The notes below the pieces were generated by a model, which did not search any database, was not told where the DNA came from, and saw only the letters and a program-made list of their open reading frames with translations. From positions 1-64,000 of the forward strand of contig JAFUFU010000025.1 in the NCBI GenBank assembly GCA_017469785.1: DNA of 64,000 nucleotides, in the 5' to 3' direction. The first letter of the stretch is position 1, and each line of letters starts with the position of its first letter. This DNA is from Treponema sp. (GTDB lineage: Bacteria > Spirochaetota > Spirochaetia > Treponematales > Treponemataceae). The position numbers and the translations under genes were made by a program. Shown here piece by piece: positions 1 through 64,000 of the stretch.

Positions 1-128
1 AGTCGCAGATTCGCAGATTCGCAGATTCGCAGATTCGCAGATTCGCAGATTCGCAGATTCGCAGATTCGCAGATTCGCAGATTCGCAGATTCGCAGATTC
101 GCAGATTCGCAGATTCGCAGATTCCTGA
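1..128. repeat. 8-bp tandem repeat
   Basis: The unit attcgcag is repeated 14 times without change from 9 to 120, with a degenerate copy on each side. The tract runs off the left edge, so its full length is unknown. It is not coding and has no spacers. Such a tract is prone to copy-number change by slippage. Confidence 0.95.
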
Positions 129-192
129 ACTCTGCCCTGACCTGCTTAACACAATCTAAATTTTCAAATACATTCCGATTTTCTCAAAAATT

Positions 193-245
193 GCCCTTGC
201 CGGTGTACACTTCATTGACCGTACTGCCAGCAAGGGCTTTTTGTT
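193..245 (+). terminator. Rho-independent terminator of a gene left of the window
   Basis: GCCCTTGC (193-200) pairs with GCAAGGGC (230-237) and is followed by TTTTTGTTT. The 29-nt loop is long, but stem and T-tract are clear. It separates the tandem repeat from the first gene. Confidence 0.6.
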
Positions 246-276
246 TATATGTACGAAAAAACAACGGGAGGCAATT

Positions 277-471
277 ATGCACACAATTCTCGTAATCGGC
301 GGAGTAATTCTTGCGCTCATAGCCCTAGTTTTTGTGATGAAAGCGTTGAACTGGATTTCTGACAAATGGTTTCATCTGGAAATCTTTACCTGGAAAGCTA
401 AAAGAGGACTTAAAATCGCTCTTATTCTTATAGCTGTGATTCTAGTACTAATTTTGGCTCTTGCCAAATAA
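277..471 (+). CDS. small two-helix membrane protein, unknown
   Basis: A 64-aa protein starting at the ATG behind GGGAGG (about 268-273); an upstream TTG in frame at 241 is less likely. Two hydrophobic helices, about residues 3-24 and 46-63, flank a short polar stretch rich in Trp, Lys and Phe, so both ends probably lie on the same side of the membrane. It sits 24 nt before the secreted-protein gene at 496 and probably shares its transcript. I recognise no family. Confidence 0.6.
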   Translation: MHTILVIGGVILALIALVFVMKALNWISDKWFHLEIFTWKAKRGLKIALILIAVILVLILALAK

Positions 472-495
472 AAAAAGTTTCAAATGGAGGTAAAA

Positions 496-2526
496 ATGAA
501 ACGAATAAAAAACATTGTTGCGGGTTTTGCCGCATTGGTTCTGGGAATATCGTTCGCATTTGCGGACAAAGCCCAGTATGACAAACTTCTTGCAGAAGCG
601 AAGCAGTATGAATCACAGGGTAAATGGTGCTCTGCACTTGGTACTTACTGGGATGCGATTGGCTCAAATCTTGGAGATGCTCAAGAAGCTGAAGAAAGAT
701 ATAACAGCATTCTAGAAGGTTTTATAGTAGAAAGAGAATTGGAATATTTTAGAGCCAACGATCACAAGGTTGAATACATACAGGCTAGTGGTTATAGTGG
801 AAATCCAGGTCCGGGACAGTATGATGAGTTTTCCCGTTATGACGGCTGGATTGAGCTGTGCAAAGATTTCGAAATCTACTGGAACGAACACCCTGCCGAT
901 ATACTCACAAGCGAATTCAGCATAAAAAAAGGTGATTTGGACATGAAAACACGCACAGCAACTTATGATTTTAGCGTTAACTTTTCTTTTAGTCCAAAAT
1001 TTGACGTAATTTCACAAGTAATCATAAAGGGGCTTTATAACCGCTATGATTATAAAACATGGACAGATATTCCTTATGCATGGCCGGCAGTATCAATGTT
1101 TAAGGATTCAAAAACAATTCCTGTTGTGAAATTTATTGATGTTCAAGGTTATGATAAGCCTGATGTCGGTACATGGTATGCATCTGTTAATAACTTGGTA
1201 GATTTTAGTCTTATAGCAAAAAGAGGCTCACTATATTTCAATCCAAGAAACAGAGAAGGTGGATTCCCACATCCTTTTGCAAAAATTTTTCTTCCTGGTA
1301 GAACAACTGGATATTCTGTTGCGGCATGGAATAACCTTGCTGCAATAAATAGAGACGGTGGTTCAAATTTGTATGTACAATTCAGAATAGAAGATGACAG
1401 CGGAAAAACCATTGCATCAAGCAATAAACCTGTTCAAGTAATTGTTTCAAATAAGTTTTCTTATTCAGGTAGTGAGTATTCCGTTAAAACAATTACAGGA
1501 ACTTTCTCACTCTCTGGAATTTCGACTTCTGATATAAAGAAACTGGATTCAGGCAACTGGAAAGGAATCATTGACTCACTTACACTTACTCCTAGAACCG
1601 TAAGTGCTATATTAAAATCCGATTATGTAGGAGAATGGGATTATTTTACTAATGTGAAATATAAAGATGCTGGTTCTTCTATTGATTTTCTGAACAAAGG
1701 AAAAACTGATTTTGCAACTGTTGATGTATTGAACCAGAACAAAAAAGCAACGGAAGAGTCGGATGCTGCAAAAAACAAGGCGTCTTATGTACAAATTTAT
1801 TTTGACAGTCGGAAGCTGAATTTCGATAACTCAGACGGTTTTAAATACCGTATAAAATTGGACACGAAAACTCTTCGTTGCACAAGACGAGACGGTAAAT
1901 ATGTTATAGTTCAAAACTCAGAAAATGCTCCAATTTTAGGAACGGTTGACGATTTGTTAGTTCATCTGAATGATATGGATTCAAAAGATGCAAAATGGAA
2001 ATTTAATAGCAACGAAAGCGGATATGTATACAGGTATCTTGCTGAATCAGAAGTAATCCAGAAAAAGCAGGAATATCTCAGTCAGTATAAAAAAGCAGAT
2101 GCTGAAGGGAAAAAAGCTGTTTATAATGATGTTTTTAAGTGGGAAACTAATAGACACGAGAATCACGAGAAAGAAATCGTCCTTGAACTTTTTAAATATA
2201 TATCCGCATTGCAGGAAGAACTACATGCCAACATCAACGATTTAACGCTTGAGGAAAAAAAAGGTGTAGTAACGGTAAAAGCCGTGTCAGGAGAATTTGA
2301 ATCAAAAGGCTTGAAGAAAAAAGACGTGATTACCCAAATGAGCTTAAAAGAATTTGACGGCATAACAAGAACGGTCACAGCCAGCGAACTGTCAAAAATC
2401 CCAGGACAGTCTACGCTCATATTTACCGTACAGCGTGGTAGTGGAAAAAAGGCGCAGAAGCTTACCATTGAAGTTCCTGTAGAATGGAACGGCCGATTTG
2501 ATGAGAATAGGTATGGGTGGTACTAA
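496..2526 (+). CDS. secreted protein with C-terminal PDZ-like region
   Basis: A 676-aa protein. GGAGG at 487-491 places the start at ATG 496; the ATG at 484 overlaps the ribosome site. The N-terminus is a classical signal peptide (KR, hydrophobic core, AFA cleavage site near residue 22), so it is exported. The region after it is a short repeat-like helical segment (Tyr-rich, TPR-like). The middle is beta-rich without recognised motifs. About residues 580-670 (EEKKGVVTVKAV... LKKKDVITQM... STLIFTVQRGSG) read like a PDZ domain: a glycine-led strand, a KxxDVI strand and a closing FTVQR strand. No HExxH or GxSxG is visible, so a protease role is not supported. Periplasmic or surface scaffold is a guess. 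Confidence 0.6.
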   Translation: MKRIKNIVAGFAALVLGISFAFADKAQYDKLLAEAKQYESQGKWCSALGTYWDAIGSNLGDAQEAEERYNSILEGFIVERELEYFRANDHKVEYIQASGYSGNPGPGQYDEFSRYDGWIELCKDFEIYWNEHPADILTSEFSIKKGDLDMKTRTATYDFSVNFSFSPKFDVISQVIIKGLYNRYDYKTWTDIPYAWPAVSMFKDSKTIPVVKFIDVQGYDKPDVGTWYASVNNLVDFSLIAKRGSLYFNPRNREGGFPHPFAKIFLPGRTTGYSVAAWNNLAAINRDGGSNLYVQFRIEDDSGKTIASSNKPVQVIVSNKFSYSGSEYSVKTITGTFSLSGISTSDIKKLDSGNWKGIIDSLTLTPRTVSAILKSDYVGEWDYFTNVKYKDAGSSIDFLNKGKTDFATVDVLNQNKKATEESDAAKNKASYVQIYFDSRKLNFDNSDGFKYRIKLDTKTLRCTRRDGKYVIVQNSENAPILGTVDDLLVHLNDMDSKDAKWKFNSNESGYVYRYLAESEVIQKKQEYLSQYKKADAEGKKAVYNDVFKWETNRHENHEKEIVLELFKYISALQEELHANINDLTLEEKKGVVTVKAVSGEFESKGLKKKDVITQMSLKEFDGITRTVTASELSKIPGQSTLIFTVQRGSGKKAQKLTIEVPVEWNGRFDENRYGWY

Positions 2527-2598
2527 ACAGAATGCTGCTCCATGTCGCACTGTACGGCATGGGGGCACTACAGCTTTGAAAATTAAGGAGTGATATTC

Positions 2599-2964
2599 AT
2601 GGGAAAAAAGGCTCATTCTTATGCAGAGTTAGCGACTCTTATAAAGCAAGGTTGTGATACTTTTGCTGAAATAAGAACAAATGGCGTTTTTGTCCTTTTC
2701 CACAAATTGCAGATTGACAACAATGGAAACATACACGGTGAATGTTATTATCCCGATGGAAATTTGAGCGGAAATCGAAACAATCCGCCAAATAGAATGG
2801 ACTTCGTTTGCTCGTTTACAAAACCAAATAGCAACTCTCAAATTTCATCACTATCAGGAAATCCAAATACTGCATTTGGAGCGACCTATTTTGAAGAATA
2901 CAAAATGGGACAAACAGTTACCTACTCTGGTAGCAACTATAACTATTCTGTTGTCATAAAATAA
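2599..2964 (+). CDS. hypothetical protein, Asn/Ser-rich
   Basis: A 121-aa protein behind AAGGAG (2585-2590), which favours ATG 2599 over the in-frame GTG at 2590. It has no signal peptide and no membrane helix. The N-terminal third (SYAELATLIKQGCDTFAEI) is helical; the rest is rich in Asn, Gly, Ser and aromatic residues and probably beta. It ends just before a strong terminator and may be cotranscribed with the secreted protein 72 nt upstream. I do not recognise the family. Confidence 0.5.
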   Translation: MGKKAHSYAELATLIKQGCDTFAEIRTNGVFVLFHKLQIDNNGNIHGECYYPDGNLSGNRNNPPNRMDFVCSFTKPNSNSQISSLSGNPNTAFGATYFEEYKMGQTVTYSGSNYNYSVVIK

Positions 2965-2991
2965 GACACAAAAAAAGATTCCATTCTCCGT

Positions 2992-3024
2992 AAAGCCGTA
3001 TCAGCGTATGTTGATACGGCTTTT
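2992..3024 (+). terminator. Rho-independent terminator
   Basis: AAAGCCGTATCA pairs with TGATACGGCTTT around a short loop and is followed by T-rich sequence. The stem is symmetric enough to act on both strands. Confidence 0.85.
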
Positions 3025-3037
3025 GTGTTTATAAGCC

Positions 3038-3146
3038 AAGCGTTAAGGATTGTAGGGGCGGCGTCAGCCGTTGCCGTAGGCAATGGAGCGCGATAGCACG
3101 GAACCCCGAAAAGCCTGACCCGAACGAAGAGAGGGGAACGCCCTTT
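3038..3146 (+). repeat. left element of PFOR-fragment cassette, copy 1
   Basis: It begins AAGCGTTAAGGATTGTAG and ends GGGGAACGCCCTT directly before the ATG of the PFOR fragment. It is a chain of small hairpins: TTGCC-GTA-GGCAA (3071-3083), a GCGCGATAGCAC-like stem, then AAGCCTGACCCG...GGGG. Copies at 14351 and 27261 share the same blocks but have different stems. A partial version at about 30080-30175 abuts the WYL gene. Confidence 0.85.
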
Positions 3147-3722
3147 ATGGTATTCGATACAGAGATGTACGCTAGGAAGCTTGCTTCCAGAAATACAGGT
3201 GGACAGGCATCAAAGGCTTCTAACATCGGTGAAGTCTGTCAGTTCGCAGCAGCTGGTAAAGAGATGGGCAAAAAGTCACTCTCTGAAATCGCTATGAGCT
3301 ACGGCTACGTATACGTTGGACAGATTGCTCTCGGTGCTAACCCGGCTCAGGCTCTCAAAGTCATCCAGGAAGCAGAGGCTTACAATGGCCCGTCACTCAT
3401 CATCGGATACGCTCCATGTGAACTTCATGGCGTTAAGGGCGGCATGAACCACTGTCAGGACGAGATGAAGGCTGCTGTTAAGGCTGGTTACTGGAACCTC
3501 TTCAGCTTCAACCCGGCTCTCAAGGCAGAAGGCAAGAATCCGTTCACCCTCACTTCAAAAGAAGGCGACGGAAGCTACCAGGCATTCCTCAACAACGAGA
3601 CACGATACTCTGCTCTTACACGCAAGTTCCCGGAGCGCGCGAAGGTTCTCTTCGACCGCAACGAACAGGCTGCTAAGGACAGATTTGTTCACTTGCAGAA
3701 GTTGGTGGAGTTGTATAAATAA
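3147..3722 (+). pseudogene. C-terminal fragment of pyruvate:ferredoxin oxidoreductase, copy 1
   Basis: A 191-aa open frame matching only the last ~190 of ~1,180 residues of PFOR (NifJ): NTGGQASK, MSYGYVYVGQIALGAN, EAEAYNGPSLIIGYAPC, NPALKAEGKNPFTL and RFVHLQKLVELYK. The domains for thiamine pyrophosphate, pyruvate and Fe-S clusters are absent, so it cannot be an oxidoreductase. Where PFORs read DTEVYSNTGGQ, this reads DTEMY-ARKLASR-NTGGQ: an in-frame insert built on the palindrome GGAAGC-TT-GCTTCC (3175-3188). The same insert occurs in the two other copies. Codon use is GC-rich and regular, unlike the AT-rich accessory genes nearby. This is the least damaged copy; the frame has an ATG but no good ribosome site. 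An intact parent gene probably lies elsewhere in the genome. Confidence 0.9.
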
Positions 3723-3773
3723 GCAACTAGATTGTAGGGTGACGGTGATTGCCCGACAATGACAGAAAAAGTG

Positions 3774-3819
3774 AACGCCCTCTGCGAGGAGATTTTTCCT
3801 TGCTGGGGGCGTTTTTTTG
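3774..3819 (+). terminator. terminator carried with PFOR fragment, copy 1
   Basis: AACGCCC pairs with GGGCGTT and is followed by T7; the inner part holds AGGA/TCCT. The same design recurs at 15199-15241 and 31739-31782, and in altered form at 28432-28479, so it travels with the cassette. Confidence 0.85.
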
Positions 3820-3822
3820 TGT

Positions 3823-3880
3823 CTTTAACTTTTGTTAAATATCTAATAGAATAATTTAGCAGTTCTTTAACTATTGTTAA
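3823..3880. promoter_or_regulatory. paired dyad sites upstream of AAA ATPase
   Basis: Two near-identical 16-mers, CTTTAACTTTTGTTAA (3823-3838) and CTTTAACTATTGTTAA (3865-3880), are 42 nt apart, about four helical turns. The first extends to the perfect inverted repeat TTTAAC-TTTT-GTTAAA. They precede the start at 3896 by 16-73 nt, so they are good candidates for operator sites of an unknown regulator. Confidence 0.5.
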
Positions 3881-3895
3881 CTAGGATATTTACAG

Positions 3896-5173
3896 ATGGC
3901 AAAACTACGTGTAAAAAACTTCGGACCAATAAAAGATGGATTCTCGGAAAATGATGGATTTATGGAAATTACACCTGTCACTGTAATTTGCGGAAATCAG
4001 GCGACAGGAAAAAGCACGATTGCGAAATTATATTCAACACTGACATGGCTTGAAAAATCTTATGTAAAATCTTCATTAGGGAAAAAAACGATTCCATATA
4101 CAGATTTTGTTTCTTACTGTGCTGAGCAACGCTTGCAAGAATATTTTACAGATTCAACAGAAATACAATATATTGGTGAAACTATTGTTTTTACTTATAA
4201 GAATAATGCTTTTTCCCAAGAATTAGTAAAAGATTTTGATATAGCGATAAAAAATTACAATCGCCCGAAAATTATGTATGTGCCCGCAGAACGAAATTTG
4301 CTTGCTGCCATAGACTCTGCTGAGAATATAAAAAATCTCCCATTGATGCTGTCTGTTTTGTTAGAAGAATACAATAAAGCAAGAAAAAATTCCGAAACAA
4401 AAATTTTTACACTTCCTATTTCAAATATAAAACTTGTTTATGATTCACACGCTCTTTCAACCAAGGTTTTAACGGATAATGGTGAAATTGATATATTGAA
4501 TTCTTCGAGTGGAATTCAGTCTGTTGCGCCGCTTTCTCTTGTTACAAGATTTCTTACAGAATCAGTTAGAGCAGATTTTCTTGAAAATTTGAAAGGTCTA
4601 AGTGTAAATGAGAGAAATCAAATAAAAGACTGGCTTTCACAGAATTATGAGAATCAAGAAGCAGCTGGAATAACATTGAATCTTTTTGACCAGTTGTTAT
4701 ACGGACAGAAAATTAGCGATAGTCTTAAGAAAGAAATATCAATGTTGTTACATTTCTTCTTTAATACTCGTTTTATCAACATAGTGGAAGAACCCGAGCA
4801 AAATCTTTATCCCGAATCTCAGGGCAAAGTATTGTATGAACTTTTGGAATGCTTGAACACAAATGGGCATAATCAGTTGATTATTACAACGCATAGCCCT
4901 TACATGCTTTCTTATTTAACTCAGAGCGCAAAAGCTGATGAACTGCTCAAAAAGGGAGTTCCTGCGGAGCGAATAGAAAAAATCGTGCCTGTGAAATCTG
5001 CGGTTGCTAGTGAAAAAATTTCGATTTATGAGACAAAAGAAGATGGTTCAATAAAACTTCTCAAACCGTATGAAAATCTCCCTTCTGATGAGAATTTGCT
5101 GAATGCAGCTTTAGCGGATGGAAATGAAAGATTTTCTAAATTGCTTGATTTGGAGGTGGCCTTTTGCAAGTAG
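3896..5173 (+). CDS. AAA family ATPase (AAA_15/OLD-like)
   Basis: A 425-aa cytoplasmic ABC-fold ATPase. Walker A is GNQATGKST (residues 33-41), the signature-like segment is SSSGIQS, Walker B is INIVEEPEQNLYP (around residue 295) and the H-loop region is TTHSPYML. This layout, with EEPE...LYP and THSP, is that of AAA_15/OLD-type ATPases found in retron-, PARIS- and Septu-like defence modules. AGGA at about 3882-3885 serves the ATG. Its last 10 nt overlap the next gene, a small nuclease-like protein, which implies translational coupling and joint function. The coiled-coil insert is short. Defence against phage or plasmids is inferred from architecture, not shown. Confidence 0.8.
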   Translation: MAKLRVKNFGPIKDGFSENDGFMEITPVTVICGNQATGKSTIAKLYSTLTWLEKSYVKSSLGKKTIPYTDFVSYCAEQRLQEYFTDSTEIQYIGETIVFTYKNNAFSQELVKDFDIAIKNYNRPKIMYVPAERNLLAAIDSAENIKNLPLMLSVLLEEYNKARKNSETKIFTLPISNIKLVYDSHALSTKVLTDNGEIDILNSSSGIQSVAPLSLVTRFLTESVRADFLENLKGLSVNERNQIKDWLSQNYENQEAAGITLNLFDQLLYGQKISDSLKKEISMLLHFFFNTRFINIVEEPEQNLYPESQGKVLYELLECLNTNGHNQLIITTHSPYMLSYLTQSAKADELLKKGVPAERIEKIVPVKSAVASEKISIYETKEDGSIKLLKPYENLPSDENLLNAALADGNERFSKLLDLEVAFCK

Positions 5174-5652
5174 ATTTTTTTAAATTTTCCGAAGATGTAA
5201 AACCTGTAAAAGAGTTCGGGCTTGTCGATGCACCTCCAGCAGAAATTAATTATGATGAAAATCAAAAAGATTCGTGGAATGCTATTGTAGAATGTAATAA
5301 TCGTGAAAATTATCATTTTGCTCCTCTCGATAAAAAATTGAAGATTATGGAATCTTTCAATAAGGAAGAGTCTATTTGTGAGTGTTTGTTGCATACTGAA
5401 AAATCGATTTGCTTTGTTGAACTTAAAGAGCGTAAAAAGCAGCATACGCAAAAGGCGATAGAACAGTTAGAAAATACAATCAGATTGTTTAAGCAGAATC
5501 ATAATATTGATGATTTTACTTTCAAGTACGCGTATATTTGTAACAGGAAACGTCCCTTTTATAATGAACTGAAGAATTCAGTTTGTAATGATTTTACGAT
5601 AAAGAATGGTGTTGCGCTGCATGTCGGAATTACGATTGGGGAGTTGGAATAA
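5164..5652 (+). CDS. putative PD-(D/E)XK-like nuclease partner of the ATPase
   Basis: A 162-aa protein starting at TTG 5164 behind GGAGGTGG, inside the end of the ATPase gene. Residues about 70-90 hold a glutamate, a hydrophobic strand and FVELKER, fitting the E...(D/E)xK core of the PD-(D/E)XK nuclease fold; a helix with QLENTIRLFKQ follows. There is no TOPRIM signature. ATPase-plus-small-nuclease pairs are a common defence design, in which the ATPase senses and the nuclease acts. The nuclease call rests on one motif and is tentative. The frame is complete and is closed by a strong terminator 26 nt on. Confidence 0.5.
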   Translation: MQVDFFKFSEDVKPVKEFGLVDAPPAEINYDENQKDSWNAIVECNNRENYHFAPLDKKLKIMESFNKEESICECLLHTEKSICFVELKERKKQHTQKAIEQLENTIRLFKQNHNIDDFTFKYAYICNRKRPFYNELKNSVCNDFTIKNGVALHVGITIGELE

Positions 5653-5677
5653 ATAGGCAAACTCTAGCATAAATACG

Positions 5678-5710
5678 AACGGCACTGTCTTTTGGGCAGT
5701 GCCGTTTTTA
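5678..5710 (+). terminator. Rho-independent terminator
   Basis: AACGGCACTG (5678-5687) pairs with CAGTGCCGTT (5697-5706), followed by TTTTATCTTT. It isolates the ATPase/nuclease pair from the HXS operon. Confidence 0.9.
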
Positions 5711-5735
5711 TCTTTAAATATCATAAAAATGCTGC

Positions 5736-5747
5736 TATAATTTTTGT
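5736..5747 (+). promoter_or_regulatory. -10 box, probably leaderless start of HXS operon
   Basis: TATAAT at 5736-5741 lies 6 nt before ATG 5748 and no Shine-Dalgarno sequence is present. Transcription from this box would start at or next to the ATG. No convincing -35 is visible. Confidence 0.55.
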
Positions 5748-6755
5748 ATGTTTAGCGGAGATTTAAAGAACATCCTTTTCATATTTTTGCTAACGTTTGT
5801 TTCTCCAATATTTGCAACAGAAAATATTCCTACATGGATGCATGACAAAAATGCTGTTTATCCCTCAAGTGAATATATTTCTGCACTTGGGTTTGGAAAA
5901 TCAAAAAAACTTGCGAAAGAAAATGCAATTTCCGAAATAAGCCGATATTTGAAAACTGAAATAAAAACAACAGTACAGGCAGAGTCAAAAGCAGATTCAT
6001 ATAACGGAAAAACAAATTATTCGCAAAAACTTGAAGAAAATGTGACAATATCTTCTTCAACAACTTTGAGCGGGTTTGAATATACAAATCCTTGTTATTC
6101 TAAAAAAGAAAAAACTTGGTATTGCGTGGCCTATATAAACAGAGAAGATGCTTGGAACCAATATTTACCAGAAATTGAAAATGAGAAATCTGTTTTTTAT
6201 AGTTTTTATGACAAGGCGCTATCTGAAAAAGAGCCTATTTTTAAATGCAAATTCTACAAATTGGCAGAAGAGCCTGCGGAAAATCTATTAGCAGCTCTTG
6301 ATTATGCACGATTATTGCAACCAAAAAACGGTGAACTCTATGCTGCGGAACGCAAAACCGTGATAGAACTTCCTAGCCTGATTGAAAGCGAAAAGATAAA
6401 ATGTTCTGTTTTCTTAGATATAAAAGGTGATTATGGAAATATATTTGCTTCTGCAATTTCCAAAATCCTAGCTGAAAATGGTTTTATAATATCTGATGAT
6501 AAGAATAAATCGAATTATATAGCTAATATTGATGTAGAAAATAACTCTATAGGTGAAAATCCTCTTTCAATTATTCCTTCAATTGATTTCAAACTTTATG
6601 GAAAATATAAGGCTGTTTATTCACTAAATGACAGACTCGAAAATAAAACCGTAGCTTATGAATTGGAAAAAGCTCAAAAAAAGGCTTATCCTAAACTTGC
6701 AGAGAAATTTTGTGAAAAACTATCTACGGATTTAGCGGAGATTTTAGGAAAATAA
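5748..6755 (+). CDS. exported LPP20-like protein
   Basis: A 335-aa protein with a signal peptide (hydrophobic residues about 8-22, cleavage near PIFA-TE). Residues about 28-150 match the LPP20 pattern: W near the mature N-terminus, YISALGFGKSKKLAKENAISEISRYL, then a cysteine pair around YTNPCY...WYCVAYI. LPP20-fold proteins are periplasmic or lipid-anchored; this one lacks a lipobox. The C-terminal part resembles the beta/alpha fold of outer-membrane assembly factors but has no clear motif. It is the first gene of a tight eight-gene run ending at 13440 and joins the next gene with no gap (stop 6753-6755, start 6756). Confidence 0.65.
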   Translation: MFSGDLKNILFIFLLTFVSPIFATENIPTWMHDKNAVYPSSEYISALGFGKSKKLAKENAISEISRYLKTEIKTTVQAESKADSYNGKTNYSQKLEENVTISSSTTLSGFEYTNPCYSKKEKTWYCVAYINREDAWNQYLPEIENEKSVFYSFYDKALSEKEPIFKCKFYKLAEEPAENLLAALDYARLLQPKNGELYAAERKTVIELPSLIESEKIKCSVFLDIKGDYGNIFASAISKILAENGFIISDDKNKSNYIANIDVENNSIGENPLSIIPSIDFKLYGKYKAVYSLNDRLENKTVAYELEKAQKKAYPKLAEKFCEKLSTDLAEILGK

Positions 6756-8000
6756 ATGATCATGAAAAAATTGATAGATAAAAATTTTAAGATTATTCTC
6801 GGTTTGTGTGTTATTTTACAAAGTTGTGCTTCTGTTAAGAATGTTCCTAAAAATTCAGAAAATGTAGAATCTCTGAGCAATTCGGGCAGCTTAGTTCAGG
6901 TTGTTTCTCCTGCGCTAGAAAATATAACTGGAACTGAAGAAATTTGGTTGGGCGGACAGATACAAGATAAATTAAAATCAAATTTGCAAGAGTATCTTGG
7001 AATGAGAATTGTTGTTGATTCAAAATCGGAAGTAGCCTTGAAAAAACTGCAACGGGAATCTGAAGATGAGGGGCGAAATGAAGAAACTGCTATTGAACTT
7101 GGAAAAATTTCGACAGCTAAGTTTGCACTATTCTCAAAAATTAGAAAAACAAACAATGGGTATATAATCAGCACTGATTTTACAGACCTTGCGACTGGTG
7201 AACAAAAGGCAAGTGTAACATCGAAGGAATATACAAAAACTGAATATCTTTATGAAAACACTGGAGCGATTGATGAGATTACTCTTGCACTTGCTGATAA
7301 ACTGGGGATAAGACTAAGTAATAAACAAAGGCAATTACTAACATCAATTGAAGATGATATCAATTATGAGCCATATTTTTCTAATAATGAAATCTATGTG
7401 AAAGGTGGCACTTTCTTTATTGGAACAAAAGAGTTCACTGTTAATGATTTTTTCATTGCAAAAACCGAAGCTTCCGATGATGTAGGATTTCCGATTGTAA
7501 ACAAAACTTGGTTTGAAGTTATTCAATATTGCAACGAATTAAGTAAGAAAGAAAAATTCGAATCCGTATATGAAATATCTAAAAATGGAAAAAAGGTAAA
7601 AGCTGATTTTTCAAAAAACGGTTATCGACTTCCGACGAGAGAAGAATGGTATTGGGCAGCAACTGGTGCAGAAAAACGTGATGTATTTGGGACAAACTCA
7701 AATTTAGATTCTATTGTATGGTATATCGAAAATTCTAATGAAAAAATTCACAGAATTGCTCAAAAATCTGCAAATTCTATTGGTATTTACGACATATTTG
7801 GTAATGTAGCCGAATGGTGTTGGAACAGTGCAGAGGATGATTATCGCATAGTTTGTGGTGGCTTTTATGGAAGCTCTGAAAAATATGTGACCCCAGAAAA
7901 GTTTTACTCTAAACATAAAAGAGATTTTGGTGAGAATTATATAGGCTTTAGATTAGTACGAACTTGTATGAATAATAAATCTCAGGAGAAATCAAAATGA
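6756..8000 (+). CDS. lipoprotein with CsgG-like and formylglycine-generating-enzyme-like domains
   Basis: A 414-aa protein with lipobox LQSC (Cys 24), so it is a lipoprotein. Residues about 45-190 resemble CsgG/FlgO-type domains (LVQVVSPALENI..., TAKFALFSKI, TDLATGE). Residues about 215-405 are a sulfatase-modifying-factor (FGE/SUMF1) fold: GGTFFIGTKEFTVNDFFIAKTE, YRLPTREEWYWAATG, GIYDIFGNVAEWCWN and IGFRLVRT. True FGE enzymes use two cysteines; only WCWN is seen, so binding rather than catalysis is possible. The gene directly follows the LPP20 gene and overlaps the first HXS peptide gene at ATGA. AGGA about 8 nt upstream supports this start. Confidence 0.75.
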   Translation: MIMKKLIDKNFKIILGLCVILQSCASVKNVPKNSENVESLSNSGSLVQVVSPALENITGTEEIWLGGQIQDKLKSNLQEYLGMRIVVDSKSEVALKKLQRESEDEGRNEETAIELGKISTAKFALFSKIRKTNNGYIISTDFTDLATGEQKASVTSKEYTKTEYLYENTGAIDEITLALADKLGIRLSNKQRQLLTSIEDDINYEPYFSNNEIYVKGGTFFIGTKEFTVNDFFIAKTEASDDVGFPIVNKTWFEVIQYCNELSKKEKFESVYEISKNGKKVKADFSKNGYRLPTREEWYWAATGAEKRDVFGTNSNLDSIVWYIENSNEKIHRIAQKSANSIGIYDIFGNVAEWCWNSAEDDYRIVCGGFYGSSEKYVTPEKFYSKHKRDFGENYIGFRLVRTCMNNKSQEKSK

Positions 8001-9091
8001 AGATGTTTTCTTTTCTTATTCCTGCAATAGCGACCTTGCTTCCTCAGAATGCTGATTATTTTGAAAGAGTTGAGCCTGCTCAAAATAATGATAAAGATGA
8101 TGAATCCGTCGTTCAAGATAATTCTATCGAACATCATGCGATTTTGCGAAAATTTCAGGATTCTTACCGTTTTTTACGATTTGCAAAACATAGTTCTCAT
8201 CGGTCACACAGTTCGCATCGTTCACATTCATCTCATTCTAGTGGAACAATAAATAAACACTATTCTCATACATCTCATACGAGCGGAACATCAAGTGGAG
8301 GCTATGGTGATTCTTATAGCAATTCAAGTACAGGAAGTTCTTCTGCATCGTCTAGTAAAACATCACAAAGTTCTGAGGTTGAAAAGAAGATTACACTTTC
8401 AAGTGGAAATCCAACTGATGCATCTGTAAATCTTTTATGGGCTTTTTCTGGATTTTCTTCAACTTCAGATGCGGAAATTGAAATTTACCAAAATGGGAAA
8501 ATTATAAAATCGTTTTATAACACAAAGACAACGAGTTTAATTGCAAAAAATTTAAAATATTCAACATCATACAATTTCTATGTTGTGGTAAAAGAATCTG
8601 GAAAAACTTATACATCTAATATAGTTACTGTAAGAACGCTATCTGATCCATATTCTTATGATCGAAATGAAATTGGCATAAATCTGAGTGAACTGGAGAA
8701 AAACTCTGCTATATTAGTTTCCTCTATTGAAAATACTGTAGAACTATCAAAGACTACTCAGATTCTCATAGTAGATTTTTATTCAGATGAAAGCATCAAC
8801 TCAAAGGGACGAGAAGTAGCGAATTCTTTGACAACAGCTTTTAGAAATAGCAACAAATGTACAATAGTATCTCTTCCTTCCAATGATAAAGAAACAATGA
8901 AAAAATCAGGTGGAATAAAAGATTATAAACAAGCTTGCAGTTATGGAAAACAGTTTTCTGCAAATTATGTTTGCTATGGAACCATAGAAAAAATCAGTCA
9001 AGAAAAGAAATACAAGGTAAATCTTAAAATGATTGACGTCAAAGAAGAAAATATTGTTACTGTAAAAGAAATGTATGTTTCATCGAAATGA
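7997..9091 (+). CDS. HXS-repeat protein with FN3 and CsgG-like C-terminal domains (putative HXS substrate 1)
   Basis: A 364-aa protein. The N-terminus is hydrophobic, probably a signal. Residues 46-64 read HHAILRKF..DSYRFLRFAK and are followed by His-Xaa-Ser repeats (SSHRSHSSHRSHSSHSS, to about residue 82) and a Ser/Gly/His-rich linker to 125. Residues about 130-215 are fibronectin-III-like, and about 235-364 resemble a CsgG-type domain (ILIVDFYSDESIN, NYVCYGTIEKI). The HXS repeats are the hallmark of HxsA-type substrates of HxsB/HxsC radical-SAM enzymes, encoded 2 kb downstream. It shares its pre-repeat segment with the 119-aa protein at 9932. It overlaps both neighbours at ATGA, so it is part of one operon. 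Confidence 0.75.
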   Translation: MKMFSFLIPAIATLLPQNADYFERVEPAQNNDKDDESVVQDNSIEHHAILRKFQDSYRFLRFAKHSSHRSHSSHRSHSSHSSGTINKHYSHTSHTSGTSSGGYGDSYSNSSTGSSSASSSKTSQSSEVEKKITLSSGNPTDASVNLLWAFSGFSSTSDAEIEIYQNGKIIKSFYNTKTTSLIAKNLKYSTSYNFYVVVKESGKTYTSNIVTVRTLSDPYSYDRNEIGINLSELEKNSAILVSSIENTVELSKTTQILIVDFYSDESINSKGREVANSLTTAFRNSNKCTIVSLPSNDKETMKKSGGIKDYKQACSYGKQFSANYVCYGTIEKISQEKKYKVNLKMIDVKEENIVTVKEMYVSSK

Positions 9092-9099
9092 GGTTTACT

Positions 9100-9906
9100 A
9101 TGAAAGGTGTACAAATAAAGGAAAGAATTTTTGAAATAATAGAGAAAGGCAAAGATGGAGATATAGCTAGTAAAATTTTTGATGACTTTATAATCGGATT
9201 AATCTGCATAAATGTCTTTAGTATTTTTCTTGAAACTTTTTCTATTGAAAAAGAAGTATCTGCTGTATTTAAATGGATTGAAATAATTTCCGTCATCATT
9301 TTTACGATTGAATATTTACTTCGCCTTTGGACCGCACCATTATTGTTTCCAGAAAAATCAAAATTAATAGCAACCATAAAATATATTTTTTCTTTTATGG
9401 CATTAATAGACTTATTTGCGATTTTACCGTTTTATTTTCCATTTTTTATAAAAATTGACTTGAGAATTCTTCGTGCACTCAGACTTATTCGTTTGTTTCG
9501 GTTGTTTAAGATGAACAGATATACAAAAGCAATGGCGAATGTTTTTGATGTTTTAAGAAATAAATCAAGGGAATTAATTTCTTCAATTTTTGTCGTATTC
9601 ATTCTTATGCTTATTTCTTCGGTTTTTATGTATACGATTGAATCGCCTGTTCAGCCGGAAGTATTTAAAAATGGTTTTTCTGGAATTTGGTGGGCTGTCG
9701 CTACTTTTACGACGGTTGGATATGGGGATATTTATCCGGTCACAACAGCCGGAAAAATTATCAGCATGATTATGGCTATTCTCGGCATAGCATTGGTTGC
9801 AGTTCCTACTGGTATTATTTCTTCTGGTTTTATTGAATTAAATACAAAAGAAAAAGATGATGCTGAAAAACATTATTGTCCATACTGTGGGAGAAAATTG
9901 GATTAG
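9100..9906 (+). CDS. voltage-gated-type potassium channel
   Basis: A 268-aa, six-helix channel. S1 is near residue 25, S4 is the arginine ladder LRILRALRLIRLFRLFK, and the pore loop contains TTVGYGDIYPVT, whose GYGD filter is K+-selective. The tail ends in a CPYCGRKLD half zinc ribbon. GAGG at 9090-9093 favours ATG 9100; an in-frame ATG at 9088 overlaps the previous stop. A K+ channel inside a peptide-maturation operon is unusual: it may share only the transcript, or act with the exported HXS proteins on membrane state. Length and topology are normal for the family. Confidence 0.9.
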   Translation: MKGVQIKERIFEIIEKGKDGDIASKIFDDFIIGLICINVFSIFLETFSIEKEVSAVFKWIEIISVIIFTIEYLLRLWTAPLLFPEKSKLIATIKYIFSFMALIDLFAILPFYFPFFIKIDLRILRALRLIRLFRLFKMNRYTKAMANVFDVLRNKSRELISSIFVVFILMLISSVFMYTIESPVQPEVFKNGFSGIWWAVATFTTVGYGDIYPVTTAGKIISMIMAILGIALVAVPTGIISSGFIELNTKEKDDAEKHYCPYCGRKLD

Positions 9907-9931
9907 TTAAATATAAGGGAGAATAAAAATT

Positions 9932-10291
9932 ATGAAATTTCCAAAATTATTAATTCCTTTTTTTGCAGTAGTTATTCCTACTGTTCGGTTTGCTTCTGAT
10001 TCTGTAAATAATGAAAACTGGCAAAGTTCACCTTCACTTGATGACGAAGAGATAACATCTGATGAATCAGGACATCACAATTCCATATTGCGACGTTTTT
10101 TTGATTCAGAGCGATTTTTGCGTTTTGCAAAACATTCTTCGCATCGTTCTCACAGTTCTCATAGCTCTCATAAAAGCGGAAGTCATAGTTCGCATTACAG
10201 TGGTTCCGATTGCAATGGATGTGCATTTGCAGATGAAGAAGAAAACGAAAAGCTTACGAGTTCTGTTTCTGCTATATTTGCAAGAAGGTAA
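9932..10291 (+). CDS. hxsA: HXS-repeat peptide precursor (putative HXS substrate 2)
   Basis: A 119-aa protein with a signal-like N-terminus, an acidic stretch (DDEEITSDES), then residues 48-67 HHNSILRRF..SERFLRFAK, closely matching the segment before the repeats in the protein at 7997. After it come His-Xaa-Ser repeats (SSHRSHSSHSSHKSGSHSSHYSG) and a DCNGC motif. It is short and simple, as expected of a substrate for HxsB/HxsC. AGGGAG (about 9916-9921) is a good ribosome site. It lies between the K+ channel and an Lgt-like gene in the same operon. The hxsA symbol is by role; sequence identity to the named family was not tested. Confidence 0.75.
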   Translation: MKFPKLLIPFFAVVIPTVRFASDSVNNENWQSSPSLDDEEITSDESGHHNSILRRFFDSERFLRFAKHSSHRSHSSHSSHKSGSHSSHYSGSDCNGCAFADEEENEKLTSSVSAIFARR

Positions 10292-10299
10292 TATAGCAA

Positions 10300-11046
10300 A
10301 TGTTCCCAGAAATCAGCTTTTTAAACCTAACTGTTCCCATTTATCCGATTTGTGTCGCAACAGGATTTTTTGTCGGAACACTGATTTTGTCTTATTTCGC
10401 AAAAAAGTATGATTTTCCTGAAAAACTTGTTTTTCCGTTGATGTGCTTTACGGAATCAGGTGTCATAATTGGCGGAAAAATTTTGTTCTTGCTTATTAAT
10501 TTCTCAATTTTGCCAAAATATTATTCCAAGTTCGGATTTTTACGACTTTTTACAAGAACAGGCTTCGTTTTTTACGGTGGATTATTCGGTGCTATTGTTT
10601 CAATTTTACTATTTTCAAAAATCTATAACTTTCCCTTTTCTGATTCTCTTTCTGCAGTTTGTTTCGTAACACCATTAGTTCATTTTTTCGGAAGGCTTGG
10701 TTGTTTTTTTTCTGGGTGTTGCTACGGAATTAAATATGCTGGATTTTGTTCTGTCTATATTCATGGTTCAAACAGGTTTCCTGTGCAATTATTTGAAGCT
10801 ATTTTGAACCTGCTGTTATTTCTTGTATTGCAAATAATTCTAAGGAAGAATAAATCTGTTATTTTCCCATACTTTCTAGGATACGGAATAATACGATTGG
10901 TATGCGAGTCTTTGCGAGGTGATGAATCTCGAGGTTTTATAGGACCATTATCTGTTTCTGCGTGGATAAGCATAATGTTTATTGTGATGTCATTTTGTGT
11001 CATATTGATCCGTTCAAAAAATCTATTGGAGAAGAATAGAAAATGA
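10300..11046 (+). CDS. Lgt-like membrane protein
   Basis: A 248-aa polytopic membrane protein. It carries family marks of prolipoprotein diacylglyceryl transferase (FYGGLFGAI, HFFGRLGCFFSGCCYG, RFPVQLFEA, IRLVCESLRGDE), but is shorter and Cys-richer than the true Lgt encoded at 59881, which has GRIGNFMNGELYG. Distant Lgt-family members with GCCYG occur beside various maturation genes and their substrate is unknown to me. Here it lies between an HXS peptide and hxsB (4-nt overlap). Lipid attachment or export of the HXS peptide is a reasonable guess, not more. Confidence 0.75.
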   Translation: MFPEISFLNLTVPIYPICVATGFFVGTLILSYFAKKYDFPEKLVFPLMCFTESGVIIGGKILFLLINFSILPKYYSKFGFLRLFTRTGFVFYGGLFGAIVSILLFSKIYNFPFSDSLSAVCFVTPLVHFFGRLGCFFSGCCYGIKYAGFCSVYIHGSNRFPVQLFEAILNLLLFLVLQIILRKNKSVIFPYFLGYGIIRLVCESLRGDESRGFIGPLSVSAWISIMFIVMSFCVILIRSKNLLEKNRK

Positions 11047-12449
11047 GTTTACATCAAACACAATATTTCTCCGAGAAATTTTCAGATACAGTTCTTCTCA
11101 CAAATTCTGCTGGAGAACATGTTTTTCTTTCGCCAGAAGAATTTACTGTTTTTCAAGAAAATCTAGAAAAACTTTCTGATAAAACAAAATTTCTCCTAAA
11201 ATCCCGCTTTTTCCTTTATGAAGAGGATAATGAGAAAGAAGTCAAAAGCATTTATGATATAAAATATCGCACAAAACATTCTTACCTCGAAAATGAAAGT
11301 TTACTTCTGATGGTTGTGCCGACTATTTCTTGTAATTGCAGCTGTGTTTATTGTCAGGTGAACAGTCGTAAAAATAATGCGGAAGAAAACGATATGTCTT
11401 TGAAAACTGTTCTTGCTTTCTGTGATTTTGTTTTTGCGCTTCCTCATAAAAATATAAAGATTGAGTTTCAGGGTGGAGAGCCGTCACTTAGATTTGATAT
11501 GATTGAGTTTATTGTCCGCCGGGTACGGCACTTAAATCGAAAATATCATAAAAACATTGAATATGTAATTTGTACGAACCTTCTGAATCTTACGTCTCAT
11601 GAACTGAAAATCTTGCGAAAGTTTAAGATTGCTATTTCTACTTCCCTCGATGGAGCGAAATCTGCACATGAAAGGAACCGCCCTTCGACACATGTTGCCT
11701 CTACTTATGACTCTCTGATAAAGAATGTGGAACTTGCACGGAAGAATAAAATCTATCCGTCGGCACTTGTCACAATCACTGCATTGAATCTGCCGAGAAT
11801 GGCAGAAATCATAGATACTTACATTGAGAATCATTTTGAGTCGATTTTTATTCGTCCGTTGAACAATTATGGCTGCGCGTTCAAAAATCAAAGCGTCTAC
11901 TACAAACTTGAAGATTATATTTCCGCTTACAAAAATGCGATTTTATATCTTATTGATCGAAATCTGAATGATGGAATAAATCTTCGTGAAGAAATGTTTT
12001 CTATTATTTTACGAAAGATTTTTTCACCTTTTAATGACGGCTTCGTTGATATGCAGAATCCATGTGCGCTTGGTCAGATGTGCATGATTGTAAAGCAGAA
12101 TGGCGATGTTTATCCTTCTGATGAATCCAGAATGATTTCTGAAATGGGAAACGAGCATTGGAAAATGGGTAATGTGAATGACAGAAATTGCCTTGCTACG
12201 ATGCATGTAAAGAGAGCTGAAATTTTAGAAAAAGGAAGACTTGAAAACTATGAAGAATGTAAGAATTGTGTTTACAGTCCTTTCTGCTATGCCGACCCGA
12301 TAAAAAAATGGTATATTCAGAATATTGCCGGTGAAGAATATGAATCTTATTGTGGAATCAGAAAAGAATTGTTCCAGTTCGTTTTTGAGCAGATAAAAAG
12401 TACGGACGAGCGAAAATTATCGTTATTCAGGAGATGGGCGAATGCGTGA
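11043..12449 (+). CDS. hxsB: His-Xaa-Ser system radical SAM maturase HxsB
   Basis: A 468-aa radical-SAM/SPASM enzyme. The SAM-binding 4Fe-4S motif is CNCSCVYC (CxxxCxxC) near residue 97, followed by FQGGEPSLR. C-terminal auxiliary-cluster cysteines are CALGQMC, CKNCVYSPFC and YCG. Order, spacing and the adjacent HXS-repeat proteins fit HxsB, which with HxsC is thought to modify HXS-repeat substrates; the chemistry is not known to me. It starts inside the end of the Lgt-like gene (ATGA) and overlaps hxsC by 8 nt. HxsD, the usual small fourth component, is not seen in this window. Confidence 0.85.
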   Translation: MSLHQTQYFSEKFSDTVLLTNSAGEHVFLSPEEFTVFQENLEKLSDKTKFLLKSRFFLYEEDNEKEVKSIYDIKYRTKHSYLENESLLLMVVPTISCNCSCVYCQVNSRKNNAEENDMSLKTVLAFCDFVFALPHKNIKIEFQGGEPSLRFDMIEFIVRRVRHLNRKYHKNIEYVICTNLLNLTSHELKILRKFKIAISTSLDGAKSAHERNRPSTHVASTYDSLIKNVELARKNKIYPSALVTITALNLPRMAEIIDTYIENHFESIFIRPLNNYGCAFKNQSVYYKLEDYISAYKNAILYLIDRNLNDGINLREEMFSIILRKIFSPFNDGFVDMQNPCALGQMCMIVKQNGDVYPSDESRMISEMGNEHWKMGNVNDRNCLATMHVKRAEILEKGRLENYEECKNCVYSPFCYADPIKKWYIQNIAGEEYESYCGIRKELFQFVFEQIKSTDERKLSLFRRWANA

Positions 12450-13440
12450 TAAATCATTTATTCTCATTCCGACTAAGAAAAAATATAAGAAGATTGATTT
12501 ACAAACTGGAATCGTAGAGTTTTTTTCTCAGTCAAAAGATGACACTAAAAAAATCCACGATATTATGATTCTTGAAAACGATGAAAAGCATCTGCTTTTC
12601 AGAATAGAAAATCGCGAATTGACTTTTTTTGTCACTTCAAAATGTAATCATCATTGTATAATGTGCCCGCAAAAACTTGATATTGATTCTCAAGACAACG
12701 ATTTGATTTTACAACGAGTGATTGAAAATCTTTATTACGATGACCTTGACGGAATTTGCTTTACGGGCGGTGAGCCTATGCTAAAAATGCAATTCATTGA
12801 ACAGGTTTTGCAGAAAGCACCAGAACGAGTATTTATTACGATTCTGACCAACGGCTCCATATTACCGAGTGAGCTGATTTTGCGGTCGGATCGGGTAAAG
12901 CTTTGCATTCCTCTTTATGCTCCTTATGATGAACTTCACAATAAAATGACAGGCTCAAAATCTTTTTACAATGTTGTTGAAAATCTGATAAAAATTTCTC
13001 AATATGAGACTCTAATCGAACTGAGATTTGTGCTTACAGCTTTAAACTGGCGGAGTCTTGAAGAATACGCACGTTTTGTTTGGAGAAATCTTCCGTTTGT
13101 ACAGGATGTCGCATTTATGGGAATGGAGCTTACAGCGGAGGCTCATAAAAATAAAAGTGAACTTTGGGTAAATCCTCGGGACTATGCTTCTGAATTACAA
13201 AAAACTGTGAAATATCTTGATTCTTTCGATGTTACAGCATGGATATACAATTTGCCGTACTGTTTATTTGAAGAGAATTATCAAAAATTCTTGGTGAAAT
13301 CAATTTCCCAATGGAAAATTCAATATCTGCCTGCCTGTAGCAATTGCAAAATGAAAACTGATTGTGGCGGAATGTTTTTTTCAGATGTGGAAGAATTTGA
13401 AAAGATTTTAGAATTGAATAAAAATAGATTTCTTTTCTGA
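12442..13440 (+). CDS. hxsC: His-Xaa-Ser system radical SAM maturase HxsC
   Basis: A 332-aa radical-SAM protein with CNHHCIMC (CxxxCxxC, about residue 69), CFTGGEPML and ITILTNGS, as in HxsC. Near the C-terminus CSNCKMKTDC suggests extra cluster ligands. It is the last gene of the HXS operon and overlaps hxsB. The end in ...KNRFLF is plausible and no truncation is evident. HxsB and HxsC occurring as a pair strengthens both calls. Confidence 0.85.
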   Translation: MRDKSFILIPTKKKYKKIDLQTGIVEFFSQSKDDTKKIHDIMILENDEKHLLFRIENRELTFFVTSKCNHHCIMCPQKLDIDSQDNDLILQRVIENLYYDDLDGICFTGGEPMLKMQFIEQVLQKAPERVFITILTNGSILPSELILRSDRVKLCIPLYAPYDELHNKMTGSKSFYNVVENLIKISQYETLIELRFVLTALNWRSLEEYARFVWRNLPFVQDVAFMGMELTAEAHKNKSELWVNPRDYASELQKTVKYLDSFDVTAWIYNLPYCLFEENYQKFLVKSISQWKIQYLPACSNCKMKTDCGGMFFSDVEEFEKILELNKNRFLF

Positions 13441-13525
13441 GTAATGAGGCGAGTTTTGCAGGCAAGGACAAGGCGTATCTTCTTTTCAGCGTTACTTGCC
13501 CCTGTATGGTATTCTCATTTGAAAA

Positions 13526-14200
13526 TTAAGCCAGTACAGGTAGTTTTTGATCAATGTTTTTGATTTCTTCCCCTGTTCCCAAATCAATTTTCTTTTTAGA
13601 AATAACCTTCCAAGAAATTTGATTTTTAGAATAATCATAATCGCTTTCTGGGAAAAAAGAATTACAGATGTACTTCCCATCGTCTTCAAGTTTTATAAAA
13701 GTAAAAATTGTTCTCTCAAAATTTGCATTTTTAAGCAAAAAGTCTGCGTTGATTCGGGAAAAAATCGCCTCATTCCGATTATATTTGAAAACTGTCTCGT
13801 CGCTGTCTAACAGTTCTTCTAGCTTCGAAAGATAAAAAACACGGTCTTTTATTTTTGGATAGTTATCTGATTTTTGAATTCGTTCGGCAAAAAACTCATC
13901 TTCCAGAATCTTGTCAAAAATTTTTGCCCTGTCGCTTCGTAATTCCGGGCGGTCTTTTAAGTAATGCAATCCAGCGAGATGATGAAAATCTTTCTTTTGA
14001 AAATGCAGGCTGATTTTTATCAGAGTTTTCTTTTTGGCGAGGCAAAACACATATTCAAAATGTAGAAGATTATTAAAGGCTCGGCATGCATTTTGAATAT
14101 CTGTCACAGTCACCTCTACAAAAAAATCCTGCCCGAATGAGCAGGATAAAAGACAGACATTTTCTTTCGGTTTCCCTATCCGACTTGTGGTAAATGTCAA
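13526..14200 (-). CDS. PBECR4-like nuclease-domain protein
   Basis: A 224-aa cytoplasmic protein. The segment FHHLAGLHYLKDRPE, followed by IFDKIL and SRINADFLL, resembles the PBECR4 family (phage barnase-EndoU-colicin-RelE-like nuclease 4), in which the FHHL.GL motif is diagnostic. These domains are found in phages and mobile elements and are thought to act on RNA. It stands alone, convergent with hxsC, between the HXS operon and PFOR copy 2. The start (TTG at 14198-14200) is uncertain: AGGAG lies about 14 nt upstream and there is no nearby ATG in frame. No antitoxin-like neighbour is visible. Confidence 0.6.
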   Translation of the reverse strand: MTFTTSRIGKPKENVCLLSCSFGQDFFVEVTVTDIQNACRAFNNLLHFEYVFCLAKKKTLIKISLHFQKKDFHHLAGLHYLKDRPELRSDRAKIFDKILEDEFFAERIQKSDNYPKIKDRVFYLSKLEELLDSDETVFKYNRNEAIFSRINADFLLKNANFERTIFTFIKLEDDGKYICNSFFPESDYDYSKNQISWKVISKKKIDLGTGEEIKNIDQKLPVLA

Positions 14201-14350
14201 ACCCTTGTAAAGCTCCTAAGACACTGCTTGTCGGCACAACGCCTTATTCATCGCTCACGCAAGCAATCATTGTTGCTTACGATTTCAATATAATGTGAAA
14301 CTGGCGAAAAGTCAAATATTTTGGGCTGAAATTAAATTCTGTTTTAGCCG

Positions 14351-14483
14351 AGCGTTAAGGATTGTAGCACCGCCGAAGGCGTACCGCTTGCGGTATGGAG
14401 CGAAAGCGGAAGTGCGGAAAGCCTGACCCGAAGCGAAGCGTAGGGGAACGCCCTTGATTTTCGGCGTTACTTGAACGCCCTTT
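14351..14483 (+). repeat. left element of PFOR-fragment cassette, copy 2
   Basis: AGCGTTAAGGATTGTAG opens the element as in copy 1, but the hairpins inside differ: CGCC-GAA-GGCG (14371-14381), TACCGC-TT-GCGGTA (14382-14395) and GCGAAAGC. The block GCGGAAAGCCTGACCCG...GGGGAACGCCCTT is kept, followed by a second short AACGCCCTTT. The preceding 150 nt (14201-14350) hold only AT-rich sequence and a possible weak hairpin. Confidence 0.8.
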
Positions 14484-15153
14484 ATGGTATTCGATATAGA
14501 GATGTACGCTAGGAAGCTTGCTTCCAGAAATACAGGTGGACAGGCATCAAAGGCTTCTAACATCGGTGAAGTATGTCAGTTCGCTGCTGCTGGTAAAGAG
14601 ATGGGCAAAAAATCCCTCTCTGAAATCGCTATGAGCTACGGCTATGTCTATGTCGGACAGATTGCCCTCGGTGCAAATCCTGCACAGGCTCTTTTAGCAA
14701 CCGTAGGTTGCGACACATCCAGGAAGCAGAGGCTTACAACGGTCCGTCACTCATCATCGGATACGCTCCCTGAGAGCTCCACGGTGTTAAGGGCGGTATG
14801 AACCACTGTCAGGACGAAATGAAGGCAGCCGTAAAGGCCGGTTACTTAGGGAGCGACCGCCTGTGGCGGGCAAAACCTGTGAGACAGGTTTTGAGCGATT
14901 CTCCGAGCAGCTATGCTGCGAAGGGAACCTCTTCAGCTTCAACCCGGCCCTCAAGGCAGAAGGCAAGAATCCGTTCACCCTCACTTCAAAAGAAGGCGAC
15001 GGAACTTACCAGGCATTCCTCAACAACGAGACACGATACTCAGCTCTTACACGCAAGTTCCCAGAGCGAGCTAAGGTTCTCTTCGACCGCAACGAACAGG
15101 CTGCTAAGGACAGATTCGTTCACTTGCAGAAGCTGGTGGAGTTGTATAAGTAA
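14484..15153 (+). pseudogene. C-terminal fragment of PFOR, copy 2, interrupted
   Basis: It begins and ends at the same codons as copy 1 and keeps the ARKLASR insert. Two further changes break the frame. About 14692-14714 replaces the KVI codons with a stretch holding the hairpin GCAACC-GTA-GGTTGC (14697-14711). A 77-bp three-hairpin element (14847-14923) lies between the codons for Tyr and Asn of GYWNL. Outside these it is very close to copy 1, so the damage is recent. It is not a functional enzyme. Confidence 0.92.
14847..14923 (+). repeat. three-hairpin element E1
   Basis: Begins TAGGGAGCGA. Hairpins: CCGCC-TGT-GGCGG; AAAACCTGT-GAG-ACAGGTTTT; linker GAGCGATTCTCCGA; GCAGC-TAT-GCTGC. Comparison with PFOR copy 1 defines both ends exactly, and no target-site duplication is seen. 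Related elements are at 27951, 41164, 41394, 41477 and 56055. Confidence 0.9.
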
Positions 15154-15198
15154 GATGTTTGTCATTGGGCGAAATGCCCGATGATGACTGGTAAAGTG

Positions 15199-15241
15199 AA
15201 CGCCCCTTGTAAGGAGATTTCCTTGCTGGGGGCGTTTTTTT
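15199..15241 (+). terminator. terminator carried with PFOR fragment, copy 2
   Basis: AACGCCCC...GGGGGCGTT followed by T6 with an inner AAGGA/TCCTT stem, the same design as at 3774. Confidence 0.85.
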
Positions 15242-15285
15242 GTTGATTACGAAATCCAGATATAACCAAAAATAATTTTTTCTTT

Positions 15286-15320
15286 AGTGTCGTTCTATGA
15301 CACTCTCCGTGTGATATAAT
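15286..15320 (+). promoter_or_regulatory. operator dyad and -10 box of cassette 1
   Basis: AGTGTCgttctatGACACT (15286-15304) is a perfect 6-bp dyad. TATAAT follows at 15315-15320, so the dyad centre lies at the -35 position and no good -35 hexamer exists. This suggests dependence on, or blocking by, a dyad-binding protein. Related dyads lie at 28807-28825 and 31213-31231, the latter next to the WYL regulator gene. The -10 box overlaps the ATG at 15319, so translation must start later. Confidence 0.7.
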
Positions 15321-15348
15321 GAATCAACTTACACAAGCGGATGTGTCT

Positions 15349-15639
15349 ATGCTCATATTTCTTGTTCTGATTGTGATTGTCGTTCTCGTATGCATTGGTT
15401 CTGGCAGAGGCGATTCGTCTTATGCTCACAAGTATCATTCATCTGATTATGGAAACGAAAATAATTCGCTTGGGTATGCTTATCTTGACGATGGACTCGA
15501 TAAGGCGGGCATGGAGCTTCTTATGGAAGACGATGACATCCGTGAAGAATTCCGTGATGAAGTTGAATATGACTTTTATGATGAAGTCGATGAGACTATC
15601 TACGATGACGATATTCGGGATGAATTCTGGGAATTTTAG
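15349..15639 (+). CDS. small acidic membrane protein, cassette 1
   Basis: A 96-aa protein starting at ATG 15349, because the upstream ATG at 15319 lies within the -10 box. One hydrophobic helix (residues about 1-17, LIFLVLIVIVVLVCIG) is followed by a Ser/His/Tyr segment and a strongly acidic tail (EDDDIREEF, DEVEYDFYDEVDE) predicted to be on one face of the membrane. A paralogue with the same plan is at 28918 and a truncated one at 31232. The gene is 8 nt before the ATP-grasp gene. Function unknown; the acidic tail could be a protein ligand or a modification target. Confidence 0.65.
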   Translation: MLIFLVLIVIVVLVCIGSGRGDSSYAHKYHSSDYGNENNSLGYAYLDDGLDKAGMELLMEDDDIREEFRDEVEYDFYDEVDETIYDDDIRDEFWEF

Positions 15640-15647
15640 GAGGACTT

Positions 15648-16508
15648 ATGATACAAGCAATTATTTTTCCATGTAATATTTTCTCATTACAAGAAGTGGA
15701 CTTTGATTTTCAAAACGAGTATACAGCTGCTATTGAAGTCGACGGATTTGAAATCTACTTCTATGACTACGAGCAGTTTGTTCGTGATGGTATTTTGCGC
15801 TTAAATCGGAGACCGGAAGAAAAAATTTCGGCAGTACTTCGTGGCTGGATGCTGAATGCAGAACTTTACGAACGTTTTTATAATTTTCTCTTAGAGCGGA
15901 ACATTAATCTGATTACGAATCCAGAGCAATACCGCATGATGCATCTTTTTCCGAATGTTTATCCCCTGATTGAACAAGATACTCCCGGAATACTTGTTTA
16001 TCCAGAATGTGAAAACAACTCAAAAATCAGTCTTAGTGAGATAAAGACAAAGTTCAATCGTTTTATGATTAAAGATTTCGTGAAGTCAGAGAAAGGAACA
16101 GATTTTCCGAAATTCTTTGACTCATCAATTTCTGAAGAAGATTTTTCATATTGGCTTAAAGTATTTCGTGAATACCGTGGAAAGCTTTTTACAGGTGGAT
16201 TTTGTATCAAAGAATTCGTGGATTTGAGAAAATACGGCGAACGTACTAACGAATGGCGTGTATTCTATCTGAATGGAAATATAATTTCTGTCAGCAAGAA
16301 TTCCGGTCAGCCAGACTTTGCCTCGGAAGTTCCAAAATCTCTGATTGAAAAATACAAAAATCTTCCAAGCCCTTTCTATACAGTAGACTATGCAGAACTA
16401 TCCGACAGCAACTGGAAAATTCTTGAAGCTGGCGATGGGCAGGTGAGCGGACTTTCGGATAGGCAGGATGCAATGGCTTTTTTCAGGACGATACAGGTGG
16501 GAGCGTGA
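15648..16508 (+). CDS. ATP-grasp protein of the R2K clade (DUF4343-like)
   Basis: A 286-aa cytoplasmic enzyme. The C-terminal half has ATP-grasp features: FMIKDFVKSEKG (lysine strand), CIKEFVDLRKYG, NEWRVFYLNGNIISVSKNSG and WKILEAGDGQVSGLS with the Glu-Asp metal-ligand pair. These match the R2K clade, whose RAGNYA domain has conserved lysines and which includes eukaryotic CDC123. That clade has been predicted to ligate peptides to proteins and, in bacteria, to take part in phage-host conflict. AGGAGG about 8 nt upstream supports the start. It overlaps no neighbour but ends 1 nt before the 59-aa gene. The second cassette lacks this gene. Confidence 0.75.
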   Translation: MIQAIIFPCNIFSLQEVDFDFQNEYTAAIEVDGFEIYFYDYEQFVRDGILRLNRRPEEKISAVLRGWMLNAELYERFYNFLLERNINLITNPEQYRMMHLFPNVYPLIEQDTPGILVYPECENNSKISLSEIKTKFNRFMIKDFVKSEKGTDFPKFFDSSISEEDFSYWLKVFREYRGKLFTGGFCIKEFVDLRKYGERTNEWRVFYLNGNIISVSKNSGQPDFASEVPKSLIEKYKNLPSPFYTVDYAELSDSNWKILEAGDGQVSGLSDRQDAMAFFRTIQVGA

Positions 16509-16509
16509 T

Positions 16510-16689
16510 ATGTATTTCAGAATGAAACTTATAACCGCTAATGGCAAGGTTCATGAAGAAGCTAAAGACACTTTCAAATCTTTTGAATCTGTTGTCAACG
16601 CGCTTTCGACATTAAAGAGATTTTACAAGTCGATGATTCTGTACGACGAGAATGATAATGTCGTATGGACTTATGGGCTGTTTGTTTGA
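16510..16689 (+). CDS. 59-aa hypothetical protein, cassette 1
   Basis: Starts at ATG 16510, one base after the ATP-grasp stop, with GGTGGGAG as ribosome site about 9 nt upstream. Composition is Lys-, Tyr- and Phe-rich with a likely beta-alpha-beta pattern (MKLITANGKVHEEA, FKSFESVVNALSTLKRFYKSMILYDENDNVVWTYG). Its size and tight coupling suggest a partner or substrate-presenting peptide for the ATP-grasp protein. No family recognised. Confidence 0.55.
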   Translation: MYFRMKLITANGKVHEEAKDTFKSFESVVNALSTLKRFYKSMILYDENDNVVWTYGLFV

Positions 16690-16701
16690 GAAGGAGTTGG
16701 T

Positions 16702-17385
16702 ATGGGCTGTGACATTGAATACTATCTTGACCACGATTTAAGCGGGCTTTCAGCACAGGAGTTTCTTGAAGAATTTAAACGACGTGTTGATCCTTTGCCA
16801 GTCGTGCTTACAAGGCTTCCTAAAATGTACCCGAATATGGATTGGAATAAAGGTTCTCCATACCGACATAATGCGACACTCCCGAGCTGCTGGGAAATCG
16901 ACTGTTTTCTTTACGACTTTGAAACACAATATAACAACAAGGAAGATTGCATAAACATTCGTCTGCATCATGAAAATATTCCGCATAGTTGGGAGCTTTC
17001 TTTCAATGCAAAGACAATATGCTTTTTTCCTTTTGATGATGATTGCAGCTTTCTACATGGTTCTCAGCGATGGCGGATTTTCCGTGAAGACTATCTTATG
17101 AACAGAAACAAAGAAATTGAGGAAAATATTCAGACAACATTGGAAGAAATCAGAAAATATATCGCACCAATTTTTCATTGCACAAAAATGATTGCGATTA
17201 GTGACCAGGGACTTCATCAGAAACTGAGTTGTGCAATGGATGCTGGATCTTCAATTGAGGAAGCGATTGATTGCGAAGCTGTGAAAAACGAGGGCTGTCA
17301 TGTAGTGGTGTACCAGCATGGGGAAAATAAGCGCTTTTCGTATGCAAACAAGAATGAGTTACCGGTGTGGATGGGGAGAGTGTAA
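16702..17385 (+). CDS. 'DHD' family protein of unknown function, cassette 1
   Basis: A 227-aa cytoplasmic protein behind GAAGGAG. It opens MGCDIEYYLDHDLSGLSAQEFLEEFKRR and later has APIFHCTKMIAISDQ. The 214-aa protein at 29236 has the matching VYYFDHDIPIKNTAQFLNEIEKR and VPFFHSTKVIAATN, so they are paralogues. Conserved Tyr-Asp-His-Asp near the N-terminus and the Phe-His pair could be metal or catalytic residues, but no family is recognised. It closes the four-gene cassette behind the WYL-type operator. Confidence 0.65.
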   Translation: MGCDIEYYLDHDLSGLSAQEFLEEFKRRVDPLPVVLTRLPKMYPNMDWNKGSPYRHNATLPSCWEIDCFLYDFETQYNNKEDCINIRLHHENIPHSWELSFNAKTICFFPFDDDCSFLHGSQRWRIFREDYLMNRNKEIEENIQTTLEEIRKYIAPIFHCTKMIAISDQGLHQKLSCAMDAGSSIEEAIDCEAVKNEGCHVVVYQHGENKRFSYANKNELPVWMGRV

Positions 17386-17398
17386 TGGGAAGAAAATT

Positions 17399-17429
17399 TT
17401 TACACAGAAAGCTATTTGAGTGTTATAAT
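17399..17429 (+). promoter_or_regulatory. promoter of YhaO/YhaN-like operon
   Basis: TATAAT at 17424-17429 with TTTACA at 17399-17404 (spacer 19) or TTACAC (spacer 18). AAGGA follows before ATG 17451. It marks the start of a new operon after the ATP-grasp cassette. Confidence 0.5.
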
Positions 17430-17450
17430 TGATGATAAGGATTTCAAGCT

Positions 17451-18542
17451 ATGAGAATAATACATTGTGCAGACATACATGCTGATTCAAAAATGGAATC
17501 TCATTTTTCAAAAGAACAAGCTGATGAGCGAAGAAAAGAAATTGTTGATAGTTTTGCAAGTATGGTTCAATTTGCAAAGAAAAACAATGTACGAGTAATA
17601 ATTATTGCAGGAGATTTGTTTGATACAAAAACTTCTCAACAAAAAAGCATAAAAAAAAGAATTTCATATATAATCAGCCAGAATCCAGAAATTGATTTTC
17701 TTTATCTTCGAGGCAATCATGATGAAGATGTTGATTTTGCTATGGATGAAGATATTCCTAATTTAAAAAGATTTTCAAAAGATAAATGGATTTGTTATTC
17801 TTATGAAAATATAAATATCTACGGACACGAATTCGGAAAGAATATTCCTGTAAGTTCATATAGTCAGCTTGCACTTGATTCAAGCAAATTTAATATCGTT
17901 ACTTTGCACGGGCAAATTGCCGAATACGAAGCCAAAGATGGCGCACCTGTAATTTCCCTTCCTCATCTGACCAATAAGAATATAGACTACATTGCACTTG
18001 GTCATATTCATGATTATAAAACGGAGAAATTAGATTCTCGCTGTTCATGGTGTTATTCAGGTTGTTTAGAGGGAAGAGATTTTAGTAAAGGTGAGTTTGG
18101 AGAAAAAGGTTTCGTTCTATTAGATATTACCGATAAACTTTCTACTAAATTTATTCCCATGTCTCAAAGAAAAATACATGAAATATATGTAAACCTTAAT
18201 GGTACAATGTCATATAACGAAATAATGACGGCAATATCTAGAAAAGTTGAAAGCATTCCGTCAAAAGATATTGTTCAAGTAAATTTAGTTGGTAAAATAT
18301 CAGAAGAAACAGAAATTGAGGAAGATTCCTATCAAGATTCTTTGAAGTCTACATACAATTTCTATTTTATCAGAGTAAAAAACAATACAAAACCTAAAAT
18401 TGATTATGCAAAATATGAAAGAGATATTTCGTTAAAAGGAGAATTTATTCGACTTGTAAAATCTCAAAATGACTTATCCGATGACGAAAAATCAAAAATT
18501 ATAATCACAGGAATTAAGGCACTTTCAGGGAGATTGGAGTAA
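17451..18542 (+). CDS. metallophosphoesterase, YhaO/SbcD-like
   Basis: A 363-aa calcineurin-fold phosphoesterase with the metal motifs in order: DIHAD (residues 7-11), GDLFD, GNHDE, then a histidine in TLHGQ and GHIHDY. SbcD/Mre11-type enzymes cut DNA ends together with an SbcC/Rad50 ATPase. The ATPase gene follows with a 1-nt overlap (TAATG). The short C-terminal region fits YhaO rather than full SbcD. Its place before a helicase and DUF2290 gene suggests DNA processing in defence or repair. Confidence 0.85.
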   Translation: MRIIHCADIHADSKMESHFSKEQADERRKEIVDSFASMVQFAKKNNVRVIIIAGDLFDTKTSQQKSIKKRISYIISQNPEIDFLYLRGNHDEDVDFAMDEDIPNLKRFSKDKWICYSYENINIYGHEFGKNIPVSSYSQLALDSSKFNIVTLHGQIAEYEAKDGAPVISLPHLTNKNIDYIALGHIHDYKTEKLDSRCSWCYSGCLEGRDFSKGEFGEKGFVLLDITDKLSTKFIPMSQRKIHEIYVNLNGTMSYNEIMTAISRKVESIPSKDIVQVNLVGKISEETEIEEDSYQDSLKSTYNFYFIRVKNNTKPKIDYAKYERDISLKGEFIRLVKSQNDLSDDEKSKIIITGIKALSGRLE

Positions 18543-21154
18543 TGAAATTAATAAAGGCTCATATTATAAATTTTGGAAAAATTCATAACTTTGTAATTGA
18601 TTTTGAAAGTGGGGTAAATTCCTATATTTACGAAAATGGATGGGGTAAAACTACACTTTCTGTTTTCATAAAAGCAATGTTTTATGGAATGGAACATACT
18701 ACGAAATCTTTAGAGAACAATGAATTAAAAAAATATCTTCCATGGCAAGGTGGACTTTATGGTGGCAGTCTAACTTTTTCCTATAATAACAAAAATTATA
18801 TCGTTAGTAGAATATTCGGAAAAAAGAAAAATGAAGATACTTTTGAGCTTCGTGATTTAACAACAAATAAAATTTCATCAGATTTTTCAGAGAATCTTGG
18901 AATCGAGTTATTTGGTGTAAATAAAGAAACTTATGAGAGAAGTATTCATGTTACACTGGAAGAAACTCCAGCTGGCTCTAGTGATATTTCTGCAAAATTA
19001 AACAATCTTATTGAAAATGCTGATGTTTCAAACTTTGATGAGGCAATTTCAAATTTAAAAAATAAATCTAAAGTTTTAGTAGCAATGAAAGGAAAAGGTG
19101 GTGAAATCGCGCAAATTCAAGGAAGAATTGATGAATGTCGAGAAAAATTATCTGAAATCGATGCTAAAATTTTTCAGAATGAAGAATATGAGAAAAAACT
19201 TGTTGAACTCTCACAAGATATTTCTGAAGCAAAAAAGAAACAGAATAATTTAACAGACCAACTTGCATTAAATGCAAAATATGAAAGCAAATTGCGTTAT
19301 GAACAACTAAAAAATGATTTAGAAAAGGCAAAGCAAATAAAAGCTGAACTTTTAGCTTTCTTTAACGGACAACTTCCAAATGAAGAGACATTGGAAAAAA
19401 TAGATAGAATATCATCGGAATTTACAACCGTTGAATCTAATATAAAAAATAATTCTGTCACACAATCTGAAAAAGATCAGTATGAAGCGTTAAAGAATTA
19501 TTTTGCAGGAGATATTCCTTCTAAAGAAAAAATTGATTTGTGTTTAAAAACGGATAATGATTTTAAAAGATTCAAACAAGAAGAAAATGAGCGAAAATTA
19601 ACTCTTCAAGAATCAGAAGAATATAATTCTCTTAAACAAAAATTCTCGGGAACAGATATTTCAGAAGAAAAAATAAATGAATGTGTCACTAATGTTTCAG
19701 AAGTACAGGACTTAAAAAACGAAATTTCAAGAATCTCTTCTGATATTCAATCAAAGAAAGTTGACTTGAAGCTTTCGCAACAAATAAAACCAAAAAATGC
19801 GAAAAGAATTATATTCTTATCGATCGCTTTCTTTGCTCTTGCATTGGACATTGCCGCATTTATTTTGAAAATGAATATTGTTTTAAGCTTTTCAGGTGCT
19901 TTCTTCTTCGTATTATTTATGATACTCGGTCTTGTTTCAAAAAATCAGGGTTCAGACACTTCTTCCTTAAATAATGAAATCGCTACTTTAGAAACAAAGT
20001 TATCTGAATTATCTGACAAATGTTCCATAAAAGAAAAAAACTATAAAGCTTTCATCTCAAAGTTTACTGAAGATTCAGGCTCAGAACTTTCAGCGATAAA
20101 CAAAATAAGTATTGAATTTAATAGGTATACGACACTGATTCAAAAAGAAAACAATTATAATTTATGGCTGAAAAGTCAAAGTAAAAAACAAGATGATTAT
20201 GAATCTGAATTAAAGACATTTGTAAGAACATTTTGCAAAACAGAAGATATAACTGCAGTCTCTGCCTCAATTCAAGTTTTGACTGAAAAATTAAATCGAT
20301 TTTCAGAATTATCAAAAAAAATAAATGTAGATTCTAAAAATATCGATTCTCAAAAAGAAATGAAAGAAAAACTCGGTGACATTCTTTCTCAATATAAAAC
20401 TGAGAAAACACTTTCGTTTGCTGAACAGGTACAAGAAATACATAATAAGCTCAACGACATAAAAAATGCAGATGAGTTGATAAACTCAAATTACCAAAAA
20501 ATAGCAGATTTTGAGGGGAACAGTGAAAATGATATAGATTTTCTTGTTTCATTAACGAAGCCTGAGAAATCAACAGAAGAGTTACAGACAAGCTTATCAG
20601 ATGTTGTAAATCAGATTAACGGCTTAAATGCTGATGTTGCAAATTATCAAAAAATTATAAATGATAATCTTTCTGAAACTGAAAAAAAGGAAGACATTGA
20701 AAACGAAATTGAAAGTCTTTCTAAGAGGAAACAAGATAAATCTGAGGAATATAATATTCTTCTAAAAACACAAGAATTTCTTACAAAAGCAAAAGAACAG
20801 CTGGATGCAAATTACAGTGATCCTATGAAAGAAAACTTTGCAAAATATGTAAAAATGATGGGGGGAAACTTAAATCTTGTCATTGATACAGATCTAAAAG
20901 TCTCTCTTGATGAAAATGGTATGCTTCGTGAAAGCGAATTCTTAAGCGAAGGATATAAAGATATTGTAAATTTCTGTTCTAGAATGGCCTTGATAGATGC
21001 TTTATTTAAAGAAGAGAAGCCTACTGTTATACTTGACGACCCATTTGTCAATCTCGATGATGATAAAATTCCAAAAGCATTGCAATTAGTAAGAAACATG
21101 TCAAAAGAAAAACAGGTTTTATATTTTGCTTGCCATAAAAGCCGAGAGATATAA
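18542..21154 (+). CDS. SbcC-like coiled-coil ATPase with membrane segment (YhaN-like)
   Basis: An 870-aa SMC/Rad50-type protein. Walker A is ENGWGKTTLS (residues 31-40). Long heptad-rich coiled coils follow, then two hydrophobic helices at about residues 420-465, a second coiled coil, a signature-like LSEGYKDIVNFCSRMALIDAL and Walker B PTVILDDPFVNLDD (about 826-839). There is no CxxC zinc hook; instead the paired transmembrane helices sit where the hook would be, as in Bacillus YhaN. The ATPase is thus probably tethered to the inner membrane. It forms a complex-like pair with the phosphoesterase upstream. Confidence 0.85.
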   Translation: MKLIKAHIINFGKIHNFVIDFESGVNSYIYENGWGKTTLSVFIKAMFYGMEHTTKSLENNELKKYLPWQGGLYGGSLTFSYNNKNYIVSRIFGKKKNEDTFELRDLTTNKISSDFSENLGIELFGVNKETYERSIHVTLEETPAGSSDISAKLNNLIENADVSNFDEAISNLKNKSKVLVAMKGKGGEIAQIQGRIDECREKLSEIDAKIFQNEEYEKKLVELSQDISEAKKKQNNLTDQLALNAKYESKLRYEQLKNDLEKAKQIKAELLAFFNGQLPNEETLEKIDRISSEFTTVESNIKNNSVTQSEKDQYEALKNYFAGDIPSKEKIDLCLKTDNDFKRFKQEENERKLTLQESEEYNSLKQKFSGTDISEEKINECVTNVSEVQDLKNEISRISSDIQSKKVDLKLSQQIKPKNAKRIIFLSIAFFALALDIAAFILKMNIVLSFSGAFFFVLFMILGLVSKNQGSDTSSLNNEIATLETKLSELSDKCSIKEKNYKAFISKFTEDSGSELSAINKISIEFNRYTTLIQKENNYNLWLKSQSKKQDDYESELKTFVRTFCKTEDITAVSASIQVLTEKLNRFSELSKKINVDSKNIDSQKEMKEKLGDILSQYKTEKTLSFAEQVQEIHNKLNDIKNADELINSNYQKIADFEGNSENDIDFLVSLTKPEKSTEELQTSLSDVVNQINGLNADVANYQKIINDNLSETEKKEDIENEIESLSKRKQDKSEEYNILLKTQEFLTKAKEQLDANYSDPMKENFAKYVKMMGGNLNLVIDTDLKVSLDENGMLRESEFLSEGYKDIVNFCSRMALIDALFKEEKPTVILDDPFVNLDDDKIPKALQLVRNMSKEKQVLYFACHKSREI

Positions 21155-21183
21155 GGAAAAACATTTACTTGGAGGAATAAAGT

Positions 21184-23274
21184 ATGTTAGAAATTGTTAG
21201 AGGTTCATTAGATAGAAATGCGACTACAAAAAGACAGTTGGATAAATACTTCTCTGATAATGCAGCTAGATATGATGGTATTTTATATCTAGGATATCCG
21301 ATTATTGGAGATGGGGTGAGTGTGGATGCATTATGGGTTTCTCCAACATATAGTATAGTCGTATTTGATTTATACGAAGGAACAGCTTCTGAATATAAAA
21401 ATCGTGAAGAACTGCGTGATTTTTTGTTCAATGAAATAAATTCTTCACTTATGAAAAATCCAAATCTTATGTCAAAAAGAAAACGATTATATGAAATATC
21501 AGTTTATACATTTGCTCCAAGTTGTACTAATACAGTTTGTGATAATATAAACGAATTTGTCTGTGACTTAAATAAGTTGGATTCAAAATTACAAAGCTGG
21601 AATAACTCGGATAAATATACTTTGTTGCTCTCTGCTATTCAAGTTGCAACAAAAATACGAGGAAATTCAACTCGTGAAATTAAGAATACAGAATCAAAAG
21701 GTGCAATTCTTAAAGATGTTGAAAATAGCATAGCAACACTGGATATTGCACAAAACAAAGCCGTAATTGAAACTTCTCCTGAAATTCAGCGTATTAGGGG
21801 GCTAGCGGGATCTGGAAAAACAATCATTCTTGCATTAAAAGCTGCTTATCTGCATTCTCAAAATTCTGATTTACGAATTGCGATTACTTTTAATACACGT
21901 TCTTTGAAACCTATGTTTTTAAGTTACATAAATCGTTTTGTTTGGGAATACACAAAACGAGAGCCAGATTTGTCTAAAGTTAGAATTTTAAATGCTTGGG
22001 GAGGATTACGTGATGAGGGGTTGTATTCTGAAATTTGCGAATATTGCAATATTCCTTATATGAACTTTAAACAAGCGAAAAGTGATAGCTTTTTAACAGA
22101 AGAAGACCCCTTTGAATATGCTTGTAATGATGCTTTACAAAAAATAATAGGTAATGAAAAACCTTTATATGATATTATTCTTATTGATGAAGCTCAAGAT
22201 TTACCAGGTTCATTTTTTCAATTATGCCAGAAGGTCCTAAAAAAAGATGGGCGCCTTGTCATTGCATATGATGAATTACAGAATTTAACAACTGGTACAC
22301 CAGTAAATATAAAGGAAACTTTTAAAAATATTAATTTTGAGAATAAGCCAAATGAACCGAGAAAAGATATCATATTGCCTGTTTGTTATAGAAATCCGAA
22401 AGAAGTAATAGTATCCGCACATGCGATAGGATTTGGAATTTATAGAGAGAACAAAGGGAAAAGAGAACTTGTACAATTTTTTGATAATCCACATTTATGG
22501 AATGATGTCGGGTATGAGATTGCAAAAGGACAACTAAAAGGAAAAGAAAATGTAATTTTAGCACGAACGGCAGATTCAAGTCCTATTTATAGGAGATATA
22601 ATCCAAATGATATTATATCTTGTCAACATTTTTCTGATATATCAAAAGAGGCAGAATGGGTTTGTGAGCAGATACATCAGAATATTGTAAATGATGAATT
22701 AAAAATGCGTGATATTCTTGTTATTGTTATGGCAACAAAACGACAAGAACAATATGCAGGGTATTTTAGAAATTATTTGCATACAAAATATGGATATAAT
22801 TCTCATATAGCTGGTATTACAACCTCAGCAGACAGTTTTTTTCAAGATGAATCTATAACATTTTCTGGTATTTTCCGAGCAAAAGGAAATGAAGCTGCTA
22901 TTGTTTATATTGTTGGTGTTCAAAATTGTATGACAACAGCAGGAACAATTAGAAAACATCGAAATGAATTATTTACCGCAATTACTCGCTCAAAAATGTG
23001 GGTACGAATAACAGGTGTAGGTGATAATGTTTCTATATTGGAAAATGAAATTCAAAAGATAAAGGAAAATGATTTTACCTTAAATTTTGAATACCCTGAT
23101 GAAGAAGAATTAAAACGAATTGCTAAAATATATTCTGATTATGATGCTCAACCAAAAGATAAATTAAAAAAATATTTATCCATGATAAATAAAGGGCTAC
23201 TTAATTATGAAGATTTGTCTGACGAGTTAAAACAAGAATTGCAATCAGAAATACAAAGAAAAGAGACAATATGA
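21184..23274 (+). CDS. UvrD-like superfamily 1 helicase with N-terminal NERD-like region
   Basis: A 696-aa protein. Residues about 1-110 look like a nuclease-type beta/alpha domain (YDGILYLGYPIIGDGVSVDALWVSPTYSIVVFDLYEG), similar in outline to NERD. Walker A is GLAGSGKT (about 206), Walker B is LIDEAQD (about 335), and helicase motifs VCYRNPKE and ELFTAITRSKMWVRITG follow. GGAGG precedes the start. Such helicases pair with nucleases in Gabija and related defence systems. The DUF2290 gene starts within its last codons (ATGA), so both are translated together. Confidence 0.8.
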   Translation: MLEIVRGSLDRNATTKRQLDKYFSDNAARYDGILYLGYPIIGDGVSVDALWVSPTYSIVVFDLYEGTASEYKNREELRDFLFNEINSSLMKNPNLMSKRKRLYEISVYTFAPSCTNTVCDNINEFVCDLNKLDSKLQSWNNSDKYTLLLSAIQVATKIRGNSTREIKNTESKGAILKDVENSIATLDIAQNKAVIETSPEIQRIRGLAGSGKTIILALKAAYLHSQNSDLRIAITFNTRSLKPMFLSYINRFVWEYTKREPDLSKVRILNAWGGLRDEGLYSEICEYCNIPYMNFKQAKSDSFLTEEDPFEYACNDALQKIIGNEKPLYDIILIDEAQDLPGSFFQLCQKVLKKDGRLVIAYDELQNLTTGTPVNIKETFKNINFENKPNEPRKDIILPVCYRNPKEVIVSAHAIGFGIYRENKGKRELVQFFDNPHLWNDVGYEIAKGQLKGKENVILARTADSSPIYRRYNPNDIISCQHFSDISKEAEWVCEQIHQNIVNDELKMRDILVIVMATKRQEQYAGYFRNYLHTKYGYNSHIAGITTSADSFFQDESITFSGIFRAKGNEAAIVYIVGVQNCMTTAGTIRKHRNELFTAITRSKMWVRITGVGDNVSILENEIQKIKENDFTLNFEYPDEEELKRIAKIYSDYDAQPKDKLKKYLSMINKGLLNYEDLSDELKQELQSEIQRKETI

Positions 23275-23963
23275 AAATAACGCAACTTGAAAAAGAACTT
23301 AATGACTGTATTTCATTTTTACAAAGTATAGGTTTCTCTGTAGAAGAAAATTGGAGCTATATTAATGATTCTTCTCTTGTTCCTGGTTGTAAAAAAATTG
23401 GTATGTTAAAATTTGAAAATATTCATGAATATGTAGAAATTCACAAAATGTTGTCAGAAAAAAGACAATTTTCAATTTTAACTTTTGACAATACAATTGT
23501 TTATATTGAGTATAAATTCTCTTCAAATAAAATTGCAGAATGCAGATATATTATTCTACCTGATTTAACTATTTATTCAGGAGATTCTATGCCAGACTCA
23601 TACATGAATGAAGAAGATGGAAGATATGTTGAAATGACAAATAGTTATCAACTAAATTTTCCAATGAGAATTGATTTCGATAATGGATTACTAAAAGACA
23701 AATCTCGAAACCCTGTTATTCATGGAGAACATTCTGCTTCTCATATACATCTCGGATTTATCGAAGGGTGTAGAATACCTATATCTAGACCAATTTCACC
23801 AAAAGTATTTTTTAAATTTTTTATTGAAAATTTTTATAGATATTTCTATGAGGATAATAAAGAACAGCTTGAGAAATTTTTCATACTAAAAAATGAAGAT
23901 TTGTTTGATGAAGAAATAAATATTTTAGATAAAAGAAAACTTTATTTTGATATATGTATTTAA
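23271..23963 (+). CDS. DUF2290 protein
   Basis: A 230-aa protein. Typical DUF2290 features are the FPMRIDFDN strand and the late HSASHIHLGFIEGCRIPISRPISPKVFFKFFIENFYRYFY block. The function is unknown to me. The 4-nt overlap with the helicase gene shows a tight functional link; the pair is followed 6 nt later by an AlbA_2 regulator. No signal peptide or membrane segment is visible. Confidence 0.75.
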   Translation: MKITQLEKELNDCISFLQSIGFSVEENWSYINDSSLVPGCKKIGMLKFENIHEYVEIHKMLSEKRQFSILTFDNTIVYIEYKFSSNKIAECRYIILPDLTIYSGDSMPDSYMNEEDGRYVEMTNSYQLNFPMRIDFDNGLLKDKSRNPVIHGEHSASHIHLGFIEGCRIPISRPISPKVFFKFFIENFYRYFYEDNKEQLEKFFILKNEDLFDEEINILDKRKLYFDICI

Positions 23964-23969
23964 ATTATT

Positions 23970-25430
23970 ATGGATAAGTTTATGCAAAACCTAAATCTCT
24001 TAATCCAGCAACTAACTTCTCTCCCCACCGAAACCGAATGGCTTGAATTCAAGCACAATAACTTTGACCCGGCAATGATAGCCTCTGATATTAGTGCATT
24101 GGCAAATTCTGCGGCTTATCGGGGCAAAGACAAAGCCTATATGATTTGGGGTGTGCACAATGAAACTCATGAGATTCTTGGAACAGACTACAACCGTTTT
24201 TCAAAACTCGTGAATAATCAGGAAATAGAAAGCTGGCTTAAAAATACGCTTTCAAAGAATGCTGACTTTGATTTCTTTGATACGGATTTTGAGGGTAAAA
24301 AACTTGTTGTGCTCATAATTCAAAAAGCTGTCGCACAGCCAGTCACTTTCAAGAAAGATTCATATATTCGTATTGGAAGTTACACAAAGCCACTTAAAGA
24401 TTATCCTTCGATGGAAGCGCAGCTCTGGGATAAACTACGGCTGACAAACTTTGAAAAACTTGCTGCAAAAACAGATTTACAGAAGGATGACATTTTCAAA
24501 TTGTTGGATTTTGCCAGTTATTTTGATTTGCAGAATATCACTCTTCCTTCTAATCAAGATGGAATGTTGCATTATGTTCTTGAAGATGAAATTGTTATTA
24601 AGCAGGACAACGGTCTTTATACAATAACCAATCTTGGAGCAATTCTGTTTGCCAAGAAAATTGCAGACTTCCCAACAGTTGCAAGAAAGGCAATTCGCGT
24701 TGTTCAGTATGAAGATGATACCAAACTGAAAATCCTTAAAGAGTATAACGGAACAAAAGGTTATGCTGTAGGTTTTGAAGGGCTTATGGGATTTTTAGAG
24801 GCATTGCTTCCTTCAGAAGAGGTTATTACGGAAACTGTTCGCAAGACAATAACAAAATATCCTATGATTGCTCTTCGTGAGATTATTGCAAATGCTTTGA
24901 TTCATCAGGATTTTACTGTTTCTGGTTCAAGTCCGTTAGTTGAAATCTTTCAGTCTAGAATCGAAGTTACAAACCCTGGTATTCCGCTTGTTGATATTAA
25001 CCGATTTATAGACAATCCGCCAAAATCAAGAAATGAAACACTATCTTCTTTGATGAGAAGACTAAAAATGTGCGAGGAACTTGGTTCTGGCTGGGATAGA
25101 ATTGCATTGGAATGTGAGTTGAAGCAATTGCCTGCCCCAAAAATCGTGCTTTATGAGGAAAACACAAAAGTAATCTTGTATTCAAAGTTACCTTTTGCAA
25201 ATATTCCGCACGAAGAAAAACTCTGGTCTTGTTATCTCCATGCTTGTATAAAATACTTGACTCACGAAGGGCTAACAAACAGTTCAATGAGGCTGCGTTT
25301 TGGTTTGGAAGATACGGCTTCCGCCCAGATTTCAAGGCTTATAAAAGAAGCTGTTTCATTAGGTCTCATAAAATTGTTTGATGAAAATACAGCTCCTAAA
25401 CACATGAAATATATTCCTGCATGGGCATAA
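23970..25430 (+). CDS. AlbA_2 / HATPase_c_4 putative regulator
   Basis: A 486-aa protein. The N-terminal AlbA_2 (Schlafen-type) domain has TEWLEFKHNN, then ISALANSAA and YMIWGVHNETHEILGTD. A central region leads to the HATPase_c_4-like block ALREIIANALIHQDFTVSG, VEIFQSRIEVTNPG and SRNETLSSLMRRLKMCEELGSGWDRI. The C-terminus is a winged-helix-like segment. Members are often annotated as transcriptional regulators or RecG-like proteins. It lies 6 nt after DUF2290 and is probably the last gene of that operon. Start could be ATG 23970 or 23982. Confidence 0.8.
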   Translation: MDKFMQNLNLLIQQLTSLPTETEWLEFKHNNFDPAMIASDISALANSAAYRGKDKAYMIWGVHNETHEILGTDYNRFSKLVNNQEIESWLKNTLSKNADFDFFDTDFEGKKLVVLIIQKAVAQPVTFKKDSYIRIGSYTKPLKDYPSMEAQLWDKLRLTNFEKLAAKTDLQKDDIFKLLDFASYFDLQNITLPSNQDGMLHYVLEDEIVIKQDNGLYTITNLGAILFAKKIADFPTVARKAIRVVQYEDDTKLKILKEYNGTKGYAVGFEGLMGFLEALLPSEEVITETVRKTITKYPMIALREIIANALIHQDFTVSGSSPLVEIFQSRIEVTNPGIPLVDINRFIDNPPKSRNETLSSLMRRLKMCEELGSGWDRIALECELKQLPAPKIVLYEENTKVILYSKLPFANIPHEEKLWSCYLHACIKYLTHEGLTNSSMRLRFGLEDTASAQISRLIKEAVSLGLIKLFDENTAPKHMKYIPAWA

Positions 25431-25629
25431 TCTAACTTGCTCGTAACTTGCTTATCATTTGCTTGCAAGTTGATTGTGTTTTGGAAAAAATGTGTTTCTA
25501 GTGTCGTTTGCAGTATTGCATCGTTAAAAACAACACTAGATATAGATAAGAAAAATAAATTTAAGTTGATGGTAAGTTGATTCTTATTTGCTTGTCAGTT
25601 GCTTTTAAGATATACAGGGAGTCAAAAAT
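25431..25629. other. intergenic region with short direct repeats
   Basis: It holds several AAGTTG/AACTTG and TTGCTTG words (for example TTGCTTGCAAGTTGAT and TTGCTTGTCAGTTGCTT) and no open frame. They may be binding sites for the AlbA_2/winged-helix protein that follows. AGGGAGT before 25630 is its ribosome site. Confidence 0.35.
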
Positions 25630-27207
25630 ATGACCTTACAAGAAGAAACCCAGAACAATAGCATCACATTAGACATAACCCAATTCCGCGAGAACAACCG
25701 TTACGAAGCAAAGCTCGCCAAAGGTGGTCTTCCAAAAAGCATCTGGGAGACTTATTCTGCGTTTGCGAATACAGACGGCGGACTGATTCTTCTTGGCGTG
25801 AAAGAAAATACTGACCACTCTTTTAAAATCGAAGGCGTGGAGAATCCCGAATTGCTCATCAAGACTTTCTAGGATACGGTGAACAATCAGAACAAGGTGA
25901 GCATAAATCTTCTGCTGAATAAGCATGTTTACACAAAGGAGATTGAAGGTAAGTCGGTCATCTTTATAGAAGTTCCTCGTGCCGAGCGTCAGTTCCGTCC
26001 TGTTTTTATTGATAAGGATGTGTTCCGCGGAACATATCATCGTAACGGAGAGGGTGATTATCATTGCACGAAGGAAGATATTTCCGAGATGTTCCGTGAT
26101 GCGAGCGTGGCAAGTGCGGACACAAAAGTTCTTACGGAAATGGACGAAAGCGTGTTCTGCATGGAGTCAATCAAAGGCTACCGCAATATCTTCCGCACTT
26201 TGCATGTAAATCATGTCTGGGATTCTTTGGACAACATAGATTTCTTGCGAAAAATCGGGGCTGTTGGATTGAGTACGGAAACTGGTAATCTTCATCCAAC
26301 TGCCGCTGGGCTTCTGGTGTTCGGGTATGAATATGAGATTGTCCGTGAGTTCCCGCAATATTTTTTGGATTATCAGGAGAAGTTTGATTCAAAAATCCGT
26401 TGGTCAGACAGAGTTGTTTCAACTTCCGGCGAATGGAGCGGAAATCTCTTTGACTTTTTCTTCAAGGCTGCGACAAAGTTGACATCAAACATAAAACGCC
26501 CGTTCAAGCTTGATGGCATTTTTAGAGTTGATGACACGCCTGTTCATAAAGCTGTCCGTGAAGCTCTGGTGAATACTCTCGTAAATGCGGATTATTACGG
26601 CAGACAGGGAATCGTGATTCAAAAATATCCGGAGAAATTTGTTTTTGAAAATCCTGGTTCATTCCGCATTCCTCTTCAAGATGCATTTGACGGCGGAACT
26701 TCCGATCCACGAAGTGCGACAATCCTCAAAATGTTCTCTATGATTGATATTGGCGAGCGGGCGGGAAGTAGTATTCCGGGGATTGTTTCTGTCTGGGAAG
26801 AAAATTTCAAAAGCAAGCCTGTGTATGAGCAGACTTCAAATCCATCTCGTGTGAAGACAACGCTTGATGTTTCGGAATATGTCGGTCTTGATGAGGACGC
26901 AAGCGATAACGGAGAACTTCAAGCGATAAATGCGATTTCAAGCGATAAATCAAGCGATAAAGATAAATTTCAAGCGATAAATGAAATTTCAAGCGACAAA
27001 TCTAATCAAAAACAGGAAAATGTTGAAAAAGAATTGCTGGCCATTTTGGCGGATAAACAGGAGCACTCAGTTTCTGAACTTGCAAAAGTCGTTGGATTGA
27101 GTCCTGCAAGAACCCGGTCTATTACTGCAGAACTGGTATCTAAGGGAGTAATTTCTGCAATAGGAGCAAACAGGAACAGGACTTATAGACTTGCAGATAA
27201 GAAATAG
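25630..27207 (+). pseudogene. AlbA_2-domain regulator interrupted by an amber codon
   Basis: Two frames in the same phase (80 codons, then 442) are separated only by TAG at 25870-25872. The first ends [10 protein letters not shown] and the next codons read DTVNNQNKVSINLL. AlbA_2 proteins usually have a tryptophan here (TFWDTVNN), so TGG to TAG explains the stop. The joined ~525-aa product has AlbA_2 ([23 protein letters not shown]), the HATPase_c_4-like VREALVNTLVNADYYG, a Ser/Asp/Lys repeat region (SSDKSSDKDK) and a winged helix (SVSELAKVVGLSPARTRSITAELVSKGVI). The rest is intact, so the loss is recent or suppressed. A GTG at 25879 could restart translation. Confidence 0.85.
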
Positions 27208-27260
27208 GCAAAATCATTGTGAGGAGATTTTTCCTTGTGAGGGGCGTTGTTTTGTTTCTG

Positions 27261-27363
27261 CGTTAAGGATTGTAGGGGCGCGAAGCGTTGCCGTAGGCAA
27301 TGTAGTGCGAAAGCACGGAACCCCGGAAAGCCTGACCCGAACGAAGAGAGGGGAACGCCCTTT
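27261..27363 (+). repeat. left element of PFOR-fragment cassette, copy 3
   Basis: CGTTAAGGATTGTAGGGGCG through GGGGAACGCCCTTT. It contains TTGCC-GTA-GGCAA (27288-27300) and GTGC-GAAA-GCAC (27305-27316); copy 1 has GCGCGATAGCAC at the latter site. A degenerate terminator (27219-27256) precedes it. Confidence 0.85.
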
Positions 27364-28385
27364 ATGGTATTCGATACAGAGATGTACGCTAGGAAGCTTG
27401 CTTCCAGAACTACAGGTGGACAGGCATCAAAGGCTTCTAACATCGGTGAAGTCTGATAGGGCAGCTCCGATTAACATTTGAGACGATTAATCGGAGCTGC
27501 CCTGACAATTTGCCGTGCAAATACGGACAAATTGCGACATTAAAGTAAACAATCAAAAAATCGCAATCGATTTTCTGATTGTTTTTTATGTTCGCTGCTG
27601 CTGGTAAGGAAATGGGCAAAAAGTCACTCTCTGAAATCGCTATGAGCTACGGCTATGTCTATGTCGGACAGATTGCTCTCGGTGCAAATCCTGCACAGGC
27701 TCTCAAAGTCATCCAGGAAGCAGAGGCTTACAATATGAAAGCTCGAAAACTGTTTTATTACAGCGCAACATGGATGTTGCGGTGCCTTAAAAAGACAGAA
27801 AAAACTGCGACAAGTTGAAAACTTGTCGTTACGGCACGGATGCCGAAATACGCTCCATGTGAGCTCCACGGTGTCAAGGGCGGTAGCTAGAATCGAAGAT
27901 TCGCAACCACTGTCAGGACGAGATGAAGGCAGCTGTAAAAGCCGGTTACTTAGGGAGCGACCGCCTGTGGCGGTCAAAACCTGTGAGACAGGTTTTGACC
28001 GATTCTCCGAGCAGCTATGCTGCGAAGGGAACCTCTTCAGCTTTAACCCGGCCCTCAAGGCAGAAGGCAAGAATCCGATTAAGCAAGAAACTTTATTTTT
28101 AGATAATTGATTTGCGAGTTTTCGGTAAGAAAACTCGTTAGCAACCGAAGGTTGCGTGCATTCCTCAACAACGAGACACGATACTCAGCTCTTACACGCA
28201 AGTTCCCGGAGCGAGCGCAATGCAAGTTTGTTGTTCGTCTACGAAAATTGCTTGTATAAGCAAAGAAAGTGTTACTGCGAGTTTTCGGCACGAAAACTCG
28301 TTAGTGAGCGTAGCGAACGACAAACGAACAGGCTGCTAAGGACAGATTCGTTCACTTGCAGAAGTTGGTGGAATTGTATAAGTAA
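27364..28385 (+). pseudogene. C-terminal fragment of PFOR, copy 3, heavily interrupted
   Basis: Same start and end as copies 1 and 2, and the same ARKLASR insert, but about 1.02 kb long because at least six palindromic stretches have replaced or entered the coding sequence. These lie at about 27456-27588 (three hairpins, the largest with a 17-bp stem), 27734-27846 (several hairpins), 27885-27904 (GAATC-GAA-GATTC), 27951-28027 (element E2, same site as in copy 2), 28078-28156 (CGAGTTTTC hairpin plus GCAACC-GAA-GGTTGC) and 28217-28322. Remaining coding pieces are nearly identical to copy 1. It shows insertion and replacement stages within one sequence. Confidence 0.92.
27951..28027 (+). repeat. 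three-hairpin element E2
   Basis: 77 bp, at the same codon position and of the same length as E1. It differs by changes such as GGCGGG to GGCGGT and GAGCG to GACCG next to hairpins. Shared position means the insertion predates the split of copies 2 and 3; copy 1 lacks it. Confidence 0.9.
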
Positions 28386-28431
28386 GATGTTTGTCATTGG
28401 GCGAAATGCCCGATGATGACTAGTAATTGAG

Positions 28432-28479
28432 AAATCGCCCCCTGCGAGAAATATTCTTGTGGGGAGCGATTTTTTTTAT
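28432..28479 (+). terminator. terminator carried with PFOR fragment, copy 3
   Basis: AAATCGCCCC...GGGGAGCGATTTTTTTT. The outer stem is changed from AACGCCC/GGGCGTT to AAATCGC/GCGATTT on both sides, a compensatory change relative to copies 1 and 2. Confidence 0.8.
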
Positions 28480-28576
28480 CTATGAAAATGAAAACTCGTG
28501 TAAATATAGAAAAACGCACTGTGTTTTCCTACTGTTCTTGATTAATTTTAAGTGCGTTTTTTGTCAGAATTATATT

Positions 28577-28771
28577 TTAATTATTATCAGTTTCTTGAAT
28601 TGGAAATTTTTTATCGGTAATTTCTTTTATATACTGTGGAAGTTTCATTCGTAAAAAATCGCATATTTCTTTTTGTGCATTACTTGAATTTCTCAAAAAT
28701 AAATCGCATGGCTCTACTTCTAAAGCATAGGCAAGCTTTATTAATAAATCAAACGAAGGCTTGGAGGAACG
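28577..28771 (-). pseudogene. 3' remnant of an XRE-family regulator
   Basis: Reading the minus strand from 28771 to the TAA at 28577-28579 gives about 64 codons including SSKPSFDLLIKLAYALEVEP and then CDLFLRNSSN. This is the end of a HTH_XRE domain plus a short tail. The helix-turn-helix N-terminus is missing, cut at the homopolymer-rich junction GGAACGCCCCCCCCG. The stretch 28480-28576 also holds a terminator-like hairpin (AAAAACGCACT...AGTGCGTTTTTT, 28510-28561). Confidence 0.7.
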
Positions 28772-28782
28772 CCCCCCCCGAA

Positions 28783-28840
28783 AAAAAAATCAAAAATTTA
28801 AACTACAGTGCCATTCTTTGACACCTTTAACTGATATACT
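28783..28840 (+). promoter_or_regulatory. operator dyad and -10 box of cassette 2
   Basis: AGTGCCattctttGACACC (28807-28825), with TATACT at 28835-28840, repeats the arrangement seen at 15286-15320. The ~24 nt to its left (AAATCAAAAATTTAAACTAC) are identical to those next to the dyad at 31213, upstream of the WYL gene, so this promoter region was copied from, or to, that locus. Confidence 0.7.
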
Positions 28841-28917
28841 TAATTCCAGAAAGCTAAAAAAGCGGCCAGTGTAACCTGCACGACCGCTTCGCCTAGAAAT
28901 TATTGCAGGAGCTTTTT

Positions 28918-29217
28918 ATGGGATTAATAGTTTTAGTTTTATGTTCGCCAGTTCTTATTCCGCTGCTTATTATCGCCTTCGTTCTCGGACTAAAGGGAGA
29001 TGAATGGTTTAATCACCAGCCGCCACGACAAAAACGCTGTTATTACTACGATGAAATTGATGATTATGAAGATGGTTTTAGCCCCGCCCGTTTTGACGAT
29101 GCAGCATCTTATGATTCTGGAAGCTCAGACAGCACCCTTTATGGCGGACTTCCGTATGGGGACGGCGAGCTTTTTCTTGTGGATAATGAAGATTTAATCG
29201 ACCAGATGGATTTTTGA
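28918..29217 (+). CDS. small acidic membrane protein, cassette 2
   Basis: A 99-aa protein starting at ATG 28918 behind GCAGGAGC; an in-frame TTG at 28903 lies upstream of the ribosome site. Residues 1-24 form a hydrophobic helix (LIVLVLCSPVLIPLLIIAFVLGL). The remainder is acidic and Tyr/Asp-rich (YYYDEIDDYEDG) and ends in LYGGLPYGDGELFLVDNEDL. The same ending, LYGGLPCGDGEIFLTDGED, is left in the remnant at 31232. It matches the cassette-1 protein in plan, and is followed 18 nt later by a DHD paralogue. Function unknown. Confidence 0.65.
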   Translation: MGLIVLVLCSPVLIPLLIIAFVLGLKGDEWFNHQPPRQKRCYYYDEIDDYEDGFSPARFDDAASYDSGSSDSTLYGGLPYGDGELFLVDNEDLIDQMDF

Positions 29218-29235
29218 CTTTTTGCAGGAGGAGCT

Positions 29236-29880
29236 ATGCTTTTAAAAACACGCGACAGAGATGAATATCTTTCAGGGCAGGTCGTTTATTATTTTGACCA
29301 CGACATTCCGATTAAAAATACCGCACAATTCCTTAATGAAATTGAAAAACGCGCAAAACCTGGCGAAATTACAATTCTTCAGCAAATAAAAGGCCGCCAT
29401 GTGAAATTCGAGGACAAATGGATTCATGACGGCTGGAGATTGTACTGTTATGACGACTATAAAACTTCATTTAAATATAATCTGGACATCCGTTTTGAGC
29501 GTCTTGTTGACGGACATTTCAGGCAATGGTTTATCTTTATGAAGGAAAAATCCCTGCAGTTATATCTAAGGGATACTTTTCATAATCAGCCCAAAAACAA
29601 CTGGGGTGAGTTCATAAAAACCGAGGATTCAGAGCATATCCAAAAAGGCCTGGGGCAAATACTCATAGAAGCAGCAGAATATATCGTACCATTTTTTCAT
29701 TCAACTAAAGTCATTGCGGCCACCAACAAGGCTGAATATCAGCTGCTGGAAGATTTACTGGATGGAGGCTGGAAGCTTGATGATGCAGCCGACACATTTT
29801 ATAAATATTGCGGCCTGCCACTTTGGATTTGTAATTTTAAGACGGAGAAGGACTTGGAGGGAAGAACTATATTAAGTTGA
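29236..29880 (+). CDS. 'DHD' family protein of unknown function, cassette 2
   Basis: A 214-aa protein behind GCAGGAGGAG. Residues 15-45 (VVYYFDHDIPIKNTAQFLNEIEKRAK) and the later VPFFHSTKVIAATN align with the 227-aa protein at 16702. Predicted fold is mixed alpha/beta with many Trp and Tyr; no signal peptide. Unlike cassette 1, no ATP-grasp or 59-aa gene lies between the acidic protein and this gene, so the DHD and acidic proteins form the minimal unit. The end ERTILS is plausible. Confidence 0.65.
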   Translation: MLLKTRDRDEYLSGQVVYYFDHDIPIKNTAQFLNEIEKRAKPGEITILQQIKGRHVKFEDKWIHDGWRLYCYDDYKTSFKYNLDIRFERLVDGHFRQWFIFMKEKSLQLYLRDTFHNQPKNNWGEFIKTEDSEHIQKGLGQILIEAAEYIVPFFHSTKVIAATNKAEYQLLEDLLDGGWKLDDAADTFYKYCGLPLWICNFKTEKDLEGRTILS

Positions 29881-30175
29881 TGTTCATCAAAGGCTTATTT
29901 TACGGGCACACCCCGAAGTACGCCTTTCAGTTGTATTTCGGGTCGGGCTATTCGTGGCTACGGCGTCTTACGCGCCTTCGGTGCTTCGCACTGGCCTTAC
30001 GGCCACCACTACTATCCCTTGTGCATGTGATAACATATAGTTTTTTGACAGAAAGGCACCTTAAAGATTTTTTCAACTTCACTTTTTCGGTAATTAGCCG
30101 AAAGGCGGAACCCATACGAGCACGAAAACGAGTGTGCTCGCGGAAAGCCTGACCCGCCGAAGGCGGGGAACGCCC
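29881..30175. repeat. hairpin-rich intergenic region
   Basis: No gene. It contains a GC-rich string of small inverted repeats (GGCGTCTTACGCGCC, GTGCTTCGCAC, GGCCTTACGGCC, about 29970-30003), then AGCCGAAAGGC, GAGCACGAAAACGAGTGTGCTC and CCCGCC-GAA-GGCGGG (30153-30167). It ends in the GCGGAAAGCCTGACCCG...GGGGAACGCCCTT block of the PFOR left element, directly against the stop of the WYL gene. Confidence 0.7.
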
Positions 30176-31174
30176 TTAATTTCCAAAGCATTCCCGCACT
30201 CTCCTCATCATCTTCTGGACTTCCTGACGGTACATGTCTTTTAGCTCAGGGGGATTAAGGACTTGTACGGCGGAACCGAAACTTAGAATCCAGTGGAGGG
30301 CCTCTTGCAGCTGGTTTGATTCGAAAGTCAGGAGGACGGTGCCGTCTTGGTTCTGATGGCAGCTTTGGTTTTTGTGCCAGGTGCGTTCGAGGATGTAGGT
30401 GTTCACGGATTTTTCAAAGAGGAGTTCGATTTTTTTTGCGGGGGTGTCGTTGCTCCAGATGCCGTAGTTGGGGTCGATGCGGATTTTCTCTTCGTATGCG
30501 GTATCGGGGGTGAATTCTTGGCAGAGGGTTAGGTTTTTCATGCGGGAGAGGCTGTAGGTGGCGAAGTCTTTTCGTTTGTGGCAGTAGCCGACGGCGTACC
30601 AGTCGCCTTTCTGGCAGTAGATTTTATATGGATCAAGTTCGTGCGGGCTGTATTCGGTGGCGCTGATTGAGCGGTAGCCGAAGCTGATTGTTCGGTGACT
30701 GCGGATTGCCTCAAAGAGGGCAGTGAAGATTTCCGGGTCGATATTGGGGAGAGGGTCTGAGATGAACTGCACATCGTTCAAAAGGGAGGTCTGAACCTGC
30801 ACCTGATTCGGCAGCATCTGGGCGATAGTGTCGTAGACCTTGGTAATTGTCGCTTTCAGGGGCGTGTTGTCGTATCGTTCCAGCAAAGGCAGGATTCCTG
30901 CAAGGGCCACCACTTCCCCCTCGCTCACAAGAACATTCTTTACGAAAAATGTCTGGTCGCTGTAATAGTAGCCTTTGTTGGTCCGGTCGTATTCAATGGG
31001 TGCGTTGTAGTAAAGCCTCAGCTCGTCGATGTCCCGGAGGATTGTCCTGCGGGAGACTTCAAGTTCTTTCATCAACCGTTCCACGCCGGGGTAGGCGATG
31101 GTCTGGATTGCCTTTTCCAGCTGCAGGAGCCGGAGTGACTTTACATGTGATTCACGGACTTTCATTTCTGCCAT
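30176..31174 (-). CDS. WYL-domain transcriptional regulator
   Basis: A 332-aa protein. The N-terminal winged helix-turn-helix is LMKELEVSRRTILRDIDELR. The WYL domain (about residues 165-245) has ISFGYRSISATEYSPHELDPYKIYCQKGDWYAVGYC and YSLSRMKNLTL, and a WCX-like C-terminal region ends the protein. WYL proteins sense ligands, probably nucleic-acid related, and control many defence loci (for example CapW/BrxR types). It is divergent from an acidic-protein remnant, with dyad AGTGCCgctcattGACACC (31213-31231) between them. The same dyad heads cassettes 1 and 2, so this is the likely regulator of both. TATGCT lies 6 nt before the ATG: leaderless. Confidence 0.85.
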   Translation of the reverse strand: MAEMKVRESHVKSLRLLQLEKAIQTIAYPGVERLMKELEVSRRTILRDIDELRLYYNAPIEYDRTNKGYYYSDQTFFVKNVLVSEGEVVALAGILPLLERYDNTPLKATITKVYDTIAQMLPNQVQVQTSLLNDVQFISDPLPNIDPEIFTALFEAIRSHRTISFGYRSISATEYSPHELDPYKIYCQKGDWYAVGYCHKRKDFATYSLSRMKNLTLCQEFTPDTAYEEKIRIDPNYGIWSNDTPAKKIELLFEKSVNTYILERTWHKNQSCHQNQDGTVLLTFESNQLQEALHWILSFGSAVQVLNPPELKDMYRQEVQKMMRRVRECFGN

Positions 31175-31212
31175 AATCCAAGCATAGCAAAAAAAATCAA
31201 AAATTTAAACTA

Positions 31213-31231
31213 CAGTGCCGCTCATTGACAC
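31213..31231. promoter_or_regulatory. operator dyad upstream of WYL gene
   Basis: AGTGCCgctcattGACACC, 38 nt before the WYL start and directly before the remnant of an acidic-protein gene. It is a sister of the dyads at 15286 and 28807, so autoregulation and control of the cassettes are likely. Confidence 0.7.
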
Positions 31232-31430
31232 CTTGACGAGGCCGATTATTTCGATTTTTACGCTGATGACCCCGATTTTTCCGATATTGCCCATGACGGC
31301 TATGACGATGACGGCGGATATAGCGACTATGGAGATGAGCTTTACGGCGGGCTTCCCTGTGGAGACGGAGAGATTTTCCTGACCGACGGGGAGGATTATA
31401 TGGACGAATGTCTGGACAGTATATTGTGAT
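31232..31430 (+). pseudogene. truncated acidic protein gene, cassette 3 remnant
   Basis: The frame from GAC at 31235 to TGA at 31428-31430 encodes DEADYFDFYADDPDF... ending in LYGGLPCGDGEIFLTDGED and YMDECLDSIL. It is homologous to the C-terminal half of the 99-aa protein at 28918. The start codon and membrane helix are missing: the coding part is fused directly to the operator, as if promoter, leader and helix were deleted. 31431-31520 resembles the ribosome-site region that precedes the DHD gene in cassette 2 (GCGAGGAGC), but the DHD gene is absent. Confidence 0.75.
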
Positions 31431-31564
31431 TTTGACGCGAGGAGCCTTTGACGGTGTTGTGATATATGAACTTGAATGGGAAAAAAGGAATAAAAAGTGG
31501 AAGACAAGAAAAACTGTGGTATAATGAAATTAGGAAAATTTTGCCAAATCAGGAGGATATTTTT

Positions 31565-31651
31565 ATGGCATACATCAGCAGTAAGGAATTCAAAACTTTG
31601 TTAAAGGAAGAACTGCAGGCACAACTTGACTTGCTTTTGGATAATGAATAA
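31565..31651 (+). CDS. 28-aa small protein, unknown
   Basis: ATG 31565 follows CAGGAGGA at good spacing and TATAAT at about 31521-31526. The product is helical and amphipathic (SSKEFKTLLKEELQAQLDLL). Promoter, ribosome site and stop make it a credible small gene, but it could be the leftover start of a lost gene. No relatives in the window. Confidence 0.4.
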   Translation: MAYISSKEFKTLLKEELQAQLDLLLDNE

Positions 31652-31683
31652 AAAAATTAAAGATGTATGGAGATAAACGGCTT

Positions 31684-31782
31684 ATCTTGGCTTAAGTTCA
31701 GAGACAGGTCTTATAGGCTTGCAGATAAGAAATAAGCGAACGCCCCTTGTGAGGAGATTTTTCCTTGCCAGGGGCGTTATTT
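31684..31782 (+). repeat. 3'-end fragment of AlbA_2 regulator plus cassette-type terminator
   Basis: 31708-31734 (TATAGGCTTGCAGATAAGAA then ATAA) repeats the last codons, YRLADKK-stop, of the AlbA_2 pseudogene at 27181-27207. A terminator AACGCCCC...GGGGCGTT (31739-31778) of the PFOR-cassette type follows. It marks the right border of the accessory region, against purD. Confidence 0.75.
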
Positions 31783-31785
31783 GCA

Positions 31786-33129
31786 TTAATTGCTTTCTGC
31801 GGCTCCGGGGAGACCGATGTCTTTTCGGAAGAACATTCCGCTGAATTTTATGCCGCCGAGGGCTTCGTAGGCGCTTTTCCAGGCTTCGTCAAATGTATCG
31901 CCATGGGCGGAGCAAGCGAGTACACGGCCGCCGCTTGTAACCAGACACGGTGTCTTTGAGCGCCGGTCATTGATTGCGCCGGCGATAAAAACTTTGGCCC
32001 CGGATGCGTCAATAACGTCGCTTGCAAATGTGATTGGCTTTCCTTTTTCGTATTTGAGAGGATATCCGCCGGAGACTGCGACAGGAGCTACCTGAAAGCC
32101 CTGCTTCCATTTTAAGCTGAATGAAGAAAGGCTTCCATTTGTGATAGCTTCGCACAACTCTGAGAAGTCGAAATCCATCATTGGCAGGACAGCCTGTGTT
32201 TCAGGGTCGCCCAATCTTACGTTATATTCCAGTGCTTTTGGACCGTCTTTTGTGAGCATGAGACCGAAGAAAATGAATCCTCTGTAATCCATCTTCTCGG
32301 CGATAAGGCCTTTGAGCGTTGGTTGCAGAATCCTTGCTTCAAATTCTGCCATTGTTTCCGGACTCACATCGCTGAGGGGGCATACTGCGCCCATTCCGCC
32401 TGTATTCGGGCCTTTTGCCCCGTCAAGAAGACGCTTGTGGTCGCGAGCTGGCAAGAATGCCTTGATGCATGCTTTTTCCTGAGCCGCGCTTTCTTCGGTG
32501 ACGCTTACCGCTGCCAAAACTGAAATCTCAACGCCCTGCAGATATTCTTCGATGACCAGTTTTTTACCGGCATCGCCTACTGCGGCTCCTGTCATCAAAT
32601 CCTCTACTGCTTTTTCTGCTTCTTCAAGGGTTTTTGCGACAACAACGCCCTTACCGGCTGCAAGTCCGTCTGCTTTTACAACGATTGGGGCGCCCTTTTC
32701 GCGGACATAAGAAAGGGCTTCGTTTTTATCAGTGAAAGTTTCGCTGGCAGCGCATGCAACGCCATATTTTTTCATGAAAATTTTTGAAAGGTCTTTTGAC
32801 GCTTCAAGAGCGGCTCCCTGTGATTTCGGGCCAACGGTCGGAATTCCTGAATTCCACAGTGAATCAGCGATTCCGTCTGCAAGGGGATCTTCCGGCCCTA
32901 TGACCGCGAAATTTACTTTTTCTTCGAGAGCGATACTTACAGCAGCATCATTCAATGAGAGGTTCTGCAAAGAAGGAGTGTCTTTCGGATCGATATTCCT
33001 GCATTTTGCTTCGTGAGCTGTGCCGCCGTTTCCCGGTACACAGATGACTTCTGATACGCGGTTTGACTGGGCGAGTTTCCATGCGATTGTGTGTTCCCGA
33101 CCGCCGCTTCCGATAACTAAAACTTTCAT
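31786..33129 (-). CDS. purD: phosphoribosylamine-glycine ligase
   Basis: A 447-aa ATP-grasp enzyme of purine synthesis (phosphoribosylamine + glycine + ATP to GAR). Marks: N-terminal VLVIGSGGREHTIAWKLAQS, PGNGGTA, IGPEDPLADGIAD, GPKSQGAALEASKDLSKIFM, VVKADGLAAGKGVVVA, GPNTGGMGAV and EYNVRLGDPETQAV. Length is slightly above the usual ~425. AGAGG about 8 nt upstream supports the start. It stands alone, between the accessory region and a diguanylate cyclase. Confidence 0.97.
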   Translation of the reverse strand: MKVLVIGSGGREHTIAWKLAQSNRVSEVICVPGNGGTAHEAKCRNIDPKDTPSLQNLSLNDAAVSIALEEKVNFAVIGPEDPLADGIADSLWNSGIPTVGPKSQGAALEASKDLSKIFMKKYGVACAASETFTDKNEALSYVREKGAPIVVKADGLAAGKGVVVAKTLEEAEKAVEDLMTGAAVGDAGKKLVIEEYLQGVEISVLAAVSVTEESAAQEKACIKAFLPARDHKRLLDGAKGPNTGGMGAVCPLSDVSPETMAEFEARILQPTLKGLIAEKMDYRGFIFFGLMLTKDGPKALEYNVRLGDPETQAVLPMMDFDFSELCEAITNGSLSSFSLKWKQGFQVAPVAVSGGYPLKYEKGKPITFASDVIDASGAKVFIAGAINDRRSKTPCLVTSGGRVLACSAHGDTFDEAWKSAYEALGGIKFSGMFFRKDIGLPGAAESN

Positions 33130-33164
33130 AGATTAACCTCTGGTTTATATTTTATGTAATAATT

Positions 33165-34901
33165 TTACAGAATTTCAGAAAGTTTTCTAGCTACGAGAAG
33201 GGCAAAAGTTAGTTTGTCTTTTTTGAATGTCCGTGCAGGGCGGTACAAATCGTAGCAGATGAGCAGGTGATTTTCGCCATTTTTATCTTTGTTGAGGATT
33301 TCAACTGTGGAAGAAATTTCCATGTGCCTGTACAATTCATATCTTTCGCCGTCAATTGAATTGAGGATATTTGTATTGTCCAGGAAGAGGAATCCATATT
33401 GGTTGAAGATTCTGAAATAATTCTTGCACTTTTTGATAAAAGTAGCCCTTGAGTTGATTTCATCGATACCGGCAAGGTACAGAACGTTGAAATCTTTGTC
33501 GTAAATGGTTATTTTTGAAATCTGCATGAAATCAATGAGCAAATTCAAAATCTCCATGACGGATTCTTTTTGATTTTTGTCGGCATGCTGCAGTTTTTCG
33601 AGAATCTTGATTTCAGAATTCATCGTATCATAGAAGAATTCACCGGTTGCCATTCTGTCATCAACCTGCTTGTTTTCGATGAGGATTTTGTCATGAAGTT
33701 CTGGCTTGTATATGATATAGCAGTTTCGGCCACGATATTTTGCGATGTAGAGGGATTTATCAGCCAGCTCAAAGAGCTCTTCGTATGATTTCGCATTGAT
33801 TGGGCAACGGGCGATACCCATTGAGCAGGTTACAACGCTTTCTGGTTCAACATTTGTAATGCTCCATTGGATTCCCGTGCGAATATTCCGCGTGATATTT
33901 CTGATGTCGTCTTCATCGGTGACGTCAAGGAGGATAAGGAATTCGTCTCCTCCGATACGGCCTGCAATTCCCCGGCCTTTTATCGCATCGTTGATGCAGC
34001 TTGCGATTGTGACGAGAACCCGGTCTCCAAAAATATGGCCGAATGTGTCATTGCATTCTTTGAATTTATCGGCGTCAAGGATAATCAGCGAGCAGGGAGC
34101 TTTTTCTTCGTTGATTTTTTTGATGGCAAGTTCTGTTATCGCCTTTTTGTTATACAATCCGGTGAGACCGTCTCGGCTTTCGCTGTAGGCATTGATAACA
34201 GGCTCGTTTTCCTTGTGAAGATTCATTGAGGCGACAATCAGGGAATTTTTGCGTGTACTGGTCTTTAATGTATGAACCGTGAGGATTTTTTTGTTTACCT
34301 GCAGTAAGGTGTAGTATTTGTTTGATATGAAATTCTCGATATTGTTGAGCATTGAATCCAGTTGCGCGCGGGTATCGTCGTTGTACAGATTGATTCTGAA
34401 AGTGTTTGTGAAGTAGTCCTGAAAAGCACTGCGCTTCCCGTTAAAAATCGTTGTTAAGTCTTTTGTGTTTTTTAGCGAGAAATTCTGGCCGTCATAAGTG
34501 AAGTAATAAGCGTCAAAATTTTGAATGAGTGCGGTGAGCTCACGGCTTTCAAGAAGAGCTTTGTCCAGCAACTGACGTGAATATGAAAGTTCTTCGATTA
34601 TGACATCAAACAAATCGCCTTTTTTGGTGACTGTAAAAATGCAGGAAATGTAATTCTCAAAGGGTTTGATGGTTACAAGAAAGTTCCGCTTGGGAAATGA
34701 ATCGTCGAACGTTGCGAGAAAGAATTTGAAATTCTTAACATCTGAATCTTCAAGAATGTATGAGATGTTTACATTGAAATCGGTTTTGTGAATCAATCGC
34801 AGAAAAGACCTGTTTCCATCTTTGACATTCAGGTCTTTATCTATTGTAAAATTGATATCACTGATCCGTCTTTTCGTAAAAGAATCCAAACTCTTCTCCA
34901 T
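33165..34901 (-). CDS. diguanylate cyclase (GGDEF) with long N- and C-terminal regions
   Basis: A 578-aa protein. The GGDEF domain (about residues 245-415) has DGLTGLYNKKAI, ILDADKFKECNDTFGHIFGD and GRIGGDEFLILLD, so cyclic-di-GMP synthesis is expected. The I-site RxxD is not present upstream of GGDEF, so product inhibition of the usual kind is unlikely. Residues 1-240 are a sensor of unknown type and 430-578 may be GAF-like. No membrane helix. The assigned ATG overlaps a TATAAT box on the minus strand, so the true start may be a few codons later. Confidence 0.9.
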   Translation of the reverse strand: MEKSLDSFTKRRISDINFTIDKDLNVKDGNRSFLRLIHKTDFNVNISYILEDSDVKNFKFFLATFDDSFPKRNFLVTIKPFENYISCIFTVTKKGDLFDVIIEELSYSRQLLDKALLESRELTALIQNFDAYYFTYDGQNFSLKNTKDLTTIFNGKRSAFQDYFTNTFRINLYNDDTRAQLDSMLNNIENFISNKYYTLLQVNKKILTVHTLKTSTRKNSLIVASMNLHKENEPVINAYSESRDGLTGLYNKKAITELAIKKINEEKAPCSLIILDADKFKECNDTFGHIFGDRVLVTIASCINDAIKGRGIAGRIGGDEFLILLDVTDEDDIRNITRNIRTGIQWSITNVEPESVVTCSMGIARCPINAKSYEELFELADKSLYIAKYRGRNCYIIYKPELHDKILIENKQVDDRMATGEFFYDTMNSEIKILEKLQHADKNQKESVMEILNLLIDFMQISKITIYDKDFNVLYLAGIDEINSRATFIKKCKNYFRIFNQYGFLFLDNTNILNSIDGERYELYRHMEISSTVEILNKDKNGENHLLICYDLYRPARTFKKDKLTFALLVARKLSEIL

Positions 34902-35044
34902 TATATATTAAAAAGTCAAATAATTATATCCGATATCAAAAAAAATTTAAAACAAAATTGTGCAATTTTCGCTGTTTTTTGAATTATTTTGCGAATTCTA
35001 AGCGCTATGTCAGCACTTAATTGATTTTGGCCGATAATAGGATT

Positions 35045-35479
35045 ATGGACTATTTTTTTATGTTTGTCGGAGCGATTATTCTGATTCTTGCGCTCATGCT
35101 GTTCATGAAGTTCAAGAAGATGCAGCAGAAACCGATTCCGCAGAAAAACGATCTCCGTACCCAGAAAGATGAAAACGGAAGAATAGATTTTGTGCGATGT
35201 CCCCTTTGCTCAACTCCCCTCGCAAAAAATGAGGACATGTTTTCGCGGATTTACCGGCCCATGACCACCGCTGACCAAAGAATGACCGTTCACGGCTGCC
35301 CCCATTGCTATCCCCGGCCAGAGCCCGGCGTAAAAAGAACTTGCCCTGTTTGCGGAAAAGAAGTGCCTTTAGACGGAGAGCTGATTGCCCGCCTTTTTAA
35401 CCGAACCGAGGGCAAAAAACATGTACTTGTAACCGGTTGTTCAGAATGTTACAGAGGAAGCCCGCATGGACGCTGGTAA
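35045..35479 (+). CDS. membrane-anchored zinc-ribbon protein
   Basis: A 144-aa protein with one N-terminal transmembrane helix (residues 5-22) and three or four CxxC pairs (CPLC, CPHC, CPVCGK, CSEC) arranged as two zinc ribbons on the cytoplasmic side. GATAAT lies 6 nt before ATG 35045, so the message is probably leaderless; the in-frame TTG at 35021 would lie upstream of the transcript start. Unknown role, possibly an assembly or redox factor. Confidence 0.65.
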   Translation: MDYFFMFVGAIILILALMLFMKFKKMQQKPIPQKNDLRTQKDENGRIDFVRCPLCSTPLAKNEDMFSRIYRPMTTADQRMTVHGCPHCYPRPEPGVKRTCPVCGKEVPLDGELIARLFNRTEGKKHVLVTGCSECYRGSPHGRW

Positions 35480-35495
35480 AAGGAAATTCTTGTCA

Positions 35496-35509
35496 CGACA
35501 TGGATGTCG
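35496..35509 (-). repeat. TGGA-tetraloop hairpin
   Basis: CGACA-TGGA-TGTCG between the zinc-ribbon gene and recR. It belongs to a loose family with constant TGGA/CGGA loops and unrelated stems (27765, 27832, 39589, 39647). Confidence 0.5.
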
Positions 35510-35567
35510 AAGTCTGCAGCGTGTGTTACAGCAAAAAATGTGCCCGACAGGAATCTTTGAGATTAGT

Positions 35568-36158
35568 CTAGAACTTCATTCTTCCGCGGAAACTTCTGGC
35601 CAAAGTGAGTCTGTCCGCATATTCCAAATCTCCACCAACTGGTAAGCCGCTGGCAAGGCGGGTGACCGTAAGGCCGTCGATTTCTGACAAAAGACGCTGA
35701 ATGTAAAGAGCCGTTGTGTCGCCTTCGACAGTGGGGTTTGTTGCCAAAATCACTTCTTTGACCTGACCGCCACGAACCCGTTCCAAAAGCTGGGCTATCC
35801 TGAGCTGGTCTGGTCCGATTCCTTCAAGAGGTGCAATCACGCCCCCCAGCACATGAAAAAGACCGGAAAATTCGTGGGCGCTTTCGATTGTTGCCACATC
35901 CTGAGGCTGTTCCACCACGCAGATGACGCTTTGGTCTCGCATGGGATTTGAGCAAATCGCGCAGGGGTCGTTTTCCGTCCATGCGCCGCAGACTGAGCAG
36001 GCGTGAATTTTATCCTGCAAGGTAGCCAGCTGATTTGCAAAACGGGCAATCCATGCAGAATCCGCTTTGAGAATATAATTTACCAGCCGCCCGGCGGATT
36101 TTTTCCCTATTCCTGGCAGGCGGGAAAATGAATCGGTGAGTTCGTCAATCGCAGTCAT
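35568..36158 (-). CDS. recR: recombination mediator protein RecR
   Basis: A 196-aa protein with the RecR layout: N-terminal helix-hairpin-helix (FSRLPGIGKKSAGRLVNYIL), C4 zinc finger CSVCGAWTENDPCAIC, then the TOPRIM domain (VICVVEQPQDVATIES, ILATNPTVEGDTTALYI). It helps RecF/RecO load RecA in gap repair. It is the last gene of the dnaX-ybaB-recR operon, a standard bacterial order. Confidence 0.97.
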   Translation of the reverse strand: MTAIDELTDSFSRLPGIGKKSAGRLVNYILKADSAWIARFANQLATLQDKIHACSVCGAWTENDPCAICSNPMRDQSVICVVEQPQDVATIESAHEFSGLFHVLGGVIAPLEGIGPDQLRIAQLLERVRGGQVKEVILATNPTVEGDTTALYIQRLLSEIDGLTVTRLASGLPVGGDLEYADRLTLARSFRGRMKF

Positions 36159-36167
36159 TTTTATGCC

Positions 36168-36473
36168 TTAGAGACCTGGAATGTTCAATCCGCCCAGCAG
36201 GGAGCCTGATTTTTCTTTGATGCGCTCCTGAACCTTGTCCATTGCGGCGTGGTGAGCGGCAACGATTAAATCCTGCAGCATCTGAACGTCCCGCGGGTCA
36301 ACGGCGATGGGGTCAAGCTTTACGGCAGTGACTTCAAATTTTCCGTTCAGCGTGACTTGCACGATGTTTCCGCCGGAAGAGCCAGTCTCGCTGATTTGAG
36401 CAAGTTCTTCTTTCATTGTGTTCATCGTGCCTTCAAGATTCTTGAGATTTTTTACCATATCGAATGGATTCAT
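36168..36473 (-). CDS. YbaB/EbfC nucleoid-associated protein
   Basis: A 101-aa protein beginning MNPFDMVKNLKNLEGTMNTM, with VQVTLNGKFEVTAVKLD and AAHHAAMDKVQERI, all typical of YbaB/EbfC, a small DNA-binding dimer. It lies between dnaX and recR, its usual position. AAGGAGA precedes the start. Confidence 0.95.
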   Translation of the reverse strand: MNPFDMVKNLKNLEGTMNTMKEELAQISETGSSGGNIVQVTLNGKFEVTAVKLDPIAVDPRDVQMLQDLIVAAHHAAMDKVQERIKEKSGSLLGGLNIPGL

Positions 36474-36496
36474 GTTATGTTCTCCTTGTGGTTTAT

Positions 36497-38527
36497 TTAA
36501 TCAGTCTGTTCATCCTCTTCCGGAGTTTCCTCATTGCTTTCGCTAGTGCCTTCGCTTTGTTCGGTCGATCGTTCTGCGTTTTCGGCTGTGATTTCCTGCT
36601 CGCTTTTCTTTGAGTGTCCGATAATCTGTCCCTTGAACACATCGCAAAGCAGTTTTACCTGCACGGGCGCGGTTTTCTCAACAGGCGTCGTGACGATTTG
36701 ATGAAGGGTGACTTCAAATTGCAGTGGTTCATTGTACAAGTCCGAAAGGAATTTTGAAATCTTCAGCTTGTGTGAGTCCAGCTGCATTTTAAGATAGCCA
36801 GAAGAGACCTGAGTTGTGACCGTGTTCCCTGTTTTAATCCAGGCTCCTGTTTGCAAAAGGGAACTCCCAAGCATTGGGTCGCGCATGGAAAGTTCCTTGA
36901 TGGCGAGCTCGCGAAAATCTGAGTTGTTTCCCTGATTCTGTGTCGATGCCGCTGTTTGTTGAGGCGGCACAGCTCCGCCGTAGCTAAAAGATGGCTGACT
37001 TCCTGCGTCTTCTGGCGTGGGGTCGGGCGGAGCAAAATCTTCGCTCATGCTGCCCATGTCGGAAGGAAGCGATTGCGTCGTCTGGGGAGCATTTGCCTGC
37101 ATGGGAGCACTTTCTGGCGGAGGCGCAAAAATATTCCGTGGGGCGGAAGCTGGCTGAGTCTGAGCCTTTGTTTCTGCTCCCGGCATTTGCGTGATTGTTC
37201 TATTTAAATAAGGATTTGCCGGATTCGTTGGGCTTGCCTGCTGATTTTGCGAAAATTGCGGAGGATTTGCCTGATTTTGTGTGTTTTGCTGCGCTTGTCC
37301 TTGCTGCATCGCTTGGGAAGACGCCGACTGAGGCATTGGGATAAATTGCCGTGGAGCCGATTGTGCGCCCGGGGCTGATTTTCCCTGCATCAAGAGCGAT
37401 TTTGCCTCATCGATGGCTTTTTTGACTTCGCTGGGCGAAACATACTGATTGAGCCAGCTTAATCTTGAAAAAGCCAGTTCCAGCTCATATCGCGGAGAAA
37501 GTGAATAGCGGATGTCTCGGTAAAGCTGCAAGAGGATAGAAAGGGCGCGCTCAAGCTGAATCGGATTCCAAGCCTGCAAAACAAGCTGCGAATATCGCTC
37601 TCGGGATTGGCCCAGCAAAGCCTCTTTTGTGATTCCGGCTCTTATTAATAGAAGAGAACGCAAATATTCCGTGCAGTTCACGATAAACTGTTCGATTGAA
37701 ACTCCGTTCTGCAAGAATTCATCGATTTTAAGAAGGACTTCCTGAGTCTTGTTCTGGGCAGCGTCCTCAAAGACAGCGTTGAGCCGGTCAACTCCCACCA
37801 AGCCCAGCTTGTCGCGGATTTTGTCGTAAGTGATGTGGTCGCCGGAAAAAGCCGCAACTTGGTCAAAAAGAGTGTAAGCGTCTCGGACAGAGCCGGTGGA
37901 CTCGCGGGCAACCCAGTAAAGCGCCTCGTCATCAGCCTTGATGTTGATTTCGGCGGCGGCTTCGGCGAGCAATTGCTTTACCCGCTCAATGGGAACGAGA
38001 CGGAAATTGAATTGCTGACAGCGGGATTTAATCGTGGCAGGAACTTTCTGGAGTTCTGTGGTCGCGAAAATGAAAATACAGTATGGCGGCGGCTCTTCGA
38101 TTGTCTTGAGCAAAGCATTGAAAGCAGAGGTTGAGAGCATGTGAACCTCGTCGATAATGTAAATCTTGTATCTTGAGCTTTGCGGCGGGAAGAGAACCTC
38201 GTCCTTAATCTGCCGGACATCGTTTACGGAAGTATTTGACGCACCGTCGATTTCGATTACGTCAGTGCTGGCACCCTTTGTGATTTCGAGACATTGCTGG
38301 CACTTGCCGCATGGTGTTGCCGTGGGGCCGTTGGCGCAGTTGAGTGCTTTTGCCAGAATTCGGGCGGTAGAAGTCTTTCCGCAACCACGGGGGCCTGAAA
38401 AAAGATAGGCATGAGCGATTTTCTGAGATTGAATCGCGTTTTTGAGCGTTTCGGCGACAAATTCCTGACCAGCAAGAGCCTCAAAAGCCTGAGGCCGACG
38501 ACGGGTGGCTGTAACTTCGTAAGACAT
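36497..38527 (-). CDS. dnaX: DNA polymerase III subunit gamma/tau
   Basis: A 676-aa clamp-loader ATPase. Walker A is GPRGCGKTSTA, the zinc module CANGPTATPCGKCQQC, Walker B IIDEVHMLS and sensor FIFATTE; the AAA+ part ends near residue 360. A long Gln/Pro/Ala-rich linker (about 385-540, many QAQQNTQNQ-like runs) leads to a tau-type C-terminal domain and a very acidic tail. On the minus strand TAAACT stands 6 nt before the ATG with no Shine-Dalgarno, so it may be leaderless. First gene of the dnaX-ybaB-recR operon. Confidence 0.96.
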   Translation of the reverse strand: MSYEVTATRRRPQAFEALAGQEFVAETLKNAIQSQKIAHAYLFSGPRGCGKTSTARILAKALNCANGPTATPCGKCQQCLEITKGASTDVIEIDGASNTSVNDVRQIKDEVLFPPQSSRYKIYIIDEVHMLSTSAFNALLKTIEEPPPYCIFIFATTELQKVPATIKSRCQQFNFRLVPIERVKQLLAEAAAEINIKADDEALYWVARESTGSVRDAYTLFDQVAAFSGDHITYDKIRDKLGLVGVDRLNAVFEDAAQNKTQEVLLKIDEFLQNGVSIEQFIVNCTEYLRSLLLIRAGITKEALLGQSRERYSQLVLQAWNPIQLERALSILLQLYRDIRYSLSPRYELELAFSRLSWLNQYVSPSEVKKAIDEAKSLLMQGKSAPGAQSAPRQFIPMPQSASSQAMQQGQAQQNTQNQANPPQFSQNQQASPTNPANPYLNRTITQMPGAETKAQTQPASAPRNIFAPPPESAPMQANAPQTTQSLPSDMGSMSEDFAPPDPTPEDAGSQPSFSYGGAVPPQQTAASTQNQGNNSDFRELAIKELSMRDPMLGSSLLQTGAWIKTGNTVTTQVSSGYLKMQLDSHKLKISKFLSDLYNEPLQFEVTLHQIVTTPVEKTAPVQVKLLCDVFKGQIIGHSKKSEQEITAENAERSTEQSEGTSESNEETPEEDEQTD

Positions 38528-38614
38528 GGAATCAGTTTAGCCTAAAATCAGGCTTTACACAATCAAAGAAGAAAAAATCTCGACTTTTTAAGGGAATTTC
38601 ATTATCTTTACTGT

Positions 38615-39472
38615 ATGGACAACAACAATTTTCTTGAAATTAACGATATAACATTTACATACCCGGCCGTTGAAGGCGATTTGGACGAAAACGGCAAGCA
38701 GATTGAGCCAAAACCGGTTTTTGAGCATTTTTCAGCAGCGCTCCCAAAAGGATTCGTAAGTTTCGTTGGTCAGAACGGCTGCGGAAAGACAACCCTCATG
38801 CTTTTGGCAAGCGGCCGCCTTACCCCGGAAAGCGGAAGCGTCTCCCTTTTGGGACAGAATCCAGCAAAACTCGACGACGAGCAGAAAAATCTCCTCGCTT
38901 CGGTTATTTATCAGAACATGGAATTTGAAACCGAAGACAAAGTGAGCGAGCTTCTCAGCTTTGTTTATCAGAATGGCGCCCTCAAGGGGCAGGCGAAAGC
39001 AATCCGCGACACTACAGAGGGCGGAGATTTGCTTGGCGAGGTAATCGATGTCTTTGAGCTGAAGAATGTTCTGGAGCATTCCCTCACAAAATTGAGCAAG
39101 GGCGAGATTCAGCGGGTTCTGCTGGCTTTCGGCATTCTCTACGGCAGCGCATCGCTTTTCATGGACGAACCGCTTTTTGCAATGGAGCCTCATCAAAAAG
39201 AAGCTGCCCTCGCCTACCTCAAGGAATATGTTCACAAGACTGGCACCACGATTTACATTTCAATGCATGAGCTTGATTTAACCAAAAAGTATGCTGACAC
39301 TGTTCTGCTCTTCTACCCTAACCGCGACATGGCACTCGGCACTCCAGAAGAAGTCCTCACCCGCGACGATGTAGAAAAGGCTTATGGTGTTCCGTATGCC
39401 ATGCTCAAAGACCATGAGAATCTTAGCCGTGAGTATTTGAATTCACTTCACGAAAAGAAAGAAGAAAAATAG
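38615..39472 (+). CDS. ABC transporter ATP-binding protein
   Basis: A 285-aa ATPase subunit: Walker A GQNGCGKTTL, signature LSKGEIQRVLLA, Walker B ASLFMDEPLFAM, and H-loop MHELD. The EP in Walker B is followed by Leu-Phe, a little unusual. It has a long N-terminal strand before Walker A (DLDENGKQIEPKPVF). No permease gene is adjacent, so the substrate cannot be told. TATCTT is 6 nt before ATG 38615 with no ribosome site, again suggesting a leaderless message. Confidence 0.9.
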   Translation: MDNNNFLEINDITFTYPAVEGDLDENGKQIEPKPVFEHFSAALPKGFVSFVGQNGCGKTTLMLLASGRLTPESGSVSLLGQNPAKLDDEQKNLLASVIYQNMEFETEDKVSELLSFVYQNGALKGQAKAIRDTTEGGDLLGEVIDVFELKNVLEHSLTKLSKGEIQRVLLAFGILYGSASLFMDEPLFAMEPHQKEAALAYLKEYVHKTGTTIYISMHELDLTKKYADTVLLFYPNRDMALGTPEEVLTRDDVEKAYGVPYAMLKDHENLSREYLNSLHEKKEEK

Positions 39473-39665
39473 GCGCAAATCAATTGGCTGCGGGCTTTGC
39501 GCCCTTCACTCACGCTCATTCCTTCGCTTTCGCAACGGAACGGCTTCGCCGGGGCTACAATCCCGTGCGGGCATTTGGCGGATGTCTTGGACATCCATGT
39601 CCTGACGAGTTTTTGAATCAAAAACTCGCGGATTTCTTTGCTTTTACTCGCGTCCATGCGAGAAT
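39473..39665. repeat. hairpin cluster between ABC ATPase and CBS gene
   Basis: A 193-bp non-coding region made of palindromes: CGGCTTCGCCG, CCCGTGCGGG, GGACA-TCCA-TGTCC (39589-39602), CGAGTTTTTGAATCAAAAACTCG (39606-39628) and CTCGC-GTCCAT-GCGAG (39647-39662). It lies at the 3' ends of two convergent genes. Two hairpins have TGGA loops on the minus strand. Confidence 0.7.
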
Positions 39666-40304
39666 TTAGCGGATGTCTTTGATATCAGCGCTTAGGGATT
39701 TCAATATTTCTTCCACCTCGGCTTTTTTCAGCCCGATGATTTTGAAAGTGATGATTCTCTTGCTCACGTCGCTGCCGTCAGCCGTAATGAAAGAGACGAT
39801 TTTGCCATGATGGTCTGCAATCGCCTTGCTGACATTCGCAAGTACACCGCAGTCATCGCTCACTTCAAGGGAAGCGCGCACTCCGTCATATTTAAATCCG
39901 AACATATCAACGACGGCTTTAAAAAGATCAGATTTGGTAAGGATTCCGGCCAGCACTTCACCGTCCATGACGATTACGCTGGAAATTCCTTTTTCTGCCA
40001 TGAGTTTTGCAGCCTCTTCAATGGTGGCGTCTTTTTGAATCGTAATCGGATTTTTTTTCATTACTTTTTCAACGGTCATTTTTGAGAGAAGGTAGCTCAG
40101 CTCGTAAATATCAAGGGTTGTCGCTTCGCTTGGCATGGCTTTTTTCAAGTCAGTTTTGGTGAAGACGCCGATGAGTTTCCCCGAGTCGTCAAGGACGGGA
40201 ATCTTTCCGATTTTTTCCCTGTCCATCGTGTTCTTGATATTTGAAATAAGTTCCTTCGGGTTTGTGTACACCGGATTTTTCGTCATAAAGTCTTTTACAA
40301 TCAT
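39666..40304 (-). CDS. CBS-pair protein with C-terminal ACT-like domain
   Basis: A 212-aa cytoplasmic protein. Two CBS motifs (MTKNPVYTNPKELI, then MKKNPITIQKDATIEEAAKLMAEKGISSVIVMD) form a Bateman module (1-135). Residues about 140-212 look like an ACT domain (SDDCGVLANVSKAIADHHGKIVSFIT). This CBS-ACT combination is like AcuB-type proteins and probably senses adenine nucleotides. It follows livF on the same strand, 110 nt downstream, so it may be read with the branched-chain amino-acid transport genes. Confidence 0.85.
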   Translation of the reverse strand: MIVKDFMTKNPVYTNPKELISNIKNTMDREKIGKIPVLDDSGKLIGVFTKTDLKKAMPSEATTLDIYELSYLLSKMTVEKVMKKNPITIQKDATIEEAAKLMAEKGISSVIVMDGEVLAGILTKSDLFKAVVDMFGFKYDGVRASLEVSDDCGVLANVSKAIADHHGKIVSFITADGSDVSKRIITFKIIGLKKAEVEEILKSLSADIKDIR

Positions 40305-40414
40305 AAATTCCTCCTATTTTTGTTTCTCACAGAGCACACAGTGGGCTTTCAGATTTGCGTTAGTTTTTCCTAATCATAACGCTCTCTGTGCGCTTTTAAG
40401 CTCTGTGAGGATTT
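40305..40414. repeat. intergenic repeat CTCTGTG...CTCTGTGAGG, copy 1
   Basis: 40383-40418 (CTCTCTGTGCGCTTTTAAGC then TCTGTGAGGATTTTTAT) recurs with few changes at 41334-41369. A related TCTCACAGAGCACACAGTG is at 40325-40343. The two copies lie after livF and after livG. Confidence 0.6.
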
Positions 40415-41131
40415 TTATCCGCCTAGATATGCTTTTTTTACGCTCTCGTCGTGAATCATGGTCTGTGAATCGCCAGAAGCCGAAACTTCGCCTGTCTCCA
40501 AAATGTAAACGCGGTTCGCGATGCTCATTGCCTTGAAAGCGTTCTGCTCTACAAGAAGAATCGTCGTTCCGTCCTTGTTGATTTTCTGGATGATGTCGAA
40601 AATCTCGTCAACGAGAATCGGTGCCAAGCCCATGCTAGGCTCGTCAAGAAGCAACAGGTCTGGCTTTGACATTAAGCCGCGCCCCATGGCAAGCATCTGC
40701 TGCTCGCCGCCGGAAAGAGTTCCCGCAAGCTGCTTTACGCGTTCTTTGAGGCGCGGAAAAAGCTTGTAGACATGCTCCAAATCCGCCTTGATTCCGGCCT
40801 TGTCTTTGCGCAAAAAGGCTCCCATCTCAAGGTTTTCTTTGACAGTAAGATTTGAGAAAACCCGCCGTCCTTCGGGAACGTGAATCAGACCCGCCTTTAC
40901 GATTTTGTCCGGACTTAAATTCGTGATGTCCTCGCCCTTAAAAGTGACGCTTCCGCTCTGCTTTTTAATCAGGTTTGAAATTGAGTGAAGTGTCGTTGTT
41001 TTTCCGGCGCCGTTTGCGCCAATCAGCGAGATGATTTCGCCCTTCTTGACCTCAAAGCTGATTCCTTTGAGAGCCAGAATTGAGCCGTAAGCGACTTTCA
41101 AGTCTTTTACTTCAAGCATATTTTCATTCAT
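40415..41131 (-). CDS. livF: branched-chain amino acid ABC transporter ATP-binding protein LivF
   Basis: A 238-aa ATPase: LKVAYGSILALKGISFEVKKGEI, Walker A GANGAGKTTT, signature LSGGEQQMLAMGRGLM, Walker B LLLLDEPSMGLAP, ending KKAYLGG. These are LivF marks. GAGGAG 6-7 nt before ATG 41131 favours that start over an in-frame GTG at 41158. It works with LivG, LivM and LivH to import leucine, isoleucine and valine. Confidence 0.95.
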   Translation of the reverse strand: MNENMLEVKDLKVAYGSILALKGISFEVKKGEIISLIGANGAGKTTTLHSISNLIKKQSGSVTFKGEDITNLSPDKIVKAGLIHVPEGRRVFSNLTVKENLEMGAFLRKDKAGIKADLEHVYKLFPRLKERVKQLAGTLSGGEQQMLAMGRGLMSKPDLLLLDEPSMGLAPILVDEIFDIIQKINKDGTTILLVEQNAFKAMSIANRVYILETGEVSASGDSQTMIHDESVKKAYLGG

Positions 41132-41536
41132 AATTTTCTCCTCAGTTAAATTCCTCACAGATAGGAAGCGTTAAAAAATTGCACGAGGTGCAATTTTAGC
41201 GAGTCTCCCGAAGAGCTATGCTCGTAGGGCCACAGAATTCACAGAGCATTTTTTTGAAATACAAAGTTTTATACCTCAAACTTGTTTATTTTTACTACAT
41301 GACTGAGAAATATAGCTTCCCAGACTTTTTACTCTCTGTGTACTCCCAAGCTCTGTGAGGAATTTTTATTTCCCGCTCGCTGCCTCTCTCCGCGCTCGAA
41401 GCACAGCTTCGAACGAGACTCGCTAAAAACTCGTCTCACGAGTTTTTACCTGCTTACGCAGGCCGCTCGCTTCCGCGGAAAAATCACAGATTTTTCCGAG
41501 ACTCGCTAAAAACTCGTCTCACGAGTTTTTACCTGC
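41132..41536. repeat. livG-livF spacer filled with three-hairpin elements E4, E5, E6
   Basis: E4 (about 41164-41228, plus strand): AAAATTGCAC-GAG-GTGCAATTTT, linker AGCGAGTCTCCCGA, GAGC-TAT-GCTC. E5 (about 41394-41472) and E6 (about 41477-41557) on the minus strand: CCTGC-GTAA-GCAGG, AAAAACTCGT-GAG-ACGAGTTTTT, linker AGCGAGTCTCG, then TCGAAGC-TGT-GCTTCGA in E5 or GGAAAAATC-TGT-GATTTTTCC in E6. AGCGAGCGG recurs at each element border. No gene lies here; the second CTCTGTG repeat is at 41334-41369. Confidence 0.85.
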
Positions 41537-42331
41537 TTACGCAGGCCGCTCGCTACCCAAATATGCTTTTATTACTTCCGGGTTCTGCTGGATTTCTTCC
41601 GGTTTTCCGCTTGCCAGCACCCTTCCGTAGTTCAATACATAAAGCCGCTCGCAGATTCCCATGACCAGCTTCATGTCGTGCTCAATCAAAAGGATTGTGA
41701 GGTGGAATTCCTTGCGGATAAAAGAAATAAGCTCCATAAGCTCCTTTGTTTCCTGAGGGTTCATGCCCGCCGCAGGCTCGTCTAGAAGAAGAATCTGTGG
41801 CTGACTGGCCAATGCACGGCAGATTTCAAGTTTTCGCTGCTCGCCGTAAGGAAGATTCTTTGCCAGCTCCGTTTCTTTTTCGCCAAGTCCGAAAAGCTTT
41901 AAGAGGCTTCTGACCCGATTTGTCATCATCTCCTCGTCTTTTCGGAATTTAGGCGTTCGGAAGAGAATGTGAAGGGGGTTTGCCTTTCGCTGGGCGTGCA
42001 TGGCAATCCGCACGTTGTCCGCAACGGTAAGGTTTCCGAAAAGGCGGATATTCTGGAAAGTGCGCGCAATGCCGATTTTGTTGAGCTGGGCCGGCGGCAT
42101 TTTGTTTACGATGTGAATCCGGTTCTTTTTGTCAGTGTAGGTAATCTGCCCGCTGGTGGGTGTGTAGACTCCTGAAAGCATGTTGAAAACGGTGGTTTTT
42201 CCCGCTCCGTTGGGGCCGATTAAGCCTACAAGCTCGCCTTTGTATAATTCAAGATTCAAGTCGCTTACTGCCCGCAAGCCGCCGAATACAATCGAAATGT
42301 CGGAAGCCTTTAAAATGACTTTTTCGCTCAT
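41537..42331 (-). CDS. livG: branched-chain amino acid ABC transporter ATP-binding protein LivG
   Basis: A 264-aa ATPase with VFGGLRAVSDLNLELYKGE, Walker A GPNGAGKTTVF, signature LPYGEQRKLEICRAL, Walker B ILLLDEPAAGMNP and the LivG-type insertion after Walker A. The last residues (GSERPA) and the stop codon are encoded inside repeat element E6: GGT AGC GAG CGG CCT GCG TAA, so the original C-terminus, probably close to KAYLG plus a stop, was replaced. The start overlaps livM by 4 nt. Confidence 0.95.
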   Translation of the reverse strand: MSEKVILKASDISIVFGGLRAVSDLNLELYKGELVGLIGPNGAGKTTVFNMLSGVYTPTSGQITYTDKKNRIHIVNKMPPAQLNKIGIARTFQNIRLFGNLTVADNVRIAMHAQRKANPLHILFRTPKFRKDEEMMTNRVRSLLKLFGLGEKETELAKNLPYGEQRKLEICRALASQPQILLLDEPAAGMNPQETKELMELISFIRKEFHLTILLIEHDMKLVMGICERLYVLNYGRVLASGKPEEIQQNPEVIKAYLGSERPA

Positions 42332-43380
42332 TTTTCTCCTCCTTCAGATTGGCTGGCCGAATCCGCCGGGGTGAGCCTGGAATTTTTCTTTTCCTTTATG
42401 CGCCTAATCAAGCCCGGAATCCCGTCCCAGCACTTGATGAAAGAAAGCTCCTTCATGCCAAGCAAACCTTGTGGCCGGAAGAGCATTACCAGAATCAAAA
42501 TGACCGGGTAGAGAAGCAAGCGGTAGTTCTGCAAGAAGCGCAAAAATTCTTGCATGTAAGTGAGCACGAAAGCCGCCAAAACCGAGCCTGTGATTGAGCC
42601 CATTCCGCCCAAAACGACGAAAATAAGGGCGTTGATTGAGTTGTTGAAAGAAGCAAGCTCCGGCTTGATAAGACCGATGAATGGAGCGTAAAGCGCACCA
42701 CCAATGCCGCCGATGAATGCACCTGCGACAAAGCCTATCATCTTATACTTGAAAACGCTGACGCCGTTAGAATTTGCGGCAATTTCGTCTTCGCGGACTG
42801 CCATGATTGCCCGGCCGTAGCTTGAACGCAAAAAGTTCTGCAAGAAGACGATAATCAGAACGAGCGCCCCGATGATTACGAGGTAAGAAAGACTTGGACC
42901 CCAGTCAAGGCTGTCTCGCAGGAAGGAGAATTTAAAGCTCTTTCCGTTCGGACCGCCTGTGATTCCTTTGAGATTGACCAGAACGACGCGGATAATTTCA
43001 CCGAAAGCGAGCGTTACGATTGCAAGATAGTCGCCTTCAAGTTTGAGGGTAGGGAAGCCAATCAAGAATCCCAAAAAAGCCGCAACGAGCGGTGCGATAA
43101 TCATAGCAAGCGGAAGAGGAATACCCGCATCCTGAGCCAGAATCATGGTCATGTAAGCACCGACTGCCTCAAACGCACACTGGCCGAGAGTGAGCTGGCC
43201 CGTGATTCCGCTTACGACATTGACAGAAATCGCCATAATCGCGTTGATTCCCGCCAGAGTGATGACATAAGCCGTGTACGCGTTGATGACATTCGCTTTT
43301 ATTAAAATAAAGGGAAGAAGGATGGCGATTGCCGCAATTCCCGTGAGAATCAAAGTGTTTCGTGTTTGTAGATTTTTCAT
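42328..43380 (-). CDS. livM: branched-chain amino acid ABC transporter permease LivM
   Basis: A 350-aa polytopic permease with the LivM sequence VSGITGQLTLGQCAFEAVGAYM, KLEGDYLAIVTLAFGEIIRVV, ITGGPNG and FVVLGGMGSITGSVLAAF. About nine membrane helices. AGGAGAG precedes the start. Sits between livH (10 nt) and livG (overlap). Confidence 0.96.
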   Translation of the reverse strand: MKNLQTRNTLILTGIAAIAILLPFILIKANVINAYTAYVITLAGINAIMAISVNVVSGITGQLTLGQCAFEAVGAYMTMILAQDAGIPLPLAMIIAPLVAAFLGFLIGFPTLKLEGDYLAIVTLAFGEIIRVVLVNLKGITGGPNGKSFKFSFLRDSLDWGPSLSYLVIIGALVLIIVFLQNFLRSSYGRAIMAVREDEIAANSNGVSVFKYKMIGFVAGAFIGGIGGALYAPFIGLIKPELASFNNSINALIFVVLGGMGSITGSVLAAFVLTYMQEFLRFLQNYRLLLYPVILILVMLFRPQGLLGMKELSFIKCWDGIPGLIRRIKEKKNSRLTPADSASQSEGGEK

Positions 43381-43390
43381 TTCGCTCTCC

Positions 43391-44293
43391 TTAAACCTTG
43401 ACTCTCATTTTTTTGCCCAAAAGACCTGCCGGTTTAACCAGAAGAATCAGAATCAGGATGCCGTATGAGATTGCGTCCGCATACTGTGGGGCGGGGAAAT
43501 AGGCTTTGACCATGGTTTCGGCGATACCTAGAATCATTCCGCCCACCATCGCTCCCGGAATTGAGCCGATACCGCCCAAAACCGCCGCGACGAAGGCTTT
43601 GAGACCGGGAATGTAGCCCATCATTGGGTCAATCTGAGGATAAGCCGTGGCGTAAAGGACGCCTCCAGCACCTGCAAGAACCGAGCCGATTACGAAAGTA
43701 AGAGTGATGATTCTGTTGACATTGATTCCCATGAGACTTGCCGCACCCAAATCGAAGGAAACGGCTTTCATCGCCTTGCCGACTTTTGTGTAATTGACGA
43801 TATAGTTCAGAATCACCATGAGAAGGGCGCCAAGAAGAATTACGACAATCTGAATGTTTGAGATTGAGACCAGCCCCCAGTTGAAGTTGACCGTTGCCAT
43901 AGTGGGATATTGGCGCGGGTTTGGGCCGACGAAAGGCAGAATTCGCATGACATTCTGTAAAATCAGCTCGATTGCGATTGCCGTAATCAGCGAATTTAAT
44001 CGCGGGGCAGAGCGAAGGGGACGGTATGCGACCCGCTCGATGACAATGATAAGAAGAGCGCAAGTGACCATGGCGCATAAAAAAGCCAGCGTCATGCCGA
44101 GAGGAGTTGCTCCGATGGCCACAAGCACGAAATAGCCTGCATAAGCGCCAATCATCATGACGTCGCCGTGTGCAAAGTTAATCAGCTTGACGATTCCGTA
44201 AACCATCGTGTAGCCAAGCGCAATCAGTGCGTAAATGCTTCCGAGCGAAAGACCGTTCACGAACTGCTGAATAAAAATAGAAGTCGAGTTCAA
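43391..44293 (-). CDS. livH: branched-chain amino acid ABC transporter permease LivH
   Basis: A 300-aa permease with the family start QQFVNGLSLGSIYALIALGYTMVYGIVKLINFAHGDVMMIGA and the loop AFVAAVLGGIGSIPGAMVGG. First gene of livHMGF, with TGGAGAA before the ATG. The periplasmic binding protein gene (livJ) is separated, at 50072. Confidence 0.96.
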   Translation of the reverse strand: MNSTSIFIQQFVNGLSLGSIYALIALGYTMVYGIVKLINFAHGDVMMIGAYAGYFVLVAIGATPLGMTLAFLCAMVTCALLIIVIERVAYRPLRSAPRLNSLITAIAIELILQNVMRILPFVGPNPRQYPTMATVNFNWGLVSISNIQIVVILLGALLMVILNYIVNYTKVGKAMKAVSFDLGAASLMGINVNRIITLTFVIGSVLAGAGGVLYATAYPQIDPMMGYIPGLKAFVAAVLGGIGSIPGAMVGGMILGIAETMVKAYFPAPQYADAISYGILILILLVKPAGLLGKKMRVKV

Positions 44294-44335
44294 TGTGTTC
44301 TCCAGAAAATACTTTTTTCTCTTCTATTATAAAGG

Positions 44336-44959
44336 TTATTCACCGAACTTTTCAATTAGTTCTTCGTGTCCTTTTGTTCCAGTTTTTTCGAAAATTCGGG
44401 AGAGATAATTATCAACCGAGCGGGTTACTATGTTCAGCTCTTCTGCAATTTGAGCTTTAGTTTTACGTTCGAGAAGTTTTTTAAAGATTTTCTGTTCCTG
44501 CTTTGTGAGTCCGTCGTACATCGTTTTGTATGTGATTAGCGGAGAAACAAGATTCTGCTGAACGAAAGTCTGTCCAGAAAGAATGTCGTTGATTGCGCAA
44601 AGAAGAATTGTTTCTGGAGCAGATTTTTCCACGAAACCGTGTGCTCCAGCTTCAAGCGCAAGCGAAAGGATGCCAGGCTTTGCGTACATCGAGTAAACAA
44701 GAATTTTAATGCTGGGAAATTTCGCCCGAATTTCTCTGAGAAGTTCCAGGCCGCTTTCTTTTCCCAAAAATAAGTCCAAAATCAGAATGTCGGGGAGCGA
44801 GCCAGAATCTGAAAGTTCCGAAAGTTTTTCAATTGTTTCGGCTTTTCCGAATGCAAATCCCACGCAGGAAAAACCTTCATTTGATTCAAGAAACTGGCGG
44901 ATTCCTAAATTTGTGAGCGTATGGTCTTCAACTACAAAAATTTTTTTATCAGAGAGCAT
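44336..44959 (-). CDS. NarL/FixJ-type response regulator
   Basis: A 207-aa protein. Receiver domain: VVEDHTLTNLGI, phospho-acceptor in ILILDLFLG, switch residues VYSM and VEKS. The C-terminal LuxR helix-turn-helix is GLTKQEQKIFKKLLERKTKAQIAEELNIVTRSVDNYLSRIFEKTG. Paired with the histidine kinase 8 nt upstream. AGGAAG precedes the start. Confidence 0.93.
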   Translation of the reverse strand: MLSDKKIFVVEDHTLTNLGIRQFLESNEGFSCVGFAFGKAETIEKLSELSDSGSLPDILILDLFLGKESGLELLREIRAKFPSIKILVYSMYAKPGILSLALEAGAHGFVEKSAPETILLCAINDILSGQTFVQQNLVSPLITYKTMYDGLTKQEQKIFKKLLERKTKAQIAEELNIVTRSVDNYLSRIFEKTGTKGHEELIEKFGE

Positions 44960-44967
44960 ATTTCTTC

Positions 44968-45754
44968 CTATATAGCTGACTTAAAAATGCTGATTTGTGT
45001 TCCGTCACCGCAAATTGAATTGACCGTAAATTTGGCACCGATTAAATCAGCACGTTTTTTCATTCCTTTGAGGCCAAAATGATTTTTTGAGTCAATTTTT
45101 TCAGCGTCAAAGCCTTTTCCGTCATCACTTATGAAGATGTAAAGTCCTTTTTCCTCGCTGCCGTTTGCGTTCCGAATCAGTGTGACGACTTCGCCGGCTC
45201 CGGCATGTTTTAAAACATTGGTAAAAGATTCCTGTACGATTCTGTAAAGATTTAGCGCCTCATCTTCGCTCAAAAAAGAAGAATCCGTGCCTTCCAGAAC
45301 CGAAATTCGAAAGTCAATTCTGCTTTTTTCTTTAAATTCAGTGCAGAGATTGGCAATCAGGCTTGCAAAGGTATTTTTAGTGATGTCTGGCGGGGCAAGA
45401 TTGTAACTCATATCCCGTACTTCCAGAAGCGATTTTTCCAAAAGCTCGGTAATTTTGGGCAAGTTTTGTGCGGCATCATTTTTTTTCTGAAAGATTTTTA
45501 CAGTAACGCAGGTCCTGAGCCACAGTATCGTGAAGTTCCCGTGCAATTCTGGCGCGCTCTTCTTCCTGACCGTGAATCGTGTACAAAAGGTATTCGTTTG
45601 AGGCATGAAGATTTTTGCGTGAAAGCAGGAATCGAATCGACAGAATTACTCCCAAAACAATCAGAACGAAGAAAACAATGTCAAACACGAGAAAATATGT
45701 GGTGTATTCGTGGAGAATCGACTCCAGCTCGGAAATTTGTTGTGCTGGAGTCAT
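44968..45754 (-). pseudogene. NarX/DegS-type histidine kinase, frameshifted at A8
   Basis: Two overlapping frames. From 45754: an N-terminal membrane helix and the HisKA_3 helix EEERARIARELHDTVAQDLRYCKNLSEKK, then TGA. The other frame continues with NDAAQNLPKITELLEKSLLEVRDMSYNLAPPDI and a complete HATPase (LNLYRIVQESFTNVLKHAGAGE, FISDDGKGFD, HFGLKGMKKRADLIGA). The shift is at a run of eight A (minus strand; T8 at 45479-45486); seven would restore the frame. It may be a real mutation, slippage-dependent expression, phase variation or an assembly error. Confidence 0.85.
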
Positions 45755-45755
45755 A

Positions 45756-46352
45756 TCACCTTCTTTCTAAAAATCGTTCTGCAAGCTTGTAAATTCCGAA
45801 CCCGGCGAAAGTGGAGAGAAGCCTGTCCAAAAAAGAAATCGGAATTTGACCGAGAATGCATGAGGCAAGCAGGCTGAATCGCTGGTGAACGAAACTTTCC
45901 GTGAATTTTTTAATCGGATTCATCAAATCAGGAACATTACGATACTTCAAATGAAAATAATCAATGATTCCGCCTGAAATAATTGTGCAGAACGAGGACA
46001 AAAGCACAATCAGTACAAGATAAAGAATAGTGACGGCGGGGCTTATTCTGAGTTCTTCCTTACGGCGGGCGATGACCCATGTCGAAAAGACAATCAGCAC
46101 TCCGCAGATTGCATACAAGAAGATAAAGGGATCACCCTCGCCCCTGAGCACCCAAATAAGCGAATTTATCAGATTGTAGCCGAGAGAAACACAAAGAGCG
46201 GGAACAAGCCCCAGATAAAAGATCACTGCAACAGTAAAAATCGTGTCAAAAAAGAGCGGAATACGGAGCGTGTTACAGAAAAGGAACACGGCCAGAAGAT
46301 TAAGGATTTCTGCGACAATGCAGATGATTATGATTTTGGGAATGGAGTGCAT
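45756..46352 (-). CDS. integral membrane protein, likely sensor partner of the kinase
   Basis: A 198-aa protein with about five hydrophobic helices and few polar loops (for example IIIICIVAEILNLLAVFLF, VIFYLGLVPALCVSLGYNLI). It resembles the membrane part of ECF-like or five-helix sensor kinases. Its end abuts the kinase start (ATG at 45752-45754), so it probably supplies the missing sensor. TATACT 7 nt before the ATG with no ribosome site suggests a leaderless message. Confidence 0.65.
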   Translation of the reverse strand: MHSIPKIIIICIVAEILNLLAVFLFCNTLRIPLFFDTIFTVAVIFYLGLVPALCVSLGYNLINSLIWVLRGEGDPFIFLYAICGVLIVFSTWVIARRKEELRISPAVTILYLVLIVLLSSFCTIISGGIIDYFHLKYRNVPDLMNPIKKFTESFVHQRFSLLASCILGQIPISFLDRLLSTFAGFGIYKLAERFLERR

Positions 46353-46407
46353 AAGAAAAAGTATAGCACGAAAATTTGGCTGTGTCGCTATACTGACAAC
46401 GGATGTG

Positions 46408-46437
46408 AAAAAAGGGCTCCGCCCAAGCGAAGCCCCT
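46408..46437 (-). terminator. terminator of secreted protein gene
   Basis: AGGGGCTTCGCTTGGGCGGAGCCCTTTTTT on the minus strand splits as GGGCTTCG/CGGAGCCC plus T-run. An almost identical copy is at 47561-47590 after the LRR lipoprotein gene, so it is a small repeat as well. Confidence 0.8.
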
Positions 46438-46453
46438 GACTTGCAATTGTTGA

Positions 46454-46891
46454 TTAGTAGTATCTGTCTAAGGCAGTACCTTCTATGCTTAATATTTTCC
46501 CATCTGAGGAAATTGTATAAGACACAACGCCTTCCTGGCTTCCGTCAGAAGGGATAAGTGTCAGTTCTTTTTTAGCTTTATCTTGTGACCATTTCACAAC
46601 TCCGTAACAAGAGATACCAAGTTTAGTTATGTCAGCCTCAGAAACATTTTTTTTAGTCAGAACCTTTAAAACTTCACCAATAGAATGAAGTTTATCGGTG
46701 ATCATAAAACAACGTCCATCTTCTTTAAAATAGAAGCCTGCTATACACTCATCAATGTCATCTCTTGTACAATAGGCATGTCCAGAAAAATCATCGGGTG
46801 TTTGTTCGGCAAATGCAAATGTTACACAAGCGACCAGCATGAACAAAGCAAGCACAAGCTTTGTGACCAGTTTTTTTGATTCGAATTTCAT
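46454..46891 (-). CDS. small secreted protein, unknown
   Basis: A 145-aa protein with a clear signal peptide (KKLVTKLVLALFMLVACVTFAFA, cut after AFA). The mature part has two cysteines in HAYCTRDDIDECIAG and a beta-rich C-terminus (GVVSYTISSDGKILSIEGTALDRYY), similar to small lipocalin-like treponemal proteins. AGGAGG precedes the start. Confidence 0.6.
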   Translation of the reverse strand: MKFESKKLVTKLVLALFMLVACVTFAFAEQTPDDFSGHAYCTRDDIDECIAGFYFKEDGRCFMITDKLHSIGEVLKVLTKKNVSEADITKLGISCYGVVKWSQDKAKKELTLIPSDGSQEGVVSYTISSDGKILSIEGTALDRYY

Positions 46892-46927
46892 TTCAAACCT
46901 CCTTTTCGAAATTAAAATTTGAATGTT

Positions 46928-47449
46928 TTACAGGAAATTTCTTGCAATAATAATTGCTGCGATTACAGCTATGACTATAACGGGCAACCACAAAAAGAAT
47001 TTGCGGAATTTCTGAATTTTTCTCGGGAGAGGAACAAACTTGATTGTAATTCCGATACCAGTACCAAGAACAAGCGAGAAAATCAATGCCCAAATCGGGA
47101 AGTTACTAACTGAATATTTTGTAGCGAAAGGCAGAGCAACTAAAGCAGACCAGCCCAAATAAGGTGCAACAAACGGAAGAACTTTAGTTAGAATCCATGT
47201 CACTACAAAATTCCATAAGTCTCCCTGAACACTGGAACTGCTACTGCTAGAGCTTGAGCCGCCAGAGTTTTTTTTCGCTTTGTCATAATCGGCTTTTCCT
47301 TTGTCATAACATGCTTTGCTGCAATACTTCCAGTCATTCGTACTGTCACCATCGAAGCCTCTTGAATCCGGGCGAGAACGCGTATACTTTACTTCACCCA
47401 TCGGAATTGATTGACCACAGTATGCACAAGTTCCACCTAAACTTCCCAT
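46928..47449 (-). CDS. zinc-finger membrane protein
   Basis: A 173-aa protein. N-terminal CAYCGQ... and YCSKACYD form a Cys4 treble-clef-like site (residues about 7-45), then a serine run (nine in a row), then three hydrophobic helices (about 85-105, 110-130, 150-170). A cytoplasmic zinc module anchored in the membrane is likely; no family recognised. Confidence 0.55.
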   Translation of the reverse strand: MGSLGGTCAYCGQSIPMGEVKYTRSRPDSRGFDGDSTNDWKYCSKACYDKGKADYDKAKKNSGGSSSSSSSSSVQGDLWNFVVTWILTKVLPFVAPYLGWSALVALPFATKYSVSNFPIWALIFSLVLGTGIGITIKFVPLPRKIQKFRKFFLWLPVIVIAVIAAIIIARNFL

Positions 47450-47560
47450 AATAATACTCCTTTATATTAAAATTTATTTTTATATTCTAGCCATGAAAAA
47501 TTTTTTTGTAGTGAGTAATCCCGCATGAAATTCAGTGAAAAATTCACAGGAATTCTGTGA

Positions 47561-47590
47561 AAAAAGGGCTCCGCCCAAGCGAAGCCCCTG
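47561..47590 (-). terminator. terminator of LRR lipoprotein gene
   Basis: Near-identical to 46408-46437: GGGCTTCGCTTGGGCGGAGCCC and T-run on the minus strand. Confidence 0.8.
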
Positions 47591-47594
47591 TTCA

Positions 47595-48416
47595 TTAGTC
47601 AACTTCTGTAAGACCGCCCTTAATAGGGTAAAGGTTATCATTGAACCACTTCACATAGTCTTTTTCTCTAGCAGAGCGAAAAGACTCTTTATCACGAGCA
47701 TTTTTTATTTTTCTGAGTTTTTCCTGCAATGCAACGCTATTATCTATGGCTTTGCCTGTAAAACAGTCTTGTGGTGTCATATATTCGGCATCTGTTCCGT
47801 AAACAAAAACGGAAAGCCCTTCCTCAGGAATGTTTATTTCTTTAAGATTATCATGTTTTACAAAAGCAAGTTCATTAATAAATTTAATGCTTTTCGGGAG
47901 TGTCACGCTTTCAAGCAAACAGTCTTCCACGGTTCCAACAGGTCCAAGATATTTTACACCTTCTGGAATAGTTATGGATTTTAGGCTTTTTGCATATATG
48001 TAGGAAATTTGAACTACCCCTTTTGGAATTTCAAGTTGCTCTAAAGCCCCACTAGAAAGTCTCAGATATATCAGGGTTGATGGAAGCTGAATGTTTTTTA
48101 ATCCCGAAGCGCTTACATCGATTCCTTTAACACCTTCAGGAATAACCACACTTTTTATTTTCTCACTGAAATCTATAATCCTAACAAATAAAACAGGTTT
48201 ATCTTGTATTGTTGAAGGAATTACAAGGTTTTCTTTTTTTCCCTCATACTCAACATAAAGACCTTCTCCATTTGGTGTCAGGCTAATTTTCTTAAATTCT
48301 TTCTCGCTCGCAGGCTTTGCCGAACCAGATTTTTCATTGCAGCCAGTCGCAGCAAATAACTGAGCCGAAACCAAAAGTGCAACAAGCACCTTATAAATTG
48401 ATTTTGTCGCTTTCAT
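47595..48416 (-). CDS. BspA-like leucine-rich-repeat lipoprotein
   Basis: A 273-aa protein with lipobox FAATGC (Cys near 26). LRR_5 repeats run from about 60 to 200: IPSTIQDKPVLFVRIIDFS, VVIPEGVKGIDVSASGLKNI, LEIPKGVVQISYIYAKSLKSITIPEGVKYLG and SVTLPKSIKFINELAF. Such proteins are common in Treponema and Tannerella and serve adhesion or unknown surface roles. The first repeats are short, so this is a minimal version. Confidence 0.8.
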   Translation of the reverse strand: MKATKSIYKVLVALLVSAQLFAATGCNEKSGSAKPASEKEFKKISLTPNGEGLYVEYEGKKENLVIPSTIQDKPVLFVRIIDFSEKIKSVVIPEGVKGIDVSASGLKNIQLPSTLIYLRLSSGALEQLEIPKGVVQISYIYAKSLKSITIPEGVKYLGPVGTVEDCLLESVTLPKSIKFINELAFVKHDNLKEINIPEEGLSVFVYGTDAEYMTPQDCFTGKAIDNSVALQEKLRKIKNARDKESFRSAREKDYVKWFNDNLYPIKGGLTEVD

Positions 48417-48500
48417 CTTGAAAACTCCTTGTAAAATTTTTGGAAACCTGTACGGATTTCCGTTGTATGAGTATGGGCAAACCTTTGCCCGATAATCACC

Positions 48501-49097
48501 TTATGAATTGAATTTTTCTTTCCACATGATGAGAAAGTCGATTTTCTTTACCGCCGAAATGTCCGTGTATTCAGGAAATGCATTGTCAAATTCGTGGATT
48601 GCGTTTGCGGCGTTCTCCGTATTCAAAAATACCCTGTATTTTTGCTGTAAAATTTCGTACTGCTCAACGGCATTTTCGAGCCGCTCCGCAAACTCCCCGC
48701 CGTTTAGAAAGTTCAGTTCGCAATGCTTTGTTACGAACTTGTCTACAATCGGTTTTGAGGTGTCGAGCATTGCGAGCATTTTCGTCGCAAACGAGATTTC
48801 AAGATTTTCTATGTCGTCTTTTTCGTGCAGTTTTTGAAGGATTGTCCTGATGCTAACTTCATTTCCGTTGTCTTTCTGATTCTTGCAGTCTATAAAAACC
48901 TCAAAAAAAGCATTTCGCCAAGCACCAGACCTTCCGACCACATTGTAGAAATTGCAGAAAGCCTTTCTGTACTCCTCATTTTCAAGGTCAATGTTGTCCA
49001 AAAGACGCTTGTATGTGGCGACTCCGCAACATTCCGCTAGTGTTTTTGTGATTGTTGTTATCGTATTTTCACTATTTAATGAAATATCTGTGGGCAT
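48501..49097 (-). CDS. hypothetical cytoplasmic protein
   Basis: A 198-aa mostly helical protein without signal peptide. Segments such as ITTITKTLAECCGVATYKRLLDNI and WRNAFFEVFIDCKN give no family I know. It is a single-gene unit upstream of the LRR lipoprotein and divergent from the antitoxin gene. It could be a host for plasmid- or phage-derived functions, but there is no evidence. Confidence 0.5.
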   Translation of the reverse strand: MPTDISLNSENTITTITKTLAECCGVATYKRLLDNIDLENEEYRKAFCNFYNVVGRSGAWRNAFFEVFIDCKNQKDNGNEVSIRTILQKLHEKDDIENLEISFATKMLAMLDTSKPIVDKFVTKHCELNFLNGGEFAERLENAVEQYEILQQKYRVFLNTENAANAIHEFDNAFPEYTDISAVKKIDFLIMWKEKFNS

Positions 49098-49301
49098 TTT
49101 ATGACTCCGATGAATAAAAGTTTCTTGTTTTCCGATATTCTACCACCGAAAATTTTTTTTGTAGTGAGCAATTCTTCATAAAAATCAGTGAAAATTTCAC
49201 AGAAATCTTGTGAAAAGTGTATTTTAATCGATATTTATAGCCATTTTGCTTGCTTTATGGCTAGATATGTAATAAACTCAAATTGTGACAAGGGGGTGCT
49301 T

Positions 49302-49595
49302 ATGTGCAGGGCAACGATTTATGACGCTAGGAACAATTTTTCGGCTCTGGTTAAAAAGGCCGAGGGTGGCGAGCCAGTGGAGCTTACGCGGCATGACAAA
49401 CCGGTGGCTGTAATTATCAGCTACGAGGAATACGAAAAGCGTGGCAAAAAGAAGAGTTTTTTTGAGCGCTGGGAAAAAACTCGCAAAAAATATGCGGATG
49501 TTTTTTCTGACCCGACTTTTGAAGGGCTTCCGATTCCTGAAGATGGATATCCGGATGAAGCCTATGAAAAAAGAATCAGGGAAATGTGGGGGTAA
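49302..49595 (+). CDS. Phd/YefM-family antitoxin
   Basis: A 97-aa antitoxin. Start ATG 49302 lies behind GGGGGTG; the upstream frame from 49188 lacks a ribosome site. N-terminal Phd fold RATIYDARNNFSALVKKAEGGEPVELTRHDKPVAVIISYEEYEK binds DNA and the toxin; the C-terminal part (FSDPTFEGLPIPEDGYPDEAYEKRIREMWG) should cap the VapC-like toxin encoded 2 nt downstream. Confidence 0.88.
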   Translation: MCRATIYDARNNFSALVKKAEGGEPVELTRHDKPVAVIISYEEYEKRGKKKSFFERWEKTRKKYADVFSDPTFEGLPIPEDGYPDEAYEKRIREMWG

Positions 49596-49597
49596 AA

Positions 49598-50023
49598 ATG
49601 AGTGCCGTTTATTTGCTGGATACAAATGTTATCTCAGAGTTTTCAAAGCCGATTCCAAATCAGCATACTTTGGAAATGATAAGAGAACACGAAGATATGT
49701 GTGCGATTTGCGCAACGGTTTGGGAAGAAGCGGTTTATGGTTACGAGTCAATGCCGGAAGGTAAGCGAAAAAATGCTGTTTTGGATACAATACTAGATAT
49801 AAAAGAATCTTACGACATTCTTCCTTACGATGACTTTGCCGCCAAAATTTGTGGTGAAATCCGGTCAAAGTGTAAAAAAGCAGGAAAGCCGGCACCATTT
49901 TACGACAGCCAGATTGCCGCCACAGCGATTGCAAACGGCATGGTTTTAATCACCCACAACACCGAAGACTTCGCCGCACTCTGCGAAAACTCCATGCTAA
50001 AAGTGGAAGACTGGTGGGGATAA
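49598..50023 (+). CDS. VapC-like PIN-domain toxin
   Basis: A 141-aa PIN ribonuclease: catalytic acids in YLLDTNVISE (Asp 8), WEEAVYG, FYDSQIAATAIANG and LITHNTEDF. Start ATG 49598 behind GGGGGT; an in-frame GTG at 49586 overlaps the antitoxin end. Forms a type II toxin-antitoxin pair with the Phd-like gene. Cleaves RNA when free. Confidence 0.88.
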   Translation: MSAVYLLDTNVISEFSKPIPNQHTLEMIREHEDMCAICATVWEEAVYGYESMPEGKRKNAVLDTILDIKESYDILPYDDFAAKICGEIRSKCKKAGKPAPFYDSQIAATAIANGMVLITHNTEDFAALCENSMLKVEDWWG

Positions 50024-50053
50024 AAAAATACCCGCAAGACAAAACTTGCGGGT
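50024..50053 (-). terminator. terminator of livJ
   Basis: ACCCGCAAG-ACAAAA-CTTGCGGGT (50030-50053) with a T-run on the minus strand after it. It also separates the convergent VapC gene. Confidence 0.85.
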
Positions 50054-50071
50054 TCACGTCGTGAAGTTCGA

Positions 50072-51205
50072 CTACGGATTTACTGTTGTGTTATAAACTG
50101 TTGTGAGTTTTCCGTCTGCACCTTTTACAAGCTCAACGATAACTGCGCCCTTGACCGGGTTGTGCTTTTCGTTGAATGTGAGGTGGCCGGTAACATAGTC
50201 GCCATTTGTTGCCTCAAGGGCAGTGCGGACTGCCTCAGAATCTGAACTGCCAGCCTTTTCGATAGCGTCGCGGAGCATGTAAACTGAGTCGTAGCCCAAA
50301 GCTGCGAAAGAAGTCGGTGTGAGGCTGTATTTTGCCTTGTAGTTCGTTACGAAATTCTGAACTTTTGGCTCTGTTGAGTCAGCCGCATAGTGATTAGAGT
50401 AGAATCCGTTGAGAACCTCGTCGCCAGCGTTTTCGGTGAGACCGTCCCATCCGTCAGCGCCGACAATTGGAGTGTTGATGCCCTGAGCGCGGAGCTGTTT
50501 TACGATGAGGGCGACCGTTGAGTAGTAGTCAGGAAGATAAACTACATCCGGGTTTGCGTTCTTGATTTTTGTGAGCTGGGCGTTGAAGTCTTTGTCGCCG
50601 GTTGAGTATGTTTCCAGAGAAATGATTTCGCCGCCGTTAGCCTCGAAAGATGCCTTGAAGTTCTCTGTGAGACCCACTGAATAGTCATTTGAAATGTCGT
50701 AGAGAATTGCGGCTTTTTTTGCGCCAAGAGTTTCAGAAGCGAATTTTCCGCCGACAGTTCCCTGGAAAGGATCATCGTAGCAGGCGCGGAAGATGTAGTT
50801 TCCTGCGTCTGTGAGAGCCGGTGCTGTTGCGGCAGGAGCAATCTGAACGATTTTCTGAGCCTGTGCCAGCGGGCTGATTGCGATTGCGCATCCTGATGTG
50901 AGTGAGCCGATGATGAGCTTAACGCCGTCTTTTGTGACGAGCTTTTTGTAAGCGGAAACAGATTTTTCTGCCGCGCCCTCATCATCTTCAGCGATAAGTT
51001 CAATCTGCTTGCCGTTGATTCCGCCGGCCGCGTTGATTTCGTTTACGGCAAGTTCGATGCCGTTTTTGCAGTCACCGCCGTATACAGCGTACTGTCCTGA
51101 GAGAGGGCCGACTGAGCCGATTTTGATAGTTGAACCTTTTGAGTTACATCCGATTAAAGACAAGACAGCGATTGTCAGTGCCGCAATGCTTTTGACCATT
51201 TTCAT
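50072..51205 (-). CDS. livJ: branched-chain amino acid ABC transporter substrate-binding protein
   Basis: A 377-aa type I periplasmic binding lipoprotein (LSLIGC lipobox, Cys near 20). Marks: IKIGSVGPLSGQYAVYGGDCKNGIELAVNEINAAGGINGKQIELIAEDDEG, then LIGSLTSGCAIAISPLAQ. TGGAGG before ATG 51205 favours it over GTG 51220. Partner of LivHMGF, though 6 kb away. Confidence 0.95.
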   Translation of the reverse strand: MKMVKSIAALTIAVLSLIGCNSKGSTIKIGSVGPLSGQYAVYGGDCKNGIELAVNEINAAGGINGKQIELIAEDDEGAAEKSVSAYKKLVTKDGVKLIIGSLTSGCAIAISPLAQAQKIVQIAPAATAPALTDAGNYIFRACYDDPFQGTVGGKFASETLGAKKAAILYDISNDYSVGLTENFKASFEANGGEIISLETYSTGDKDFNAQLTKIKNANPDVVYLPDYYSTVALIVKQLRAQGINTPIVGADGWDGLTENAGDEVLNGFYSNHYAADSTEPKVQNFVTNYKAKYSLTPTSFAALGYDSVYMLRDAIEKAGSSDSEAVRTALEATNGDYVTGHLTFNEKHNPVKGAVIVELVKGADGKLTTVYNTTVNP

Positions 51206-51274
51206 TTTGTGCCTCCACAATTTTATATGAAGACAATTTTAATGAAACTCTACAGGCTTGTCGATAAGGCGCTC

Positions 51275-51607
51275 TTACTGGAGCTTTTTCCACTCAGAAA
51301 CGATGAAAATGCCGTCTTTAAGGACATTCAGTCCGTTTCCCTGTGATTTGTCGATTGTGCCGGTGAATTGCAGGGCAAAGCCCTGCTCCTTTTCGATATC
51401 CTCGATTGTGAAAGGAGCGTTTTCTTCGACCTGCAGCGTGTACAGATATCCGTCGGCAGTTTCGATTCCCGGGAATTCAAATGGAGCGTTTCCGTAATAT
51501 TTGATATGCCCTGTCACAGTTTCAGGAGCGCGGCCTCCGAATGCAGAGACAATGGTCACCGAGGCCAGGAGAAGCAAAGCGATGCAAATTGATTTTTTAT
51601 TTTTCAT
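51275..51607 (-). CDS. small exported beta-rich protein
   Basis: A 110-aa protein with a signal peptide (ICIALLLLASVTIVSAFG). The mature part (TVTGHIKYYGNAPFEFPGIETADGYLYTLQVEEN... LQFTGTIDKSQGN) looks like a small OB- or beta-barrel fold. It lies 7 nt downstream of the M30-like peptidase gene on the same strand and may be cotranscribed. Conserved in treponemes as far as I recall. Confidence 0.55.
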   Translation of the reverse strand: MKNKKSICIALLLLASVTIVSAFGGRAPETVTGHIKYYGNAPFEFPGIETADGYLYTLQVEENAPFTIEDIEKEQGFALQFTGTIDKSQGNGLNVLKDGIFIVSEWKKLQ

Positions 51608-51614
51608 CTTAAAC

Positions 51615-53411
51615 CTACTTAATATAAAGGAATAATTTCATGCCGGTTTTGGTATAACCGCTCTTTGAACTGAAGGTAATCGTGTAGCTGTTTGTTCCAG
51701 ACGGAATGACAGCGCTTTTTCGTTTTAAGGCCATTCCATATGACTGAGAAATGGAGGTCAAAAGAGTATTTGCGTTAAATACCAGCGGCCCGAAATACTT
51801 GTATTGTGAATCAATGTAAGAAGCGCCGATTTCACTTTCACTGTATTGCCTATAGGTAAGTGACTTCCCAGGAATTAGCGCGGCGTTCAAGTCATACATT
51901 GATGAAGACTCCCACAGGTTGATGGCTGTCATAGGATAATCGTAAGTCGTGCTTTCGCTTGAATAGGTGATTGTTTTGGCCGCATCTTTATTGAAGGTGT
52001 ATTCTGAATCTTTACCGTAGCAGGCCTTGATGAACTGAGCGAACAAATCGTCAAAAGTGAAGCTTGTTCCATTTAATTCGTTGACGGCCGCCACGATACA
52101 TTCGTTGTTTGTCTTTTCGTTCGACATCATTTCCTTGACCAGGGCCGCTCCCCCGTACTGACGGCAGAGCCATGAGCCGAAAGCGTAGGCATTTGCATAG
52201 GCAAGCGATGAATTGTCGTAACCGCGGATGCCGCATCCGAAGTATTCAATCATGAATTGCAACATTCTGGACTTTGGAGAATCCTTGTCTTCAATCGTGT
52301 AGCCTTTGTCCGTCAGGAATTTCTGCATCATGTCTTCACAGAGCATGGAAAGCATTTCGTTGAAATTTGTGTCGGTGTCATTGCCTTTCACACCGAAGTG
52401 AACCATGTGCTGGAATTCATGTGCCAGCGTGGAAATAATTGTATTAACAGATTCCTCCTGAGTTGCGAAGAATGAATCGACATAAAAATACTTTCCCTGA
52501 TTTGAATAGGAATAAAGGTCTTTTGCATAATAGTCGCCGGATGAGAAGAAGCCAAGGACATTGCCCTCTTCACCGTCTGCGAACAAGTCATAAATTACGA
52601 TATTGATTTTTTCACCAGTATCGCTCACTTCTGTCATGGGGCTGGTAGTGTATTCTCCCGAAAGAAGGGAGGTGGAAACATAGTTTGTATAAATTTCATC
52701 TGATTCTTTGCCGAAAACATTGGTCACGACCGGATAAAAGGCAGCGAAAGCGGCGGCGAATTTTCCTGCCAGATTCTGTTTTTCGGTATCGCTTGTAAGG
52801 TATTTATCACTGTTCACGACCCACACATTGCAGGTGTCGTTGACGGCCCAGAGTGTCGCGGACGCTTCGCGGCGGGCTGTATCATCGCTACTTGAGTCTG
52901 CAATAAATACGCTCTTTGTGGTGCCAACCTCTCGGACGATTTGAGTTACCGAATATGATGGAGAAGCGATTGATCTGGCGGAAGAGAATTCATTTGGATT
53001 CGGTTTGAAATTGTAGCCGACGTAATGCTTGAACCTTCCTGAGGATACTTTTTTTGCGGCCGCTACTTCCTGTAAAGGCTCTTCTGATTCTTCTGCCGCA
53101 CTGCGGTTTGAATTCGTGCTGGACATATATTTGATGTAGTCTGCTGCGATGGAAGAGTCCGAGGTGTTGACTTCTGCAAGGTAGAGATTTTTGCCGCCGA
53201 TATCTCCGGAAATCGTAATGGAATTCACGGATTCATCAACGATAAATGTGTCTCTTCCGCTGGAATTGTATGTCCATGTATCTGTTGATGTGAAGGAAAC
53301 ATCGTCGAGACCAAGAAGTCTTCTGATGGTATCGCTTCCTTCGCCTGAAAAATCACATCCTGTCAGCCCGAGCAGTGAAAGTGAGATAAGTCCGAGAATA
53401 AGTTTTTTCAT
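51615..53411 (-). CDS. M30-like zinc metallopeptidase lipoprotein 1
   Basis: A 598-aa lipoprotein (LTGC lipobox). The zinc motif is STLAHEFQHMVHFG (HExxH as HEFQH), with a downstream acidic NEMLSMLCEDMMQ as likely third ligand region, as in hyicolysin-type M30 peptidases. CGGAG before ATG 53411 supports that start over GTG 53417. Paralogue at 53500: same order of domains, GDISGKNLY near the N-terminus and FGSWLCRQYGGAALVKEMMSN. Probably surface or periplasmic. Confidence 0.85.
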   Translation of the reverse strand: MKKLILGLISLSLLGLTGCDFSGEGSDTIRRLLGLDDVSFTSTDTWTYNSSGRDTFIVDESVNSITISGDIGGKNLYLAEVNTSDSSIAADYIKYMSSTNSNRSAAEESEEPLQEVAAAKKVSSGRFKHYVGYNFKPNPNEFSSARSIASPSYSVTQIVREVGTTKSVFIADSSSDDTARREASATLWAVNDTCNVWVVNSDKYLTSDTEKQNLAGKFAAAFAAFYPVVTNVFGKESDEIYTNYVSTSLLSGEYTTSPMTEVSDTGEKINIVIYDLFADGEEGNVLGFFSSGDYYAKDLYSYSNQGKYFYVDSFFATQEESVNTIISTLAHEFQHMVHFGVKGNDTDTNFNEMLSMLCEDMMQKFLTDKGYTIEDKDSPKSRMLQFMIEYFGCGIRGYDNSSLAYANAYAFGSWLCRQYGGAALVKEMMSNEKTNNECIVAAVNELNGTSFTFDDLFAQFIKACYGKDSEYTFNKDAAKTITYSSESTTYDYPMTAINLWESSSMYDLNAALIPGKSLTYRQYSESEIGASYIDSQYKYFGPLVFNANTLLTSISQSYGMALKRKSAVIPSGTNSYTITFSSKSGYTKTGMKLFLYIK

Positions 53412-53499
53412 AAACACTCCGTGTGTAAATCCTTACAAAAATCAGAAGAAGTTCTGAAATCTGTAAGTTATTATAACTTATTCTTAAAATAAATTCCTA

Positions 53500-55125
53500 C
53501 TATTTCACGTAAATATACATCAACAGGCTTGAATTTGTTTTTCCTGAATCGGAGTTGAAAGAGAGCGTCACAGTATTTCCGTCAATTTCGCCGAATGTTT
53601 TGAGGAAGATTCCATAAGACGGGGCGATTTCTGTAATCGCGTCGTTTTCAAAGATGGTCATTGTCTCGCCGAGATTAGTGATTTCCGTGAGATTGATATT
53701 GCGCATGGGGTAGTCATAGCCGTCTTCTGAGCGTATTGTCTGGGGAGCGTCCTTGTTCCTTGCGCTCAGTTCACCATCGAAGCAAGCCGCGATGAATTCC
53801 TGGAACAAGTCATCAAAAGTGAATGCGCGGCCTTCGATTGCGCTTACGGCGGCCGCAATGCATTCATTGTTTGCCTTTCCGTTCGACATCATTTCTTTTA
53901 TGAGAGCCGCTCCGCCGTATTGACGGGCAAGCCATGCTCCGAAAGCGTAGGCGTTTGAATATGACTGGAGCGATGTTGCCTGTCCCCGGATTCCGGCGTC
54001 ATAGTAGTGTGAAAGGAATCTTCTGAGCCTGTTTTTTGGTGTGTATGCGTCCTGAACATTGAGGTATTCCTGCATCATGTCCTCGCAGAGCATGGAAAGC
54101 ATTTCGTTGAAATTCGAGTCGCTTGCCTGTTGATTCATAGCCTTGACGGAAAAGTTAATCATGTGCTGGAATTCATGGGCGATGGTCGAAAGTGTGTATT
54201 CAAGATTTTTTGTTGCCAGATATGAGTCAATGTAGAGATATTTTCCTTCGTTTGAGCTGTCGATTTCTTTTCCGCTTACCGTAAGGCCGTTCTTGAAATA
54301 GTCGCGGTTTGAGAACATTCCGATTACCTTGCCTGAAATGCCGTCATTGTACAGGTCGTACATTACGATGTTCACTTTTGTGCCAGTCTCGCTGAACTCA
54401 TTCATAGAAGCAAAGTCGCCCTCTGATGTCACATAAATCAAGTCAGATTCCTTTCCGAAGACCTTGCATACAACCGGATGCATTTTGGCGAATTTCTGCG
54501 CGTAAGTTTCAGCAACTTCTTTTCGCTTGCTCTGGGGAATGTGTTTTTCGTCATCCACAATCCACACATTGCAGATTTCATTTACAGCATAGAGGGTTGC
54601 TGATTTTTTTATGGAAGAATCTTTATATTCAGAAAGAAACAATGTCTTTTTTGACTCGAAAGGAACTTCCTCGATTCTGTGAGCTTTTCTGGCCGGTTCA
54701 CTGGCGGCAGCGCGCGCGCTTGATGCTGAAAAAACCGGAGTGATGTCATCTTCATGGTGGCAGGTAAAAAATTCCTCGTCAGCGTGGGAATGTGTGTCAT
54801 GCGTGATGTTGCGCGAAACAACTGCGGCTGAGCGCGCGTTCTGTGAAACGATGTATCTGACGTATTTGCCTGAGATTTCGTTTGAGCTTGTGTTTACCAT
54901 GGCGTAGTAAAGATTTTTTCCTGAAATATCGCCGGAGAGGGTAACAGAGGCGACAGAGGCATCAACCGTATAAATCTCAGAATTTGAGGAAACCGAAAAT
55001 GACGCTGAATTTGAGGGAGTGATTGTTGCCGATGAGGAAGAAGGTGACTCGAATGAATCTTCCTCATCGAACTGGCAGGCGACCAAAGAAAACGCCACAA
55101 AGCAGACAAAAAGTAATCTCTTCAT
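53500..55125 (-). CDS. M30-like zinc metallopeptidase lipoprotein 2
   Basis: A 541-aa lipoprotein (SLVAC lipobox). HEFQHM in STIAHEFQHMINFS and NEMLSMLCEDMMQ give the zinc site. A His/Asp-rich loop near residue 110 (HDTHSHADEEFFTCHHEDD) is absent from paralogue 1 and may bind metal. The tandem arrangement shows a local duplication. The two together may process surface proteins or host substrates. Confidence 0.85.
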   Translation of the reverse strand: MKRLLFVCFVAFSLVACQFDEEDSFESPSSSSATITPSNSASFSVSSNSEIYTVDASVASVTLSGDISGKNLYYAMVNTSSNEISGKYVRYIVSQNARSAAVVSRNITHDTHSHADEEFFTCHHEDDITPVFSASSARAAASEPARKAHRIEEVPFESKKTLFLSEYKDSSIKKSATLYAVNEICNVWIVDDEKHIPQSKRKEVAETYAQKFAKMHPVVCKVFGKESDLIYVTSEGDFASMNEFSETGTKVNIVMYDLYNDGISGKVIGMFSNRDYFKNGLTVSGKEIDSSNEGKYLYIDSYLATKNLEYTLSTIAHEFQHMINFSVKAMNQQASDSNFNEMLSMLCEDMMQEYLNVQDAYTPKNRLRRFLSHYYDAGIRGQATSLQSYSNAYAFGAWLARQYGGAALIKEMMSNGKANNECIAAAVSAIEGRAFTFDDLFQEFIAACFDGELSARNKDAPQTIRSEDGYDYPMRNINLTEITNLGETMTIFENDAITEIAPSYGIFLKTFGEIDGNTVTLSFNSDSGKTNSSLLMYIYVK

Positions 55126-55270
55126 AACAAAATGCTCCTAACCGTGCTTTCGCACAAAATCACTTTTTGACTGACTTATTTATGGAACATTTTGTTTAAG
55201 CTTTATGAATAGTTACTTAAATTTATGCAAACTATTATAATATAATTCAAATAAAAATCAAGGACTTGCC

Positions 55271-56009
55271 ATGAATATTTGTCTTTTTACTCACGAAGAA
55301 ATTAGGAATCCGCTTCCCAAAAATGATGATCGGGCAAAACACATCATTAAGGTCCTTCATAAAAATACCGGTGATACCTTTGACGCCGGAATCATCGGCT
55401 GGGGCTGCAGGAACTGCCACGATTACAGAAATTTCCCAATCTGGGGAGATTTTCTTTGATTTTGAGCCGAAGACGGCTGGCAAAAAGCTTTATCCCCTCA
55501 CGCTCATTATCGGGTTTCCACGGCCCATCCAGCTCAGGCGGCTTTTGCGGGATGTCGCGGGGCTGGGTGCTCAGAAGGTAATTCTATGCGCTACCGATTT
55601 GACAGAAAAATCCTATCTTGATTCAAACGTGGTCGCAGACGGAAGCGCATATAAAATGCTTTTGGACGGAACTGCTCAGGCTGCCAGCACCCATGTTCCC
55701 GTTCTGGAAGTGGCAAAATCGCTGGACGAGCTTCTAAAGTCCGCAAATTTAGCCTGGGAAAACAGCTCAAAAATTGCCCTTGATAATCGGCGAGCTTCTT
55801 CGTCACTGCATGATTTTCTGGCCCACGAGTCGGCTCATTCGGTGATTGCGGCCATCGGAAGCGAGCGGGGGTGGACTGAGCGGGAGAGGGATTTACTTGA
55901 GTCCGCGGGATTTTCCCTCTGCTCCATGGGAACACGAATCCTTCGCACCGAGACTGCCGCAACGGTTGCAAGCTCAATCATTCTTGACGCGATGGGCTTT
56001 CTTCAATAG
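55271..56009 (+). pseudogene. RsmE-like 16S rRNA methyltransferase, frameshifted
   Basis: The first frame starts at ATG 55271 behind AAGGA (MNICLFTHEEIRNPLPKNDDRAKHIIKVLHKNTGDTFDAGIIG). After about 55402 the RsmE sequence continues in the +1 frame (AAGTATITEISQSGEIFFDFEP... LTLIIGFPRPIQLRRLLRDVAGLGAQKV, ALDNRRASSS, IAAIGSERGWTERERDLLESAGF... RILRTETAA). One extra base, probably T in ATCGGCTGGGGC, accounts for this. RsmE methylates U1498 of 16S rRNA. A second rsmE starts at 63578, so this copy may be dispensable. Confidence 0.85.
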
Positions 56010-56040
56010 AATATTTATCAGTTTTACAAGTATCCTTAAT

Positions 56041-56139
56041 GGTCGATTAGCTCATAGGGAGCGACCCGTCAGGGGCAAAACCTGCGAGGCAGGTTTTGAG
56101 CGATTCTCGGAAAAATCTATGATTTTTTCGTGGTAGAGT
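56041..56139 (+). pseudogene. 5' part of outer tRNA-Val-like gene, with element E3 inside
   Basis: GGTCGATTAGCTCA (56041-56054) and GTGGTAGAG (56130-56138) are the acceptor and D-arm of a tRNA-Val, separated by a 75-bp three-hairpin element (56055-56129). Its 3' part is about 56370-56390 (TTCGATCCTAGTATCGACC). Left flank plus acceptor (56031-56047) is complementary to 56384-56400 over 17 bp. Confidence 0.8.
56055..56129 (+). repeat. three-hairpin element E3 in tRNA
   Basis: TAGGGAGCGA, CCC-GTCA-GGG, AAAACCTGC-GAG-GCAGGTTTT, linker GAGCGATTCTCGG, GAAAAATC-TAT-GATTTTTTC. Compared with E1, both sides of the GAG stem changed (T-A to C-G) and the last stem is entirely different. Confidence 0.88.
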
Positions 56140-56148
56140 ATTTTTGGT

Positions 56149-56180
56149 GGTCAATTAACTCAGTGGTAGAGTGTGTGGTT
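56149..56180 (+). pseudogene. 5' part of middle tRNA-Val-like gene
   Basis: GGTCAATTAACTCAGTGGTA and GAGTG: acceptor and D-arm. Its 3' part is about 56297-56346 (TTTCACACGGTAG, ACTGGTTCGAACCCAGT, ATTGACC). 56139-56155 pairs with 56340-56356 over 17 bp. The gene is split between D-arm and anticodon arm by the intact tRNA. Confidence 0.75.
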
Positions 56181-56203
56181 TACGATGATTGTGTGTTTTT
56201 AAT

Positions 56204-56275
56204 GGTCGATTAGCTCAGTGGTAGAGCGCTACCTTCACACGGTAGATGTCACTAGTTCGATCCTAGTATCGACCA
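56204..56275 (+). tRNA. tRNA-Val (CAC)
   Basis: 72 nt. Acceptor GGTCGAT/ATCGACC, D-arm GCTC-AGTGGTA-GAGC, anticodon arm CTACC-TTCACAC-GGTAG with anticodon CAC (56236-56238), variable loop ATGTC, T-arm ACTAG-TTCGATC-CTAGT, discriminator A. CCA is not encoded. The flanks extend the acceptor stem to 17 bp (56194-56210 with 56268-56284). Confidence 0.95.
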
Positions 56276-56294
56276 TTAAAAACATCCTATAAAG

Positions 56295-56395
56295 GTAAAG
56301 CCACTTTCACACGGTAGAAGTCACTGGTTCGAACCCAGTATTGACCACCAAAAATATTTGCGCTCCCGCGGTTCGATCCTAGTATCGACCATTAA
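56295..56395 (+). pseudogene. 3' parts of the middle and outer tRNA-Val-like genes
   Basis: 56297-56347 keeps a valine anticodon arm (TTTCACACGGTAG), the T-arm ACTGG-TTCGAAC-CCAGT and ATTGACC. 56371-56391 keeps TTCGATC, CTAGT and ATCGACC of the outer gene. They mirror the two 5' parts, in nested order. Confidence 0.75.
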
Positions 56396-56432
56396 GGATA
56401 TTTTTTTGTCTTTCAGCATTTTTCTATTTAAA

Positions 56433-56461
56433 ATAAAAAACCGCCCTCGATTGAGAGCGGT
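56433..56461 (-). terminator. terminator of flaB
   Basis: On the minus strand ACCGCTCTCAATCGAGGGCGGT followed by TTTTTTATTTT. Short stem-loop with a strong T-run, 28 nt after the flagellin stop. Confidence 0.9.
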
Positions 56462-56488
56462 ATCTGCTGTTTTATGCAGCTATTAGGC

Positions 56489-57349
56489 TTATCGGAGCAA
56501 GCTCAAGACTGACTGTGACTGCTGGTTTGCCTGAGCAATCATAGCTGTTCCTGCCTGCTGGAGGACCTGGTTCTTTGTGAAGTCTACCATTTCCTTAGCC
56601 ATATCAGTATCACGGATGCGTGACTCAGAAGCCTGGAGGTTCTCAGCACCGATGTCGAGTCCGACTACTGTCTTCTCGAGGCGGTTCTGGTAAGCACCGA
56701 GGTCTGCACGCTGCTTGTTAATCTTTTTGAGAGCTTCGTCCAAAGTTCCGATTGCGCGGTTAGCTGAATCAGGATCTTCGAGAGACATAATCTCTTCGTT
56801 TCCAACGTTGCGGAGTCCGAGAGCACCAGCTGTCATTGTACCGATGTAAGCCTGGATGCGCTGATCCATGTTAGCGCCAACGTGGAACCACATAGAAGCT
56901 GTAACAGAGTTTTCGCCTGTTGAGCGAGCGAAACGACCAGTCAAGAGGTTCATGCCGTTGAACTGAGCCTGTGAAGCGATTCGGTCAACCTCAGCGATGA
57001 GAGCTGAAACTTCAACCTGAATCTGCATGCGGTCTTCATCGGTATAGATACCGTTTGATGACTGAACTGCGAGTTCGCGGATTCGCTGAACGATGTCAGT
57101 TGTCTCCTGAAGGTATCCTTCAGTTGTCTGGATGAACGAAATTGCGTTCTGAGCGTTCTCAGAAGCTTTGTTCATACCGCGAATCTGTGCGCGCATTTTC
57201 TCAGATACTGCAAGGCCTGAAGCATCATCGCCAGCACGGTTGATTTTCATACCAGATGAAAGTTTTTCCATGTTTTTGGTGTTGCTCAACTCTGTAAGAC
57301 CTGTTGAACGCTGTGCAAACATCGCACTCATGTTGTGATTAATAACCAT
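56489..57349 (-). CDS. flaB: flagellin core protein FlaB
   Basis: A 286-aa flagellin of the spirochaete FlaB class: [52 protein letters not shown], and the C-terminal [51 protein letters not shown]. There is no variable D2/D3 region. It polymerises into the periplasmic flagellar filament core. AAGGAGAT precedes the start. Monocistronic, with its own sigma28-type promoter and terminator. Confidence 0.98.
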
Positions 57350-57459
57350 AGTTTTATCTCCTTATACTAACTACCTGGTTTTAACGACAGGTCTTCAGAT
57401 TTGAAACCTGTTGCCTGTTCTGGGCGCCCACCCACCGGGTTTTTGTGCCCCACAGTTAT

Positions 57460-57486
57460 AGTTTCGGAGTTTGAAAAATTTACTTA
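57460..57486 (-). promoter_or_regulatory. sigma28-like promoter of flaB
   Basis: On the minus strand TAAG-N15-CCGAAACT, against the sigma28 consensus TAAA-N15-GCCGATAA. It lies about 110 nt upstream of the ATG. The leader between them is long and GC-rich (hairpin around GGGCGCCCACCCACCGGG), possibly regulatory. Confidence 0.6.
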
Positions 57487-57621
57487 AGTGAATTTTTAAT
57501 TTTTTTTGATTTTTTTTATTTTTCTGGGGGGGGAAGTCTCCCCCTACGCGCCCATTTCATTGGTCGCTACCCTCTCTACGGGGGCTAGCCCCCGTAACGC
57601 CCCCTTCGATATAATGACCTT
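57487..57621. other. spacer with strong palindrome upstream of GNAT gene
   Basis: Holds TACGGGGGC-TA-GCCCCCGTA (57578-57597) and a run of eight G near 57526. TATAAT (57610-57615) lies 6 nt before ATG 57622, without a ribosome site. No gene. Confidence 0.6.
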
Positions 57622-58293
57622 ATGATTATTTGTCCTGCACAGCCTTTTGATATTTTCTCTATTATGAACATTGAGCGTCAGTCTTTTATCCCTGCCATAC
57701 AGGAAAAAAAGCGGGTTTTTGAAAAAAGGCTCAAACTCATTCCCGAAGGATTCCTCGTGCTCGCTGATTCCAGTGAGGAAGTGGTCAAGAAAAACAAAGT
57801 CGCCCTGGTTTGTGGCTATCTCTGTGCCGAGCGCTGGGATTCCCTGCCGGATTTTTCTGTCCTGGAAGGCTTGGGCGAAAAAGAGCGTAAATCTGCCCTT
57901 AAAAAGCTGGAAAAACGCTTTGAGCTGGGGCATAATCCCTTCCACACCCACAAAACAAATGGCTCAATTCTCTATATAAGCTCATTTGCGCTTTTAAAAG
58001 ACTACCGGGGCAAGGGCTTGGGCGAGAAATTCTTCATGAATTCAGTGGCGGCCCTCTGCTCGTCTCTGGGCGGAATCAAAAAAGTCCTGCTTCTCGTAGA
58101 TTCTGAATGGAAAAACGCACTGAAAATCTACGAAAAGTGCGGATTCAAGACAATCGGCAGCCTGGAAAAATTCTTCCCCACGATTCAAAAAAAAGAATTC
58201 GCTGACGGGCTTGTCATGGTGGCGGAAGCTGATTCCTTCAAAAACATTGAATTCTCTTCTAATTCAAATGATTTGGGCGGAATCCAAATTTAG
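57622..58293 (+). CDS. GNAT-family N-acetyltransferase
   Basis: A 223-aa protein. The acetyl-CoA loop lies in LLKDYRGKGLGEKFFMNSVAALCSSL (R/QxxGxG/A type), preceded by ILYISSFALL and followed by WKNALKIYEKCGFKTIGSL. N-terminal about 100 residues carry an extra helical insertion (LEGLGEKERKSALKKLEKRF). Substrate unknown. Probably leaderless. Confidence 0.85.
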   Translation: MIICPAQPFDIFSIMNIERQSFIPAIQEKKRVFEKRLKLIPEGFLVLADSSEEVVKKNKVALVCGYLCAERWDSLPDFSVLEGLGEKERKSALKKLEKRFELGHNPFHTHKTNGSILYISSFALLKDYRGKGLGEKFFMNSVAALCSSLGGIKKVLLLVDSEWKNALKIYEKCGFKTIGSLEKFFPTIQKKEFADGLVMVAEADSFKNIEFSSNSNDLGGIQI

Positions 58294-58349
58294 ACGCGGA
58301 TTAACGCAGATAATTGCTAATTGTCTGTCGCTTATTTATAATTTTGCCT

Positions 58350-59870
58350 ATGAATTATAAAAATCCGATTTTGCTTTGCGATTATTCTGACCCGGATGTG
58401 ATTCGTGTTGAGGATGATTTTTATCTTACGGCCTCCAGTTTCAATTTTGTTCCGGGGCTTCCTGTCTTGCACTCCCGCGATTTGATTCATTGGAATCTTA
58501 TAAACTATGCCTGCAAATCGATTCCTCTGCCCGGATATGAAAAAGTGCAGAACGCAAAGGGCTTGTGGGCGCCTTCAATCCGCTTTCACGAGGGATTTTT
58601 CTATATTTTCGTCGCAACTCCCGACGAGGGCATTTTCTTTACAAAAGCGAGCGATCCTTACGGAGAATGGAGCGGATTACAGTGTGTATGGAGCGGAAAG
58701 GGCTTTGAAGACCCCTGTCCCTTGTGGGAAAAAGACGAGAGAGGCATAGAGCATCTTTTTGTCGTCCACGCCTATGTAAAAAGCCGTATAGGATTCAATT
58801 CAAAACTCGGTCTTTTGGAGCTTGATACAAAAACTTTCAAGGCAGTCAGCGAAGATAAAATCATTTTTGACGGAATGAAAACCCAGCCAACGATTGAAGG
58901 CCCCAAATTCTACAAAAGAAATGGATTTTACTATATTTTCGCCCCGGCTGGAGGAGTCACCACCGGCTGGCAGACAGTTTTGCGCTCAAAAAGAATCGAC
59001 GGTGACTATGAAGAAAAAATCGTGCTGGCACAAGGAAAAGCCCGGACAAACGGCCCTCATCAGGGCGGCTGGGTTACGACGGCAAGCGGTCAGGACTGGT
59101 TTATTCACTTTCAGGATGCGGGAATTTTCGGCAGGATTACCCACTTACAGCCGATGAAATGGGTTGGTGACTGGCCGGTTATGGGAAGTGCAGTCAAGCT
59201 GAATGAGGAAAAAGCACTTTTTGTTGTCGGTGAGCCTGTGGATAAATGGAAGTGCCCGGAAGTCTCTGTCGATGAAAACAGACGCGGATTGACGCAGGGT
59301 AAAGCGGATGTGCCGCAGGAATGGGGCAGAAATGGAAAAAATCCGCCAGTGTCTGACTTTCAAACCAGTGCCAATGTTGAAAAAAATGCCGGCACTGTCG
59401 CTACAACAGACAAATCTCTCTGGCTTACGCCCTCTGTATGCACGAAAAAGATTGATTCAAAAAAATTCGCTTACGAAAAAGAAATCCCTCTGGGCGGCGT
59501 TTGGCGTGAAAAGGAAAGGCGGGGAATCATATTTTTGGGAAACGAATACGCCGCCCTGCAAGTCGAAAAATCTGGCGAGAATGAATTTAAATTCTCTTAT
59601 ATCGAGTCCAGCGGAAGCGAGAGCGGGGATGATGAACGAAAGGAAAGCGTGATTTGGCGCGAGAAGATTTTTGTGACAAGCGATTCACATAAAAACACGG
59701 AAAAATCTGTTCTACTCAAAATGAAATTCAAGTCTGCCCGGGACGGAAAATCGGGAACAGTTTGCTTTTTTGTGAAAATCAGTGGTTTTGATAAAAAAGT
59801 CTCGTTCAAGTCAAAGCCGTTTCAGACCGTGAACGCGCATTGGGTCGGCGGACGATACGGCTTTTTTTGA
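58350..59870 (+). CDS. GH43-family glycoside hydrolase
   Basis: A 506-aa intracellular enzyme (no signal peptide), of the beta-xylosidase/arabinofuranosidase group. NPILLCDYSDPDVIRVEDDFYLTASSFNFVPGLPVLHSRDLIHW contains the catalytic base Asp; FEDPCPLWEKD the pKa Asp; and TIEGPKFYKRNGFYYIFAPAGG the acid Glu. The C-terminal beta-sandwich (about 370-506) follows. TATAAT at 58337-58342 is 7 nt before ATG 58350; an in-frame TTG at 58314 serves as -35, not as start. Confidence 0.93.
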   Translation: MNYKNPILLCDYSDPDVIRVEDDFYLTASSFNFVPGLPVLHSRDLIHWNLINYACKSIPLPGYEKVQNAKGLWAPSIRFHEGFFYIFVATPDEGIFFTKASDPYGEWSGLQCVWSGKGFEDPCPLWEKDERGIEHLFVVHAYVKSRIGFNSKLGLLELDTKTFKAVSEDKIIFDGMKTQPTIEGPKFYKRNGFYYIFAPAGGVTTGWQTVLRSKRIDGDYEEKIVLAQGKARTNGPHQGGWVTTASGQDWFIHFQDAGIFGRITHLQPMKWVGDWPVMGSAVKLNEEKALFVVGEPVDKWKCPEVSVDENRRGLTQGKADVPQEWGRNGKNPPVSDFQTSANVEKNAGTVATTDKSLWLTPSVCTKKIDSKKFAYEKEIPLGGVWREKERRGIIFLGNEYAALQVEKSGENEFKFSYIESSGSESGDDERKESVIWREKIFVTSDSHKNTEKSVLLKMKFKSARDGKSGTVCFFVKISGFDKKVSFKSKPFQTVNAHWVGGRYGFF

Positions 59871-59880
59871 TTTTGAACTG

Positions 59881-60873
59881 TTATTGAGCCTTTTGAGCGT
59901 GTTTCTTCAATAGATAGCCTGCAATCGCAACACCGACTCCGCCAAGAATCATGAGAAAGCATAGAATCTGTCCGGTGGAGATATTCAGAAGGCTTGTGTT
60001 CATGTAGAGCGGAGCGTTCGTGTCAGCCGCGATTCTGTAGCCGATGTCTGCGTCAGGCTCGCGGAAATATTCGATGAAGAATCTGAAAAATCCGTATCCG
60101 CCTGTGTAAATCGCGCCTGAGAAACCGTCGAAGGGCTTATTTTTGTGCAGGAACCATATAATCGAGAATAGAATCAGGCCTTCAAAGAGGGCTTCGTAAA
60201 GCTGGCTCGGATGCCGGGGAAGATTCACAAGGTTTGTGGTGACTTCCATGCCGATTTTGTCCATGAAATCCTGAACCCATCCGTTTGAGACTGAAAATTT
60301 TTCGGCATGGGGAAAGATGATACCCCAGGGGACCGTGGTGATTCTGCCGTAAAGCTCACCGTTCATGAAATTTCCGATGCGACCGAAAGTGTAGCCCAGC
60401 GGAATTGCCGTGACCATTGCGTCGGCCCATTTGAAGAAGGGAACTTTGTGCCGGAAACACCAGAAAATCATTCCGAGAAGCCCCCCTATGAAGCCGCCGT
60501 GGTAGCTCATTCCTGCAAGGCCCGTGAACCTTCCGTTCTGGAATGGCCAGAAAATGAGCCATGGTTTTTTGAGATAAATTCCTGAAGTGTCATAGACGAG
60601 CGTAGAAAAAACACGGGCTCCAATCAGCAGGAAGACAATTCCTGTGGCTATGAAGCTGAAAATGTCGTCTTCCGTTGCCTTGCGCATTGTGCCGTCAGCG
60701 TTTACTGAATCCAACGCACCTTCGCGCAGAAGTTTTTTGAGGACAAAAAATGCCGTTCCAAAGGCAAAAATGTACATGAGTCCGTACCAGCGTAAAAGGC
60801 TCAGAAAGGGGAGCCCGGGGAAAATTTCTGGATGAATCCATGATGGATAGGTGATATACAATGGAAAAATCAT
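59881..60873 (-). CDS. lgt: prolipoprotein diacylglyceryl transferase
   Basis: A 330-aa membrane enzyme attaching diacylglycerol to lipobox cysteines. Marks: FLSLLRWYGLMYIFAFGTAFFVL, GLAGMSYHGGFIGGLLG, GRIGNFMNGELYGRITTVPWGIIFP and RHPSQLYEALFEGLILF, and FFIEYFREPD. The many lipoproteins in this window depend on it. It overlaps the ParA-like gene by 4 nt. This is the true Lgt; the 248-aa relative at 10300 is divergent. Confidence 0.96.
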   Translation of the reverse strand: MIFPLYITYPSWIHPEIFPGLPFLSLLRWYGLMYIFAFGTAFFVLKKLLREGALDSVNADGTMRKATEDDIFSFIATGIVFLLIGARVFSTLVYDTSGIYLKKPWLIFWPFQNGRFTGLAGMSYHGGFIGGLLGMIFWCFRHKVPFFKWADAMVTAIPLGYTFGRIGNFMNGELYGRITTVPWGIIFPHAEKFSVSNGWVQDFMDKIGMEVTTNLVNLPRHPSQLYEALFEGLILFSIIWFLHKNKPFDGFSGAIYTGGYGFFRFFIEYFREPDADIGYRIAADTNAPLYMNTSLLNISTGQILCFLMILGGVGVAIAGYLLKKHAQKAQ

Positions 60874-61985
60874 AGTTTGAATCCTTGTTGTGCCGCTTTT
60901 ACGAGGCGTGATTTGAGCATGATATTTTCGTTTTTGAGCTGTGTAAGCTCGTATTGCTGTGTTTTAATCATTTCGGCAAGCTCGCTGACATTCAGTGCGC
61001 CTGAGCCGACCAAATCCTCAACGTATGAGAGCTTGGCTGAATAATCGTCGCTGGCTTCTTCCGCGGCCACATCGAAAGTTTCGTCGAAATCAAGGGATTC
61101 TCCCTGCATGATTTTCTCAGCGATGCGGAAAATTGCCTGTGCGAGAACAGAATTGGGCTTGTAGACCGTGACCGGAAGGCTTGATGAAAGTGCCTTGTCC
61201 TGCATTGAGTCCCTGTACATCACTCCCAAAGACTCAACTTCAAGCCCCAGATATTGCTGGCATGAGCGCCGGATTTTCTGGGCCTTGTCAGCGTCTTTTG
61301 GCTCGTCAATCATGTTCATAATCAGCCGTGGGCGGAACTGGCTGAGACGCTTCTTGAATTTCGCGCCGTTTTCAGGATCGATTTCAGTGATTTTTTCTAT
61401 CAACTTGGGAATGTAGAGACGCTGGAGGGATGCAGAATCATTGCGGAGCTTGTTGATGAAATCCGCAGCCTTTGAATTTTTTTTGAAAGTTGCCGCCATC
61501 AGACGGAAGACTGCATTTTTGAGGAAAAGATAGCCGTTGAGGGTTGCCGTTACGGTGGGGGCTGTGACGATGATTCCTTGGGGAGATGTGAGGAAAAGAT
61601 CCAGAATCGTAAGGTGGGTTCCGGCTCCCAAATCGACAATCAGATAATCCGCATCAACAGAATGGAATTTTTTTATGAGAGCGTTTTTCTGAGCGACTTT
61701 CAGCGCGCTTAATCCAGGAATCTCAGAGTCGCCGGCAATGAAGCTGACGTTCTGGTAATCTGTGGGCGAAATGATTTCTTCAAATTTTGATTCGCCCGTA
61801 AGGAATGTGCCGATTCCTTTTTTGGGTGAATTCTGCCCGATAACAAGATGAAGGTTTGAGGCGCCCAAGTCTAAATCCGCCAGCACTACTTTTTTGCCAG
61901 CCTGACCTAGGGCGATTGCTAAATTTGCTGAAAGAAGGCTTTTTCCGACACCGCCTTTTCCGCTTGCCACTGGAATAATTTGCAT
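60870..61985 (-). CDS. ParA/MinD-family ATPase (FlhG-like)
   Basis: A 371-aa protein. Deviant Walker A is GKGGVGKSLLSANLAIAL, switch I DLDLGASNLHLVIG, Walker B YLIVDLGAGTH. The C-terminus is a coiled coil. FlhG-type proteins set flagellar number and position, which would fit this organism. On the minus strand TATAAT is 7 nt before ATG 61985, with no ribosome site: leaderless. The longer frame to 62057 would start upstream of that promoter. Confidence 0.85.
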   Translation of the reverse strand: MQIIPVASGKGGVGKSLLSANLAIALGQAGKKVVLADLDLGASNLHLVIGQNSPKKGIGTFLTGESKFEEIISPTDYQNVSFIAGDSEIPGLSALKVAQKNALIKKFHSVDADYLIVDLGAGTHLTILDLFLTSPQGIIVTAPTVTATLNGYLFLKNAVFRLMAATFKKNSKAADFINKLRNDSASLQRLYIPKLIEKITEIDPENGAKFKKRLSQFRPRLIMNMIDEPKDADKAQKIRRSCQQYLGLEVESLGVMYRDSMQDKALSSSLPVTVYKPNSVLAQAIFRIAEKIMQGESLDFDETFDVAAEEASDDYSAKLSYVEDLVGSGALNVSELAEMIKTQQYELTQLKNENIMLKSRLVKAAQQGFKL

Positions 61986-62061
61986 AAACTTGATTATATC
62001 ACAAGATTCTTTCTTTATAAAGATTGATTTTTCTCTTATAGAAACATAAAATACCATTAAT

Positions 62062-63558
62062 ATGAAAAAATTTGATTCGGTAATGAAGCGCGTTAATTCC
62101 GTACTTCTGATTTTCGTTATTGCTCTTTTTGCGTCTCAGTGTTTTGCACAGTCATCTTCTAACTCGGCTTCCGAGAAATCAAATAAATCCCGCCAGTACA
62201 TGGAATTGATGAACAGCGTGTTTGATTTCGTCCAAAGAAACTATGTTGACGAAATTGATCCTCAGGTCATGTATGAAGGCGCGCTCAAAGGAATGCTTGA
62301 GTCTCTCAAAGACCCTTACACGGTTTATCTTGATAAATCAAGTTTTAGGAATATCAACGATACCACATCCGGCTCATTCGGTGGTGTGGGTCTTCAGATT
62401 TCAAAACCTGTCGAAAGCAGCTCGGAAAAGCCTGCCTATGTGGAAGTCGCTTCTCCTGTTGAGGACACTCCTGGGTTCAAGGCTGGAATCCTTGCCGGCG
62501 ACCTTATCATTTCGATCAACGGAACTGATACTTCCACCATTACCATGGAGCAGGTTCTGGACATGCTTCGCGGCAAGGTAGGGGAGAGCGTTGATTTAGT
62601 CATCCGGCGCGGCAAGAATATGGAATTCCCTGTTACCCTTGTGCGCGCGGTTATCGAGGTTCCTACAGTCAAATATGGCATGATTGAGGGAAGTAAAATC
62701 GGCTATGTTCGTCTCATCGAATTCACTCCGCAGACAGTGGAGCGCACTCAGGAAGCCCTTGACTCATTCAAAAAGAACAATGCAAGCGGTATCATCATTG
62801 ATTTGCGCAACAATCCGGGCGGACTGATTACAAGCGCCGCTGACATTGCGGACAAATTTATTGATAACGGTCCGATTGTCACCACTAAGAGTCGTCTTTC
62901 ATTCGAGAACTCGGTTTTCACAGCTACTGCCAAAAAAACCGTGGTTCGCAACACTCCGATTGTCGTCCTTATCAATAAAGGCAGCGCATCCGCTTCGGAG
63001 ATCGTAAGCGGCGCGCTCAAAGATAATCACCTTGCTTATCTTGTGGGACAGCGCACTTACGGGAAAGGCTCAGTCCAGCAGGTTCTGCCGCTTTCGGCAA
63101 CGGACGGCCTTAAAATCACCATGGCCCGCTACTATACTCCCAGCGATGTGAACATTGATAAAATCGGGATTCCGCCGGATCGGGAGGTTCTCTTCCCGGT
63201 TTTGAGCGAGGAAGGTGAAAAACAGTACCTTGAGCTTTACAAATCAACGGAAATATCTGATTTTGTTGACGGCCGCACTGATTTGACCGAAAAACAGATT
63301 TCAGACTTCGCGAAAACCCTCAAGTCAAAGTATTCAGAGATTGACGAGGCAAGCCTGCGCAAGCTTGTCCGTAATGAAGCCACAAAGACAAAGGGAACCA
63401 TGCTCTACGACTTGGACTACGACATCCAGCTGAATGAAGCTATCTCCATTTTGAAGAACGAAAAATTCAGCGACCTGATTAAAAATACTAAGACGCTGAA
63501 AGAATTGCAGGACTTGGCTATCCTCGAGGAAGAAAAGTCCGAGAAAGAAAAAAAATAG
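62062..63558 (+). CDS. carboxy-terminal processing protease (S41, CtpA-like)
   Basis: A 498-aa periplasmic protease with signal peptide (LLIFVIALFASQCFA). PDZ domain about 95-185 (GSFGGVGLQIS, AGILAGDLIISINGTDTSTITMEQVLDMLRG), catalytic Ser in NKGSASASEIVSGALKDN and Lys in RTYGKGSVQQV, so the Ser-Lys dyad is intact. The long Lys/Glu-rich C-terminal tail is normal. TAAAAT lies 9 nt before the ATG. Confidence 0.94.
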   Translation: MKKFDSVMKRVNSVLLIFVIALFASQCFAQSSSNSASEKSNKSRQYMELMNSVFDFVQRNYVDEIDPQVMYEGALKGMLESLKDPYTVYLDKSSFRNINDTTSGSFGGVGLQISKPVESSSEKPAYVEVASPVEDTPGFKAGILAGDLIISINGTDTSTITMEQVLDMLRGKVGESVDLVIRRGKNMEFPVTLVRAVIEVPTVKYGMIEGSKIGYVRLIEFTPQTVERTQEALDSFKKNNASGIIIDLRNNPGGLITSAADIADKFIDNGPIVTTKSRLSFENSVFTATAKKTVVRNTPIVVLINKGSASASEIVSGALKDNHLAYLVGQRTYGKGSVQQVLPLSATDGLKITMARYYTPSDVNIDKIGIPPDREVLFPVLSEEGEKQYLELYKSTEISDFVDGRTDLTEKQISDFAKTLKSKYSEIDEASLRKLVRNEATKTKGTMLYDLDYDIQLNEAISILKNEKFSDLIKNTKTLKELQDLAILEEEKSEKEKK

Positions 63559-63577
63559 AAAAAGCCTTTGCGAAAAA

Positions 63578-64000
63578 ATGCGCCAGTACATTTCACAGAA
63601 TGACATCGACAGAAACGGAATTCTCACCATTGCAGGAAAAGATTTCCGCTATCTTCACGGTGTCCTTCGTCTCAAAGCCGGTGACATGATTCAAGTCCGG
63701 CTTCCTGCTGGCGGCTTGCAGCCTATGACCGTGTGCGCAATCGAAGAAAAGGCAAAAAAAATCACCCTGCAGGTTTGCGATGTAGCCGCTGGGGCAAAAA
63801 TCGAAAATCAGCCCGAAGAAACCGAAGCAATAGAATCTTCTGAATTCACTCTGTTTATGGCCGTTCCCAAGGCTTCCAAATTCGAGCAGGTTGTCAGGCA
63901 GGCAACCGAATGCGGTGTGGCGCGGATAGTTCCCGTCAAGACAGAATTTTCCCAGACAGGAGCTGAAAAAATGAATTTCCGCTCCGAGCGTTTTGAAAAA
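63578..64000 (+). CDS. rsmE: 16S rRNA (uracil1498-N3)-methyltransferase, 5' part
   Basis: An open frame of at least 141 codons running off the right edge: MRQYISQNDIDRNGILTIAGKDFRYLHGVLRLKAGDMIQVRLP, then FTLFMAVPKASKFEQVVRQATECGVARIVPVKTEFSQ. This is the RsmE PUA-like N-terminus and the start of the SPOUT domain. No clear Shine-Dalgarno is seen before the ATG. It lies 19 nt after ctpA. A frameshifted relative is at 55271; this one is presumably functional. Confidence 0.9.
   Translation, partial: MRQYISQNDIDRNGILTIAGKDFRYLHGVLRLKAGDMIQVRLPAGGLQPMTVCAIEEKAKKITLQVCDVAAGAKIENQPEETEAIESSEFTLFMAVPKASKFEQVVRQATECGVARIVPVKTEFSQTGAEKMNFRSERFEK

Follow-up and report, generated by a model that had tools for sequence, protein, structure and literature searches.

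The 64,000-nucleotide stretch of Treponema sp. DNA analyzed here (the window; contig JAFUFU010000025.1, positions 1 to 64,000) contains six short hairpin-forming elements and raises the question of what they are, how they reach their sites, and whether their fold serves RNA or DNA. They most probably are copies of a palindromic element of gut treponemes that at the three sites checked lies cleanly before a G and is also carried in frame within genes, where it is likely translated, and whose folded strand would serve as the substrate of a transposase. The element measures 62–91 nt, forms two or three hairpins, and reaches dozens of copies in some gut treponemes. All six elements reported in a first-pass annotation of the window are real and lie where it placed them, with ends shifted slightly (Table 1). 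The common start TAG(G/C)GAGCG followed by hairpin 1, which the same annotation ascribed to all of them, holds only in part: the copy at 41162 begins TAGGAAGCG and lacks hairpin 1, and the copy at 41394 begins AAGCGAGCG. The copies at 14847 and 27951 occupy the same site of two paralogous PFOR fragments and, hence, go back to one insertion that was duplicated later. The copy at 41477–41555 (−) and the ORF at 41537–42331 (−) overlap, the 5' end of the former with the 3' end of the latter.

Table 1. Copies of the element in the window, with interrupted and empty sites
Feature	Positions	Strand	Context or basis
Long-form three-hairpin element, 77 nt	14847..14923	+	inserted T^GG in PFOR C-terminal pseudogene fragment
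Element, same insertion as 14847	27951..28027	+	in another PFOR fragment, further decayed; paralogous duplication
Short-form element, no hairpin 1	41162..41228	+	at CTCACAGA^G within another palindromic repeat
Left inverted arm (AAATTCCTCACAGA) of outer palindromic repeat around 41162 copy	41148..41161	.	sequence
Right inverted arm (CTCTGTGAGGAATTT) of outer palindromic repeat around 41162 copy	41351..41365	.	sequence
Long-form element, second unit of head-to-tail pair	41394..41472	-	model match
Long-form element, first unit of head-to-tail pair	41477..41555	-	model match
Long-form element, 75 nt	56055..56129	+	inserted A^G in D-arm of tRNA-Val gene fragment
PFOR C-terminal pseudogene fragment, interrupted by element	14484..15138	+	
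PFOR C-terminal pseudogene fragment, interrupted by element and further insertions	27588..28190	+	
PFOR C-terminal fragment without element (empty paralogous site)	3144..3707	+	
Intact tRNA-Val (CAC), beside interrupted fragment	56203..56276	+	

The element is not confined to the window. The exact pattern of its two constant blocks matches twice in the window and in none of 100 shuffles. The first-pass annotation had suggested a covariance-model search outside the window, and with a model built from 14 copies this search recovers many copies in the own genome and in other Treponema, T. bryantii and T. zioleckii among them. The own genome yields 64 matches at E ≤ 5.1e-9 (150 scored of 2320 first-look candidates), and none among the matches listed is a separated half-element. 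One weak match (C15:30884, E 9.1e-6) lies outside these 64 and is included in the count of 65 copies relative to ORFs, by which 37 of the 65 lie between ORFs. The TAG end can supply a stop codon, as in four own-genome copies. Thirty-five relatives of the same genus carry 0 to 45 copies each. Viral contigs gave no match to the exact element pattern, so no phage vehicle was seen.

Insertion can be read directly from empty counterparts. Exact ends without target duplication, as originally claimed, are confirmed for PFOR and for the tRNA-Val fragment when compared with the intact tRNA at 56203. PFOR has two empty counterparts, the fragment at 3144–3707 and an intact gene on G000:C50. The murB gene shows the same target as the 41162 copy as well as an empty site, found in a relative (G061), and its insert of 63 nt equals 21 codons. 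At all three checked sites (PFOR, tRNA-Val, and murB), the insertion is clean, before a G, and without target duplication; inserts begin at TAG and end before the target G. For a wider view, 140 of 209 sites were kept after removal of similar flanks, 47 of which fall into classes A–C that were defined after inspection of the flanks. Among 65 unclassified sites, the base after the site is G in 63, a target rule that we grade as weak, and the base preceding TAG is G in 23, A in 20, C in 14, and T in 8, meaning that the left flank has no invariant base. Complementarity between the flanks exceeds chance over all sites (mean stem 3.32 versus 2.64 ± 0.09; 131 sites) and approaches it in the 65 unclassified ones (2.75 versus 2.56 ± 0.13). 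Classes B and C, and less clearly class A, carry the excess; their sites lie within palindromic repeats of other families, and a rule by which the tips of hairpins are the target was therefore dropped. Some copies are nested in other palindromic repeats, and some form head-to-tail pairs. The PFOR site (GGTT-ACT^GG-AACC) and the tRNA D-arm resemble hairpin tips.

Insertions in tRNA gene copies and within core genes would be expected of an intron-like element that is spliced from the RNA and thereby spares genes and tRNAs. Two interrupted tRNA gene copies were found, the tRNA-Val of the window and a tRNA-Trp of the relative G115 (C24:36505), and each has an intact partner, which for tRNA-Trp lies on another contig (28 of 30 tRNA loci scanned). 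Hence, nothing requires splicing. Excision of 70–79 nt from the tRNA-Val copy leaves no tRNA accepted by ARAGORN, identifying this copy as a fragment. With the intact tRNA-Trp and the fragmentary tRNA-Val, tRNA splicing was dropped. As the PFOR insertion lies in a pseudogene and reading frames pass through the element without a stop in either orientation, splicing is hardly credible in general, and the RNA of the element is presumably translated instead.

The main biological point, which the first-pass annotation missed, is that intact genes harbor the element in frame. Stop-free frames run through it in conserved genes, and the full-length genes with an in-frame copy comprise RecG, UvrC, CarB, MurB, CobB, and an ABC exporter; further in-frame hosts are an ABC-F gene truncated where its contig begins and a frame of 779 aa, which has no Pfam match and continues beyond its stretch. 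For murB of the own genome, the best 2 of 13 matches are a full-length gene and one covering the repeat peptide only. The RecG linker is the richest case: 14 of the 120 RecG proteins listed contain the element peptide at several places, 12 in forward and 2 in reversed orientation, and the linkers of the others have no insert or another repeat only. Together they form an allelic series, going from no insert to the other repeat only, the other repeat plus the element, the element alone, and the element elsewhere and reversed. In these genes the element is likely translated, giving an additional loop that the protein tolerates; the predicted peptides include a KTCETGFERVS core. Of six frames, the long copies (n = 88) have 2.64 open, compared with 2.29 for dinucleotide-shuffled sequence (40 shuffles, maximum 2.47), which is no more than suggestive of a coding-friendly sequence; the short copies (n = 26) show no clear difference (1.85 versus 1.74). 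Since clean copies occur between genes as well as in frame inside full-length genes, the element probably spreads as selfish DNA, and it would be non-autonomous.

The fold was parsed in 112 of 114 distinct element sequences. The fixed loops described earlier hold for the six copies of the window and not beyond: the hairpin-2 loop is GAG in 47 of the 112 parsed copies and AGT, GGT, AAG, AAA, and more in the others. A second genus of the family has other loops in hairpins 2 and 3 but keeps TAGGGAGCGA and, with a few differences, AGCGAGTCTC. The perfect pairing attributed to the stems is nearly reached in hairpins 2 and 1 (99.3% and 98.0% of cells, respectively) and is less complete in hairpin 3 (81.8%), where an unpaired purine bulge is frequent. 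Overall, 92.5% of pair cells are standard pairs versus 66.9 ± 0.6% in shuffles, and 657 cells are double-changed versus 208, for an alignment in which hairpins 1–3 follow the model and for shuffles that ignore relatedness. Sliding the partners by 1–3 columns lowers pairing to 32–46%. The standard pairs and the double changes support the conserved fold that had been proposed as a mark of selection for structure.

Such covariation, together with the constant blocks and the many copies between ORFs, could point to a structured RNA with a regulatory or processing role that has spread in the genome and is kept for its RNA function. However, the 1139 pair cells of hairpin 2 are 1114 Watson–Crick, 3 G.T, 5 A.C, and 17 other, and with hardly any G.T (G.U in RNA) a constraint on DNA fits better than one on RNA. 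In addition, copy number ranges from 0 to 64 within one genus, copies lie in pseudogenes and in both orientations in RecG, and in six loci scanned with Rfam no family matches the elements, the only hits being a tRNA and a cobalamin riboswitch. An RNA function is, hence, clearly improbable.

The same near-absence of G.T and A.C intermediates, with whole stems changing together, is what would be seen if hairpin arms were corrected from each other by template switching in replication, with no selection on the fold; copying one arm of hairpin 2 from the other could keep both alike. Against this stands a 2-bp closing helix, overlooked in the first-pass annotation, which ties hairpin 1 and hairpin 2 together as a single folded unit. 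It is absent from the model, yet it covaries, with 9 double-changed cells versus 0.9 in shuffles for a helix that was chosen after inspection of the same alignment; it has no more pair types than shuffles do, of which 308 of 500 show at least as many. Its sides are some 25–60 nt apart and show A.C and G.T intermediates, which is not expected from arm correction in a hairpin. The linkers and ends are conserved as well, and we consider arm correction rather unlikely. Nor is there a sign of stems borrowed from a free hairpin family, since a search for exact hairpin-2–like hairpins outside the elements in 247 kb of own sequence, mostly taken from around copies, gave 46, and all 46 are inside element spans of a permissive pattern.

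For the preferred reading as a mobile element, the following course may be envisaged. A transposase would act on the folded single strand, the element would be joined before a G without target duplication, and inside full-length genes an in-frame copy would be read as an extra loop. The enzyme would herein work in trans and make use of the fold in single-stranded DNA. A bolder version, which we hold only tentatively, is a new kind of folded single-stranded DNA transposon, in which the two-hairpin junction with its closing helix and the third hairpin form the recognition unit of the enzyme, and whose sequence has evolved to allow reading in several frames of either strand and can thereby persist within genes.

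The enzyme first to be considered is a Y1 (HUH) transposase, as the first-pass annotation related the element to the IS200/IS605 or REP type and proposed a search for a TnpA_REP-like Y1 protein. Hairpins, both orientations, and the missing target duplication suit a non-autonomous element of this type whose transposase has since been lost from most carriers, and among 98 genomes from the genus, 25 have a Y1 match, which in 22 exceeds the cut-off. Y1_Tnp (PF01797) has no match in the own genome, which is 97% complete, and the same search gave matches in 5 of 14 control genomes. None was found in any of the six genomes with at least 10 copies, own included, two of which are only 79% and 61% complete. 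Over 36 genomes, 4 have both element and Y1, 19 the element only, 4 Y1 only, and 9 neither (Fisher P 0.42), where the element is counted from E ≤ 0.1 and 3 of the 23 genomes scored as positive (G010, G016, and G030) have one weak match each; without these, a hand recount gives 3, 17, 5, and 11, still with no positive association. The element lies within about 1 kb of 2 of 30 Y1 loci scanned (G018 and G115), but the distance to the matched transposase domain is 258 bp in the first and about 0.9 kb in the second, the two copies do not form ends of the gene, and the second sits inside a tRNA gene copy. With a left flank that has no invariant base in addition, kinship to IS200/IS605 or REP transposases is unsupported, and a lost Y1 mover seems doubtful. 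IS110-type proteins (6 of 16 genomes) and reverse transcriptases (3 of 16) are equally common or commoner where the element is missing. Partners of the Y1, IS110, and reverse-transcriptase kind were rejected, since none of these families tracked copy number in the searches.

Among known systems, Rickettsia palindromic elements (RPEs), reportedly described by Ogata et al. in 2000 and 2002, or REPs within genes appear by analogy to be the closest kind, and the treponeme element may work like both. According to the excerpts of two papers (PMC10969869, PMC3733652), RPEs are small palindromic repeats that lie in frame in many unrelated protein genes and encode a recurring peptide, and CGTC-tagged repeats have no known dedicated transposase; a CGTC terminus is given for the RPEs of R. 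conorii (PMC3733652). As far as these excerpts go, the treponeme element likewise lies in frame inside conserved protein genes and differs from RPEs by its TAG...^G ends instead of CGTC, by two or three hairpins with constant blocks in between and a covarying closing helix, by its spirochaete host, and by being read forward and reverse in RecG. With the GTAG REPs and BIMEs mobilized by RAYT, as excerpted from PMC3733652, it shares interspersed hairpins, a TAG end able to give a stop codon, and copies within DNA-repair genes. Unlike them, it has up to three hairpins per unit and no fixed GTAG end, as the base before TAG lies outside the insert and is T in PFOR and A in tRNA-Val and murB, and its own genome has no RAYT/Y1. 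The same excerpts (PMC10969869, PMC3733652) describe protein-coding palindromes mainly from Rickettsia and from several families of REPs, for part of which no mover has been established. The treponeme element displays the same habit at high copy number in a gut-bacterial genus with cultured species; new herein are the in-frame copies in full-length genes and the several places and both orientations in the RecG linker. The clean empty counterparts and the RecG allelic series make movement, translation, and the building of linkers by selfish DNA directly testable. Compared with non-autonomous elements of the IS200/IS605 type, the treponeme element agrees in lacking target duplication and differs in having a single near-fixed flank base (G) and no Y1 partner in its own genome. 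From MITEs it is set apart by the absence of target duplication and, by eye, of terminal inverted repeats; like MITEs, it is short, present in many copies, and able to fuse in frame with genes.

All six elements claimed by the first-pass annotation are present in the window. Their proposed common layout of a TAG(G/C)GAGCG start, hairpin 1, hairpin 2, AGCGANTCTC, and hairpin 3 holds for the window copies, except that hairpin 1 is missing at 41162, which represents the short form. Head-to-tail pairs exist within the window (41394/41477) and elsewhere. A covariance model built on 14 copies detects further copies both in the whole genome and in other treponemes: the own genome (3.24 Mb) has 64 matches (E <= 5.1e-9; 150 of 2320 candidates scored) and the richest relative 45. 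At E <= 0.1, 27 of 59 genomes of relatives (own included) match; 23 belong to the same genus and four to the same order. The match is single and weak in three of the 23 and in each of the four. In a phylum sample with just 19 candidates scored per genome, 11 of 247 genomes match at E <= 1e-6; nine belong to the genus, counting the own genome, and the other two to the same family. One of the latter, G341, contains 13 diverged copies, which retain both constant blocks with few changes and differ in their loops. Scanning the genome collection with a sequence pattern yields at least 114 matching stretches; the 80 listed all belong to Treponema or to spirochaetes lacking a species name, and among them are T. 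bryantii NK4A124 and B25, T. zioleckii kT3, and Treponema sp. C6A8.

Coordinates of element copies and associated features (L numbers denote examined loci)
Feature	Location	Strand	Remark
Element	window 14847-14923	+	in PFOR fragment
Element	window 27951-28027	+	in PFOR fragment
Element	window 41162-41228	+	short form
Element	window 41394-41472	-	
Element	window 41477-41555	-	
Element	window 56055-56129	+	in tRNA-Val fragment
Partial PFOR C terminus	window 3144-3707		
Partial PFOR C terminus	window 14484-15138		
Partial PFOR C terminus	window 27588-28190		holds element and further small hairpin insertions
CACAGAG-type palindromic repeat	window 41148-41365		inverted arms AAATTCCTCACAGA / CTCTGTGAGGAATTT
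Tandem repeats, 8-base steps	L029 5312-5429		at contig end, downstream of intact PFOR gene
Element	L024 742-820		
Cobalamin riboswitch	L024 882-1050		near element copy
Element in tRNA-Trp gene copy	L111 (G115:C39) 520-596		
Intact tRNA-Trp	G115:C24:36505-36577		
tRNA-Val insertion	L219 about 3540-3830		goat-gut Treponema MAG; same insertion as in window

Insertion is precise. Compared with the intact PFOR and the element-free fragment at 3144-3707, the PFOR insert comprises 77 nt between T and GG without duplication. In the tRNA-Val fragment, the insert is 75 nt between A and G. Both confirm the exact ends described earlier. The three PFOR fragments have decayed to different degrees, and the intact gene is found on a separate contig, C50. 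In murB, 63 nt are inserted at CTCACAGA^G relative to G061, a relative that has the outer CACAGAG palindrome and no element; the relatives G020 and G022 are devoid of the element and of most or all of this palindrome. The following base is G at 63 of 65 unclassified sites. Motifs place 47 of the 140 distinct sites within other palindromic repeats, which form three families, and 17 adjoin another copy. The CACAGAG-type repeat occurs at many loci (e.g., L022, L024, L028, L091, and L101), often holding the short form, and a relative of it lies in frame within murB.

Of 65 listed copies placed with a simple ORF picker, 14 are contained in an ORF of 80 aa or more, another 14 overlap an ORF end, and the other 37 fall between ORFs; the TAG of the element provides the stop codon in four of the 65. 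Frames through the element are free of stops in RecG, UvrC, CarB, MurB, CobB, and an ABC exporter, as well as in two incomplete frames: an ABC-F gene truncated where its contig starts, and one of 779 aa that has no Pfam match and extends beyond its stretch. MurB, CarB, and RecG align on each side of the element with solved structures (phmmer). It lies between Pfam matches in RecG, UvrC, CobB, the exporter, and ABC-F, and immediately before the matched portion of the FAD-binding domain in MurB, of which one full-length gene is among the matches listed. In CarB, it is found at the end of the matched portion of the oligomerisation domain (match ending at position 55 of 80) with no clear net length gain; hence, the native linker may have been lost.

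In RecG, the element occupies the linker just upstream of the QGDVGSGKT motif. Among relatives, this linker is without insert (e.g., G020 and G074), carries only another palindromic repeat (G022), the element without most of that repeat (G023), or the element at a different position (G061); in the own genome (G000), it carries that repeat together with the element. The element peptide occurs in 14 of the best 120 of 2178 above-threshold public RecG proteins, 12 forward and two reversed. We infer that the element entered this one linker at least three times, in forward orientation at two places and in reverse at one or two. In L285, L287, and L289, the other repeat is in frame and reads GDFKGQ.PLGEGVA.N..GG.SEGETSP, with the element inserted near its end; similar flanks occur in L012, L017, and L020.

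That the element is spliced out of RNA is unlikely, since the frames stay open whichever way the element is oriented, and each of the two interrupted tRNA copies has an intact partner. L219 carries a second, reversed element in a neighboring tRNA-like fragment.

The findings agree with a selfish element that is non-autonomous, would be joined cleanly in front of a G on insertion, and would persist within genes where the frame remains open. The natural guess for its mover, a Y1 transposase as implied by the suggested IS200/REP-type relation, is not borne out: Y1 has no match in the own genome or in any of the six genomes carrying 10 or more copies (of which two are only 79% and 61% complete), and its presence is not associated with that of the element across 36 genomes. 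Of 30 Y1 loci scanned in other species, 2 have the element nearby, albeit not as gene ends. IS110-type genes (3/8 genomes with the element, 3/8 without) and reverse transcriptases (1/8 and 2/8) likewise do not follow the presence of the element.

Searches of open-licence papers brought up no description of the element. Rickettsia palindromic elements (RPEs) are described as lying in frame in many genes (PMC10969869); of REPs, GTAG and CGTC kinds are described, CGTC repeats occur in some spirochaetes and have no known dedicated transposase, and REPs are known within DNA-repair genes and can provide TAG stop codons by their termini (PMC3733652). The present element resembles these RPEs and REPs in how it works. 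It does not show the tag of RPEs, and both tag and transposase of GTAG REPs are missing; hence, it is classed as neither.

The fold is conserved while stems change, as had been proposed. In 115 distinct aligned rows, whose alignment was fitted to the model and thus leans toward hairpins 1-3, standard pair cells amount to 92.5% versus 66.9% in shuffles, and cells with both sides changed to 657 versus 208. Shifting pair partners along the alignment abolishes this excess. There are 61 pair types versus 58.3 in shuffles, which is no clear increase (83 of 500 shuffles reach 61). Across the 112 parsed copies, the pairs of hairpin 2 are Watson-Crick in 1114 cases, G.T in 3, A.C in 5, and of other kinds in 17. 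RNA under selection usually retains more G.U pairs; from this near lack of G.T, we read the constraint on hairpin 2 as probably acting on DNA. A closing helix, absent from the model and chosen by eye from these same sequences, pairs columns 7-114 (100 G-C, 8 A-T, 2 G-T, 4 other) and 9-112 (111 C-G, 1 T-A, 2 other), with 9 double changes versus 0.9 in shuffles. Its A-T form is found with several different hairpin-2 stems, and the near-identical copies L021 and L096 carry A.C and A-T; hence, this form has more than one origin or arose via an intermediate.
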